A DNA stretch of 64,000 nt from Polytrichum commune (Eukaryota > Streptophyta > Polytrichopsida > Polytrichales > Polytrichaceae), in contig OX485805.1 in the NCBI GenBank assembly GCA_950295325.1, positions 13,689,501 through 13,753,500 on the forward strand. The letters run 5' to 3'. Shown here piece by piece: positions 1 through 64,000 of this stretch. How positions within the stretch are numbered: position 1 is the stretch's first letter; every line of letters starts with the position of its first letter. The notes beneath the pieces are model-generated. The model had not been told where the DNA came from and did not search any database. It worked only from the letters and a program-made list of their open reading frames with translations. The position numbers and the translations under genes were made by a program.

Positions 1-2245
1 TTTGCCCCTTGCCTCGCACCTCCTGGGATCCCCCTGAAATCAATTAGGGCAAATGGGCAACCCCTGCGGTCCTCCCTCACCTCGGCCCTGCTGATGGTGC
101 CGTCCCACTTAGAAAAAGTGGTCCTCTCCAGCCCGGTGGTTACCAAACAAAACCTGGCCACTCCCTCGAATGTGGCCCTCCGCTTCCTCTCCAAAAACTT
201 TATATACAACTCCACCTCCTGGGGATCTGTCTCTGCTTTCTTGGTCCGCTTGTTCCCCTTCAGCTTCAAGACGGAGGCGTGTTCCTTAACTAGCCTACGC
301 ATGGAAGAGCCGTTGATGTTATACCCGACCTTGAACTCCTTCCATCCAGCCTAGTTGATGTCCCCGTTGGCCTGGAAGAGTTTGTACTCCGGGACTAGTG
401 CGCCCAACTCCCTCATTGCGTTGGTCTTCAACTTGCGATGTTCGCACCACTCCTTGATGGAGTACGTTCCGGGCCTGTGCTTTGGCCTCTTCAAAAAAAT
501 CTTCGGGTAGGGGATTGTTCTCCCGACGGTGTTCCCAAGAGCATGAACTGCACATCTCTGCAATTCCGACTTCGTCAACCCCTGAAGCGGCCTAAAAAAT
601 TCCCTCAGCAGCGGAGGCGCTTCCCCAGTCTTCTCCTGATTATATTTTTCTTCAGTGTCGGGGTTGACGAGATCCCCCGCACTGTGAGCATCAAAAAATT
701 GGGTCCACAAATCCCAGGTGTCTCTGTTGCAACAAATAAGCCGGAGCTCACCCTTCAGCTCGAGCACTGACTTCGTTGAAGTGGACTTCATGTCGATGGA
801 AGAGAATTTGTCCACCATCGCATCGCAAAACGCCTGCATTAGAAAGGAATGTCATCGGTCAATCAAATACGAACGCACGTTCGTAAATAAAATGATCAGG
901 AATGTTCTAAAGGAACCTGAGAATTACGAACGCTCGTTCGTAAACTTACCTTCCATTGTGGATACTGGTTTTTCGCATTCTCCCTCTCCTTTGGTGGGCA
1001 CCCGTGTGCCACCCACACGTCTCTCGCAGCCACTATGTTTGCTGCCCATAATGCCTCAAACGCTTTGATCTTATTCCCAGAATTTAAAAATGTCGAAATT
1101 TTCCGGAGTTTGTTCCAGTCGTCTGACCACACCAGGAACGCCTTCCAGTAGCGCAGGTCCCCCTTCAGCTCATGCTGGAAGTTATCATCCTTGAGGATGA
1201 TCTGCGATGCCTCCAGGTTGTGCTGTCCATCAATAATCCAGAACTCCCCATTCTGGATTCTTGCCCAATCTTTCTCCGTGGGACGGGAAGTGAAACCCTT
1301 TGGCATAACGCACACAGTTTGCCTATCCCACTTCACGTTATTCATCAAGTTGTTGATTTGCCACTTCACACCTCCGCTTTCACGTGACCTCACCACCCAC
1401 TTGTTGGGGGATTTCTCGCATTTGAAGCAGTCCACGTTGAAGGTGAAGTGCCGTCCCATGGGCCAGCAATCCTTCGAGTAATTGTTGAAGTCGCGAAGGA
1501 TACGAGTCGCCTTTGCCGCATCAGGATTTTCCCCCTTCTTCAAAGGGGTCGGCATGACAGGCGGCGAGTTGACCTCAGCTGTCTCCGTGACACTAGACTT
1601 CTCCATATCGTCCCGAGTTCTTTTAGATGGCGTGGAGTGTCTGCTTGGCCCCTCTGACAATCTGCTAGCTGAAGGCACTGGCCGCGGCGCACTTCTAGAA
1701 CCTCCTGCTCCGGATGCAGTAGGTTTTTTGGGACTCTTCTTCTTCTTGTTGGCCTCCACGATGGCACTGTTATACTTGGACATATTTAGGGCCAGTGCAG
1801 TCAACTTCCTGGCTGTCCAATGCTGGCTGAGGCTGTACTTCGTGAAAAGGTTCACGAGGTCAAAATGCTTGGCATCCTCTACAACATTATTCTGTGCGTA
1901 TGTATGGGAGAAAGGGTGCCTCCTGAAGTCCAGTAGGAGGTTGATGTGGTCTTTTTTGTTTTTCAAATCCAAGATAACAAAATCACCCTGTGCCTCTATG
2001 GATTCTATCTCCCATGTCTTCATCTGCACCCACTGCTCCGGCTGGTCTGGCCTTGTCTCCAACTCGTATGTGAATCTCAGGGCGAACAATCCACCCTCGA
2101 TTTTCTCCGGGAGCGCCGTCCACTCCCCCATGAAGTCATCTTTGGGGACGTAATTATCGTTCCCATTGTCATCTGTCACTGACTCCGGAAGCCGATCCAA
2201 CTGAACCGCGAACATTTTGATTGCGCTCCTGACTGGTCTAGCCAT
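1..2245 (-). pseudogene. Long multidomain gene of element C, ParB-like exons 1-2 (partial)
   Basis: Exon 1 runs 2245 to 950. The ATG lies directly after a 3' splice site (TTGCAG|ATG), as in element A. Exon 1 (432 codons) ends in a region with IIDGQHNLEAS, a DGQHR/ParB-type core in which the usual Arg after His is Asn, followed by RYWKAFLVW and KIKAFEALWAANI, all conserved in A. A donor at 949-945 and an acceptor before 833 bound an intron holding two palindromes. Exon 2 starts AFCDAMVDKFSSIDMK and continues through the window edge, but a TAG at 353-351 replaces the Trp codon seen in A (GDIVWDNW). Reading continues in frame beyond it (EGVARFC, CPFALIDFRG), so the copy looks like a recent nonsense allele. 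Function is unknown; sequence-specific DNA binding is inferred from the ParB-like motif only. Confidence 0.7.
866..943. repeat. Two private palindromes in intron 1 of the element C long gene
   Basis: Two copies of the C-type palindrome (half-site TTACGAACG) lie in the 116-bp intron 834-949. Their central dinucleotides are CA and CT. They make up much of the intron. The homologous intron of element A also holds two palindromes, of its own type. Confidence 0.85.
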
Positions 2246-2275
2246 CTGCAATGTAACAGACACATTCAGAATTGC

Positions 2276-2960
2276 ATTTACGAACGCGCGTTCGTTACTG
2301 GCATTTGCAGGTCGTCAATAAATTATTTATTATTGGCAAGACATCTGTTGGTTCTTGTTTACGAACGTTCGTTCGCAAATTTGGTTTGATTTCCAAGGTG
2401 TTATTCATTTTCAATAAATACGAACGCGCGGTCGTATTTGAGTGCTGTGATGTTCATATGGCGTAATCAAAAGGTGTAGGGTTCGTTTTTATTTTCATTT
2501 TTTGGGCTCATTTTTATTAGTTTTTGGGTACACATATTTGTGTCCATGCCTTTGTGTAGATTTACGAACGCGCGTTCGCAAATCTTGGGTGTGTTTGGAT
2601 CCCTGGTTACGAACGATCGTTCGTAAATCTAGGATATTGATGTGATTCAGTGTTTGTTCACGAACGGACGTTCGCAAATACAAGATGTTCCTTATTTAAT
2701 CAATTACGAACGCACGTTCGGAAAATTAGAAGGTGAGTGGGTATTTTACGAACGCACGTTCGTAAAGGTGGAAAGTGAGTGGGTATTTTACGAACGCACG
2801 TTCGTAAAGGTAGAAGGTGAGTGGGTATTTTACGAACGTACGTTCGTAAAAGTAGAAGGTGAGTGCGTATTTTACGAACGTGCGTTCGTAAAAGTAAAGG
2901 GCTTGGTGTATTAGATGTATAAACGCCACATTTACGAACGATCGTTCGTAAATGTGGTCG
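2276..2960. repeat. Palindrome cluster in the leader of the element C long gene
   Basis: About a dozen copies of half-site TTTACGAACG plus two free bases plus its reverse complement. Central pairs include CG, TT, AT, GA, CA, TA and TG. From about 2747 to 2890 four copies sit in a regular 42-bp tandem. The cluster lies just upstream of the 3' splice site at the ATG of the long gene, so it is probably inside a leader intron. Short ORFs here (repeated YERTFVK or LRTRVRK) are only the palindrome read as codons. Confidence 0.85.
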
Positions 2961-3449
2961 TCTGTGTATGATAATAAATGCTTTCCATACATATACGGAT
3001 ACGTATACATACGTATACATACGTATGGGTTTATGAATGTTGCTATCGACATTGCTTGGATTTCTGCCTGCAACTCTTGATCAGAATGATGAAACACAAA
3101 GTGAAATATGTAATGACAACAACATTGAGATTCAGTGATTAAGAATTCATAATGAAGGGGAAAGTCCTAATTCATACAAAACATGACAAAGCTCATAATG
3201 CATAAAACATGACACATGGAATTCAACAAAGAACAATTTCAGATTGCAAAGAAGTGTTTTGAAAAGGAAACCTGTACTCACATTGAATTGTTGCAAACCC
3301 AAAACCTGCTGCCTGCTACTCAGAAATCCAGAAACCTCACAAATGCACTGATTTCGCTTTCAAATGCAATTTCTACCCTCGCTCCTTTCTCACACTCTCA
3401 AGCCTTCAGAATTTATTTACAAATCCTACAAATATTCTGATGTAAACAC

Positions 3450-3730
3450 AACTCACAAGCTTTCTGAAACTCTCAAGCTCTCAAGCTTTTTGCAACACTC
3501 AACCTCTCAAGCTTTCTAAAACTCTCAAGCTTTCTAAAACACTCAACCTCTCAAGCTTTCTAAAACACTCAACCTCTCAAGCTTTCTAAAACTCTAAACC
3601 TCTCAAGCTTTCCAAAACTCTAAACCTCTCAAGCTTTCCAAAACTCTAAACCTCTCAAGCTTTCCAAAACTCTCAACCTTCTCAAGATTTCTACAAATAT
3701 CAACCTCTCAAGCGATCCTACTCTCAAGCT
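3450..3730. repeat. CTCTCAAGCTTTC / AAACTCTAAAC simple tandem region
   Basis: Irregular tandem of about 12-30 bp units built from CTCTCAAGCTTTC and AAAACTCTAAAC. On the minus strand this lies between the promoter-like block of the long gene and its ATG, the same position held in element A by the TGCTTTGCTTTG repeat. No coding content is evident. Confidence 0.7.
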
Positions 3731-3920
3731 TCTGACAATGCGCGCCAAGAATAAACATAAAATGCGGCTATACAAATGGCCAGGGCTTCGCCGCATCTAA
3801 GCTCTCCCCTCCTCCTCTGCTCCAAATGACAAATGAGGAGGAGAGGAAGAGGCGCGGGGAGGTAGCCGGCACCGCTAGGGTTTCCTGGCGGCTGCCACGT
3901 GGCTGACAGCCACTGGCCAG
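3730..3920 (-). promoter_or_regulatory. Promoter-like block of the element C long gene (G-box, telo-box)
   Basis: On the minus strand, TCAGCCACGTGGC (3906-3894) contains a G-box core CACGTG. It is followed about 20 bp later by AAACCCTAG, a telo-box-like motif, and then by a pyrimidine-rich stretch typical of a plant leader. Element A carries the same 13-mer and a telo-box upstream of its own long gene (24025-24240), which is the main reason for the call. The transcription start is not determined. Confidence 0.5.
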
Positions 3921-4020
3921 GGCTGGGATGGGGGAGGGGATGGGGGAGGGGAGGGGATGGGGAGGGAATGGGGATGGGGATGGATGGGAGGGGAATGGGG
4001 ATAGGGAGGGATGAGGGTTT
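3920..4020. repeat. GGGGATGG/GGGAGG purine-rich low-complexity tract
   Basis: About 100 bp of G-rich purine repeat (GGGGAGGGGATGG variants) immediately upstream of the G-box block of element C. It is low-complexity sequence without coding content. Confidence 0.7.
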
Positions 4021-4546
4021 ACGAATTAAGAAATACGAAATGGTGGGAGCTTAGTTCGGGGACATGAATTTTACATTCAGGGGATACGTATACATTCACT
4101 GAATATGTAAACATATTTTAGTGGGGGATACGTATACGTATTCAGGGGATATGTATGAATTTTACATTCGGGGACATGAATTTTACATATGGATTCCTTG
4201 TAAACATATTTTAGAAAAGTATGTTCAGTTAATTTGTACAACACAATGCATGTCATTTAGTAGGTTTTCGATGAAGAATCCACCCCAATGTGTGTATGGT
4301 GTTTTGCAAAATAGAGTTTTCATGAACCACACATCCTTAAAGTTGTTCAATGGTTCCTCAAACAAATTTTACATACATAAAGGACGCATTTTGAATTGTG
4401 GAGAGGGGCTATCAGATTCTCCTCAAGAGGTGGGGGAAAATTCATTTTTCAATACGATGTCATTAATTTCATGAGGTGTTAGCTTGACCCACCCTTAATA
4501 TGATATTTAGTATTAGATACTCTAAATACGAACGCATAGTACACTA

Positions 4547-5075
4547 AGGGCCTGTTTAGACTTGGGGCCAAGGCCATTGTGAACGAAGGCCAATATGTCC
4601 CATGTGGCATGCAAATGGGCCCCAAAGGCCATTAATAAGAAAGTAACCTAACTCCATTCATTGCTTTCATGTGTAAACCTATTTAGGTGGGGTTGGGGCC
4701 ATTTGGAGGTTGCAATTATGAGAGGGTTATGAGAGGTTCCAACGTACTCATGAACTATTCTATGGATAATAATTAAAGTATAATAAATTTAGAATTTCTC
4801 CCCTCCTACTCAATGCTCAAAGAATAAACTACTATAAGCGAATAAAAGCTCTAACAATGGCCTCAACAAGAGGGAAAGAGTCCACAATGTTGGGAGCTCT
4901 CTTTTCCAAGGCTTGAGGCCATTGTCATGATGAATAAAATAATTTATTTGTGATTGGCCCCAACTCATGGTGTAAACTTGAAGAGGAAAATCCTAGCCTT
5001 TCTACCAATGAGAGGCGTGGATTTCTTTCACCCCAACCCATTTTTGAGCCTTGACTCCAAGTCTAAACCCGTCCT
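4547..5075. mobile_element. Possible MITE inside element C
   Basis: The left end AGGGCCTGTTTAGACTTGG is mirrored at the right end by CCAAGTCTAAACCCGTCCT, giving imperfect inverted termini about 530 bp apart. The interior is AT-rich and non-coding. The target duplication is not clean (CACTAA is seen near both sides), so superfamily and exact limits are uncertain. Confidence 0.4.
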
Positions 5076-5142
5076 AAGTATCACTAACGATCTAAACCCT
5101 AAGCCCGCAAACCACATATTAGACAACTTTCACAAACCATAT

Positions 5143-5196
5143 ACACTAACCCCAAACCCCAAACCCCAAACCCCAAACCCTAAACCCTAACCCTAC
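5143..5196. repeat. Telomere-like CCCCAAA/CCCTAAA tract
   Basis: A short run of CCCCAAA units passing into CCCTAAA units, a degenerate interstitial telomere-type repeat. It is too short to indicate a chromosome end. Similar TTTAGGG-type runs occur in element A near 21128-21168. Confidence 0.7.
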
Positions 5197-6290
5197 ATCT
5201 TTTTATCTTACCAACCCTTCTTAGGAGGTCAAGTCATTTAATTAGTTGTCGACTTGAACTAACAAACGAATACTAGTGCCATCAACTTTAAATTTCACCA
5301 ATGATCAATTGCATTTAAACTTGTAGTTCATAATATGGTCCGATGTTTGGCGAGCCTCAAGTGTAGGGGGTGGATTCAAATGAAAAATCCACCCGCAAGC
5401 ATGTGTATATGGTGTTTTAAAATGTAATTTTTTCATGGACAATATGTCTTTCAAGGTGTTCAATGGTTCCTTAAAAAAAAATTATTGGATAAAAGACTCA
5501 ATTTCATATTGTGGCGAGCCTGCGCTATCCTAAACCTTTACAAAAGGTGGAGGAAATTCTATTTCTCATAGGACGTCAAACACATGATATTAATAATTGT
5601 AAGTGTGACTTCACGTAGGCATGGTTTCAATTCTTATCATTATCGTATGCACCGTTCCAAAGTGATTGATCATTTCCAATCATGCCATTTTAATTCATTA
5701 TTTTCAAACCTAGTGTTACATTTGAATGAAGACCTTACCTACATATATTGGGTATGATTACTTCAAAATGTCCTCAATTTACCTAGTACAAACCATTATG
5801 GATTAAGCGACTTTTTATTGGTATTCATGCAGTTGGTGACCATATTACGGGCATTTTTTTTATGTGAATCATATGATACCTACAATTTTAGGGGCTTCCA
5901 CAACATGTTTTTAGCTACTCTTACCTCATTGTGTGTGTGAATATATATTACCCTAAACCCTTCATCACTTTATTAGGTATAATCAATCGTCAATTAACTT
6001 GGACTTCACACCTTAGTTGCAAATCATTTAAATTCAATGTTAACCATAAGCCTATATAGACATTATAAATCTAATAATATATATAAAATATAAAATTCAT
6101 ATATACATATAAATATAGACATATATTCACGTGAGACCTTGGTGACAACTAAGGTGTGCGACCGATTGACATATTTACAATATGTTGCGTGCATGCAAGA
6201 CATGTTCCATACATAATGCTATTTATTTATTCCGCATGGATGGAATGGCATATTGTTAGGTCAAAGTAGGCGGCGGGAATCCGCTTTTTA
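5197..6290. other. Unrecognised AT-rich spacer of element C
   Basis: No ORF of substance, RNA gene or terminal repeat was recognised here. It is the central spacer between the divergent promoters of the two genes of element C. Confidence 0.5.
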
Positions 6291-6410
6291 AATAGCATCC
6301 AAGGGATTTTGAACCATCAGGGGGGAGGTACTTAAAGCTCTTCCCCCCACATCAGAGCTCTTTTCTGCGGCACAACCAAGTGTGCGCTCCACAGACCTGA
6401 CTGGAACGAG
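6290..6410 (+). promoter_or_regulatory. Promoter-like block of the element C DUF7869-type gene
   Basis: The stretch ATCCAAGGG ... GGTACTTAAAGC ... CCCCCCAC ... CTCTTT recurs in the same order on the minus strand of element A (about 20545-20470) upstream of its homologous gene, with GTACTTAA as a possible TATA-like core. GAGTACTTAAGGG also occurs in the promoter-like block of A's long gene. The assignment rests on this conservation and position. Confidence 0.4.
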
Positions 6411-6604
6411 CACAAACCATTTTCTTGTGCGCCCACCCTATACCTCCCAAATACACAATAGGTTGCACATACCCGCATATACCGCTGCAAATACCGGACT
6501 TTTACGAACGCACGTTCGTAAAGATGACTTGGTAGCGACATGTGATGCGAGTGGTTTAGACATGTAGTTTAGACGAGTGGTATAGACGAGTGGTTCAGAC
6601 ATGT

Positions 6605-7715
6605 GATGCGAGTGGTTTACGAACGTGCGTTCGTAAGTAGAGCATTAGACATACTCAACGTAGATTTACTTACAGCTAGTCATAGGCACAAAATGTTCAA
6701 TTATATACGAACGTGCGTTCGTATATATTTCCTTCCAAATACAGGCGCACGTAAGTTGTTGTGATGCGAGTGGTTTACGAACGTGCGTTCGTAAGTAGAG
6801 CATTAGACATACTCAACGTAGATTTACTTACAGCTAGTCATAGGCACAAAATGTTCAATTATATACGAATGTGCGTTCGTATATATTTCCTTCCAAATAC
6901 AGGCGCACGTAAGTTGTTGTGATGCGAGTGGTTTACGAACGTGCGTTCGTAAGTAGAGCATTAGACATACTCAGCGTAGATTTACTTACAGGTAGTCACA
7001 GGCACAAAATGTTCAATTATATACGAACGTGCGTTCGTATATATTTCCTTCCAGATACAGGTGCACGTAAGTTGTTGTGATGCGAGTGGTTTACGAACGT
7101 GCGTTCGTAAGTAGAGCATTAGACATACTCAACGTAGATTTACTTACAGGTAGTCATAGGCATGAAAATGTTCAATTATATACGAACGTGCGTTCGTATA
7201 TATTTCCTTCCAGATACAGGCGCACGTAAGTTGTTGTAATGCGAGTGGTTTACGAACGTGCGTTCGTAAGTAGAGCATTGGACATACTCAGCGTAGATTT
7301 ACTTACAGGTAGTCATAGGCACGAAAATGTTCAATTATATACGAACGTGCGTTCGTATATATTTCCTTCCAGATACAGGTGCACGTAAGTTGTTGTGATG
7401 CGAGTGGTTTACGAACGTGCGTTCGTAAGTAGAGCATTGGACATACTCAGCGTAGATTTACTTACAGGTAGTCATAGGCACGAAAATGTTCAATTATATA
7501 CGAACGTGCGTTCGTATATATTTTCTTGGAGATACAGGCGCATGTAAGTTCGTGTAATGCGAGTGGTTTACGAACGTGCGTTCGTAAGTAGAGCATTCGT
7601 TAATACTCCACGTTGACCTACTTATAGGTAGTCGTGGGCGCTAAAATGTTCAATGATATACGAACGTGCGTTCGTTTATTTTCCTCCGAACCCTCAAAGA
7701 CACCTACGCTCCCGT
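6605..7715. repeat. 158-159 bp tandem array with two palindromes per unit
   Basis: Unit starts (GATGCGAGTGG or AATGCGAGTGG) fall at 6605, 6763, 6921, 7079, 7238, 7397 and 7556. Each unit holds two C-type palindromes: one flanked by GGTTTACG and CGTAAGTAG, the other by TATATACG and CGTATATAT. Both have TG at the centre in nearly all units. Units are close to identical except the last, which is diverged. The array lies between the promoter-like block and the ATG of the DUF7869-type gene, probably in a leader intron. Confidence 0.9.
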
Positions 7716-7744
7716 GACTCTGTTATGTCCAACTGAACATATGA

Positions 7745-8355
7745 TGGTCTGGTATTCACGAACGTGCGTTCATAAATATCAATTGATATTATTTTGCAAT
7801 TATACAGAAACATCTGTTCATTTATGCACATGCCTCCTACTACTACGCTATAGATGTTTCTTCTGATGGGTCAACATTTTTACAAACACGGTTAGGGCTA
7901 GAACACATGATTGATCGTTCGTATGCATACGCCCATATGTTTCGGCCAGGACTTACGAACGATCGTTCGTATACATACACCCTTGAGTTTAGGCTCTACC
8001 TTGGGTTCGGTCGTTCCTAGATACACACCCGTCAAAGACATGCCCTTCAATTACGATGCTTGTTGCATGTGGATAATGATGCAGGTGCATTTTAGGTGCT
8101 CCTGAGCAATGCATGTTGCTTATCCCTTTTATAATTCATTGTTTGTTGGGTTGATGTTCTCGTCCGCGCGTTCGTGAATATATGTGCGTATGCTCTCCTT
8201 TGTTGGTTGGCAACACTTCCCATGTTTTATTAGCAAATCGACCCAAAACCCTTCACGGTTAATATGTACCACAATTGCATGCCGTTGTCCATTGGTGTGT
8301 GACTCCCACGTAGTATTTGCTTGTCATGGCGTTGTTTTCGAACGCACGTTCGTCT
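7745..8355. repeat. Scattered C-type palindromes upstream of the DUF7869-type gene
   Basis: Further full or decayed copies of the TTTACGAACG palindrome occur near 7757, 7912, 7950 and 8337, the last with flanks TTTTCGAACG. They end shortly before the gene start at 8497. No other feature was recognised here. Confidence 0.7.
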
Positions 8356-8496
8356 TCATATGTGAGGTCCCCCAACGGTGCCGCGAGAGTTGTTTGTGTT
8401 TTTTTAGCCATATATCTACACAGCTCTCGTTTTCGCTTTTGTGTGCATTGCGGTGCTTCTTGTTTTGGTCATTGATTAGTGGTTTGCTTAGGTTGG

Positions 8497-11400
8497 ATGG
8501 CGCTGCCCGTGGCATATAGTTCATTGGAGTTGTCCACAATTTCTTCCTCCTTCGATGGTGAGTGTGAACTTTCTTCCCCTTCGGCGGGTTGTAATGGTCT
8601 GCCAAACGTGATGGGGGAGTTTGTGGATACATCCTCCCATGAATCTTTAGAAGTGCACGAACAATCTCTACATTCCAGGGATGACCACGATGACATTCCG
8701 TTGTGTGCCGGTTTCGGGAGGGAGCAATGGGTTGGCCTTGATGTCGTCCTACTCAACGACATTGGTGTCCCTGTGGCAGATGGCATATGTAGAAACTCTG
8801 ATCCCCGTGATTGTGTGGATGCCAACCCCCTTGGTCCGAACGATGTTGGTGTGTGCATCTTGAATTCATTGCTTCCGCTTGAGGTCCCGGTGACATGGAG
8901 ATTTTCCTTGCGTCGATGGCTTTTTTGTCGGGTTCTCCATGACGGAGTGAGCTTGTTGGACCATGAGCGGCGCCATAAGCAAACACAATTAGCTTTGTTG
9001 GCCAAAATACGTCCTCGCAAAGGCCTACGCAAATATGATTCGAACCGTGTGCCTCGAGAAGATAAGGAGCGTCGACGGGATCGCATATTGGGAGACGAAT
9101 CTATCCGTCTTGTGTCCGCCAAAGACTGTTGCTATCGGAAATGTTGCCAGTTTTTCCCACGGGAGAAAATTAAGTCCCTACGTCAAGAGATGTGGCTGGC
9201 CGATTTCCGTATGAGATCGGCAAAGAAACTCGAGGTCCATAGAAATGTGCACATTGACACCCATGGGCATAAGGTGGTCACACTTGAGAATGTGGATGTG
9301 TGTTGTACCGCGTGGTATACCATCCATGCCGTGTCAAAGGCTGACTTTTATAGGTTTCAAAAGTATTCATCGTTGGGTCGCCGCTCACGATTTCATGGAA
9401 ATTCGGGCACAAAGAAACCTCGGGAGGCTACACTCCAAGCCTCCGCGACACTCTCCACCATCATAGTCCCATTGGCCGATGCAATGCCCCACAAGACGAG
9501 GACATTGTCGTCAGGGGAGAAAGTTGTACAAATGGTGTTGCCCACAGGTACAAAATGGAAGAACATATTAACGGACATTAACGAAGTGGGTCGCATAGCG
9601 GGATGTGGTCCCATTTCTTTGTCCAAGTTGAATGTAATTAAAAACCAACAGTTTGCTGAATACATTTTGAAGAGACCTGGGGACAAGTTCGCTAGGTGTA
9701 CGACGTGTGAAAAATACAAAGGTCTTCGAGACGCCCACCCCATAGGCACCGAATCCCACTCCAGACACCAAGCAAAATATATTGAACATGTCAACAACCA
9801 AGAGGCTCACCGTCAAGATTACTACAAGAACCGTGCTCTATCCATAATGAGGCCTACACAGGTTCTAACAATCATCCATGACAAAATGGACCATGCCAAG
9901 ACCGCATGCCCTTGTTATGCACGGAAAATAAAGGCCACGGATGGACTCTTCAAGTTGCCCGTAGCTGTCACAAGTTTGTAGGAAATCACAAATATGTGTT
10001 CAAATTCTATCCAATTTTACTAGATGTGTTTGCGTTAGGTTTCAACTTCACACATCCGTTTAGGGTTGTTGTTGTTATTGTTGTCATTCATGGATCGTTT
10101 GTTTTTTCCCAGGGATGATTGCCCACGGACATGGAGACGTTAAGTATGCCCATTATGGTCTGGATTTTTACCCTGGCGATGCTAACCACACGGTGGGATC
10201 ATTTGCAAAACTCTTGCACGATCTTGAGAAGCCACCGGTACATTCATCACGTGCATTGTTTGATGGTTGTGGAACGACACCCCTTTACGAAGCACTGCTT
10301 GCGGGGAAGGAGGTTTGTATGTCGTCATTGCCGGAGCCACCCGGAGAACCTCTTTGTGCGAAACCTTTGCCTCCAACTCTCCACGTTCAACTTGATAATT
10401 GTGCGAAGGACAACAAATGTCGATATGTATTTTGTTTTTGGTCCTTGCTTGTGGCGAAAGGAATCTTCAAGGAGGTGTTTGTGTCTTTCTTGATGGTGGG
10501 ACACACACACGATGACATTGATGTGTCTTTCGGACAGTGGAGCATGAAGTTGCATGAAGAAGATTTTCCAACCATACCACTTATGAAATCGTATATGGAT
10601 TTGGACCATATGCCGGTAATTCCGCACATGATTGAGGAAGTACCAGATTTCAAGGCCTTCATCAAGCCATACATGTTGAAGGGAGGGGACCGTTTGGTGG
10701 GACATACCAAAGCACAACAATTCCGATTCTTTATAAGGGATGATGGTCTCCCGGCCATGCAATTTAAGCTTTTGTGCACATCTCCTAATTGGGGCCCGGA
10801 TGATGGTATACTCGTATGGTGTCAAGACAATGATGGGAAATGTTTGCTCCCGGATGGGGATCCAAAGCCTTGCAAACCCGACCCCATGAGGAATGGGCCG
10901 GAAATCATCAAAGGCATATCCGGATTCATTGAATATTGGAAAGAGTTGTGTGAGGAGGACATCACTAGACGTGTTAGAGATACTCATGAACCTTTGATTG
11001 CGTATTGGGATTGCATTCGCTCGGCCCTAATGACACTTGGTGGCGACACCCGTACAACTTTAACACAAGGATTTTGGCCACAAAGCCGTTTAACGGTTGT
11101 CGAGTCCGACACCATGTTTTTTAGCAATAGAGACGTTCGTGAAGAGTTCGCAATGGACGAGCATTACGTTGGCCCTGCCCGAGATCGACCGGCACCGTCG
11201 TTTCGTGTAGGTGTTGATTGCCATGAAGGTTATTTGGTCCTCGTACGAGCAGGGGATGAAGAGTGTGAGGCCAAAACCCCCACCCTTAAGCGTCCGTAGT
11301 CCGAGTAGTGGGTTTGGGCTCACATTCCTCCGCGGTATTGGATTTGGACTTGGATGAGTCCATAGTGCAAGGTTCACCCTTCAAGTGGTCTTGGTTTTAA

Positions 11401-13550
11401 TTGGTGTCTCCATACCGTACATAAGCCTTTAAGTATTAAGAAATACTTATGTGACTTATGTCAATCTCTCCCTCGCACCTTTGGTCTTTGCTTCCTTTGT
11501 CTTGCCATCGCGAGAGTGCTCCACATTCTCCATTAAGTTGTGCACGTGGTTTATTTTTAAAGAGAGGATGCAAGTGTTAAAAAAAACACTATTCTCTATA
11601 GTCAATCTCAAATACATTTACTTGTGAAAGCCACACATAACACTAACTAGCATAATGTAACTAACTACTTGTCTATGAGCTAATTAGGTAGGCTATCTAC
11701 TAAGCTCCTTCATGAACCCATCTCTTTACTTTCTAATTACATAAACCTAGCTCCTTCATAAACCCAGCTCCTTCATAAACCCAGCTTCTTAGCTTCTAAC
11801 TAAACAAACCCAGCTCCTTCATAAACCCAGCTCCTTCATGAACCCAGCTCCTTAGCTTCTAACTAAACAAACCCAGGTCCTTCATAAACCCAGCTCTTTA
11901 CTTTCTAACTAAACAAACCCAGCTCCTTCATAAACCCAGCTCCTTCATGAACCCACAACTTTGTAGTTGTAATCCCCAACTACCTCACTAATTATTCAAG
12001 CCCTTAACTAATCTTCCTACCTAATTTCCCTAATTCTACTAACAACCCCATTCTAATCACACAATTCTTCTCTAATCCTAAAATCCTAAAATCCTAAAAT
12101 CCTAGAGAGGAGAGGGGGAGAGATAATTTCCTAACTTCACTAAGACTAACTAATCCACACAAGTATATTTTTGCACTCATCACAACATCAAGTGCTCAAC
12201 TCTTAAACATGAAACTTGCAACCACGTGTATTCAAAACATGAACTTAAAGTACCACAAATTGGAATCATGAATTAACTTTAAAATCCTTCACGTCAACAC
12301 TAATTCTACCAAGAGGTCAAGCCCTCTTCAAGGCTAACAAGCCTTGGCTCTCAAACTAAAAACTAAGCACACACATGTGCTCCAATATGGCTTCCCACAC
12401 CCACACTTATAACTCGTGGGGTGCCTTGGAGCACAAAGGAAAGAGAGGATGAGTGAGGGAAGAATGAGGGATTATATAGTAAGCTTGAGGGGGTGAGCAC
12501 CCTCAAGGCTCACGATAAGCCCTTGAGATTTCCTCCTACTTAGTAGGCGCCAATCCTATCTTCTAAGCCTTCCTCCCTCAAATGATCAACAAGGATCCTA
12601 ATTCGAACATTTAACTAGCCTTGGCTTTCTACCTACCACACTTTACCAAACTTGGGATGCTTCAACCCAAACTTAGCCTCCTTCGCTTTCCGCCGCCATA
12701 ACTTTCTCCCCTTACTTTCCCAAATCGTCGCTCACCACTTAATTCAAACCACGATGCTTAACTCGTGATTTGATTGGTGCTTTGAGAATTTGCTTATCCT
12801 CCACCTTGCATTCTTCCTTGGGCCTTCCCCATTAAGTGGCCATGATGAGGTGGTCCACTTGTGCGCTCCATGTGATCCTCCATTCATCCCAATTCGAATG
12901 CACTTGCCTCTTGAGTCACTTTGGTTGTCTCCATCCATTTGTACTAGCCTACTCACTAACTACTCAATCCAAGTTCTCCTTACCTATCCTCATTCACTCA
13001 AATCCTTCCGAAGGTAAAAACACAATAACAACTCACATCCTAGCCTCTTACAACATGGTACTTCTAAGACTAACATTTCACTCTTTTTATATTTTTGTGA
13101 AGTAACATGCTACTTCAAAGTGCATCAACTAACGTTTCAAGGGTCTAAGACTAAATGTGGGCACCCTTTTGGGCTCACAAAGAGCATCCCAAGCCAATTT
13201 GGTTGGTGAAAGCATTGTCTTCACCCAATTTTGTTCGAACTAGCCCCAACTTTCGTCAAATTGAGGTGGAATATTGTCGTCCAAGCATTAAAGACCAAAA
13301 CGTGCTACGCACTTATTTAGGTTGGGACACCAAAAAGAATTTTAAGTGGACAGTGGACTCAGCGTACACACCGGTTTGGATAAACACGGATACTATACTT
13401 TGTGCTTGGAAGCCGCGCAAAGGTTCCAAAACAGAAACAATGACCATCCCCCAAAAACATATAGATTTTGCCAAAGACAACTTGGCACGTATTGCAGCTG
13501 CGGTGAATGACGCCGAGAATGGATATGAAGCGGAAGATGGAGATGTGTAA
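8497..13550 (+). pseudogene. DUF7869-type transposase-like gene of element C, interrupted by S1
   Basis: Exon 1 is 8497-9973 and exon 2 is 10113-11263, resuming at 13185-13550 once S1 and one AAGAG copy are ignored; the total is 998 codons in frame. A 3' splice site (GCTTAG) ends 10 bp before the ATG. Exon 1 encodes an N-terminal module (REQWVGLDVVLLND), a Cys-rich block (DCCYRKCCQFFPR), a CxxC pair (CTTCEKYKG) and IIHDKMDHAKTACP. Exon 2 begins MIAHGHGDVKYAH and carries VQLDNCAKDNKCRY and VGHTHDDIDVSFG. Such Asp/His blocks are what I associate with DUF7869 proteins; a DDE-like RNase H fold is inferred. Copies in A and B share the splice site and most residues. The insertion leaves the last 122 codons detached. 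Confidence 0.8.
11264..13179. mobile_element. S1: TG...CA insertion, probable solo LTR (1916 bp)
   Basis: The segment begins TGTGAGGCC and ends GGGCTCACA, with AAGAG duplicated exactly on both sides (11259-11263 and 13180-13184). Removing it restores the reading frame seen in elements A and B. TG...CA termini with a 5-bp duplication indicate a long terminal repeat left by recombination, or a non-autonomous retroelement. No coding sequence is recognisable. The interior has an AGCTCCTTCATAAACCC direct-repeat field (about 11745-11960). A close relative in the opposite orientation is S2 at 47949-49732, which lacks roughly 110-130 bp near the TGTGAGGCC end. Confidence 0.8.
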
Positions 13551-13927
13551 ACATAACATATTAGGTGGGAGTTAATGGTGAAAAACATGGGCGCTTAGTA
13601 GACTTGGTTTTTATTAGACTTAGTGGACTTGTCACACTCCATTGTTGTATACGTTTGGGATGTGCCATCCAAATTCATAAGAGCCTTACTTATGGGATGC
13701 GCACCCCAAATTCTATAATGACATAAACCAATTGTTTTTTCAGAGTTGATTGTTATTTTCCACAAAGAGCTCACGTTTTCATTTTAATTGAAATTATCTA
13801 TTTTTAGTAATAAGAATATGCTTTACGTGCGAAATTTCAAATCGTCATGTTCTTGATGTTCCCAATATTCCGTATGCCCACAATATTGGCATCCCAAACC
13901 ATGGGCATATTTTATTTTGAGACTTTC
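13551..13927. other. Non-coding 3' and subterminal region of element C
   Basis: The stretch between the stop codon of the DUF7869-type gene and the terminal repeat is AT-rich and holds no ORF. It probably contains the 3' untranslated region and subterminal transposase sites. Confidence 0.5.
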
Positions 13928-13955
13928 AAAAGTCTCCGATTAACGAATATAGTGT
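13909..13955. repeat. Right terminal inverted repeat of element C
   Basis: Reading inward on the minus strand from 13955: ACACTATATTCGTTAATC, then GAGACTTT, two bases, AAAGTCTC. This is the transposase-gene end. The same GAGACTTT inverted pair stands at the transposase-gene end of element A. Confidence 0.9.
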
Positions 13956-14253
13956 TAATGACTTATATTGTAGAAACAAATTTGTATGAATTACATCCAA
14001 TTAATGGATCAACGAGTGTTCAATGAATTCATCAATGATAAATAAATATGTTTTGCTAAGAGTATTTTAGCTATATGACCTTTCCGGTTATACATATGAT
14101 AGGGAGTCTATATATATATATATATCACTTGTATGTGTATTCGAGGAGATTTCCCAGCTACATATTGTACATATATCATTTTTTAGAAGGAAAAAATCTT
14201 GTATATTAGGGGTATCGATTTCAGGGTCATCCACGCATGTGGTGGTTCTCGGT

Positions 14254-14741
14254 TCTAATGAATGGAGCCATGCCACACTTCAAGGAACTTCTCCTCACAT
14301 ATTATAGTGATGCTGACTGGGGTGGTGATCTTGATGAGCGCAAGTCTACTGGGGCCTTTGTATTCACAATTGGAACAACCCCCATAAACATGGTCAACCA
14401 AAAAACAATCTTGTTTAGCGCTCTCATCCACTGAATCGGAATACCGCGGCATTGTAGAAGCTACCAAAGAAACCATCTGGCCTCAAAATCTCTACCTTGA
14501 ACTAGGAGCCATGACGAAAACACTTGTCCCTCTCTATTGTGACAATCAGAGCATAATAAATATATCCAAAAAATCCCATGTAACATTCGAAAACAAAACA
14601 CTTCGAAATTCACCTCCACTATGCATGCATGAAATGTGGTGGCTCAAAAACAACTCTCAAGTCTTATTCACCCCAACTGACAATCAGCCAGCTAACATTC
14701 TTACCAAGGCACTCGGGATCACCGAAATTTCTAAACTGTAG
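14254..14741 (+). pseudogene. Copia RNase H remnant
   Basis: The frame encodes YYSDADWGGDLDERKSTGAF, a typical copia RNase H start, followed after a frameshift by the SESEYR-like region, then VPLYCDNQSIINIS and PADNQPANILTKALG-like residues ending at 14741. At least one frameshift (near 14430) and substitutions of core residues show decay. It belongs to an older element than Copia-1 and lies on the opposite strand from Copia-1's polymerase. Confidence 0.75.
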
Positions 14742-14750
14742 GAAGCTACT

Positions 14751-15023
14751 TCACCTTTGTATCCCAAGACATTCGTCGTGCAATTGTTCCAACACAAATA
14801 CACATTCGGCTCCTCTCCTCGCTTGACCACATAAAACCTGGCTCCTGATGCATTCAATGGTGTGGTCACTGGCTTCATCCGTGCAATCGGTGTTGTGGGA
14901 ACTCGCTCTATGGTCGATGGGGGGGGGGAGGAGGATTCTCCGCTCAATTGACATCGACTCTTGAAGACAAGTGTGACCTGACATGTCACAGTATTGGCAA
15001 ACTGGCGGCTTGCTGTCAAAAAA
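14751..15023 (-). pseudogene. Copia gag zinc-knuckle remnant, target of Copia-1
   Basis: The minus-strand translation contains SKPPVCQYCDMSGHTC, a shortened CCHC knuckle as in copia gag. The same frame continues into the sequence just beyond Copia-1 (about 52135-52190, residues such as PDDEFFD), so Copia-1 (duplication AAAAA) appears to have landed in this older gag. The fragment is too short to classify further. Confidence 0.45.
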
Positions 15024-15198
15024 TGTTGAAGCGGAAGTGAAACTCACTACTTCGGAACGAATCAGTTCATAGAGAAAGGAGCGATAACAGGTATAAGTAC
15101 CGAAGAGGATCCTAACGGTAAGCTGTAACCCTAATGGTAAGAAGTAAAACATAGCAGGTAAAATACAAGTAAACAAATTGTGTGCAGAGGTTTCAACA
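15024..15198 (-). repeat. Copia-1 3' LTR (intact)
   Basis: This 175-bp LTR is uninterrupted and starts and ends with the TGTTGAA/TTCAACA short inversion. It contains CAGTTCATAGAGAAAGG, the undisturbed form of the target that element B hit in the other LTR. Confidence 0.9.
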
Positions 15199-15260
15199 CC
15201 CCCTCTTGCACACAAACTATCCCTCTTATTTTTCAGTCTCCAAAAGTGAAGAGAGAAACA

Positions 15261-15663
15261 ATGGACTTGAGATTGAGGGAAATAACGCTGAGACGACTTC
15301 TGTCGTTATTGGTGTGGACTCTGCTGGTGATCTTGAAACGAGGAATTTCGGCGTTGATAGAGTCAATTGAAGGTTGCGTCTTCGAGAAGAGCAAGCCACC
15401 TCTAGATAGAAAAGTTGAGAGAGGAGAAGTGAGGGGAGCAACTTTGTTGCCCCCTTTGAGTGATGAATTTGTATTCGCACACATCTGGCCACGTCTTCAC
15501 CAGCGGGTAAACATCTCCCTTTTATGGAGACTTCGTCGAGTGAATCGTGCCTGGAAGAGTGGAGTAGAAACAACCCAAGAGTGGGCGGCCCTGGAGTTAG
15601 ACTGTTCGTATAGATAGCCCTGGCTTTATCAAGTACTTGGTGGATCATCGTGAGTGTCGACCA
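15261..15663 (+). pseudogene. Copia-1 antisense F-box-like ORF, 5' part
   Basis: Starts MDLRLREITLRRLL and holds LPPLSDEFVFAHIWPRLH followed by ISLLWRLRRVNRAWKSG and WAALELD. This resembles an F-box (Leu-Pro start, later W of a VNRAW-type helix). It matches the intact copy in Copia-2 (53082-53807). A frameshift after the Leu-Asp near 15600 ends the frame at 15617, and element A cuts the gene at 15670. The distal part is at 32675-32878. Confidence 0.6.
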
Positions 15664-15669
15664 TCTTTA

Positions 15670-15715
15670 ACACTATATTCGTTATTTGGAGACTTTGGAA
15701 AGTCTCAAAATAAAT
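15670..15715. repeat. Left terminal repeat of element A
   Basis: ACACTATATTCGTTATTTGG followed by GAGACTTT-GG-AAAGTCTC, a palindrome with two free central bases, then AAAATAAA. This is the transposase-gene end, and the layout matches the right end of element C. Confidence 0.92.
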
Positions 15716-16314
15716 TGGACCCATAGTTTCGGATGCGAATATTGTGAACGTAGGGAACATCGGGAACATCGGGAACAATTACATCATAATGTTTTAGAAA
15801 TCCATATGCGATGGAACTATATATATTACTAAATATAGTAAGTATGGGGATGAGAATCAAATCACACAATTACACGATTATTTGTTTTTTTGGGATTGTG
15901 TTGAACAAAAGTAATGAATCCATAAATAGCCATCTAATTTTATATGTATTGACTCTTGGAATCGCATCCGAAACATAAAGCTCTTGGCCTATTGTGGTTG
16001 AATTGAATGGCACATCCCAACTGCAACAATACTTAAAATAAATTGACAGTGTTAATTGGAATTTACAAATTAACATAATATGCAATATTAAATAGTTTGG
16101 ATTCCACATCCGTAAATATAAACATATACTAGAAAACATTTGATAGCGCATGGGAAGGGTGATTCCACATCCGTAAATCAATACAGTCATGCAATGATAT
16201 TATACTAGTTGTAATCTATAAAATGTGTCTAATATAATATTCAACCCCAATGTCATATATTAATGACAAACAAATACACATTTCAACTAACTTTGGTCCC
16301 GACGTACGTCAATA
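15716..16314. other. Subterminal non-coding region of element A
   Basis: No gene is present. Several degenerate motifs of the form CATCCGTAAAT, GGATGCGAAT and GCATCCGAAAC (for example near 15731, 15962, 16107 and 16170) recall half-sites of the A palindrome with a C-to-T change. They may be decayed sites or subterminal binding sites. Confidence 0.4.
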
Positions 16315-19300
16315 TCATTCCCTCTCTTCATCTTCATCTTCAACTTCATTTCCATTTTCAAGATCGTTTTCCGCAGCTGCGATACGTGCCAAGTTGTCTT
16401 TGGCAAAATCTATATGTTTTTGCGGGATGGTCATTGTCTCTGATTTCGAACCTTTGCGTGGTTTCCAAGCACAAAGTATGGTATCTGTGTTTATCCAAAC
16501 CGGTTCGTATGATGAGTCCATTGTCCATTTGAAACCTTTTTTGGTGTCCCACCCTAAATATGTCCGGAGCACATTTTGATCTTTGGTGTTTGGACGGCAA
16601 TATTCCACCTCAATTTGGCGAAAATTTGGACTAGTTGAAACAAAGTTTGGTGATGACAATGCTTTCACCAACCAAATCGGCTTGGGATGCTCCTCATCCC
16701 CAGCACGTACGAGCAGCAAATAACCTTCGTGGCAATCAACCCCAACACGAAACGACGGCTCCGGTCGATTGCGAGCAGGGCCAACATAATGATCGTCCGC
16801 AGCGAACTCTTCACGAACGTCCCCATTGTTGAACAACATGGCCTCAGATTCCACGACTGTCACTCGACTTTGTGGCCAAAACCCTTGTGTCAAACATGAA
16901 TGTGTATCAACATCGGGTGCTATCAATGCCGTGCGAATGCGATCCCAATACGCAATCAATGGTTCGTGGGTATCCCTAACACGTCTTGTGATGTCTTCCT
17001 CGCACAATTCTTTCCAATACTCAATGAATCTAGATATACCTTTGATGATTTATGGCCCATTCCTCATGGGGTTGGGTGTGCAAGGCTTCAGCTCACCATC
17101 AGGTAGCACACATTTGCCATCTTCGTTTTTGCGCCAAATGAGTATCCCTTCCTCCGGACCCCAATTCGGGGAAGTGCACAAAACTTTGAATTGCATGGCG
17201 GGCAGACCATCGTCACGCATATAAAATCGGAATTGTTGAGCCTTGGTGTGGCCCACTAGTCGGTCAGACCCCTTAAGAATGAATGGTTTTATAAACCGTT
17301 TGAAATCAGACACTTCTTCAATCAAATGTGGAATGACTGGCACATTGTCCAAATCCATATATGATTTCATGAGAAGAGGAATTGTCGGAAAATCCTCCTC
17401 GTGCAACTTCATACTCCAACGTCCAAATGAAGCGTCGATGTCATCGTGCGTGTGGCCAACCATCAAAAAAGACACAAACACTTCTTTGAAAATGCCCTTG
17501 GCTACCAGCAATGACCAGAAACAAAACACGTATCGACATTTGTTATCTTTGGCACAATTGTCAAGTTGCACGTGTAGAGTTCGAGGCAAAGGTTTAGCAA
17601 GAACGGGTTGTTCAGGCGGTTCTTGAAGTGAAGATAGACAAACTTCCTTCCCCTCTAGCACAGCCTCATAAATCGGAGGTGTTCCACATCCAACAAAAAG
17701 AGCACGCGAGGATGATGTTGGCGGACTCTCAAGATCTCGTAGAAGTTTTGCAAAAGACCCTACGGTATGATTGGCGTCGCCTGGATAGAAATCCAAGCCA
17801 TAATGTGCATACTTGACGTCCACATGGCCATGTGCAATCATACCTGAATTAAGACATACAAATGAGAAGTACATTCCAATATCATATATATGAAGGAAAT
17901 ATGATATTGCCGCAAGTAAGGAACAACCATGCACATACGAGTTACGGATGCGCATCCGTAACTCTTAAAAATGAGTATGTGGGCACGCCAAAAAAATGAA
18001 AACCAACGAACCTGTGACAGATATTGGCAACTTGAAATATCCATCTGTGGCCTTTATTTTCCGCGCATAACAAGGGCAAGCGGTCTTCGCATGGTCCATT
18101 TTGTCATGAATGATTGTCAACACCTCGTTCGGCCTCATTATCGATAAGGCGCGATTCTTGTAGTAGTCTTGACGGTGTGCCTCCTGGTTGTTGACATGCT
18201 CAATGTATTTCTGTTGATGTCTGGTGTGCGACTCGGTCCCTATTGGATGTGCGTCTTGAAGGCCTTTATATTTTTCACAAGTAGAACACCTAGCAAACTT
18301 ATCCCCGGGTCTCTTCGTAATGTATTCAGCGAACTGTTGATTCTTGATCACACTCAATTTTGACAACGAAATCGGCCCACATCCAACATTTTCACCAACT
18401 TCATTAACATCCACGAGTATGTTCTTCCATTTTGTCCCTGTGGGTAAAACCATCTGAACAACCTTTTCCCCCGACGGCAAAGTGCGTGTCTTGTGTGGCA
18501 TCGCATCCGCTAATGGCATAATGATGGTTGACAGAGTTGCAGCCGCTTGGAGTGTTACCTCCCTGGGCTTCTTTGTACCTGAGTTGCCATGAAACCGAGA
18601 ACGCCTTCCTTGCAGCGAGTAGTTCCGGAACCTATAAAAATCTGCCTTTGAAACGGCATGAATAATGTACCATGCCCGGCAACAAACTTCTATATTTTCC
18701 AAGGTCACAACCTTACAACCTCCGGCATCCAAGTGCATGTTGCGATGTACTTCAAGTTTCTTGGCAGACCGCATACGAAAGTCGGCAAGCCACATCTCTT
18801 GCCTCAAAGATTTGATTTTGCCACGGGGAAATAGTTGGCAGCACTTCTTCGCACAACAATCCTTTGTGGCTACGGACCTAATAGATGTGTCTCCCAATGT
18901 ATGATCTCGACGACGCTGCGTGGGTTCACGAGGCACACGAACGGAATCATATTTACGACGACCTTGTCTGGGACGCATTGTGGCGAACAAATACTGTTGC
19001 AGTTGCTCAAATCGGCGGGATTGATCCCACAAGCTCACACCATCGTGATGAACACTTCGCAAAGGCCATCGACGGAGAGAGAACCTCCAACCAAGAGGCA
19101 CTTCCGATGGAAGTAAGGAGTTCAATATGCACACCCCAACATCGTCCTCCCCGAGGGGTTTTGCATCAATACAATCCGTTGGATTTGAGTTCCTACAAAC
19201 ACCGTTGGCCATGGAAACGGCACATGCATTGAGTAGTACAACATCAAGATCAACCCACTGCTCCCGCGAATAACCCTCACATGGTGGTATGATTTCATCA

Positions 19301-19416
19301 TCTGCATCGGCCACACCATTTGTAGCTTCCTGTTCCACGACATCTTCAAACTCGCTAGCATAGCTTGACGGTTCCGAGGAGAAATCGGACGCACTTTCAC
19401 CGACGTCGGAATCCAT
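16315..19416 (-). pseudogene. DUF7869-type transposase-like gene of element A (one nonsense codon)
   Basis: Exon 1 is 19416-18012 and exon 2 is 17843-16315, together 978 codons. A 3' splice site (TTGTAG) lies 6 bp before the ATG. The block order matches the C copy: DCCAKKCCQLFPR, CSTCEKYKG, IIHDKMDHAKTACP, then MIAHGHVDVKYAH, VQLDNCAKDNKCRY and VGHTHDDIDASFG. The C-terminus is acidic. At 17052-17050 a TAA replaces the Glu codon present in C (RNGPEIIKG), the only lesion seen; the frame is open again to 16315. So the protein would be truncated after about 730 residues, just past the conserved Asp blocks. The long intron-free frame beyond the stop suggests recent inactivation. Confidence 0.8.
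17939..17964. repeat. 26-bp perfect palindrome in the intron of the element A transposase-like gene
   Basis: GAGTTACGGATGC followed by its exact reverse complement. It is a variant of the A-type site (ACGGATG in place of ACGGACG) and lies inside the 168-bp intron 17844-18011. It is the only palindrome found in that intron in the three copies. Confidence 0.8.
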
Positions 19417-19464
19417 GGCCACTACAAGAGAGCCAAATGAAGAATGAGATAAAATATAAGCAGT

Positions 19465-20275
19465 GTATGTTTACGGACGCCCGTCCGCAAATCATTATCT
19501 GATAAGAGATGTCAGGGTTAGGCGCAAACGTCTTGGCAAATTAAACAATGTATGTTTACGGACGCCCGTCCGTAAACATCCCTATGTCAAATGATAATTG
19601 TGTCCAAAACAAATAGGGTTGCAAGGAACCAAGAAGTCCCAGCCCCATTTACATTTACACTAAATTTTACCTCCTGGCCTTACCAGTAATGTATTTGAAT
19701 GTATACCAACGGTTTGTCTGTTTACGGACGCGCGTCCGTAAACATACCTTTACCCCATTACTAAACAGATGCAAGAGGTTTGTATGTTTACGGACGCGCG
19801 TCCGTAAACCTACCTTTACCTCATTACTAGAACAGATGCAAGAGGTTTGTATGTTTACGGACGCGCGTCCGAAAACCTACCTTTACCTCATTACTAGAAC
19901 AGATGCAAGAGGTTTGTATGTTTACGGACGCGCGTCCGAAAACCTACCTTTACCTCATTACTAGAACAGATGCAAAAGGTTCAAGATTTACGGACGCGCG
20001 TCCGTAAATATTCATCAGAACAAATATGCATACTATCAAAACAAATAATAATTCACAGCCCACATTGTAGATGACATACCACCATGTGACACCAAAAGGA
20101 TGCATGTTTACGGACGCGCGTCCGTAAACCTACTTGTAAATGCTCAATGAGCCAATGAAAATAGATTGAGATACTCAATGATGCAACGAGCCACTGAGAG
20201 ATTCAATAAGATATGAGATATTCAATAAGCAAATAAGTCAAGAGATGTAATGTTTACGGACGCGCGTCCGTAAAG
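19465..20275. repeat. A-type palindrome field, leader of the transposase-like gene
   Basis: Nine copies of half-site TTTACGGACG plus two bases plus the complement, near 19470, 19556, 19721, 19787, 19855, 19920, 19987, 20107 and 20254. Central pairs are CC in the first two and CG in most others. Five copies at about 64-70 bp spacing (19721-19990) share flanks (ACCTACCTTTACC, ATGCAAGAGGTTTGTATG), forming a short tandem array. The field lies upstream of the 3' splice site at the gene start. Confidence 0.88.
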
Positions 20276-20464
20276 TTCCGTAATTTGCGGCGTCATAATA
20301 GGACACTTGAAGCGTGAACAATACCTGTCAGAAATAGAATCCATCGCATTCAGAGATCCAGATAGTGCAAATCGAATATGGGTTTAGGGTATAATAGGTT
20401 CATTGCAATAGGATCTATACCTGCGCGAAACAAGTATCCACCACACTACAAGGGTCTCAAGAAC

Positions 20465-20560
20465 GCAACCCACATCTGAGATGCAAAAAGAGTCCCTTAG
20501 TGGGGGGATTTCCCTTAAGTACTCGTCGTCTTCCCTTGGATCCTTTCTTCAGCATAGGAT
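20465..20560 (-). promoter_or_regulatory. Promoter-like block of the element A transposase-like gene
   Basis: On minus: ATCCAAGGG, GAGTACTTAAGGG, CCCCCCACTAAGG, CTCTTTTTGCATC. The same blocks in the same order occur on plus at 6290-6410 in element C. GTACTTAA may act as the TATA-like element. The call is inferred from conservation. Confidence 0.4.
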
Positions 20561-23500
20561 ACTAGCTGCCAACTCTTTCATAAAAACAAAAACCTAATAT
20601 TCCAACATGGAGAATGCCAGCCTTGCAATGGAATGTGTATTCATGGCGGCCAACATGCATTTGACCATGACTCCACATAACGACAAAGCAAAAGGCATCT
20701 ATATATTTATGGTGTACAACAAAGCAAGTTGGTTAATATTATATGAGCAATAAACATTGTTGAGGGGGGGTTTATATTAATGGAGTACCCAATATTAAGA
20801 GTTCATTGTAGAATTTGTGGACAAAAAATTATAGAATCGTATAAAAAATCAACCACCACAACAACATTTGTAGTCCATGGACTATAAAAATATATGTGCT
20901 TCGGAAATAATCTAGCAACTATTTAATTGTTTTGCATACAATCTTATGATATTAGAATATCATGTTCTCTCCTCTCATCTTGCATTTAATATTGTAATAC
21001 AATCGGCCACCACCCTACCATCCAACCCTTTTAATTTCCCCACCTACACAAAAAATTATTAATACATACAGAAACTTTGATTTCCATGAGGCCATGAAAG
21101 TAGAACATCTATGGACCTAGGTAGGATTTAGGGTTTGGTGGGTTTAGGGTTTAGGGTTTGGTTGCAAGCATTCTTAGTTATTGAACAACACCAATTATTT
21201 TGCAAGATGGAGTAAGTGGTGAAAAAGTATATGACATTGAACAAATATTCATGAAACTGTCAATAACAATTCTAATTGCCATGTACAAAATCTTCATTTG
21301 GTATCCTTTAATGAGAGCCATAAAACTTGGGTTATGTAACCCTAAGTTTCATTTTTTTGAATCTTACTTTTTTGGGTGAAATGTACCCCTTACATGCAAG
21401 TAGAAGATTTAGCCGGGACTTGTTATCCTTTGATGTGACCCCAAGTTTAAAATGAAATGAAGGGATACAAATATGGAAACAATTAAGGCTTCAAAACATT
21501 GAAGATCATTATAATATTTATGTTCCAAGCCGGCTTTAGCCATTTGCTCTTAACATATACTTTTGATGAAAGGTTTTGAAGATCTTATATATTAATTGGT
21601 ATTCTTTAATGGAGTACTTAACACATCAATCCATGTCACTATGGAAACAAACTCTAGAATAAAAAACAGTTTGCTACTACTTGATGTAGGTGATATACAA
21701 GCTCGTGGAAGGATTCAATGAATCCCGATGGTTGTTTAATGTACAAGAGGGATGTAAATTCAATACATACCCTTGCGTGCACTTTTAATACAAGCTTACT
21801 AGACCTATGTTCAAAGGGATTGAATTAATTCGTAATGTTGTGCAAGATAATATCATAGGCATATGACTTCAACCCTATTAGATGGTATGAAATAAGAGCT
21901 TATAACTCCAAACAAATACAAACATTTTCAAGAACTCTTGACACAAGATTCCAAAGAGTGTAGTTGGATTGACATCCCCCACTACCTCATTTTATCATTA
22001 AAACTCTCAAATGAGAGGCAAGCAATTTGGCCTCATGATTACAAGAAGTAGGGTAGTTGAATGCTCACCCTAGGTTCTAGACTTGCATTCATGCTAAACC
22101 CCTTAAACCCTAAACCCTCAACCCATAGTATTATGTCGTTCTTCTCAAAATATGGTGAAATTTCTTCCAAGCCTCGCACTTCGAGGTTATGTTATTGATA
22201 CCGGCTTAGGATGACCTCAAGTGACGGACGAGAGTTATGTCCTCCAAGAATTAAAGAGATTAACATGCAAATTCATCCAAACCGAACATGAATGTCATTA
22301 TTGTTCACCCTCTTTAGTATGACAAGTGTGAGAAACACAAAAAGGTCATGTTATCTAGGTGTCGTCTTCTCATTCATATGACAAGTGGCGTAAAGTTGTC
22401 ATATTATTGAGGGAATACGAAATTATCATAATAAAAATGAGCGCAAAGATATATATACAACAAGTTTAATAGGCAATATAGATGATATGAAATAAGAGCT
22501 AATAACTCCAAACAAATACAAATATTTTCAAAGACTCTTGATAGAGGAGTCCAAAGAGTGGCATATGTCGATGTTTGTATTTACAAAATGCTTAATCTTT
22601 AAATTTTTTTTATTGATGTAATTTAATTGTGGACAATGATATACTATCATACAATAAATAGTTGTAGCATATCGTAATTCGTAATAATAAGCGATAGTTA
22701 GTGTACTAGTCATTTAAAGTCCACTTACCTTCATATTGCAACAACTCCACAAAAAAATGTTACACTTGAGTTACTCAACCTCATATTGTCCTATAGTTTC
22801 AATACCGAAAACTTCCCTAGGCTTATCATTGTGAACTTAATAAACATTAGGATTTGTATTGTAGAATGGGTTTGGTTAGGGTATTAATAAATGAAAGGTG
22901 ACTAATATGACTCCAGGTCATGCATCTTCACCTTATGTTAGTTGGGCTTTGTCATAAATATGATGCTACATTGAAGGACTAATATCAAACAATCTATCAT
23001 GTGGAGTTATGAAGTAATATGGTGTGAGTTGGGTTAGCACCATAGTCGGTTGGCAGAACAACAATTCCCAAATAAACCTACGAATGAAAATGTGAAATAT
23101 ATAAATATTTATGTCGACATGGAAAAAATGAAAAAAGGATGATATTTAGGTTTCAGACCAAGAGCCTGCCACTATTTAATGAAAATAAGGGTTTCAAGAG
23201 ATTATTTTAAACAAAGACTATATTCGAGTACAAGGTGCAGAACCCAATTGTCACTGGTGCTATGTTTTTACAATTTGTATCTTACATGCTATGTTACTAC
23301 CATGTCCCTTCTCCTTTTGTCATTGTTAAATTTTAATCATATAATTAATGGTACACATTATATGTCACTTCCACTTATTACCATTAATAGTTGAAATTTA
23401 GTGTTTGAGTTCACAGTTAAAAGTACCTTACTTTCATAGGATTAGTGATATTTAGTGTAATTGGATGTTGCGACTGGATGATGGTGACATGTCAACTAAT

Positions 23501-24000
23501 ACTTATATGCATATGATATTGAGCAAGAAGTGTGTATAATGGTTGTTGAGTTGGTGGATGCCGTTTTGGGAATCAATAATGCAGAAGGCTTTGATTTTAA
23601 TGTTAATTTGCATTTGGTTCATTTGGATGATGTTTTTTCACGTACAATATTAAAGCGTCAACGTTATGCATCATTGTTGTCTAATTTTTTATTAGACAAC
23701 TTGTTTCACTTAGGTAGGCAACACTAGACTCAGATCACTGGACTCTTATTTCAATAATTATTGAGAACGCTTGTATTTGTTTGAAGTTATATGTTATTAT
23801 TTCATACAATATATATAATAATTGCTTACATCCGTTGTGTGTGTTTTGAAGCTCATATTTCTTTTGTTTTTTTATTCGCTCAATAGTACGACAATTTTAC
23901 AGCGTTTGTCATATTAACGAGAAGACAACATGTCGATAATACGACATTTTTTGTGATTTCCAAACGTGTCTTACTAAAGAGGGAGAGGTGTGCCACATAC
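20561..24000. other. Central AT-rich spacer of element A
   Basis: No convincing gene is present. It contains a TTTAGGG-type run (about 21128-21168), a small direct duplication (21883-21961 and 22483-22560), and one ORF of 65 codons at 23530-23727 without recognisable motifs. It lies between the two divergent promoter-like blocks. Confidence 0.5.
21883..22560. repeat. Direct repeat pair of about 80 bp
   Basis: ATGAAATAAGAGCT...AACTCCAAACAAATACAAA...AGAGTG occurs at about 21883-21961 and again at 22483-22560 with roughly 10 differences. The copies are 600 bp apart in the same direction. The significance is unknown; it could be a segmental duplication within the spacer. Confidence 0.7.
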
Positions 24001-24019
24001 CTCTCCAATATGAACCTAT

Positions 24020-24240
24020 AGGGTTCAGCCACGTGGCGATGGGGTGCGGGGTGGATGGGACGTTGGGAGTCGGGGCGTTTGGGGGGCTCCTCTTGAGTAC
24101 TTAAGGGTTTTAGGGTTTCATTTGCCCATTTTCACCCTCTCATTTCTCCGCCTCCCCTCTCTCGCTCTCCTTCCTCACATTCTTCTCACGCTCCTCTCTT
24201 GCTTCTCTAGGGTTTGTTGTTGTCACCCTAAACCCTCTCC
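24020..24240 (+). promoter_or_regulatory. Promoter-like block and leader of the element A long gene
   Basis: TCAGCCACGTGGC (24025-24037, G-box core), GAGTACTTAAGGG near 24095, telo-box TTAGGGTTT near 24110, a pyrimidine-rich stretch of CTCTC repeats, then CTAAACCCT. The combination of G-box, telo-box and pyrimidine leader is typical of constitutively expressed plant genes. The 13-mer is shared with element C (3906-3894), so it is likely the ancestral promoter. The first exon would end before the TGCTTTG repeat and the palindrome-rich leader intron. Confidence 0.5.
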
Positions 24241-24369
24241 TCCCCGCGTTCCTCTTGTTGTTGGCGCTTCTCTCCGCGCTCCTCTCCTCTTGCTGTTGGC
24301 GCTCCTCTCCTCTCCGCGCTCCTCTTGCTGGTGGCGTTGCTCCTCTTGCTGTTGGCGCTCCTGGTCACC

Positions 24370-25065
24370 TCACAAGGTTGTTTGTTGTTTGTGTTTGTGT
24401 TTGTTCTTGTGCTTGCTGGTTTGCTTTGCTTTGCTTTGTGCTTGTGCTTTGCTTTGCTTTTGCTTTGCTTTGCTTTGCTTTTGCTTTGCTTTGCTTTGCT
24501 TGTGCTTTCTTGGCTTGTGCTTTACTTTGTTTTGCTGATTTGCTTTGTTTTGCTTTGCATTGCTTGTGCTTGCTGGTTGTGCTTGCTTGTGTTTTGTTGT
24601 GCTGGCTTGGTTGCTTGTTTGATTGTTGGCCTCTTGCATAATGACATAGGTTGCTTGTTTGATTGTGTTTTAGTTAATTTCTTGCTTTGACTTGCTTGTT
24701 TAATTGTTTGATTGCCTGCTGCTTGTGTCATTGTTTGTGCTTGCTAGCTGGTTGTGCTTGCTTGTGCTTACTTGTGATTGTTTTTTAATCTTTTGTTTAT
24801 GTGCTTGCTTGTGATTGTTTTTTCTCTCTTTTGCTTGTGTGCTTGCTTGCTTACAGTTGTTTGATTTGCTTGTGCTTGCTGCTTGGCTTTGCTTTGCTTG
24901 CTGGCGTGGTTGTTTGTTTACTTGCTGGCCTCTTGCATAAGTACATAGATTGCTTGTTTGATTGTGTTTTAGTTTATTTCTTGTTTTTTTATTTGCTGGT
25001 TTGATTGTTTGATTGCTTGGTTTTTTTTGTTCTTTGCTGGTTTGCTTGTATTTTGCATCATATAC
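24370..25065. repeat. TGCTTTGCTTTG / TTGCTTG low-complexity tract
   Basis: Some 700 bp of irregular T/G/C simple repeat. The long open frames here (runs of Leu, Cys and Phe, or of Lys and Gln on the other strand) are products of composition. It is probably part of the leader intron of the long gene. Confidence 0.85.
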
Positions 25066-25124
25066 AAAACCACCTTCCTGAAAATCCGGAACCCTCTCAA
25101 CAAGGACCAGATTAACCAATGTAG

Positions 25125-25765
25125 GGCTTGAAGTTTACGGATGCGCGTCCGTAAACTTTGACGCACCAGGTGGGTGAAGCATGCAACATATATCCAGAAC
25201 TTACGGACGCGCGTCCGTAAGTTCTGGATATATTTAAAAAACAATATTATTACTAATGGACAGTATATTTTCCTAATTTACGGGCGCGCGTCCGTAAACT
25301 AGTGACATCCAAGTAAACCCCACTCCTAGTTTACAGACGCGCGTCCGTAAACTAGTGACATCCGAGGAAACCAAATTCGTAGTTTACGGACGCGCGTCCG
25401 TAAACTAGTGACATCCGAGTAAACCCCATTCCTAGTTTATGGACGCGCGTCCGTAAACTAGTGACATCCAAGTAAACCCCATTCCTAGTTTCCGGACGCA
25501 CGTCCGTAAATTAGTGCTAACCCCGTAAACCCAACTACTAGTTTAAGGACGTGCGTTCGTAAACTAGAACTATCTTATTAAATCTTATCTTTGTTCATAG
25601 TTGAGATTCTCATCCCCAACTACCCGTTGATAGTTTACGGATGCGCGTCCATAAACTACATGTGAAATTTCGTATTGACATATGCAAAATCTTTTCGGAT
25701 AGTTCATTCTGACATTATAATTCAAAACAACCTGTGGAAAGTTTACGGACGTGCGTCCGTAAACT
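25125..25765. repeat. A-type palindrome field, leader of the long gene
   Basis: About ten copies of the TTTACGGACG palindrome at 50-70 bp spacing. Most are followed by CTAGTGACATCC and preceded by CCATTCCTAG. Some arms carry single substitutions (GGATG, CATAA, TTCGT). The field ends 45 bp before the 3' splice site TTGCAG|ATG at 25809. One copy is extended to 46 bp (25188-25233). Confidence 0.88.
25188..25233. repeat. 46-bp perfect palindrome
   Basis: The A-type core is extended by 13 further bases on each side: ATATATCCAGAAC on the left and its exact reverse complement on the right. Other cores in the field have unrelated flanks, so this copy has grown by inverted duplication of its flank or was preserved that way. 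Confidence 0.9.
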
Positions 25766-25808
25766 TGACATTGATCATGATGCTAAGCATTGTTTTTTGC
25801 ATTTGCAG

Positions 25809-28800
25809 ATGGCATCTACAAAAAGACCTGCAATTGACCAGGCATTTGAGTTTCTTCCGCCTCCACTTCCACCCGCCATCAAAGATATAAGCCACAACGA
25901 TCACTACAAGCCAGTCGAAGACACAGTAGACAACTGGACAGTTTACGTAGAGAAACTTGAGAATGACACATTCGTACTTAGATTTGGGTATCAAATGAAT
26001 ACCAAAGATATAGACGTAGATAAATGGGTTAGAGTTAAAAATTGGTCAGTAGAGTGTGCAGTGGCCCAAGGTGACTATGTCGTCATAGATCTTGAAAAAC
26101 AAGATGACAGAGTCACAATTCTTCTTCATGAGCACAGACATCCATTCCACAAGGCTGAATGCGAAAATGGCAGCCCGGATGCGGGTTGCTTCAATCTTGC
26201 AACTGAATTCCAAGACTATGCATGCAATGCACCTTGGACGGGTAAGCGGCTTGGAAGACTCCTCAACAATGTCACGAGAGTGAATGGGGCAGTCCTGGAG
26301 TCCAGAAAAGGGAAAAGGAAGAAGAAAGTCGTTTCTGAACGACAACCGCGTGTTCCACAGACAGTCCCGGAAGGACCAAGACCGTCCCAAAGTGGAGCAT
26401 CGAGAGGGAGCAGACCATCCAGTAAACGCTCCCATTCACAGATGGAGTCATCTGGACTTACCGAAGGTCCAGATGTCAGCTCCACCCTTACTGTCGCACC
26501 ACTTTTGAAGAAAGGAGAACGCCCGAACTCTGATCTATCAACAAAAATTCAACAAGAGTTCGACGAAAAAACGAAAGCCTGCTGGCCAATGGGCAGGTAT
26601 TTCACATTTGACGTGGATGTTTATAAATGTCACCAGGGCACCGAGAGTATGAATACTCGGGTGCAAGAAGAGAGCGGGGTCTGGTGGCAGATGAACATCA
26701 TCATGAACAACCCGAAAGCTGACCGGCAGACCATATGTGTGACCCCAAAGGATCCAATCGTGGAGGTCACACCAAAACATTGGCCAATTATTAAGCAAGG
26801 GGAATTCTACATCGTGGACGGCCAGCATAGCGTGGAAGCGGCAAAAGCTCTCCTCGCAGACGATAATTGGAAGAGCCCTCTGAAACCCACAATCCGATAT
26901 TGGAAGGCACTTCTCGTGCATTCAGAGGACTCCAATCAGCTCATCGCCATATCTGCCTTCCTCAACCAGACAAACAAAATCAAAGCGTTTGAGGCGTCAT
27001 GGGCAGCCAACATCGTGGCTGGTAGGACCTTGTGGGAGGAGCACGGCTGTCCACCAAAAGAGAGGGACAACGCAGTCGTCAAGAATCCCAAATGGCAGGT
27101 AATATTCCCAAATGAATTTACGGACGCGCGTCCGTAAATTCTCCTTCACTCTTTCTGTAAACTTTCCCTTTATTCTTTGTGTGCTCCAAGTTTACGGACG
27201 CGCGTCCGTAAACTAGACGGTTCTCATTCCATTTTTTGATCTCATTTCAACAACTCATTTGTTTCTCTACTTGCAGGCATTCAGCAGTGCGATTGTGACG
27301 AAGTTCTCAAGCATTGACATGAAGCAAAGCGGCATGAAGACAGTGCAAGATCTGAAGGGCGAACTGAAGCTCATCACTTCGTCGGGTAGGACCTGGGCTA
27401 TCTGGATGCGCGTCTTCCATGCACACAGCAACGGAGAACTCATCAACCTTGAGACGGAGAAGAAGTACAAAGAGGACCTGAAGATTAAGGTGCCTCCAAT
27501 CCTCAGAGAGTTCTTCCGTCCCCTCCAAGGGTTGCTCGATGCCGAGCTTTACAAGGCGGCAGAACACCTTCTTAAGGAGACTCCGAGAAGGACAGCGCCG
27601 TATCCAAAAATCTTCCTCAAACGACCAAGGTTTATGAAGCCTTCAACGTACCATATTAAGGAATGGTGCGAATACAGGAAGAAGAAGACATTGGCTATGA
27701 GGGAGATAGGCAAATTGGTACCCGCCTACAACCTTACAGATGCAGATGGTGACATTGTGTGGGACAACTGGAGGGGATTGAAAATAGCATACCACATCAA
27801 TGGCGTCTCAATGAAGGCATTGATAAGAGCAGCATCTCCGTTCTTGGCCCAACGCTCAAGGAAGAACGAGAAGAAAGGTTCTATCGACGAAAGGGAGACA
27901 ACTTTATATAAACACTTCCTCGATAGAAAGAAGAATGCCAAATTCGAGGGTGTCGCGAGGTTTTGCGCTGTGACATCACAATTCAAGTTCGGCAAGTGGG
28001 ACACCCATGCTTCGCGGGCCACTGTGAGAGATGACCCCCGGGGTTGTCCTTTTGCTATCTTTGATTTCCGTGCATTTCCAAATTCTTGGAAACAACCTCC
28101 TCCGGGGACCCCTTTCTACGACAGCTTCCTGAAATCTTTCAAGAGCTTTCGGTCCCCTGCACTTCTGGAGCCAAACGTGTGGCTGTGGATTGTGGACCAA
28201 GAGAGATCCGCAGCGGTCGTCGACCTATACAACTCGACGATGGATCTCGAATACAATATCTTCCACAGCACATACGTCCCCGCGAAGACGGAAGGCATCG
28301 CCGTCATCGAAGAAGCAAGGGGGGTAAAGCAGGTCGGCGCTATATGTCTCTATTTCTTGACACGGAAGTCTTCACCAAGTGGGCGTTTGCCTGTAAAGGC
28401 GAAGAGCGTGTTCAAGAAAATTTACCAGTTGCCGCCTCCACACCCCAAGGAGCTAATGGACGAGGCGATGTTCGCAATCTGCCCGGCAACCGAGCTCCGA
28501 ATGGACTTTTACATAGGAGTATTGAAGGCTGTGACTGTGATGAGTGAGACAGTGTACAACGTCTTCGGGGGGACCAAATTTGTTTATGTGGCATTGGTAA
28601 GTACTTAAAAAAACTTTCATGCCTCCACCTGATGCAACTTTATGGCCGCGTGACCGTAAAGTTTAACCACCTAGTTCATTTCAACTTTGCGGCCGCGCTG
28701 CAGTGCATATTTACGGCCGCGCGGCCGTAAAGTTATCAAACCTAACCCAGTGTGCATTTTACGGACGCACGTCCGTAAAATGCACACTGCATCATGTTTG

Positions 28801-31800
28801 TATGTCCATCTTCCCCGTCAATTCAATCTTGATACCAACAATCCACTAACTTTTTTTATTTGGTGCAGATGCTTGGGTTGCAGGTTAACTCGTTTGTGGG
28901 GGTTGGCGACATGGATGAGTGCAAAGATCACAGGAAACTTGCAGAGAAAATGGATCTCAATGACTTCTTGGATATCATTACCCCACATCCTGTTGTTCCT
29001 CTTGCCTCTAGAGAGGAGCCTTCTCATGCAGGCGGGTGGGGCAGCGATGGAGACGATGATCCAATGTCTCCAAGGGGACAGCCCTCCAGGCAGGAAGACT
29101 TGCGCGGTCTTGCTCGTCATCCAGTGTATCGCGTGGCGTATCTCCTGGGTGAAGACGACATGGATGCAGAGGAGGCGCAGCCCAACGTCACTCCAATTCG
29201 GGTGCCTCATAATACGTCTAGTCTATCACCCTTTGGGACTCCCACTTCTCGAGTTGGGCTTCCTTCCACTGCGGGGCCATCTCGTGCTGCAAGGCTTATG
29301 GCGGAGAGGGATGCGGACCTTGCTGCAGAAACCGGATGCACGGCGTCCTCTGGTGGGGGAGAGCCCAGTGAGCAGGCGGCGCTCCCGCCCATGGAAGGTA
29401 GAGATATGCTAGAGTTGATATCGAGGCCCGATATCGACTCCTACCGTGCAAGCCGGCGGCAGAGGAACAAGACGCCTTACAACGAATACCCCGAAGGCGC
29501 CGTCTTGGAACTCTCAGATGAAGACGAGGATGAGGTGAGGCTGTACGCTTCCATCTCCGCCTTGCCTTCTGAGCCAGGCAAGGTGAAGAGAGAGCCCATG
29601 TCCGTCTCCGAGCCGGACGAGAAGATGGAGAAGAGGATGAAGGAAGAGCTTGACATGCGGCTCCGGGAGGCCAACGAAGAGCACGCCAGGAAGATGGCCG
29701 CCATCCAAGCTGAGATGGAGCAAGCTAGGTTGGAGTCTGCTCGGAGGCACGCCGACCTCATGGCTCAAAATCAACAATTCTTGGCTCAAAGCCAACAATT
29801 CATGAGCATGATGGCAAGCTTGCAGGCAAGACCCCAGGTGGTGTATGCAGCGCCCGAGCCCGCCATGTCCGTGCCCCCCGTTCTGGTGCGCACTCCTTCT
29901 AGCAGCCACACGGTGTACATACCGGAGCACACCTATACGGCCCCCGCGTTGGTTGTCCTGCCCCCTCCCCAGGTTGCTGCCGCTCCAGAGCCCTCCCCTC
30001 CCGCCATAGGAGACGATGAAGATGTCAACATGGGCGACGCCCCCCTCGCCGATGAAGATGTACATATGCGGGGGGGCCAAGACTCCTCGCATGAGGATCA
30101 ACCTTTCGTCGGCACGCAAGCGTCGCAAGCAGGTGGAGCCGATTTGTTGGTGGTGGAAGACACGCAGGGCGAATTTACGGACGCGCGTCCGGAACCTGGC
30201 CCCGCAACTGGGCCTGGTGAGGGAGGCACTGCCGGCGAGGAACTCACCGCTGAAGAGGTAATCAACCTTTGAGCATGCCTCCCTCTTTACGGACGCGCGT
30301 CCGTAAGTTCCCAGTCAGCCAGCTTTCGTGGCGTGTGCATATTTTCGAGTTCGAATCTCGACTTCGCCCGCGGCGGCGGATCCAATTTTGCTAGTGTAGG
30401 CTCAATTAATCTTAGGAGAGACCTTTAGTGACAATGTAAATTATTCGCGAAATGTATATCACCAAACACATTAATACAATTTTTTGAACTGCATAGTTCT
30501 TCGGATACTTGTTGCCTCGCATTTCTTTGTTGCGTTTTTGCATGCTTGTCATTTGGTTTTCCTGGGTAGTGCCATTCACCTAGGTAGTATGTGTCATCAC
30601 AGGGTCCGTCGGAGATATGTCGCCACCCCGCCAAAAGACCAAGCCATATTATGAGGAAAAACTTCATAATATTTGACCTCAATGGCGTGCTTTGTCAATC
30701 CACACATATCTCCAATAGTGCGTCCAAGGGTCCCTACCGTACTCCACAAGACATGGATTACGGCGGGCGCTTCGATACACTAATTAACAAGAAGGTTGTG
30801 CGCGTCCGGCCCGGCTTGAGGTGCTTCCTTCGTGAGGTCCTCGGCTTGGCCCATGTCATCATCTGGAGCTCCATGCTGATGGACAACACGAAGGCCGTCG
30901 TCAGTTTCCTTTTCCGAGAACTCGCAATGCCGTGCTTGCTTCTCGGTCAAGAACACTGCGATGACCTTTATGACCGTAGCGGCAACATTGTACCCAAGGT
31001 CGGAGGAGGCCGCGGACCTCAATTCCTTAAGGTGCTGAGGAAGAACCTCTGGGTGGGCGTCCCAATGTTGGAGGGGGTCCCCCAAGGTTATTGGCCCACT
31101 CCGGAGAACACGCTCCTCATTGACGACAGCCCGGCGAAGAGCGTTCTCAACCCCCCGGGCAACTGCATTTTCCCGAACCCTTGGGAGGGCGATAGAAACG
31201 ACAACTTCCTAGAGTTAGAATTAGGACCCTACATTAGAAGGCTTGCCCATCACTCCGGAAGTGTCCCGGATTTTGTCCTCTCAAATCGTATTGGCAATAG
31301 ACCTCTAGGCCCAAGAGATACAGAATTTAGGAGGTTGTACGGCTTTGCTGAACTCAATAAATTGGTATGAGAACTTTGATACTTTTTGGCTCCGTACTTG
31401 GACTCTCCATGTTTATATCTAACATTTCTCTCCTTATTTTGTAAATGTATTTTTGTGCCTTAGTTGCCTCACCAAGCATCCCAAAGTCTCGGACATGGCA
31501 TGTCTACATCTCAGCCGGGCCCCAGCTCCCCTTCCATTGGTGTGACCGACGTTTCAATGCCTTCACTATTTCAATTTTCGGCCGTCGATGCCGCCTCTGC
31601 CGTGGATTACTCCAAAGACTCGGGGTTCGAAGACGGAGTTGTCGATAGCCCTCCTCCAAAGGTTGCAAAGCTCAATTACGCTCTACCCCCATCCCCATCT
31701 CCCCTCCGCAATGAGAAGCACGTTCGAAACCCACGGTCGACCAGGCGTCTTTGCATGGATGAACCCCACATTGATGTCCCGGCCTTTACGAACGTCCCGG

Positions 31801-32335
31801 TTGTGCTTGTGTCTACTCCCCTCGATGTCCCTGAAGATCAAACCGCCGCCCCGAAGGCCAAGGTGCCCCACTATTGGCATTCTCAAGTTTTTCGTTCATG
31901 ATGTCCGCATATTAATTTAGTGCATTTCAAATTCTTGGGTTTTTCGGACTTACATCCGTAACTTATACTAACCCACGTCATTATATATATTTATGGTCAT
32001 TGTTTCAGACCCCAATATACATGGATGTGGGACGTGCATCCTCCACTCCGTCATTGGATAGGCGAACACTGAAGACTGCGACTTGCGAGTCTGATCGTTG
32101 TTTGGCCCTACGAAAGAGTGCAAGACGTTCGGTTTCCCAAACACATTCGTATTCCACTTATTCGGTAGGGGGTCGGCCAATATGGGAAAATGGCATATAT
32201 TCGAGGGCTGGGAATGGGAATAAACAAGGTTACAGTCGCGGAGCCGAGATATTTAGAGCCATGGACGCCATGAAAGCAAAAGAAAAAGAAACGGCCGCAA
32301 AGGCTAATAATAGTATTTCAAAAACAAAAGAGTGA
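25809..32335 (+). CDS. Six-exon long gene of element A: ParB-like, coiled-coil, FCP1-like protein
   Basis: Predicted exons: 25809-27098, 27277-28596, 28869-30257, 30603-31364, 31464-31862, 32009-32335. All joins are phase 0, giving 1828 aa without a stop. Exon 1 has YIVDGQHSVEAAK (DGQHR/ParB-like core), RYWKALLV and KIKAFEASWAANI. Exon 2 has EGVARFCAV, CPFAIFDFR, WLWIVDQER and YNVFGGTKF. Exon 3 has VLELSDEDEDE (acidic, SIM-like) and a Lys/Glu/Arg coiled coil, then a Pro-rich acidic tail. Exon 4 has the FCP1/NIF HAD fold: FDLNGVL, VIIWSSM, LIDDSPAK. Exon 6 ends with GYSRGAEIF and a Lys-rich tail. The start follows a 3' splice site directly. Exon 4 could be a separate gene (first ATG 30651), but homology to B reaches upstream of that ATG. 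Confidence 0.65.
27117..27212. repeat. Two A-type palindromes in intron 1 of the element A long gene
   Basis: Perfect 22-bp copies at 27117-27138 and 27191-27212, both with CG at the centre, within the 178-bp intron. The homologous intron of element C also carries two palindromes, of the C type. Confidence 0.9.
28640..28789. repeat. Variant palindromes in intron 2 of the element A long gene
   Basis: A perfect palindrome with half-site TTTACGGCCG stands at 28710-28731, with two broken copies of it just upstream (near 28645 and 28685). A standard A-type core at 28758-28779 is extended to 42 bp (28748-28789; arms CAGTGTGCAT plus the core), with free central pair CA. The GGCCG form was found nowhere else in the window. 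Confidence 0.85.
30174..30195 (+). repeat. Palindrome lying inside coding exon 3 of the element A long gene
   Basis: TTTACGGACG-CG-CGTCCG is complete on the left and changed at the right end (GAAC in place of TAAA). It is read in frame as FTDARP within the Pro/Glu-rich C-terminal tail of exon 3. Element B carries two of its own palindromes at the corresponding place (47048 and 47117). Confidence 0.8.
30285..30308. repeat. A-type palindrome just after exon 3 of the element A long gene
   Basis: A perfect core (CTTTACGGACG-CG-CGTCCGTAAG) lies about 30 bp past the proposed donor GAG|GTAATC (30257). In element B a B-type palindrome occupies the same place (47421-47442). This supports an intron here rather than a gene end. 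Confidence 0.8.
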
Positions 32336-32640
32336 CGCCTATTCATGGTCCAAATGTATAGGCTATATTAAAATACATATAGATGTGGATTTGTGTTTCT
32401 AGGGCTTTGGCCTAATAGTGGATATTCCACTTGCATTTTGTATTTTGACCCTCTTCAATGAATATGATATCCATTTCCTATATGCAAATGTTGTAATTGT
32501 CCCATTTCCCTATTTTTATATGTGTAATTACATGCATTTGAGTTTCATATTTGTTTCCATATTGGGAACATAGCATATTTGTAGTGTATTCATTCCTATA
32601 AATGTGAAAGCCACGTCCTTAAATAGTCTCAAAATTAACA

Positions 32641-32668
32641 AAAAGTCTCCAAATAACGAATATAGTGT
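32641..32668. repeat. Right terminal repeat of element A
   Basis: Reading inward on minus: ACACTATATTCGTTATTTGG, GAGACTTT, then about 11 bases, then a second TTGAGACT in the same direction. Unlike the other end, the GAGACTTT motif is repeated directly, not inverted. Element B's right end has the same direct arrangement. Confidence 0.92.
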
Positions 32669-32674
32669 TCTTTG

Positions 32675-32878
32675 CGAAAACGGGTTGAGAGTGAACTAGA
32701 GTCGATTAATTTCTTGTTCACCGAGTGCCTGGAAGATTACTCGGTGCGGTCGGAGACAGAAGATGTAGCCGAAAGTGATGATTTTGATCGCTGGAGTTCG
32801 TCGACTAGCAGTGTGGATGGTCCTGACTATCTGTTTATGAGAAGTGACTATCCTAAGAGAAGGAATTTTGCTTTCTAG
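32675..32878 (+). pseudogene. Copia-1 antisense F-box-like ORF, 3' part
   Basis: LRKRVESELESINFLFTECLED aligns with LRERVEDEMRSISVLLSESLED of the Copia-2 copy. It is separated from its 5' part by element A. The stop codon overlaps the stop of the reverse transcriptase ORF on the other strand (tail-to-tail), as in Copia-2. Confidence 0.6.
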
Positions 32879-34779
32879 GGGTCAAGAGGATGGAATTTGT
32901 GAAGATTTAGCTTTTTCTTGCATTCCTCAAATTTGATCCTCCCTAATGGCTTGGTGAGGAGATCAGCAGGTTGCTCCTGAGAGGAGATGTACTCTACCCT
33001 AATAATATTACTTTCTACCTTTTGTCTGGTGAAGTGATAATCTATTTCGAAATGTTTTGATTTTTCATGGAAGACAGGATTGTAACTAAGCTTAATAGTA
33101 CTTTGATTGTCACAGTAAAGAGTAGTTGGTTTGGTATCCAAAATCTTGAGTTCTTGGAGTAGTCTTCTAATCCAGATGGCCTCGCATGAGCATTGTGCCA
33201 AGGCTCTATACTCGGACTCGCATGATGATATGGAGGTGCTTGATTGCTTCTTTGAATTCCAGGAGATAGGTGTGTTTCCGAGAAAGAAGATAAATGCTCC
33301 CACTGAGATTTTGTCGTCGATGTCTTGTCCGTAGTCCGCATCAGTGTACCCACGTAGGTGATTTTCCTCCCCTGATTCGAAGAACAGACCCAAATCAGGG
33401 TAACGGCGGATGTAGCGTAGGATGTGCTTGGCAGCTTGCATGTGAGCCTCCTGAGGTTGCTGCATGAATCTGCTGACAACGCTGACGGCGTGTGTGATGT
33501 CGGGCCGAGTCTTGGTAAGGAAAAGAAGCTTGCCAACCAACATCCTGTAGATAGTGGCATCGACACTAGGTGTGGCTGTGTCCTTCGCAAGAACGATGCC
33601 TTCAGGAAGAGGTGCTAGTGACGAAGCACAATGTTCCATGCTAAAAAGACGGAGGATACTTAGAGCGTACTGAGTTTGGTGCATGCAGAGTCCGGATGAG
33701 TTGCGGTGAAACTCGACGCCCAAGTAGCGTTGAATGGGACCAATATCATTCGTTTTGAATTCCTTGTGTAATTTATTCTTGAGCGTAGTAATAAGCTGAG
33801 AATTGCTCCCTGTCAAGAGAATATCATCGACATAGACTAAAAGTGCCACTGTGTCAGAGCCACTGTGTGCGAAGTAAAGGTTTGGGTCATTTTGAGACTG
33901 GACTAGGTGCCAAGAAATAAGAGCAGCATGTAGTCGAGCGTACCAAGCTCGAGGACTCTGACGGAGTTCGTAGAGTGCTTTATGTAGTTTACAGACAAGA
34001 TGGCTTGTACCTGATCGGATGAAACCTTGTGGTTGATACATATAAACATCTTCTGTAAGGATGCCGTTGAGGAATGCGGTGAGAACGTCGAGTTGATGAA
34101 TCGACCAGTTGAGGTGGACAGCAATGGCTATAAGGATGCGGATGGTCTCCCATCGTACGACTGGCGCGAAAGTATCCGAGTAGTCGATGCCGAATTTTTG
34201 TTCGAATCCTCGGGCAACCAAACGAGCCTTGTAACAGTCTGTAGTACCATTTATCCCTGGCTTGATTTTATAAACCCAGCGGGACGTGATAGCCCTTTTG
34301 TTGAAAGGAAGAGGGACTAGAGTCCAAGTCTTGTTGTTGTGAATGGAAGCAATCTCGGCTTGCATTGCTTCCTGCCAGTGAGGATCGAGAATGGCATCCT
34401 GGAATGTCAGGTGTTCGACTTGGTCTTCTGGAGGAGTTTCAAGTAGCATCAGTTGAAGATTACCTGCAAAGTCCTCAAGGTGACGAGGAAAGCGGCGAAC
34501 GCGTTCCGACCTGCGTAGTTGAGGCGAGATGGATTTTGGAGAAGACAGAGGCGGTACTGCTGCGGTTGATGTGTCTGCTGAGGATTCGGGCAGCGTTGTG
34601 GGTGAAATTTCCTGGGTTGGTGAGGAGGGAAAGTGAGATGGGCTGTTTGGAGTCGAGTGTTCGAGTTGAATGTCGGTAGAAACGGTAGGTTGATCATTGG
34701 TGTCGTTAGGTGGAAGAGTCTTGGACTCCTCTGTGCGCGTTGGGGCAGGCATGTCGTATGGTGCAGGGTGTTCTTGCAT
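32875..34779 (-). CDS. pol: Copia-1 reverse transcriptase and RNase H
   Basis: A 634-codon open frame. A low-complexity linker (residues about 1-110) is followed by the RT start WKAMQAEI-like block (HWQEAMQAEIASIHNNKTW), DVLTAFLNG, the polymerase core YVDDILLTG, and RNase H with YTDADYGQDID, SCESEYRAL, LYCDNQST and QPADLLTKPLG. This order is that of Ty1/copia pol. It is continuous over RT and RNase H, but upstream integrase is broken by frameshifts and S3, so the polyprotein as a whole cannot be made. Confidence 0.9.
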   Translation of the reverse strand: MQEHPAPYDMPAPTRTEESKTLPPNDTNDQPTVSTDIQLEHSTPNSPSHFPSSPTQEISPTTLPESSADTSTAAVPPLSSPKSISPQLRRSERVRRFPRHLEDFAGNLQLMLLETPPEDQVEHLTFQDAILDPHWQEAMQAEIASIHNNKTWTLVPLPFNKRAITSRWVYKIKPGINGTTDCYKARLVARGFEQKFGIDYSDTFAPVVRWETIRILIAIAVHLNWSIHQLDVLTAFLNGILTEDVYMYQPQGFIRSGTSHLVCKLHKALYELRQSPRAWYARLHAALISWHLVQSQNDPNLYFAHSGSDTVALLVYVDDILLTGSNSQLITTLKNKLHKEFKTNDIGPIQRYLGVEFHRNSSGLCMHQTQYALSILRLFSMEHCASSLAPLPEGIVLAKDTATPSVDATIYRMLVGKLLFLTKTRPDITHAVSVVSRFMQQPQEAHMQAAKHILRYIRRYPDLGLFFESGEENHLRGYTDADYGQDIDDKISVGAFIFFLGNTPISWNSKKQSSTSISSCESEYRALAQCSCEAIWIRRLLQELKILDTKPTTLYCDNQSTIKLSYNPVFHEKSKHFEIDYHFTRQKVESNIIRVEYISSQEQPADLLTKPLGRIKFEECKKKLNLHKFHPLDP

Positions 34780-35385
34780 CGAAATTGGTTCGAGTTGTGT
34801 TGGGTTGTCAGTCGGTAGCTCATCGATGTAGATGTCTCTTGATATGAAAACCTTTCTGGTGGATGGCCGATAGTATCTATATGCTTTGGCATGTTCGTCA
34901 AAACTCAGTAGAAAGCATTTTTCGAAACGAGATTCCAGTTTAGTTCTGGAAGGTTTCGGGATGTGAGCGAAGGCTGGCGAACCGAAAATGCGTAAGTGGG
35001 CGACAGAGGGCTTCTTACCCGAAAAAAGCTCGCTGGGAGTTTTATCTGGATGTCGCTTGGTCGATCGAAGATTGAGAATGTTGATGGCTGCTTGAACAGC
35101 TTCTCCCTAGAGGTGTGCTGGGAGAGTTTGATCAAGTAGAAGACATCGAGTGATGTCCAAGAGTGAGCGATTGCGGCGTTCCGCTACACCATTTCGTTGT
35201 GGTGTATGAGGCGGTGTAAGTTCATTGATGATCCCTTTCGATGCGTAGAAATCTTGAAAAGCTCGAGACGTGTATTCTCCTCCGTTGTCTGTCCGGTGAT
35301 GTTTTCAACTGTCTGAACAAAGTGTTGAAACTTAGCCAATACTTGACTTTTGTGTGATATGAAATACACCCACAATCTCCTGGAG
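34780..35385 (-). pseudogene. Copia-1 integrase C-terminal part and linker
   Basis: Contains DYSRRLWVYFISHKSQVL near 35375 and the later PSDIQIKLPASFF-type GKKP-box remnant and SRNLPELNW region in different frames, so several frameshifts are present. It is separated from the catalytic start of integrase by S3. Confidence 0.75.
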
Positions 35386-35390
35386 TAGTC

Positions 35391-38260
35391 TGTGGTACTT
35401 TTGGGCCACCCCTTTTCGAGGGAGCCTAAAAGTATCACACAAGCCCTTCGGTGAAGGTGGCCTACATTTGCAGGCGCCCAAGCCAAACCCGGATGATAGG
35501 TGTATAACGTGAGTAGTTAGATTTTTAAGGGAGATTAAATATGCGTCGTAGTACCTCCGGAGGTTAGGCCTTAGTTTTTTACTAGTGTGGCTTTAAACTC
35601 CACTAACCAATTTCATATCTAGTTCTAACCTTAACCTACAACCTATTCTACGCGCAGACGCACCAGCCTTGAAACCAAGGCAATCCTAATTTGTGAATTG
35701 GGATGGTTCTGATACACCCAACCGGGTGTGACTCATACCACCCCAACTCAACGAACGGAATAACGACAATTTGATGGACCATTCAATTCTTCCTATTTCT
35801 TTATTTAGTTCTATTTAGTTTTCTAAGCGGGGGAACTTGGCCTAAGTCCCACCCTTCACACAAATTCCTTCTTAATTACTTACTTTTGTTTGCACGTCCT
35901 AACTTACTACATTAACATATTAGGCATCACCCCTTACCTCGGGTCTCTTGCCAACAAGGGTTTACGATTTATTTTGTATGTTTTGATTGTTAAATGTGTT
36001 TACACTGGATAGACCACGAAATGCAACTCAATGGGACCAGGGTGACGGGCGACCTGTAGGTTCAACCTGTTGCGCAATCTTCATAAATTGGGGCCATTAC
36101 TCCCAATCTATGGGGCCAACAACATAATAGTGGATTCGCGGGTCATTAACCCCACCTTTCCACCAACAACATTCAGAGTGGTCGTGTCGGTAATTAATCC
36201 GACTTACCACACACGAAACTTGCTAATAAATGAAGCTACTACCACAAAACATACCAAGGGCCCCGAAAACAATGGAATTGGGTACTCCCTTGGCGGTCAA
36301 GTGGTCAAGTGGCCACTTGACCTTACGAGATAGGTGAGTGGGTTTAGAGATGCGTACCTTAGCCGTGCTCCCTCCAATCCTAAATGGAGGGCTTAAGGTT
36401 AGTTAATTTACCTCAATTTTCCTCGGTTGATTTGGGCTTGATGTAGGCCGAGCCGCTACCTCCTTCCTTGCTCCACTTTCCGAGCGTCGACCTTGCCTCC
36501 TTCTTTGTAACTAGTTTGGTAGTAAGCGTACCTTAGTTAACCATTAAAATATAAAGTGTTATTCTGCCCTGTAATTTAATCCTAAGCATAATATTTATAC
36601 TTAGTGCACCAAATTATCTTTCCAATGATCTAAAAATCACTCTAATCGGATAAGAAATGCAAAAGTTATGAGGGTTGGAAGTGTGAGGTCGATTCAACCG
36701 ACCCTTCCAACCCACCTATCTACCTTCTAACTTCAAAAATTCATAGCACATTCCTTACTACTTGGATCTAGGCTTTCCTTATACCATTGGAAAGCTATGA
36801 ACAAACTCTAACTAGAAAAAATTATGACATCAGCAGGTTAAGCTAATAGAAATTCAGCGGACTCCTTGTAACACAGCAGTCAATCAAGAAGGCTTAAACT
36901 ATGTATCTCGCCTTCAACAATTCATATCTAATTCAAATCTTAGTCAAATCAAACGTTCTATATGACCTTGGAGAGATATTAAAAATATGTATTTGATAAA
37001 AATATGTGATTAGAAAGGTAAGCCGAAGTGAACCCAGCAGGTCCTCTGTAATGCAGCAGTCAACCAAAAGTTCTCAAACTATGTGTCCCATCTTGCACAA
37101 TTCATATCTAATTCAAATCATGCTCAAATCAAATGTTCTAAGCCATTTTGGAAAGCTACACAAAAGTTCTACTTGGGAAAAATATAATTTCTTGGAATTA
37201 AAATTCCTATTGGGCTCGCAGGTCTGATCCAGCAGCCGCTACCCACAAGACCACCCAGTTTTTCTACTCCATCTTTGAAAATCCATAACTAATTGTGATC
37301 TCAACCAAATCACAAATGGGAAACGGCTATGGATAGCTATATGAAATCTCTCTAAGAGAAAAATGATAAGTATCTTGTTCTAGCTTTTGAACTAAGCCTT
37401 CAGGGCATTGGCAGATGAGGTCTATAATGCCTCTACTCAAAACTCTACCATCCAACCTACCTCTACAAAAGAAGGAATAATTTTGTTGGTGTGTTAATAA
37501 ACACACAACCTAACTAGGAGAGAGAGAGTAGAGGAGGTTCTCAAGCCTTTCTTTTAGACCATTGAGAATACATGCTAAAGGATTTTTTCCTAACTACATT
37601 GAAGCAGGGCTTCGCCCAAAACTAGAGAAAGAGAGAGAGCTACAAGGTGGAAGGAGGGGTTTTTAAACCCTCTCACAAAAGGGTTGGACCCCTCCTCCAC
37701 CGGATCCATTTTTCAAACCCTTTCCCGAAATTTTGGCTCGGGGGTTTTCCCGGTTGAGGTTGCCACCCTCTCGCCGAGGTGGCTCCGACAAAAAACCTTT
37801 AGAAATCTTTCTAATTTTTCCGCCATCGAGTTGGCAAGGGGGCAAGTGGGCAAGTATCCCCCTTGCTCTCTTTCTTTTTTGTCTTCAAAATTCTTCACGC
37901 CGATTTTATCTTCTTACGTAAAACACCTCCAATAGTCTTGTGTGCCTCACACTAACTAATAAACTAACACTTGCTTAGCTAGCATCTACTAACATTTGCT
38001 TAATAACTAGCATCTACTAATATTTGCTTAATAACTAGCATCTACTAATATTTGCTTAGCTAGTTGTTTTTACTAGCTAGCACATTTTTTCTACTTTGCT
38101 ATCTTCTAGCACTACTTAGTTTCATTTTGACCTTCCTTCTTCTAGGCTAAATACTAAATGAACTAATTTTTCCTAAATTCCCTATCAATTCTAACTTTTA
38201 ATGCTAACATTCTAACTAAAAGTGATCCCGCAGAGTGGTGGACCACTCAAAGGGTTCACA
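35391..38260. mobile_element. S3: TG...CA insertion inside Copia-1 integrase (2870 bp)
   Basis: Starts TGTGGTACTTTTGGG, ends AGGGTTCACA, and is flanked by TAGTC on both sides (35386-35390 and 38261-38265). It interrupts the integrase sequence FIDDYSR. TG...CA ends plus an exact 5-bp duplication suggest a long solo LTR, perhaps of a gypsy-type element. No protein-coding region was recognised. The interior holds CTAGCATCTACTAA direct repeats (37980-38060) and three related AACTATGT-centred blocks near 36890-37160. Confidence 0.75.
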
Positions 38261-38265
38261 TAGTC

Positions 38266-39228
38266 GTCTATAAAAGTCACAAAATACCGTGCTCCCCCTG
38301 TGGAGTTTACTTTAAAAGGGCCACATACATCAGAATAGATTAGTTCTAAAATTTTTGAAGCATTATGAGTAGTCTCTTTAGGAATTTTGGTCCTGGTGTG
38401 CTTGCCGAGCTGGCAGCTATCGCATGTGTGTTTCGAAAACTGAATTTCAGGCATACCTTTGACTGCTTCGAATTGAAGCATTCGTTGTATGCCGCGGATA
38501 TGAAAATGGCCGAGTCTTTTATGCCAAAGATTCGCCTGTGAATTGCGTTGCACTAAGTGTACTTCAGGTGCAATCTTCACCGAATTACCCTGGAGTTTGT
38601 ACAGCCCTTTCGAATTCTCCCTCTGAGCCACTGCTTCTAGTTTTAGAGTGGTGTTATCGAAAATGAAGCACCCTATTGACTTGAACACTAGGGTTTTGTT
38701 ATGGTCTGCTAGACATCCTACGCTCAGTAGATTTTTCATAATACCCGGCGTATACAGAACAGATGGGATGGACTTTATTGTTCCTGGAAGAGTCTGAATG
38801 TCGACATGTCCGACACCAGTAACATTGTGATTCTGTCCTCCCGCAATTTGAACACGGGCTCCACTAGTTGGACGAAATTCTGTGAACATTGAGGAGTCTC
38901 CTGACACGTGATGCGTGGCTCCGGAATCTAGGTACCAAGGACTTGCTGTTTGAGACGTTTCTAGTGCATTTAGCTCAACTAAGCAAGCATCAACGATTTG
39001 TCCTGCCGTTTCGAAATTTTCAGAGTCTTGGTTGAATACCTCAGCTGGATCTTCCAGATGATGAATCTGGCCGTTTAGAGTTCGATCGCGTCGCTCTAGC
39101 AATCGTTGCTCATAATCCTTTATGCGATCCAGTATGGATCTCAAATCACACTCACGTTCAAAGTGTCCGTTAAGGCCGCAAAAATTACATCTGTCGCCTC
39201 TCTGCCTGTCAGGTTCCTTCGATCTGTA
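38266..39228 (-). pseudogene. Copia-1 zinc knuckle, protease and integrase N-part
   Basis: After a stop at 39229-39231 the frame holds CNFCGLNGHFEREC (CCHC knuckle), then WYLDSGATHHVSG (aspartic protease DSGA), HKRLGHFH and CDSCQLGKH (integrase HHCC) and IYSDVCGPF (first catalytic Asp region), ending where S3 enters at FIDDY. The corresponding region in Copia-2 continues straight on. Confidence 0.85.
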
Positions 39229-40107
39229 TCAATTTTGAGGGACTGTTGATGATCTTCCTTGCTGTGCGGCTCCAGAGTGTGTTGCGGCGGCAGTGTGCTG
39301 GGAGTATCTTGTAGCGGCGGTGTGATGAGGGTATTTCGGCGTTGTCATTCCTCTCGATTCGTTGTGTCTCCTATTGTTGTAGTGGTGTCTAGGGTTCGAT
39401 GAAGAGTGTCCGAATCTGGGTGGAAACTGTGGCCTCCTCGTTTTGTCTTGATGGAGAAAGAGGGCTTCGCCTTCTTCTTTCTGTTGGGTCTCCATTCTGA
39501 TTGCAGTTTCTTCAGAAATTAACTTGGCCTCAAGATGCTCATATGTTGGCAATGTCTGGGCCGCGATCTGCATCCTTTTAAATATCTCATACTCCTTAGG
39601 CAGATTTTTGAGAGTATAATAAACAATGATATCCTCAGGAATGACAACTTCTACTTCCTCTAATTGGTTAGCGACTTCCTTGACTTCTGTAAGGTGTGAG
39701 TCCATAGAGATAGAGTCAGTTTTTCTCAAAGCAAAGAACTTATCAATAAGCATTACTCTGCGAGGACCACTATCAGATTCGTATATGGTTTTGAGTCCTG
39801 TCCAACACTCATGTGGATCAGTGTAGCGTCGCAGTAGCTTAAGAACGTTGTTTTTGGCGTTGCTATTGATGATACTCATCACCTGCTGCCGCGCCATCCT
39901 TTCTTCTCCCATGACCTTACTCGGTGCCGTGAGACAGTATCGAAATCGCCCATCCTTCAGCAGCAGGTTCTTCATTCGAAAGGACCATACTCCGAAGTTG
40001 GCTGCTCCCTCCAGGTGATAGATTTGGGGGAGACCGTTGTCGCTTGCCATGGTTGCCTGTTGAGTCTGTAAACTGCTTGCCGAATCTTCTTCTTCTATGG
40101 TCGACAT
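39229..40107 (-). CDS. gag: Copia-1 gag
   Basis: A 292-codon frame from the ATG at 40107. Residues 27 onward (IYHLEGAANFGVWSFRMKN) and the CWTGLKTIYESDSG, LTEVKEVANQLEEV and YYTLKNLPKEYEIF blocks are typical of plant copia gag (UBN2 type). The frame ends with a TGA just before the zinc knuckle that follows in Copia-2, so this gag lacks its nucleic-acid-binding end in cis. It begins about 50 bp after the primer site. Confidence 0.85.
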   Translation of the reverse strand: MSTIEEEDSASSLQTQQATMASDNGLPQIYHLEGAANFGVWSFRMKNLLLKDGRFRYCLTAPSKVMGEERMARQQVMSIINSNAKNNVLKLLRRYTDPHECWTGLKTIYESDSGPRRVMLIDKFFALRKTDSISMDSHLTEVKEVANQLEEVEVVIPEDIIVYYTLKNLPKEYEIFKRMQIAAQTLPTYEHLEAKLISEETAIRMETQQKEEGEALFLHQDKTRRPQFPPRFGHSSSNPRHHYNNRRHNESRGMTTPKYPHHTAATRYSQHTAAATHSGAAQQGRSSTVPQN

Positions 40108-40146
40108 GAAGAGTGATCTAGGGTCTGCTCATCTCTCCTTGAACCC

Positions 40147-40158
40147 GCTCTGATACCA
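40147..40158 (-). other. Copia-1 primer binding site
   Basis: On minus, TGGTATCAGAGC directly follows the TTCAACA end of the 5' LTR. This is the usual plant copia site complementary to initiator methionine tRNA. Confidence 0.9.
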
Positions 40159-40206
40159 TGTTGAAGCGGAAGTAGAACTCACTACTTCGGAACGAATCAG
40201 TTCATA
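40159..40206 (-). repeat. Copia-1 5' LTR, part next to gag
   Basis: The first 48 plus-strand bases of the LTR up to TTCATA, where element B entered. The remainder is at 52002-52134. Confidence 0.92.
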
Positions 40207-40244
40207 ACACTATATTCGTTAAATTGAGACTTTCTCTAGTCTCA
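40207..40244. repeat. Left terminal repeat of element B
   Basis: ACACTATATTCGTTAAATTG, GAGACTTTCTCTAGTCTC. The GAGACT motif is again inverted at the transposase-gene end, though the arms are shorter (6 bp) than in A and C. Confidence 0.92.
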
Positions 40245-40737
40245 AATTAATATATGGATCAAAGAACTTGAAGAGGCCCGAAACTATATTGTCAACAATC
40301 TCAAATATATTATATGTTCTAATATCCCAAATCTATGATGTGCGGACATAAGCACATATGGTAGAGCACTCGACACCAACTTCATCAACAAAAACACATT
40401 GGGTAGAGCACTTCAAACAAGTTTCACCCAAAAATATATATAAAATGATTTCTATTATTAGCATGTTCAATAGAATATAGACATTGCAACATACAAAGTG
40501 CATGTAATAAATGCATGTTTCTTCATTTGAGAATATAGTCCCAAGCATAATAATAAGATGAACTTCAATTGCAGCTTGAAATATAGTAAATGGATATTCA
40601 TCCAACTCCAAACAATATAGTATTCGTAAGTTCTACCCAAACTCTGCCCCAATTTTGAAGAGCACACATATGTGTAATTTATATTGCTATAATTACGTAT
40701 TAAACTATAATCATGCTAACACAATCCTACCAACTTC

Positions 40738-43700
40738 TCATTCAACGTGGGTTGCTTCTTCTGCAATCCGAGCAAGGTTGTCTTTTGCAAAAGTTATGTA
40801 CTTTTGAGGGATGGACACTGATCCACTATGGTGTTTCCGTGGTTTCCATGCTATGAATATGGAATCTGTATCTACCCAAGATGGACCGTGCTCAGAATCC
40901 ACCTTCCACCGAAAGTTAGGGTTTGTATCCCAGCCTGTATAATGCCGAATCACATCTTCATTCCTTGCTGTCGGTCGATAGTACTCCACTTGTATTTGTC
41001 GAAAATGAGGGCTGGAAGTTACAAAATTGGGTTTGGACAAAGCTCTTGCCACCCACACTGGCTTCGCATATGTCTCGTCTCCAGGACGCAAAATGAGCAT
41101 ATAACCTTCATGACAATCCACTGCAATGCGGAAAGATGGTGGGGGACGACTACTAGCAGGCCCCACGTAATGGTCGTCCACATCAAACTCCTCTCGAACC
41201 TCTCCATTTCCCAAAAGACTAGGCTCTGAAGCTTGTACATCGACTCGTGTTTGTGGCCAAAATCCATGCCTCAAAGTATGAGGGCTATCTTGGTGGAGGT
41301 CTGCCAAGGCGGCACGAACACGTGTCCAATAATGTATCCAACTCCCATAACGATGCCAACATGATCCGCCAACATCCGCTATTTTCAAACTCTCCCAATA
41401 TTGTATGAAGCCTGATATACCTTTCAAAATATCCTCCAAATTCTTCATGGCTATTGGCTTACAAGGCCTAGGCTCCCCATCCGGTAACATGGTCTTTCCA
41501 TCCGCATCCACGCGCCACACAAGAAGACCCTCCGGCGGGCTCCAGTCTTGTGACGTGCACAACAACTTGTATTGCATGGCCGGGACACCATCGTCACGCA
41601 TATAGAAGCGGAATTGTTGTGCCTTCGTATGCCCGATCAATCGGTGAGCTCCACTTCGAATATAAGGTTCTATAAATGCCTTGAAGTCTGGCACCTCCTC
41701 AATCATATGGGGGATGACGGGAACGTTCTCCAAATCCATGTACGACTTCATCAATAATGGAATTGTAGGGAAATCCTCCTCCCGCAACTTCATGCTCCAC
41801 CGCCCAAAAGATGCATCAATATCATCGTGCGTGTGGCCTACCAATAGGAAGGACACAAAAACCTCCTTGAAAATGCCTTTCACAACCAACAACGACCAAT
41901 ATGCAAATACATATCTGCTTTTATTGTCCTTGGCACAATTGTCCAATTGGACACGCAAAGTTGGAGGCAACTTCTTGGCAATCACGGGTTCATTGGGTGG
42001 CTCGGGCAACGAATGCAAGCATACATCTTTTCCATCCAACACCGTTTCATATAAAGGTGTTGAACCCGTGTTCTCAAATAACAGTCCTGAAGAATAGGCT
42101 GGTGGTTTCTCTAAATCACGTAAAAGCCTTGCAAATGATCCTATCGTGTGGTTTGAATCCGCTGGATACAAATCAAGAGCATAATGAGCAAATTTGACAT
42201 CACCGTGTCCATGTGCAATCATTCCTGCAATGCCAACCCAACGTGATTAGCATCTATGTATGAATAAACCATTATGAAGGAATCCATGTTCTCCAGTACA
42301 TCACGGAATAAAATACAACAACATTTAGGGTATGTCATGACATTGTTTCGAAGTTCACCTGTAACCGATACAGACAACTTGAAAAACCCATCCGTGGCCT
42401 TGATTCGATTTGCAAAACATGGGGAGGCTGTTTTGGCATGGTCCATTTTGTCATGGATGACCGTAAGAACCTCCAAGGGCCTGGAGATGGACAAAGCTCT
42501 ATTTGTGTAGTAATCATTACGGTGTGCCTCTTGCATGTTTACGTGCTTGAAATAGTTCAATTGATGCGCTGCATATGACTCGGTGCCCATCGTGTGTGCA
42601 TCCCGGAGGCGCTTCAACTTCTCGCAATTAGAGCACCTGGCAAATTTGTCCCCTCGTCTTTTTGTAATGTATTCGCTAAAGTTTTGTTTCTTGATTGCAC
42701 TCAATTTTGACAATGAAATTGGCTCCAACCCAATCTTCTCGCCAACTGCATTAACGTCCAACAATATGTCTTTCCATTTTGTGCCTGTGGGAAGAACTTT
42801 CTCCACAACCTTTTCACCGGTTGTGAGTGTGCGTGTTTTGTGCGGCATTGCATCGGCAAGAGGGACAATGATGGTTGCTAGAGTGGCCGTTGCTTGCCTT
42901 GTTGCTTCCCTAGGCTTCTTTAAACCCACGTTACCATGGTGACGGGACCGGCGGCCTTCCTTGGCATAAGCAGCTTGTCTATAAAAGTCCGATTTCGACA
43001 CACCGTGAATGGTGTACCATGCCTTACAACACACGTCTATGCTTTCAATGGTGATGACCTTGCGACCCGTCCCATTCACATGTATCGCCCTATGGACATC
43101 AAGTTTTCTTGTGGATCTTAGACGGAAATCTCCAAGCCACATTTCTTCGCGGATGACCTTCAATTTATCCCTTGGAAACAATTGGCAACAACGATGCACA
43201 CAACAATCCTTTGTGGCAACTTCTCTAATGGACTCCTCCCCGAGCAACCTTTGACGTTTACAATCAGTTGCAGACGGAGCAGGACGTGCCAATGTATCGT
43301 ACTTTCTTTGACCCTTGCGCGGCCGCATGTTTGATTGCACCTCCTTTTCGATTTGCATGTGTCGTTGCTCATGTTCACGCAAGCTAACTCCATCAATTGT
43401 GACATTCCTCAATGGCCACCTGTGGAGGGAGAACCTATGAGTGGGATCCACCTCGGAATGAACGACCGACTCCAATATGACAACCCCAACGTCCTCAGTG
43501 CCAAGCAGGTTTTCATCAATGCAATCTTGCGGATGGGTGTTACGGCAAATCCCCTCCGCCACAACAACTCCACTATCGTTAAGAAGTATCACCTCCAAAT
43601 TCACCCACGAAGCCCTTGAAAGTCCCGTACATTCAACAATGGGACACTGCGGTACGGAAGACGAAGGTAAATCCAAATGATCTTCATCCGCACTGTCAGC

Positions 43701-43802
43701 CATAGTAGCCTCCCCGACAATGTCTAGGTCATCATCAGATGCAGATGGCCAAGTGGCCATGTCATCAGATGACCAATCCCCTATTTCACTAAACCCATCC
43801 AT
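40738..43802 (-). CDS. DUF7869-type transposase-like gene of element B (intact)
   Basis: Exon 1 is 43802-42359 and exon 2 is 42224-40738, joined as 977 codons with no stop or frameshift. A 3' splice site (TAGGCAG) lies 1 base before the ATG. Order of blocks: acidic N-terminus, SRASWVNLEVILLNDSG, DCCVHRCCQLFPR, CSNCEKLKR, VIHDKMDHAKTASP, then MIAHGHGDVKFAHYALD, VQLDNCAKDNKSRY and VGHTHDDIDASFGRWSMKL. These blocks are near-invariant among the three copies, while the N-terminus and 200-residue C-terminal part vary. A DDE-like catalytic role for the Asp residues is inferred. This is the only undamaged transposase candidate in the window and might act on all three elements, whose ends are nearly alike. 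Confidence 0.8.
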
Positions 43803-44015
43803 TCTGCCTACACACATGAACATTGAACATTGTCTTAAAATCACAAAAATTGTAGGTTCAAATCGAAGAACAAAAAAACCATCATATATAAACAAAATTG
43901 CAAATACTCAGTGCTCATACAAGTTCATATGACTGCTATGCCATTGGGCTTGTAAAGGTTTCGGAAGGCCAGTGGCCACACCGGCACCCAGATCCCAACC
44001 ACACTTAGAGGCTGG

Positions 44016-44845
44016 GTTTGGGTCGAGCGACCCAAACCTTTTGGGAGGATGGGTTCAGGCTCAATACAGAGAGCACCCACACTTAGGCGCTGGATTTGGG
44101 TCGAGCGACCCAAACCTTCTGGCAGGATGGGTTTAGGCTCACTACAGACAGCATCCACACTTAGGGGCTGGGTTTGGGTCGAGCGACCCAAACCTTTTGG
44201 CAGAATGGGTTTTGGGTCACGACAGGGAGCACCCACACTTAGAGGGCTGGGTTTGGGTCGAGCGACCCAAACCTTTTTGCAGGATGGGTTCAGGCTCACA
44301 ACAGTGAGCACCCACAGTGTAGGGCTAGGTTTGGGTCGATCGACCCAAACCATGAGGCAGGATGGGTTCAGGCTCACAACAGTGAGCACCCACACTGTAG
44401 GGCTGGGTTTGGGTCGATCGACCCAAACCTTGAGGCAGGATGGGTTCAGGCTCACAACAGTGAGCACCCACACTATAGGGCTGGGTTTGGGTCGATCGAC
44501 CCAAACCATGAGGCAGGATGGGTTCAGGCTCACAACAGAGAGCACCCACACTGTAAGGCTGGGTTTGGGTCGACCGACCCAAACCATGAGGCAGGATGGG
44601 TTCAAGTTCAGAACAGTGAGCACCCACACTGTAGGGCTGGGTTTGGGTCGATCGACCCAAACCATGAGGCAGGATGGGTTCAGGCTCACAACAGAGAGCA
44701 CCCACACTGTAGGGCTGGGTTTGGGTCGATCGACCCAAACCATGAGGCAGGATGGGTTCAGGCTCACAACAGAGAGCACCCACACTGTAGGGCTGGGTTT
44801 GGGGGGGTGTAGGGATGGGTTTGGGTTTGGGTCGATCGAAGAAGC
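44016..44845. repeat. 78-bp tandem array of B-type palindromes
   Basis: Palindromes (GTTTGGGTCG, two bases, complement) start at 44016, 44094, 44172, 44251, 44329, 44407, 44485, 44563, 44641 and 44719, with a broken copy at 44797. The period is 78 bp throughout (one step of 79). Central pairs are AG in the first four, then AT, with one AC. The linker reads GGCAGGATGGGTTCAGGCTCAC...GAGCACCCACACT. Because 78 is divisible by three and stops are absent, long spurious ORFs run along both strands. The array passes directly into the truncated long gene. Confidence 0.95.
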
Positions 44846-45744
44846 TCATCGTGGACGGAGAGGTCGACGAGGCGCACTGGAGGGCCTTCAAAGCCGAATA
44901 TAAGTTTACCAGTGCGTCCATGGCGGCACTCATGAGGGAGGCGGGAGACGACTTCCTCAGATCCAAGCTCGTGAAGGGGGGGAGGAACCGGGCGCTTCCC
45001 GAACACTCAGTGCGGGCCTTCTCCAACTTCATAAAGGAGAAGAAGATCGTCAGTTTCGAAGGCGATGCGCAATTCAACATGGTCACTGTCGAACCTCTCA
45101 GGATCCAGGGTTGGCCGGGTTCTGAGTCAAGGAAGGCGATCAGGACTAGAGCCGGGGACCGCTTCCCCTTCGGAATGATAGACTTCAGGAACATCCCTGG
45201 AGCCTCATTCGAGGGGACTATGAGCACCCCTTTTTACGATCCTTTCTTGTCGAAGTTCGTGGACTACGCCACCCCAAATTCAGGGAGGTCGACGTCTGGC
45301 TCTGGATTGTCGAGGACAGAAGGGCAGAGCAGGTTTACGAGATCGTGCGCAAATTGCAGCCAGAGTATGCCGTCTCGAAATCTCACTACGTTGCTGCACC
45401 AGCGGAGGGGGCGTACAGCACGCTGAAAGACAAGAAGACGAAGATCGTCAACGTGCTGTGTTTGTACTTCGTGTACAAAGCTGAGCTGCTTAAGGTGCCA
45501 AACCATCCCATAGCCAGGATGGAAAAGCTCTTCCAAGTCCAAGAAGGGTTGGGTACCAGCAGGAGCTTATATGACGAGGCGAAGTACGCCAACTACCCCG
45601 CGGATGAGCTGCGCATGGAGTTCTACCTGCGGATGATGAGGACCCTCACGAAGAGAGGGGACTGCATCTTCAACGTTTTCGGGGGGTCCAAACCGATTTT
45701 TGCAGCCATGGTAAGCAGAAAACCCAGAAGTCCCTATACGTTCG

Positions 45745-45838
45745 GTTTGGGTCGAACGACCCAAACTAGGGGCATGCACAGTTTGGGTCGAGCGACCCAA
45801 ACTAGGGCCATGCATAGTTTGGGTCGAGCGACCCAAAC
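45745..45838. repeat. Three B-type palindromes in intron 2 of the element B long gene
   Basis: Cores at 45745-45766 (centre AA), 45781-45802 (AG) and 45817-45838 (AG) lie within the intron 45711-45921. The homologous intron of element A also carries three palindromes. Confidence 0.9.
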
Positions 45839-47047
45839 TAACTATTCTTATTTTGTTTGGAAGTCATTTTCCATTATATGTTCATTTGGTGTTACTAATA
45901 GTATTGATTTTGATTGTGCAGATGTCTGGGTTGAACATCTACTCCTATGTAGAGGATGCCGATGTTCAATTCTACAGGACCCAAAAGGCGCTGGCCAAGA
46001 GAATGGACATCCTCGACTGGATACCCGGATCCTACGTCGAAGAGATCGTCGAGGGGGGCGAGAATCCTTTGGATATTGCGAGGCGAATCAACCCGGGTGA
46101 ATTCGCCATGCGGGCCCCCGTTCAATTGCCAGAGCCGCTCATCGGGTTGCATCCGGGCAATCCGTCTATGGGAGCAGGTGGCAGGGTTGGGGAGGAGGGG
46201 GAGGAAGACGAGGAGGAGGCGGAGGAGGAAGCAGAGAAAGTGGAGGGGGAGGTGGAGGAAGGGGCAACAGGATTCACTCAAGAATCCGAGGCCCCTCAGC
46301 GGAAGAAGGCCATGCGGCCTGCCACGCCGCAGAGCAGGCTGGTGCCCGCATTGACGGTGGACGACGCCAAGGATATGTACTCGAGGGACGCGACGGCCAC
46401 CTTCAGGGAGCGTAGAAGGATGAAGGGGAAGAAGCTGTACGGGGACTATGCGGTGGAGGAGACGATCGCAATAAGCTCCGAGGACGAGGACGACATGGAA
46501 CTCGCCAAGAAGCTGAGGTCTGATCCTGCCTCCCCCAGAGCGTTCGCCGGGAATGTGAGGGTGAAACCGGAGGTCCTCACCGTGGAGGAGGCGAACGCAA
46601 AAATGCTCCGAGACGGGGAGCAGCGTGTGCGACTGCAGAGGGCTGCCGCCGAGGAACCCTCTGTCCGCAACGAAGTCGCGGAGTTGAGGGCTCTCCTGTT
46701 GGAGCAGGAGCGGCAAAGGGCGATGTCCCAAACTCCGTCCCAAGCGGACCTCATCACGCAAGTGATCCAGGGCATGCTGGCGCAGGGATTGGTGATGGCT
46801 CCCCCGAGTTCATTCCCTCACTTGCCCGCAGGCTTCCCTCCACAGGATATCCGCCCGCGGCCGGCGTTGGAGCATTCCTTCAGCTTCGCGGATTTGCTGC
46901 AGCCGCACGCCCGTCCTTACGCGCCTGTGCAGCAGGTGGATGATCCAAACCTTTGGCGCGTCCCCGGAGCGTCCAGCTCGTTGGCACCCCCCCGCTCCGG
47001 CCTCCCATCCTCTTGCCCCCACACCACCAGCGGGACGACCCCCACAT

Positions 47048-47138
47048 GTTTGGGTCGTCCGACCCAAACAGTGCCGACGTTGCAGCGTCGCAGAGCGACC
47101 CTCGCCAAGCAGCAGGGTTTGGGTCGGCCGACCCAAAC
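47048..47138 (+). repeat. Two B-type palindromes within coding exon 3
   Basis: Perfect cores at 47048-47069 (centre TC) and 47117-47138 (centre GC) lie in the Pro-rich tail. In the frame that continues to 47411 they read FGSSDPN and FGSADPN. A third, intronic copy is at 47421-47442. Confidence 0.85.
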
Positions 47139-47442
47139 CCCGTCCCCCATCAGACCCCGGTCGACGAGCCTATGCTAGATGTTGAAGGCCCGCAAGGGCC
47201 TGGTGATACCTCTACTCCTAACCCAGTCGATGAACCAATGCATGATGCGCATGCGGAGGTTGGGTTGGGACAAAGGCCTGACAGTCAGCCTTTGCAGGAG
47301 CAGGTTGCGGCTGACGGCGTCGTCGGAGGCGGCGGTGACAGAGGTGGGGCAGCGCACGCGATGCCGGCATCAACGTCGTCAAGGCACGACCAAGGCGAGG
47401 TAATGCACTGACCCCACTCAGTTTGGGTCGGCCGACCCAAAC

Positions 47443-47948
47443 TTCCTGGGTCTTTGACTTCTTGCCTTGGTCGTGTCCCCTAGCTAGGACGAACTTAGGC
47501 CCCCCCTGGCACTCGCGCCCTTCGTCACCCCCAGCGACCATTCGTTCGTCCACCTACCCCGGCTTGCGACGAAGTCTTCATCACGGCGGCCCGTCTCTTC
47601 AAATTTTCCTAGATTTAGAAGTAGGCTAGTTTGAACGCATCGTCCAACGCGGCTCCCCCAATCAAGATGTACATAGAGCATTGTATATAATATAATCACC
47701 ATTTTTGACTCCTATATACTTGTATATTGTGTTTGAATGTATTTTGTATGCTCTTGTCTCTCTTGTATCCCTTGTTGCACCCCCTCCAAAATGAATCAAT
47801 TGGTTTTGTGTTTGCACCAAGAACACTCGTTTCCTTAATGCTTCGTTTGGACATAGCATGACATAAGTCGCCCACCGTTTTCTCTCGATCGTATCCGCAG
47901 GGCTCGGAGCATAGCGTAGCGGCTCCCCGACGCTCTTCTCCAAGGAGC
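47443..47948. other. Intron 3 and start of exon 4 of the element B long gene, up to S2
   Basis: No independent gene is present. A strong 3' splice site (TTTTCTCTC...ATCCGCAG, near 47899) is followed by GGCTCGGAGCAT, comparable to CAG|GGTCCGTCGGAG before exon 4 of element A. Confidence 0.5.
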
Positions 47949-49732
47949 TGTGAGCCCAAAAGGGTGCCCACATTTAGTCTTAGACCCTTGAAACGTTAGT
48001 TGATGCACTTTGAAGTAGCATGTTACTTCACAAAAATATAAAAAGAGTGAAATGTTAGTCTTAGAAGTACCATGTTGTAAGAGGCTAGGATGTGAGTTGT
48101 TATTGTGTTTTTACCTTCGGAAGGATTTGAGTGAATGAGGATAGGTAAGGAGAACTTGGATTGAGTAGTTAGTGAGTAGGCTAGTACAAATGGATGGAGA
48201 CAACCAAAGTGACTCAAAAGGCAAGTGCATTCGAATTGGGATGAATGGAGGATCACATGGAGCGCACAAGTGGACCACCTCATCATGGCCACTTAATGGG
48301 GAAGGCCCAAGGAAGAATGCAAGGTGGAGGATAAGCAAATTCTCAAAGCACCAATCAAATCACGAGTTAAGCATCGTGGTTTGAATTAAGTGGTGAGCGA
48401 CGATTTGGGAAAGTAAGGGGAGAAAGTTATGGCGGCGGAAAGCGAAGGAGGCTAAGTTTGGGTTGAAGCATCCCAAGTTTGGTAAAGTGTGGTAGGTAGA
48501 AAGCCAAGGCTAGTTAAATGTTCGAATTAGGATCCTTGTTGATCATTTGAGGGAGGAAGGCTTAGAAGATAGGATTGGCGCCTACTAAGTAGGAGGAAAT
48601 CTCAAGGGCTTATCGTGAGCCTTGAGGGTGCTCACCCCCTCAAGCTTACTATATAATCCCTCATTCTTCCCTCACTCATCCTCTCTTTCCTTTGTGCTCT
48701 AAGGCACCCCACGAGTTATAAGTGTGGGTGTGGGAAGCCATATTGGAGCACATGTGTGTGCTTAGTTTTTAGTTTGAGAGCCAAGGCTTGTTAGCCTTGA
48801 AGAGGGCTTGACCTCTTGGTAGAATTAGTGTTGACGTGAAGGATTTTAAAGTTAATTCATGATTCCAATTTGTGGTACTTTAAGTTCATGTTTTGAATAC
48901 ACGTGGTTGCAAGTTCCATGTTTAAGAGTTGAGCACTTGATGTTGTGATGAGTGCAAAAATATACTTGTGTGGATTAGTTAGTCTTAGTGAAGTTAGGAA
49001 ATTCTCTCTCCCCCTCTCCTCTCTAGGATTTTAGGATTTTAGGATTAGAGAAGAATTGTGTGATTAGAAAGGGGTTGTTAGTAGAATTAGGGAAATTAGG
49101 TAGGAAGATTAGTTAAGGGCTTGAATAATTAGTGAGGTAGTTGGGGATTACAACTACAAAGTTGTGGGTTCATGAAGGAGCTGGGTTTATGAAGGAGCTG
49201 GGTTTGTTTAGTTAGAAAGTAAAGAGCTGGGTTTATGAAGGAGCTGGGTTTATGAAGGAGCTGGGTTTGTTTAGTTAGAAGCTAAGAAGCTGGGTTTATG
49301 AAGGAGCTGGGTTTATGAAGGAGCTAGGTTTATGTAATTAGAAAGTAAAGAGATGGGTTCATGAAGGAGCTTAGTAGATAGCCTACCTAATTAGCTCATA
49401 GACAAGTAGTTAGTTACATTATGCTAGTTAGTGTTATGTGTGGCTTTCACAAGTAAATGTATTTGAGATTGACTATAGAGAATAGTGTTTTTTTTAACAC
49501 TTGCATCCTCTCTTTAAAAATAAACCACGTGCACAACTTAATGGAGAATGTGGAGCACTCTCGCGATGGCAAGACAAAGGAAGCAAAGACCAAAGTTAAA
49601 TCCAAGACCACTTGAAGGGTGAACCTTGCACTATGGACTCATCCAAGTCCAAATCCAATACCGTGGAGGAATGTGAGCCCAAACCCACTACTCGGACTAC
49701 GGACGCTTAAGGGTGGGGGGTTTGGCCTCACA
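47949..49732. mobile_element. S2: TG...CA insertion, sister of S1 (1784 bp)
   Basis: Begins TGTGAGCCC and ends GGCCTCACA, flanked by GGAGC (47944-47948) and GGAGT (49733-49737), a 5-bp duplication with one change. It is nearly identical to S1 in inverse orientation over most of its length, lacking about 110-130 bp present near the other end of S1. It interrupts the exon 4 start of element B's long gene. No coding content is seen. Confidence 0.8.
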
Positions 49733-51589
49733 GGAGTGCAGAGGGCAGCACGGCGGCCCCCCGGTTTTACCCGCCCCGCCCCCGCTGCCGAAGAAACGAT
49801 TCCTGGTGTTAGACCTGAACGGTGTCCTCGTGCAGTGCGTTCATTGCCCTAGGGCCCCCACAGTGCCCTTTTGCAAGCCCGAGGACGCTAATTATGACGG
49901 GCCGCCCACGTTCATAAAGAGCAAACTAGTTCACCTCCGCCCGTGGCTTCGGACCTTCCTCCAGATCGCCCAACAACGATGGTGGGTGGTCGTGTGGAGC
50001 TCCATGACGGCCGAGAACACCAATGCGGTCGTGGAGTTCATCTTCAAGGGCATCGAGCCCCCCTGCATGGTCCTAGCACAGGAAGCCTGTAGAATATTGT
50101 ACACACAGGACGGCAAAGTCGTCAAAAAACCAAACAACCCCGCTTCCCCCCAATACCTCAAGGTCTTGAAGCCCATTTTTTGGGACCAGCGACCGTCCTT
50201 GATAGGCGTCCCCTACGACGTCCGCCCCACCCGCGAGAACACGCTCATGGTGGACGACAGCGCCGCAAAGAACATGTTGAACCCGACGGCCAACTTCATA
50301 GTGTGCCCTACCTGGACGGTCGAGAAGGTCCGGGACCGATTTTTGTTAGACCTTAGTAAATACCTCCAGGCGCTCTGGGGAAGCGGACTTCCCGTAAACA
50401 ATTTTGTTAGGAATAATCCCATAGGCGAGAGATACTTGGATCCACGAGACCATTTGTACAGAGAGTTGTTATCTCACGCGAAATTTAACAAGCTCATTTG
50501 AGACAGTACGTGTGTTTGTATGTGTGTGTGTGTATATGCGCCTGCCCATTTTGTGTAATTTACGCTTCATATGTATCTTGATTTTCACGCGCTCTATCTC
50601 CCCCCTTTTCCTTGGGTTTTGTTTTGTTCCAATTTTGGCTCCAGCGTTTGGAGCCCTCGATTGACGTCGTCAGCGAGTCAGACTTGGGGAGCTTCTTCTA
50701 CGAGACCGTTTACGACGCCGCGTCAACCATCGACTACTCCAAGGAGCCTCTTGACGCCGGCGTCGTCGATAGCCCCCCACCCAAGCAAATCTTCCGGCGA
50801 TCTGCGTCCCCGTCACCGCTCAAAGGCATAAATCGCAAATGCGTCCGGACATCCCCCTCTCGGCCCGGCGGCAGTAGTACACCTCAACGGCGGCTGCGGA
50901 TGGACGCTCGGCCTACGAAGAGTGGAACCCTTCCTATTCCTTTGCGGGATGCCTTGCCCCTCCTCGCCAACTCTGACGGGAACGCCCCCGGTGACAAGGT
51001 GAACCCCCCCCCCCCCAAAAAAAACATGGTTATCCGCGCATTACAATCATTTTGCACTTAAAAAATGAATGTGTGACACGTTTGGGTCTTCCTCCCTAAA
51101 CTAACACATGTGTTCTTGCGTTGACGCGTTGCAGGTTGCTCCCACCCGTAAACCTATGCGGTCTAGTGCGTCCATCGAGTTGGAGCGTTTCTACTCCATG
51201 ACCAGAAATGCAAGACAGTCCACTTCATCGTATTCGAATTCTTCGTCGTATAATTCGGGCGGCCGACGGAATACAAAATGTGTTATTGATGGCGTTCACC
51301 CCAAGAATGGCTATAGTCGCGGGGCGGAGATTTTCAGGAATGTTGAAGCAATGCGAGCAAAAGAAGCTGCAGCAAAAGAAAAAGAGGCAAAAGAAAAAAA
51401 AAGCAAAAGAAAATGAAGCAAAAGAAAAAGAGGTAGTATCCGAGGCTAGATAGGCCATAGTAGGCGTAGGGTTTTGGGCCATAGGCAAGAACATTTTGGG
51501 TCGCACTATCCAATGCATGTGTGGTGTTAGCATGATATGCATTTTACATGCCACACTTTGTATGTTTTTTTTTTGCAATAATACAAGTT

Positions 51590-51850
51590 AGACATGATTT
51601 CCCCTTCCATATGGTCTAAGGTTTGGATTGCCCTACCTAAACCATCACAAATATGAGTTTGGAATATTTTGTATGCAATATTATATTGGTTAACATATTA
51701 ACCCTTCAATAAGATCTATGGTTTGGATTGCCCTACCTAAACCATATTCATACAAGCTCTAATATTTTGTGTGCAATAATATGAATGTTTTAAGGTTTCC
51801 CCTTAAATGTGGTCTAAGATTTGGATTGCCCACCCTAAACCATCACAAAT
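51590..51850. repeat. TTTGGATTGCCCTACCTAAACC repeats near the right end of element B
   Basis: Three imperfect tandem units of about 80-110 bp, each containing GTTTGGATTGCCCTACC and TAAACCAT, often with ATCACAAATATGAGTT. They are subterminal and non-coding, and may be binding sites at the long-gene end. Confidence 0.7.
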
Positions 51851-51973
51851 ATGAGTTATTTATGGGGTTCTTGGTCTAAACACCTGCTTCAAAGTGTTCG
51901 CATCTTACAACTTTCTCCAATATGTGTTCCATTTATCCTTGTTCTTATTTATGTGAATGTCTCAAAATGCCCA

Positions 51974-52001
51974 AAAAGTCTCAATTTAACGAATATAGTG
52001 T
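51974..52001. repeat. Right terminal repeat of element B
   Basis: Reading inward on minus: ACACTATATTCGTTAAATTG, GAGACTTTTTGGGCATTTTGAGAC. The GAGAC motif recurs directly about 19 bp apart, as at the corresponding end of element A. Confidence 0.92.
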
Positions 52002-52134
52002 TTCATAGAGAAAGGAGCGATAACAGGTATAAGTACCGAAGAGGATCCTAACGGTAAGCTGTAACCCTAATGGTAAGAAGTAAAACATAGCAGGTAAAAT
52101 ACAAGTAAACTAATTGTGTGCAGAGGTTTCAACA
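52002..52134 (-). repeat. Copia-1 5' LTR, outer part
   Basis: Resumes at TTCATAGAGAAAGG and ends GGTTTCAACA, followed by AAAAA. It is almost identical to the matching part of the intact LTR at 15024-15198. Confidence 0.92.
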
Positions 52135-52809
52135 AAAAACTCGTCATCGGGGACTACTAGCCGCGGAAGTAGATTCGAGTGTGTTATGCAGATGATCAAA
52201 GACACGCATCAACACCCAATCACAACATCTTCGCACCAACAACGCAGGTATCCAACAACCTAGGAGATACACCTCACGCTATTAATTGGGGTGTCAACTG
52301 TTGATTGTCAAGGCAAATGCTTCAAACCAAATCAAATTGCATACCGTCTCAAGTTGCTTGATGTTCTGAAGCATTCTCTCAATTCTGCCTCCTTCGTCCA
52401 AACTCAAAAGGAAATGGGGAACTTCGACTTCTTGCTCAGTCTATCTTTGTAGGGTTTTAGGGTGTTGGAACTAAGATGATACCCTGACTCATCCATCACT
52501 ATTTCATAGATGTAAAGTGCACACTGTTAATTAGCTAAGTTTAGTTTGGGTTAACTGTATATATTGCTTCACTTCAATTCACTTGCTCTCTCTTGAGCAT
52601 TTATGCATCCCACGATTTATCATTTCTCTCAAAGGAGAAAATTAAAGAGTCTCACAGTGAAACACATTTTGAGTGGTTTGGGCGAAGGTCTGGATGTTGA
52701 AAGGAGGGATGGTGGAATGGGTTGGAATAATAGACAGGGACGACACAGTGGGTTGAAGGACTCTATATGAAGGAGCAGGGCTAGAGAAGCAAGGGATTAG
52801 ATTTGGGGT
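52135..52809. other. Unrecognised sequence between Copia-1 and Copia-2
   Basis: The first 60 bp or so may continue the older gag remnant hit by Copia-1. The rest shows no gene, RNA or terminal repeat that I can identify. Confidence 0.4.
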
Positions 52810-53010
52810 TGTTGAAACTCACAAGACACAAGCAGGATTGTGTATGAACTAGGACAGAGGTCACTGTCCGGAACTAACTGGTTCATTGAGGTGTGAGCAG
52901 ACTCACTGTATATGTACAAGAATTGATAAGACCTAATTAATCAAGGAAACCCTAAGTAAAATATAAAATAATAGCTAACCACTAACGGCCTTGTGGGCAG
53001 GGTTTCAACA
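52810..53010 (-). repeat. Copia-2 3' LTR
   Basis: Starts TGTTGAAACTCAC and ends GGTTTCAACA on plus, 201 bp. The adjoining CCCCCTCTTG on plus is the complement of a polypurine tract. Confidence 0.93.
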
Positions 53011-53081
53011 CCCCCTCTTGCACACAAGACGTCTGGAGAACTAAAGTACAAGTGTCAAGCCGTCAGTGATCGTGGGAAGAG

Positions 53082-53807
53082 ATGGATTTGCGGCTGAGGG
53101 AGATAACTTGGTTCCGATTGCTGACGTTACTGATATGGACAGTATTGATGATGCTGAGGCGTGGGATCAGCCAATTGATAGATGTGATCGAAGAGAGGGT
53201 TTTCGACAGAAGTGCGCAGATTTTGAGAGAGGAAAATCCGAAGGGAAAAGTCGGTGCAGCCACTTTACTTCCCCCTCTAAGTGATGAATTGGTCCTTGAG
53301 AGAATTTGGCCACTGCTCCACAAGAGAGTGAACATCTCTCTTTTGTGGAGGTTGAGGAGAGTGAACCATGCTTGGAAGGAGAGTGTTGCGAGGTCGCTGG
53401 AGTGGACTGCGCTGGAAGTAGTCAGAGTCGACACTCCTGGATTGATTCGGTATCTTGAGGAGCGTAGGGAGTGTCGTCCTCCCTTACGGGAGCGAGTTGA
53501 GGACGAAATGAGATCCATTTCGGTGTTGTTATCCGAGAGCCTGGAGGACTTTGCTTTGCAGTCGACTAGTCATCAGTTGATGACGGGCAGGAGTTGGAAA
53601 AGCGAGAGGACTTGGGGTTCGTTAGGTAGTTCAGTCGAGGTCGACTGTGCGTGTGCGAGAGCCGGAATCCCTTGTTCAGGGGAATTTTACAACTGCAGTG
53701 AGAGTGAGAGTTGGCCAGGTGAGGAGATAGGTTCAGACGAAGTGTGGAGTCGTTCTCCCGAAGACTCTCCGAGGGTTTATTTTCCCCGTCACTCAGTGAG
53801 GGGATGA
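53082..53807 (+). CDS. Copia-2 antisense ORF, F-box-like protein (241 aa)
   Basis: Transcribed against gag-pol, between pol and the 3' LTR. MDLRLREITWFRLL gives a hydrophobic N-terminus. Residues about 65-115 (LLPPLSDELVLERIWPLLH, ISLLWRLRRVNHAWKES, LEWTALE) resemble an F-box, and the rest is acidic and Ser-rich. The same ORF exists in Copia-1, broken by element A, so it belongs to the family and is not a chance frame. Its stop overlaps the end of pol tail-to-tail (53789-53807). F-box proteins recruit substrates to SCF ubiquitin ligases; whether this one does is inference. It could also simply be a VNRAW-type host domain captured by the element. Confidence 0.6.
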   Translation: MDLRLREITWFRLLTLLIWTVLMMLRRGISQLIDVIEERVFDRSAQILREENPKGKVGAATLLPPLSDELVLERIWPLLHKRVNISLLWRLRRVNHAWKESVARSLEWTALEVVRVDTPGLIRYLEERRECRPPLRERVEDEMRSISVLLSESLEDFALQSTSHQLMTGRSWKSERTWGSLGSSVEVDCACARAGIPCSGEFYNCSESESWPGEEIGSDEVWSRSPEDSPRVYFPRHSVRG

Positions 53808-54619
53808 GAATTGAAGTCTCTGCAAAGATGAAGCCTTTCTCTGTGGGCTTCAAACTTTGTCCTTCCGAGCGATTTCGTGAGGATGTCAGCGGGTTGCTCT
53901 TGAGAGGGAACAAATTCCACCTTGATGATGTTGTCTTCGACCTTTTGTCGAGTGAAGTGAAAATCAATTTCGAAATGTTTGGATTTTTCATGAAACACTG
54001 GATTATAGCTGAGTTTGATGCTATTTTGATTGTCGCAGTAGAGATTGGTTGGTTGGTTGCCAAGAATTTTGAGTTCACCTAACAATCTCCTAATCCATAT
54101 AGCTTCACACGAGCACTGAGCAAGAGCTCTGTATTCGGATTCACAGGAAGACCTAGAGGTGCTAGACTGTTTCTTGGAGTTCTAAGAAATAGGTGAATTT
54201 CCTAGATAGAAAATGTATGCTCCTACAAAAATTCTGTCATCTACATCTTGTCCGTAGTCGGCGTCGGTGTATCCACGAAGATGATTCTCCTCCCTTTGTT
54301 TAAAAAACAAGCCAAAATCTGGGTACCGACGCACATAGTGTAGAATATGTTTTGTGGCTTGAAGGTGGGCTTCTTGGGGACTCTGCATGAACCTGCTTAC
54401 AACACTGACGGCATGTGCAATGTCTGGCCGTGTTTTAGTAAGAAATAATAATTTTCCTACAAACATCTTATAAATTGTAGCATTGACAGGGGGAGTGCTG
54501 GAATCTTTGGACAAGGATATAGCCTTTGGAAGAGGGGTGTGAGTGGGGGTGCATTCCTCCATGTTGAAAAGGCGGAGAATGCCTAAGGCATAGTTGGTTT
54601 GATGCATGCGTAGCCCCAT
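53789..54619 (-). pseudogene. Copia-2 RNase H region
   Basis: Contains MHQTNYALGILRLF, YTDADYGQDVD and, after a stop near 54182, LYCDNQNSIKL and QPADILTKSLG. It is split into at least two frames. Confidence 0.85.
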
Positions 54620-55398
54620 GGAGACTTTGTCGAATTGGACGCCAAGGTATCTGTGAATTGGACCAAGGTCATTGGTCTTGAAGGTGCATTGAAGATGGTT
54701 TTTCAGTTTGGTGATGAGCCGAATGTCGCTTAACTTCCAGTGATAAGGATGTCGTCAACGTAGACGGGGAGTGCAATTGTGTTGTTGCTAATGTGCGCGA
54801 AGTAGAGATTAGGGTCTGCCTGGGATTGAGTAAGTTGCCAGGCGAGGAGGACGGCATGGAGGCGTGCGTACCAGGCACGTGGACTTTGGCGACGTCCATA
54901 GAGGGACTTGTGGAGCTTACAGACAAGGTGTTTGGTTCCTCGTCGAATAAACCCAAGCGGTTGTTGCATGTAGACGTCTTCCGTGAGAATACCGTTGAGA
55001 AAGACGGTCAAGACGTCGAACTGGTGAATTGGCCAATAAAGGTGTGTGGCGATGGCGATGAGAATCCGTATCGTCTCCCACCTGACAACCGGGGCGAAGG
55101 TGTCGAGGAAATTTGAACCGTCTTCTTGTTCAAAGCCGCGTGCCACCAATCTCGCTTTGTAGCGAGGAGGATTACCATTGTTGCAGGTTTTGACTTTGCA
55201 GACCCATCTTGAGGATATGGCTCTCTTATGGGGAGGGAGTGCAACCAACGTCCATGTGTTGTTGCTGCAAATGGAGTCCATTTCTGCTTGCATAGCGGCC
55301 TTCCAGAGAGGATTAGTGTGCACCTGTTGGAAGGTGAGCTCGGGTTGAAGCTCTGGTGGAGAGTTAGAGAGATCAAGTTCAACGTGAGCAGCAAAATC
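54620..55398 (-). pseudogene. Copia-2 reverse transcriptase
   Basis: WKAAMQAEMDSICSNNTW, DVLTVFLNG (usual Ala replaced by Val) and YVDDILITGS are seen. The frame closes just after YVDD and is separated by a stop from the upstream linker that ends RRSDRIRHFPRHL. The core motifs remain but the polyprotein is broken. Confidence 0.85.
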
Positions 55399-58214
55399 CT
55401 AGAGGTGTCGAGGGAAGTGCCGTATGCGGTCAGAGCGGCGTAGAGGGTTGCTGGCTATGGCAGGTGTTGGTTGAGGCGGTGATGTCTCCCTGAGACGCTC
55501 AGTGTCGGAAGAGCTGCTTTCTGTAGTGGTTGTTGAAGTCGAAGGGACAGCCGCTCCGGAGTCTGATTGAGTGGAGTTGATGTTGTGTGTAGGGAAAGTA
55601 GCGGTTGGCTGATTGTCAGAGTCGTGGGCGGGGCTGGTTAGGGATGCTTGAGTATCAGGAGAGTGGTGTCCTGTCTCGGTGTGTGTAGGAAGCGGGAAAT
55701 TGTCTGTGTGAGTGGATGCAGAGATGAAGTCGTCTGGTGGGGAGGGAGGGCTATCCAGAGTCGGAGGGAAATCGAAGAGGTTATCTTCGTCAATGAAGAC
55801 ATCTCTCGAGACAAAAATCTTCTTGGTAGAAGGGCGAAAGCATCTGTATGCTTTTGCATTCTCGTCAAAACTTAAGAGAATGCATTTTTCGGAGCGAGGT
55901 TCTAGCTTTGTTCTAGACTTTTTTGAAATATGAGCGAAAACAGGTGATCCGAAAATGCGAAGGTGAGCTATGGATGGCTTCTTACCGAAGAAGAGTTCGT
56001 TGGGGGTTTTGTCGGGGTGGCGCTTGTTGATCTGAGGTTGAATATATCTCCCGCAGCTTTCACAGCCTCTCCCCATAGATGTCCCGGGAGCGCTTTATCC
56101 AGTAAGAGACATCTAGTAATGTCAAGCAGGGACCGATTCCTCCTTTCTGCCACGCCGTTTCTTTGTGGTGTGTAGGGGGGAGTTAATTTGTGGGTGATCC
56201 CCTTGAGTGAATAGAAATTTGAGAACGCTTTTGATGTGTATTCTCCGTTGTTGTCTGTGTGGAGGGTGCAGACGGTCTGTCCGGTGATGTTTTCTACTGT
56301 CCGAACGAAGTGTTGAAACTTCTCCAGTACCTGACTTTTCTGGGTAATGAAATATATCCAGATTTTTCTGGAAAAATCATCTGTGAAGGTGACAAAATAT
56401 TTTGCTCCTCCTGTGGAGCAAATTCGAAAGGGACCGCATACATCCGAATGAATTAACTCTAGTTTTCTTGAGGCGTTGAATGTGGCTTCTTTTTGTATCT
56501 TGGTTTTGGCATGCTTGCCAAGTTGACACCCATTGCAGGTTTGTTTCGGAATCTGAAATTGAGGTAATCCTTTTACAGCTTCTGATGCTATCATCCTTTG
56601 CATTCCTCTTGTATGAAAGTGACCTAGCCTTTTGTGCCATAGCACAGCTTGAGAGCGTACTTGGAGTGTATTTACCTCTGGTCTCGGGTTGAAGAAGTCG
56701 GTTTGTAATCTGTATAGCCCCTTACCGTTTTCCCGGTGAGCGAAGGCTTCAATTCGTGAAGTGATTTTGTCAATCACAAAACAACCTGTTGAGTTAAAGA
56801 CAAGAGTCTTCTGTTGGTCGGTTAGAGAACCGACACTCAGAAGGTTTTTCGTTATACCCGGCGTATACAAAACAGAAGAAATAGTTTTTATTTCACCAGA
56901 GAGACCTTGAATATCCACATTTCCTACTCCAGTCACATCATGACTTTGCCCTCCCGCAGACTTGATTTGGGATCCACTAGTTGGAGAGATTGAAGAGAAC
57001 ACATTTGGATCTCCTGATACGTGGTGCGTAGCACCTGAATCAAGATACCACGAGGAGCTAGACTGTGGTGCTTCTAGCATATTCAGTTCCACCAAGCAGG
57101 CATCCACCACTTGATCTGCTAGAAGATCTTCGGCAGGTTCTTCGACGTTGTGTACCTGTCCACTGAGATTTCGGTTCCGTCTCTCAAGTAATCTATGCTC
57201 ATAATCTTTTATGCGATCAAGAATGGACCTGAGATCGCATTCTCTCTCAAAGTGTCCATCCATTCCACAGAAATTACACTGACTGTTTCTGGGTCTCTCA
57301 GATCCTCTTGTCCTAAACCTTGGTTGGTAAGTTCCTACATTGCTCATACCTCTCTGGGTGTGTTCGGGGCTAGCATTCAGATTTGGTGATCTTGGCGTAA
57401 ATCCTCCCTGAGTTGCTGAGCCTGAGAATCTTGGTGCAGATGGTCCGCCGAAATCGACCTGTCTTCGGTGCGGTCTCCCGTTTGTTGTCTGTGTGTTGAA
57501 GTGGCCGAATCTTGTGCTTTGTTGTGTTCTTCTTCCTGGGTTTCGGTGAAGGAGGAGTGCTTCGCCTTCCTCCTGCTGTTGGTTCTCCATTCTGATGGCG
57601 GTTTCTTCTAAAATGAGCTTCGCTTCCAACTGTTCATATGTTGGAAGTGTCTGGGCAGCTATCTGCATTCTCTTAAAGATCTCGTACTCTTTCGGGAGGT
57701 TTTTCAGCGTGTAATACACGATGATGTCCTCGGGAATAGTCACCTTGACTTCCTCCAAGAGATTCGCAATCTCTTTTACATCTGTAAGATGTGTGTCCAT
57801 GGACACAAATTCAGTTTTCCGGAGAGAAAAGAATTTTTCAATGAGCATCACCCTTCTCGGCCCACTGTCAGATTCGTATCTTGTTTTCAGCCCCGTCCAA
57901 CATTCGTACGGGTCAGTGTATCTTCGGAGAAGTTTGAGGGCGTTGTTCTTGGCATTACTGTTGATAATGCTCAGGACTTGTTGACGAGCCGTCTTCTCCT
58001 CCTCGCCCATGATCTTGCTTGGGGGATTGATGCAATAATGGAAACGTCCATCTTTCTGCAACAAGTTCTTGATGCGATATGACCAAACTCCGAAGTTCCC
58101 CCCTCCTTCTAAGTGATATGCTTCAGGAAGGCCGACGTCTCCGGCCATGGTGACTTGCTGTCTCGCACCACTGCTGTGCAGGCTACTCGCCGTATCGGTT
58201 TCGTCAGTACTCAT
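55399..58214 (-). pseudogene. Copia-2 gag, protease and integrase
   Basis: A 748-codon frame (58214-55968) covers gag (YHLEGGGNFGVWSYRIKN), CCHC knuckle CNFCGMDGHFEREC, protease YLDSGATHHVSGD, integrase HHCC (HKRLGHFH, CNGCQLGKH), DVCGPF, FTDDFSRK and HTDNNGEY. A frameshift near 56050 moves the GKKP box region (NELFFGKKPSIAHLRIFGS) into another frame (56076-55399). Gag through the catalytic core of integrase is otherwise intact, better preserved than in Copia-1. Confidence 0.88.
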
Positions 58215-58280
58215 GGGGAATGTGTCTGCTACCTCTGCGATCTGCCGAGATCTACTGGACTTGTGCTACACATGTATCCT

Positions 58281-58292
58281 GCTCTGATACCA
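58281..58292 (-). other. Copia-2 primer binding site
   Basis: On minus, TGGTATCAGAGC directly follows the 5' LTR, complementary to initiator methionine tRNA, as in Copia-1. Confidence 0.92.
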
Positions 58293-58493
58293 TGTTGAAA
58301 CTCACAAGACACAAGCATGATTGTGTATGAACTAGGACAGAGGTCACTGTCCGGAACTAACTGGTTCATTGAGGTGTGAGCAGACTCACTGTGTATGTAC
58401 AAGAATTGATAAGACCTAATTAATCAAGGAAACCCTAAGTAAAATATACAATAATAGCTAACCACTAACGGCCTTGTGGGCAGGGTTTCAACA
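58293..58493 (-). repeat. Copia-2 5' LTR
   Basis: 201 bp, nearly identical to the copy at 52810-53010 (single differences such as AAGCATG for AAGCAGG, and TGTGTATG for TATATATG). Confidence 0.93.
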
Positions 58494-59240
58494 AGGGTAA
58501 CATCAGGAGAGATACCCTCTACAAGGGAGGGAAAAATCCTTAAGTGTTGAACTCGATTTCTCCTTCATCGTCACTATCATCGGAGTGAACATGCCTCATC
58601 TCCGAGAATCGGAGAGTTCGGTTTATTTCAAGAATTTATCAGAAGGTGTGTTTTTTGAGCAATCACATCGGCCATGTTGACGTCGTTGTGTTCATCCTTG
58701 ATGTTGGAATGATCGTGCTCTACCTCATACTCTTCCTTTCACTCTACTTCAGGTTGTTCTTCAACGCTACACTCATCCCTGTCGTCATCACTTTCACCTA
58801 GCACTTACACCACCGCCAAAAGATGATAACGTTTCTCCTTTGGTTCATGACCTTCGCTCATATTTCCCCCATTTTGTACATGTCCTCGTCTTCTTCTTCT
58901 TCCTCTTCCTCTTCTGCTTCTTGCTCCTGCCAAAGATTCACCTGGGTCTCTTGCATATCATTGTCTTCTCCCTCGTCCTGTAGAAATGTGTATGAGTAAG
59001 AATAAGTTCCTGTCGATCGATAGAGGAAAATATATTAACTAACCAATAACATGATAATTCAATAACAATCATACTGTAATCAAGAGCGCTACACTAAACA
59101 TTATTTTAGTGTCAAATGGTATTTTAAGTCACTGTGATAACTTTTCTAATGACGCTTCTTATGAATACGTTTACAAATATTGTCATGGATTATTGAAATT
59201 AGGATGACACTAAATGCAATATTTAGTGTAGTTTCAGCCC
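58494..59240. other. Flanking sequence with an acidic open stretch on minus
   Basis: No recognised gene. On minus, about 58980-58860 reads as a Glu/Asp-rich peptide (AEEEEEEEEDEDMYK) ending in a stop. It may be a remnant of an acidic coding exon or simple GAA repeat. The rest has no identifiable feature. Confidence 0.3.
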
Positions 59241-59781
59241 CCGGGTACGCAACTCCCATATTATACGCATGGGGCATCGTACTTAAAATGGCTTAGAGGA
59301 CGGCTTTTGTAAAAATTATATCAAATTATATCAAATTAAAATGATCAAAAAGTTGGGTGAAGACCAAATTAAATAAAATGAGATGAAAAAAAAGTTGGGT
59401 AAAGACCAAATTAAATAAAATGAGATGAAAAAAAATTTGGGTGAAGACCAAATTAAATAAATGAGATGAAAAAAAAGTTGGGTTGCATATTTATTAAGCC
59501 TCCCATTAAAATTATAATTCATTCACAATGTTAAAATTTTATTAAAAAGTTCAAAAAATTGGGTAGTTTGACCTATGGTACATGTATTAAAAAAATCATA
59601 TAATTAGGTTTTTAATGCAATTATATGCTTCAAAATATATTCATTTCCTATATATAATTACATTTTTGGATTCCTTGTTAGAAGGGCTACATTAAAACAA
59701 ATTGTATCACTCAATATTGGACTAAAACGCATTGTAAGTGATTATAGTCAGGACCATATAATACGGGAGTTGCGTACCCGG
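59241..59781. mobile_element. Mutator-like MITE (541 bp)
   Basis: Inverted ends CCGGGTACGCAACTCCC (left) and its complement (right) match over about 25 bp with one difference. Flanks GTTTCAGCCC and GTTCCAGCCC form a 9-10 bp duplication with one change, the size usual for Mutator-type elements. The interior has three to four tandem copies of a unit of roughly 48 bp (GTTGGGTGAAGACC...AAATGAGATGAAAAA, 59340-59490). It is non-coding. Confidence 0.75.
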
Positions 59782-60932
59782 GTTCCAGCCCTCGGCATTT
59801 TGTCCATCTCCATCGGATTATTATCGGCCCCAAATGCAATGAAGGACAATTCTCTTGCCTCAACACCTCCCTTATCAAAATTCACCTTAAGCTTTTGGGG
59901 ATGGTATGAATGCCATGACAATTGGATATCTAAACATATTGGATATCAAACAATGAATAACAAGTTGCAGCGGAGTTGGATATTAGACCAGTCAAAGAAG
60001 TAGGAAATGAAGACAAGGTAAGGGCTTCTCTCGATCGCAAAAATAACATGTGTGTATTATCCCCTAATGTCCTATGCGACCATAATATGGTAGTGAACAC
60101 TTCGCTCTATTCCTTTTGACACCAATTCGGATGGTTTTTGGATTGTTTGAATTACTCCTCTTGTTCATGTTTAGATGTGCTATGTCTTGTCACATGGATA
60201 GTTTTGATGCAACATAGATAGATATTTTTGGATAATTTAGATATGGGAGTATGCTCTCAACTAGTTTACAATGAAATTGGTTCATAAACGCCTACTTGAC
60301 ATCTATCATTTCCATAATCTAGGGGTAGGTAGTTGTTTAAGAGGGCAACATATCGTAAACTTGTTTCTTGTTGATCCCTATGTGCAAATGATCATTCCCA
60401 ATTGATCTGAAAATTTGCATTACACTCAAAACGCAACATATCATAAACATTTACCATTATAATCTTTAGTTGGACACGTGTTGGTGGGTGTAAATCCATG
60501 TGGAAGGTGCACAGTTGTGGCACCGCTGCCTCAAATTGCAAAGCTTCCCAAAATATTACAAAATAATGGTTTCAAGATTTGTAAGTTGATTTGAGTAGGT
60601 GTATTGCCCCTTTTTTGAATGAGGGTAATATTTTGTCATTTGGAGATGATTTGAGTGTAGGATTGATCAAGAAACCAACCCCAATTTAATTTCTAAATTG
60701 TTGCCTCTCAAGACCACCATAAACATTCCTATTATAATTTCCTACATAACAAATCTTCAACGTTTAAAATTAGAATGTGAATAGTCATCTCTAACCTAAA
60801 CGCATCTATATAGTTGGATTTGTCATGAAAGCTTTAGATCTTCAGCTACAGTCATTGAAATTGAGATCACATTTTCTAAGTATCAATTGAGGGAAATTGG
60901 GCATGGGAAGGTATAGTGTTAGTTAGAGTTAA

Positions 60933-60967
<35 letters not shown>

Positions 60968-61546
60968 TTATTTTTATTATTTTTCAAACTTCTACACTAC
61001 CTTTTGTACATATTCACCAAACACTTGTCGAACATGGAAAGTGTTACATGCACTTACCACCTAGATAAACATGTGATACCTAAAGTGTACAAAACATGGC
61101 AAATGGACTTTTGATCAATGAGGTTAATCACTAGGTTTTGTACACTTTATCATGTCTCTGTAGGTTTTACATTGCCCAAAGTTCCATGTGAAACTAAAAT
61201 CATTGAAAGGAACTCCTTGGTACAAATGTTTGCACAAAATTCATACACAATCATAGCCTATAGAAGGAGGAATCTCAAGGACGTGATTCTTTTCTAGTGG
61301 CTATGAAGAGGATGGTCATAACTCATATCCATATTCTCTCTCAATTATTGTACGAGAACCAAAAAAATTCATCCAGGACACTGTCTCTCTTTTGGCTCAA
61401 TTCTTCCTCACTTGTTACAAGTATGATAATGACCAAACGAAGAAGCCATGTTATAAAGTTTAGCCAGTTGCCATCATGGGCGGCTGAAATGAACACAATA
61501 TTAGAACATAAATGTCTTAAGTTTTTTATTCATCAATCAATGCAGG
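59782..61546. other. Unrecognised flanking sequence
   Basis: AT-rich and without a convincing gene. It includes a TTAG microsatellite (about 60926-60966). A short minus-strand frame near 59905-59790 (KVNFDKGGVEARELSF) is unrecognised. Upstream exons of the P450 remnant were sought here and not found with confidence. Confidence 0.4.
60926..60966. repeat. TTAG microsatellite
   Basis: About ten tandem TTAG units. Confidence 0.9.
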
Positions 61547-62911
61547 AATCTTCCCACAAAAGGTCGTCTCAATTTTTTGCAACAAAAAAAGGAGCTCGAG
61601 CAAACAATCAAAGAGATCATCCAAGTGCGAAAAGATCAGATCAAGAAGGGGCAGAGTGAATCCTATGGGAGTGAATTGTTGGGCCTCATGATACTGGCAG
61701 CTGATGAAGATGCATCCCTCACGGGTGAGAATGCACATTTTGATCTGCAATCTTTGATCGATGAGTGCAAAACTTTTCATCTTGCGGGCCAGGACGCAAT
61801 ATCCGCATTGTTGACATGGACAGTGATGTTGTTGGGTACGCATTCGGAATGGCAAGATTGTGCGCGTGTTGACGTTTTTGAGGCTTGTGGGGACCGGCCC
61901 CCAAATGCGGATACCATTGGCAAGCTAGAAGTTGTAAGAGTTCTCCCCATTTTATCAAGTTTAATCTATTTTTGTAACTTTAACACATTGGGGTTATCAA
62001 AAGAGATGAGACGGTCTACCTTCACGGCATTTGTGACATTGAAGTAACATGACAGCTATGTCTGATTATTTTAAAGTTGCCCGGTGGTGTTATCCAAGCT
62101 TTCTAGTGACGGCCATCTCTGGTGACAAATCGTAAAAGTATTTGATTGTTCAGTTAAAAAGACAGAGATAACAACTCCAGTCTACTGCTGCTCTGTTGAA
62201 CATGTCAACCTGATTGATTGAACTGGATTACCTAAGCAATTGGACATATCTACTGAAAATTCAATTGGATTCATGTGGGTGCCAAAGAAAATTAGTCAGT
62301 CAACACCACGTCAACTTCAACCTACAAAGACAACCAGTTGCAAATGCCCCAAGGTAAAACCTACATTCTACACCTATACCTCTAGTACTTCAGATTTAGA
62401 ATTTTATTTAAATAAGGATACTCTTGGCATGTATGGACAGAAGATGATATTTAGAAATTGATTAACAGATTATGCTTGGCCTTCCAATTGACCATGATAG
62501 TGAATGAATCCCTTCGTTTGTTACAACATGTTACTAGTATCCACAGGTCGATTGTCCGAGACGTGACAATTGATGGTCTTCACCTTCCAAAATATGGTAG
62601 TGTTTGTGCCAAGGATATCACTCCATCATGATGCAGATTTGTGGGGTGACGACTTCATGAAGTTTAAGCCCGAGCGCTTTGCCAATGGAGTTGCCCACGC
62701 TACCAAACATCATTAGGCTTTCATGCCCTTCTCATTTGGACCTCGCACTTGTGTGGGCAGTAACTTTCCACTGCAAGAGACGAAAGTTGTTTTGGCGATG
62801 TTGCAACAATTCCACTTCCGCATGTCCCCTCGCTATCGCCGTTCTCCCAAGCTGACTTATCTCACTTTCAATCCTCAATATGGTGCCTCTTATATTGGAA
62901 AAGGTCCATAA
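61547..62911 (+). pseudogene. Cytochrome P450 remnant, CYP72 clan
   Basis: An exon after a 3' splice site (AATGCAG, 61546) encodes IFPTKGRLNFLQQKKELEQ, SYGSELLGLMI and the I-helix segment DECKTFHLAGQDAISALLTW. The I-helix AGxDT-type Thr pair is changed to Ala-Ile. The K-helix ESLRLL follows (near 62505), then [13 protein letters not shown], a stop (CATTAG), and the heme loop FSFGPRTCVGSNF with the terminal LTYLTFNPQYGA. The block order fits the CYP72 clan. Frameshifts near 61565 and 62630, the stop and a missing acceptor show inactivation. Exons for the first half are not seen. Confidence 0.8.
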
Positions 62912-64000
62912 TTGAATACGTATCAACCAATTAACAGCACATAATTCTTGACCCCCATTGCGGGGGTTTTACGCCCTTAGTCATAGGAGATATATAGGGC
63001 TATAAGGCCTCCTTCCTAAGATTTTTTTTTTTTTTTTGTTTTTGCAAGGAGAATGGTCATTTGATCCTGGTATCACTCACCAGAACCAAGGCAGATGGTG
63101 CTAAGACCATGAGGGTTTAGCCTTATGGTATAGCTTTGGTCCAAGATTACATTGGGTGTCATTGTACAGCATAGTATGGGAAAAGAGTACTGGGAGTGAG
63201 TGTGAAGGATTAAGAGAAAAACAAAAACAAAATCTCTTTTAGGAGCAAATGATGTGAATGCCTAAATACCATTCCTTTGCACAATGCAAGTAACTTATCA
63301 TGACTGTGTGGGTCGATCTGCTGCTCTGATTTTGTAAAATGTGCTATCTGATTTTGAATCAGACAAGGTTACATCAGCAGGTTGAAATACTTCTTGAAGC
63401 CATTTTAAGTTCACAAAGATTGATGACACTGAATACAACTCAGTCCTGTAATTTAAGTGAGTCTCTGTATTGTAAGCAACTGCACAAACTTGTGGAAGAC
63501 AACTTATAAACCTCTATATGCCTACGTTTGACAACGCTTCCTAGTCAGCAGTATAAATTCAGTCCTAATTAAACATTTTAAATGTATGGAATTGCAGTTT
63601 CTACTTCTCTCACAACAGGAATCACAGTTTCTACTTCACTCATGCGCTATGTATCCTCCTAGAACAAGATGTAGCAATAGACTTGAGGAACTGGGAAATT
63701 ATAGATCATCTAGATACAGAATAAAAGTTGTTGAAACAGAAAATTTAACCTACTTCTAAGTTCTACAAGATACACAGAAGCTGATTGATATTCACCAGCT
63801 TCATAAGAACCTGAGATACGAAGTGTTTTTGCGCAAAACACCAAGAGTTTTGCACTGATCGACTGGGCGTAAAAGCCCATCCAAGAGTCTTGAATCACGA
63901 TGCTATCTTGAATCCGGTCTTGCACCACTTGACCGGAATTCGAAGGTGGGGTTTGTACCTGTTGAAGCATCGCCAAAGTTTGATTGATGCGGGGCCAGAT
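62912..64000. other. Unrecognised right edge
   Basis: Contains a T-run near 63021-63040. A minus-strand open frame reaches from the window edge to 63710 (about 96 codons, WPRINQTLAMLQQVQT... ISGSYEAGEYQSASVY) without recognised motifs; it could be an exon end of a gene lying beyond 64000. Nothing else was identified. Confidence 0.35.

Follow-up and report, generated by a model that had tools for sequence, protein, structure and literature searches.

Family-specific palindromes and a predicted ParB/methyltransferase-fold protein in three transposon families of Polytrichum commune

Three transposons of Polytrichum commune, A, B and C, which lie within a 64-kb stretch of DNA (the window), are enriched in symmetrical 22-bp palindromes whose half-site differs by family and, across the genome, follows the clade of the long protein encoded by the same element. 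On balance, and with moderate confidence, we regard these palindromes as dimer binding sites for the element's own long protein, predicted to join a ParB domain to a methyltransferase fold, which would provide self-recognition of the VANC kind and probably counteract silencing.

The elements, their genes and their palindromes

Elements A, B and C are giant transposons bounded by terminal inverted repeats (TIRs), and their target duplications are 4 bp long. The three copies in which both ends were read have the duplications CTTT, TCAT and CTGG; four more A copies yielded one end or none. The start of the TIR, AACACTATATTCGTTA, is identical in A, B and C, and an element-free copy of the element B insertion site is found near 15066–15198. 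The gene set comprises a DUF7869 transposase-like gene and a divergent long gene, with a NIF-phosphatase-like gene in A and B.

1–13956, element C, left side cut by the window start; right TIR 13929–13956
8476–13545, forward strand, C transposase-like gene; DUF7869 in the ORF 10064–11299; interrupted by an insertion at 11264–13181
15669–32669, element A; TIRs 15669–15696 and 32642–32669; duplication CTTT at 15665–15668 and 32670–32673
16315–19470, reverse strand, A transposase-like gene; three ORFs, DUF7869 in the ORF 17050–17964
30588–31370, forward strand, A third gene, NIF-phosphatase-like (E 1.9e-13; motif DLNGVL)
40206–52002, element B; TIRs 40206–40233 and 51975–52002; duplication TCAT at 40202–40205 and 52003–52006
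40738–43907, reverse strand, B transposase-like gene; DUF7869 in the ORF 40738–42246
49677–50501, forward strand, B third gene, NIF-phosphatase-like (E 3.9e-15; motif DLNGVL)

The elements are abundant in the genome and many copies are near-identical. The transposase and the long gene remain linked, with matching clades, and are divergently oriented in 58 of 59 A-side pairs; in sequence the long gene diverges faster than the transposase.

Each site is a 10+2+10 palindrome of 22 bp, in which the arms are constant and the middle two bases are NN, and sites were counted at a threshold of at least 17 matching positions among the 20 of the arms. The window contains 40 perfect palindromes of this form, every one inside A, B or C; 39 are the C, A or B motif or a close variant and one is a weaker A-like form, while 20 Markov-1 shuffles of the window gave three altogether (mean 0.15). 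The three half-sites are all present as the sequence-only reading described them, with 6 (C), 11 (A) and 15 (B) exact copies of the full 22 bp, and the numbers of sites at threshold (C 30, A 26, B 16) agree with its figure of about 15 to over 30 per element.

866–8356, unstranded, C-type palindromes TTTACGAACG-NN-CGTTCGTAAA; 30 sites of at least 17/20 from 866 to 7973, and an additional 16/20 site at 8335
866 and 923, C-type sites in long-gene intron 1
2277–2952, C-type group upstream of the C long gene
6501–7678, C-type array upstream of the C transposase gene
17941–30307, unstranded, A-type palindromes TTTACGGACG-NN-CGTCCGTAAA; 26 sites of at least 17/20 at 19470–30307
17941, perfect but weaker A-like palindrome (16/20) in a probable A transposase intron
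19470–20274, A sites upstream of the transposase gene
25134–25763, A sites upstream of the long gene
27117 and 27191 (intron 1), 28639, 28710 and 28758 (intron 2), A sites in long-gene introns
30174 and 30286, A sites at the 3' end
44016–47442, unstranded, B-type palindromes GTTTGGGTCG-NN-CGACCCAAAC; 16 sites
44016–44740, B-type array
45745, 45781 and 45817, B sites in long-gene intron 2
47048, 47117 and 47421, B sites at the 3' end

The sites lie mostly in non-coding DNA and introns, as proposed, but a few are inside long-gene ORFs close to the 3' end (30174 in A; 47048 and 47117 in B), and weaker matches are found closer to the element ends (A 31941, 16/20; B 51080–51742, 15–16/20). Among sites whose surroundings are unlike one another (20 contexts for A, 6 for B, 18 for C), information is high across the 22 bp and drops to 0–1.0 bit outside. 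Many copies form tandem arrays whose periods are about 42, 53, 67, 78 and 158 bp. The palindrome sites are CpG rich.

Two properties ascribed to all three words apply to two of them: the outer TTT/AAA is conserved in A and C but offset by one base in B, and the central pair of bases varies freely in B and C but is mostly CG in A. Crossing between elements, said to be absent, is rare but does occur. The 26 sites of element A comprise 23 of A-type, two of type TTTACGGCCG and a single A/C hybrid (25542), with one perfect TTTACGGCCG palindrome at 28710, and in a 77%-identical sister group of A one perfect C-type site stands beside A-type sites in 6 of 10 loci.

The long protein and its link to the half-site

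The long protein is predicted to contain a domain of ParB/Noc type together with a beta-class DNA-methyltransferase fold, distributed over the exons as follows.

25713–27137, forward strand, A long gene exon 1 ORF; weak PH-like part (residues 45–197) and predicted ParB/Noc-like domain (residues 297–425)
27217–28608, forward strand, A long gene exon 2 ORF; helical part (residues 8–240), then predicted beta-class DNA-methyltransferase fold (residues 241–463) with DFRxxP for DPPY
28833–30272, forward strand, A long gene exon 3 ORF, in which no known domain was found
896–2314, reverse strand, C long gene exon 1 ORF; ParB-like, sharing 44% identity with A along the full exon
1–866, reverse strand, C long gene exon 2, cut by the window start
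44854–47178, forward strand, B long gene remnant, the back part of exon 2 plus exon 3; the window copy has lost exon 1 and the first part of exon 2

GERR is the CTP-binding box of ParB; the matching place in the long protein reads DGQH in 28 of 29 rows and GGQH in the other one.

Genome-wide, the three sequences amount to 13,287 exact copies (C 2909, A 1147, B 9231), with none for the reversed controls. The main half-site agrees with the long-protein clade in all 61 genomic loci typed. Of 41 typable database fragments 37 agree as well, and the other four, all A-side, carry a variant half-site. For B one ParB exon was typed, and it was found at the position predicted from site spacing. Sites in introns and at 3' ends likewise differ in sequence from family to family. 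A link of this kind had been set as the check on the proposal that specificity diverged along with the element, and the proposal is supported, with the amendment that the palindrome is private to a family and not to an individual copy.

Proposed reader and alternatives

Since the site is symmetrical, its reader is probably dimeric, as the sequence-only reading suggested, and since the word differs by family and accompanies each family's own protein, it is probably that family's self-recognition address. In the proposed mechanism the long protein would couple its ParB-type domain to the methyltransferase-fold domain, and each family's protein would recognise that family's half-site beside the two divergent genes, within introns 1 and 2 and at the 3' end, and thus act only on its own kin. 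The probable outcome would be that host silencing fails to close the element promoters, in parallel with the action of VANC on VANDAL. Because motif IV is altered alike almost throughout, the methyltransferase-fold domain would more likely bind DNA or recruit partners than methylate. An active domain writing a 4mC or 6mA self mark at or near the palindromes, as suggested for algal proteins in the available part of PMC12477816, would suit the predicted beta-class fold, but motif IV reads DFR in 53 of 59 ungapped rows and DPP(Y/F/W), the active form, in none of them, and motif I takes the form FGG(S/T)K in 25 or more of 45 rows, which makes such a writer very improbable.

The same protein might bind the sites and repress its own element, as a copy-number control resembling many palindromic operators. 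Sites do occur at the promoters of both genes, and dimer repressors on palindromic operators are the commonest bacterial arrangement; the large arrays and intron sites, however, exceed the usual operator, and the abundance of near-identical copies also argues against self-repression, which we consider unlikely. The transposase, as a reader assembling or regulating transposition, for example, is a rather improbable candidate: it is linked to the long gene and clade-matched, and its N-terminal parts vary by family (58–78% identity), but the A and B sites at threshold are at least 2.3 kb from the element ends and mostly near promoters or long-gene introns, the TIR start is common to the three elements, and the A and C transposases are 78–83% identical, yet their sites differ. 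Hardly credible is an origin of the sites as by-products of tandem duplication, or as host-factor sites with no element-encoded reader. The arrays and the CpG content would fit it, but the same 22 bp recur in the unlike contexts counted above, intron and 3'-end sites differ in sequence by family, and a host factor would not switch site along with the element.

If binding by the long protein is indeed anti-silencing, it would represent a second invention, from unrelated folds, of the role of VANC in Arabidopsis, and a naturally occurring collection of orthogonal DNA-binding proteins. A bolder version, which we put forward tentatively, is a eukaryotic, selfish counterpart of ParB-parS, in which the proteins would load at family palindromes, cover their own element and shield it from silencing, the methyltransferase domain having changed from writer to reader. 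Orthogonal protein–site pairs, one per family, like the distinct partition systems of plasmids, would then let several families coexist in one genome without cross-activation.

Relation to known systems

Sola-1 transposons have a 4-bp target duplication, and this feature, together with TIRs, was found in the three copies with both ends read. Sola1-1_Ec32 of Ectocarpus is a giant TIR transposon whose accessory gene, on the strand opposite the transposase, encodes ParB-like and N4/N6-methyltransferase domains; such proteins are also mentioned for green and red algal transposons, and the authors suggest that the accessory protein binds and marks its own DNA, the available part of the paper giving no recognition sequence (PMC12477816). 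By layout and predicted domains the moss elements are similar, with a predicted ParB-like domain followed by a predicted amino-methyltransferase fold on the strand opposite the transposase. They differ from Sola1-1_Ec32, as far as its available description goes, in the motif IV DFRxxP, the candidate palindromes (three families, three sites) and the NIF-phosphatase-like gene. While the presence of ParB-methyltransferase proteins in algal transposons is already known (PMC12477816, available part), the present analysis adds three candidate recognition sequences tied to protein clades within one genome, and turns the suspicion that such proteins of giant transposons bind or mark their own DNA into a simple three-by-three binding test.

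VANDAL21 and VANDAL6 carry element-specific short motifs, reported as 8–9 bases, in non-coding DNA and introns with tandem amplification, and their accessory protein VANC is more variable than the transposase (PMC5735166; PMC10398659, available parts). The moss elements share the dense family-specific motifs, their placement and amplification and the more variable accessory protein, but the A, B and C sites are long symmetrical palindromes. VANC is marked by loss of methylation in trans that is specific to sequence, and by the domains DUF1985 and DUF287. Neither domain appears when the exons and related sequences are matched against Pfam, and the transposase match above cut-off is DUF7869, not a MULE-type transposase, with duplications of 4 bp. 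The earlier comparison with VANDAL/VANC thus holds for layout and fails for VANDAL membership.

The comparison with ParB-parS proved better than an analogy, as a ParB/Noc-like domain is predicted in the product of the long gene. ParB proper is a CTPase that slides on DNA and contacts parS through a helix-turn-helix. Bacterial ParB-parS and Noc have clustered palindromic sites, as here, and the ParB N-domain fold is predicted in the long protein, which differs in the missing GERR box, the unrelated site sequence and the methyltransferase-fold domain downstream; no ParA partner was seen. The DGQH motif stands at the place where DGQHR/DndB-type members of the ParB/Srx superfamily have theirs, and Srx is among the VIA rows for the long protein. 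No sequence match to DGQHR/DndB-type or sulfiredoxin members was found, and the long protein, unlike these, is fused to other domains and transposon-borne. Beyond the sequence-only reading, the analysis added the predicted methyltransferase fold and a third gene, defined the element ends, and drew the connection to the ParB-methyltransferase proteins known from algal transposons.

Structure of the elements and their palindromes

The boundaries of the three TIR transposons A, B and C are set from their repeats and duplications, a second copy of A and a B-free insertion site:

15669–32669, element A (terminal inverted repeats, 4-bp duplication, second copy)
40206–52002, element B (terminal inverted repeats, 4-bp duplication, element-free copy)
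right end 13956, element C (terminal inverted repeat)

The terminal inverted repeats begin AACACTATATTCGTTA in all three elements, and the 4-bp duplications are CTTT for A, TCAT for B and CTGG for the second A copy. This copy (loci L062, L003 and L063) has the same start and stop as the A element of the window and is 98.8–99.5% identical to it in the main aligned blocks; no paired ends were found among four further A copies, each read in part. The insertion site of B is also present without B near 15066–15198. Each element contains a DUF7869 (PF25273) transposase-like gene and, pointing away from it, a long gene, which in A is predicted to hold a ParB/Noc-like domain in exon 1 and a β-class DNA-methyltransferase fold in exon 2. 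A NIF-phosphatase-like gene with the motif DLNGVL is found in A and B; active members of that family have a second aspartate at the place where DLNGVL differs.

The three palindromes proposed from sequence alone, each made of two 10-bp half-sites around two central bases, are real, with 6 (C), 11 (A) and 15 (B) exact copies in the window. A blind scan of the 64 kb found 40 perfect 10+2+10 palindromes, compared with a total of 3 in 20 Markov-1 shuffles. Eleven belong to C (6 exact, 5 TATACGAACG), 14 to A (11 exact, plus single copies of CTTACGGACG, of TTTACGGCCG and, at 17941, of the weaker GTTACGGATG) and 15 to B. When at least 17 of 20 positions must match, C has 30 sites, A has 26 and B has 16. 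At this threshold B and C hold only their own type, as claimed, but A holds three others, two of the TTTACGGCCG type and one A/C hybrid. The TTTACGGCCG variant is also located at introns of four database relatives of the A side (A or its sister group, elements 77% identical to A), which suggests either that this half-site is accepted as well or that the site type is changing. In intron 2 of A (28639–28731) both arms of the TTTACGGCCG palindromes are altered alike.

Their conservation resembles that of a binding site. Among sites with mutually unlike 25-bp flanks (20 A, 6 B, 18 C) conservation spans 22 bp and drops to 0–1.0 bit beyond, the highest outside values being those of B, which come from six contexts only. 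The central two bases, described as free, are so in B and C, but in A they are mostly CG. Across 384 C sites within 3 mismatches (30 C loci) mismatches total 79 and 77 at the two outermost bases, against 0–11 at each of the twelve core positions. The eight CpG positions of C sites account for 55 of 354 mismatches in the 30 C loci, even though CpG is depleted in the two non-coding stretches measured, with observed/expected ratios of 0.46 and 0.48 (0.77 over the whole window). Those of A sites account for 75 of 167 in 21 A loci, so that no CpG retention is seen in A. All these mismatch counts are biased by the near-match search through which the sites were gathered.

Distribution in the genome and agreement with protein clade

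The assembly comprises 407.8 Mb in 64 contigs, the seven bearing the examined loci being 42–78 Mb long. Copia elements and a P450-like ORF, both recognized by eye, point to a land plant, and seven large chromosomes might suit a moss such as Polytrichum. Exact palindromes number 2909 (C), 1147 (A) and 9231 (B), while the reversed control sequences have no copies genome-wide; TTTACGNNCGNNCGNNCGTAAA has 4283 matches, 4056 of them A and C together. In the regions examined, which for B means one copy, the sites are confined to elements. Contig C1 has no listed A site before 25.4 Mb; of its first 50, 47 lie in six clusters having an A-side exon 1 and 3 in one cluster without a known exon 1. A C exon 1 is contained in three of the five listed C clusters, while a fourth shows a gap of exon size and the fifth has none known; two of the 86 distinct C sites listed are isolated. 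The fifth cluster, array-like and located at C1:640864–646099, without a long gene among the loci listed, holds 26 of these 86 sites, mostly with GG or CC at the centre, and is perhaps a non-autonomous derivative.

First-look candidates for exon 1 of the long gene number 1057 (A query, 90 scored), 1090 (C query, 90 scored) and 944 (B fragment, 150 scored), sets that may overlap, and those for DUF7869 number 1491 (150 scored). DUF7869 was absent from all 14 control genomes. Matches at C2:52992202 and C6:41940433 reach 192–196 bits over nearly the whole domain, far above A, B and C, indicating other DUF7869 element families in this genome.

The expected link between half-site and protein clade is borne out: the commonest perfect 8+2+8 palindrome agrees with the clade in 61 of 61 genomic loci, being TACGGACG in all 31 A-side loci and TACGAACG in all 30 C loci, although many are near-identical copies and the loci are thus not 61 independent cases. 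Six of 10 sister loci have one perfect C-type palindrome besides the A type.

Sites with at most 1 mismatch of 16, by locus group
Locus group; A sites; C sites
21 A loci; 212; 4
9 sister loci; 86; 25
30 C loci; 0; 372

Database relatives, some perhaps of the same species, were typed from the peptide, since translations often extend past the exon into the intron; the signatures are FTDxRP or YGRxSV (A), FTNxRS or YERxFV (C) and VWVxRPK or LGRxTQ (B). Twenty of 28 exon-1 relatives are typable (8 A and 2 TTTACGGCCG among A-side proteins, 10 C among C-side ones), as are 18 of 51 exon-2 relatives (6 A, 2 TTTACGGCCG, 10 C) and 3 of 29 B relatives, one through a loosened pattern; the others have no motif, or RTxVR alone, which does not distinguish A from C. 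No typable relative combines an A-side protein with a C site or the reverse. On a protein tree built from 20 typed proteins, 16 loci and one B exon (37 rows in all, leaving out one chosen locus, near-identical loci and untyped proteins) the four site types require three changes, the minimum. A and C separated once and long ago; B sits on a very long branch, which makes its position unsure.

Of 13 exon-1 pairs compared, seven between subfamilies have dN/dS of 0.03–0.17 and three have reached saturation; the other three, between near-identical copies, show 0.87–1.63 from a handful of changes and are little informative. The half-site is constant over distances at which synonymous sites near saturation.

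The candidate reader of the sites

The palindromes are very probably recognized by a DNA-binding protein that acts as a dimer and is specific to its family. Linkage is unable to tell which one, because transposase and long gene travel together: an A-side exon 1 lies no more than 20 kb from 59 of 86 A-side transposases, divergent in 58, and the two clades agree in 59 of 59 pairs (13 close, 46 sister). At four of these transposases there is a C exon at such a distance too, in no case divergent. The long-gene protein is nevertheless the probable reader, a choice based on its predicted fold, its faster divergence, the placement of the sites and the terminal repeat start common to all three elements. 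Long-gene identity is 44–58% between A and C and 23–34% between A and B (44% in the B ParB stretch), as opposed to 78–83% and 54–74% for the transposase. The sites occupy promoter-proximal DNA, introns and the 3′ end, and those matching at least 17 of 20 positions in A and B lie 2.3 kb or more from the element ends. A similar contrast, with the accessory protein more divergent than the transposase, is described for VANC and VANA of the Arabidopsis VANDAL transposons in PMC5735166. That the outcome of binding is anti-silencing, as for VANC, is given slightly less than an even chance.

Site spacing correctly forecast the location of a B-type ParB exon. The B element of the window lacks exon 1 of the long gene, but another B copy (C1:616–626 kb) has the same site pattern with an exon-1-size stretch between sites, and 520 bases from the end of this stretch encode a ParB-like domain (DGQHSVEASK, 44% identity to A), with a divergent DUF7869 gene 10 kb off. 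A DUF7869 place lies within 20 kb of 28 of the first 32 listed B exons, divergent in all 28, which is description rather than a test, as these places were picked by eye.

This kind of ParB-methyltransferase protein is already known from PMC12477816: in the 21.5-kb Sola1-1_Ec32 transposon of Ectocarpus a gene running opposite to the transposase codes for a protein of 1104 aa that combines ParB-like with N4/N6-methyltransferase domains, and its authors suggest that it binds and marks the element's own DNA. The string "palindrom" does not occur in the main text of that paper. As far as seen, novelty lies in the candidate recognition sequences, their switching between families, the altered catalytic motif of the methyltransferase fold (DFRxxP for DPPY) and the third, NIF-phosphatase-like gene; an earlier description of such sites is possible.

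Other features of the window

11264–13181, 1.9-kb insertion with ends TGTGAG...CTCACA and tandem AAACCCAGCTCCTTCATA repeats, interrupting the C transposase gene
47949–49732, second copy of this insertion, inverted, in B, adjoining the NIF gene
15162–15617 and 53070–53807, similar ORF pair (MDLRLREIT..., LPPLSDE...) outside A, B and C, likeness judged by eye
32875–40128 and 54182–58265, copia-like retrotransposon stretches, about 71–86% identical in blocks

The insertion in C has AAGAG on either side, and its two copies are 95.9–100% identical over aligned blocks. The first copia-like stretch lies between A and B.
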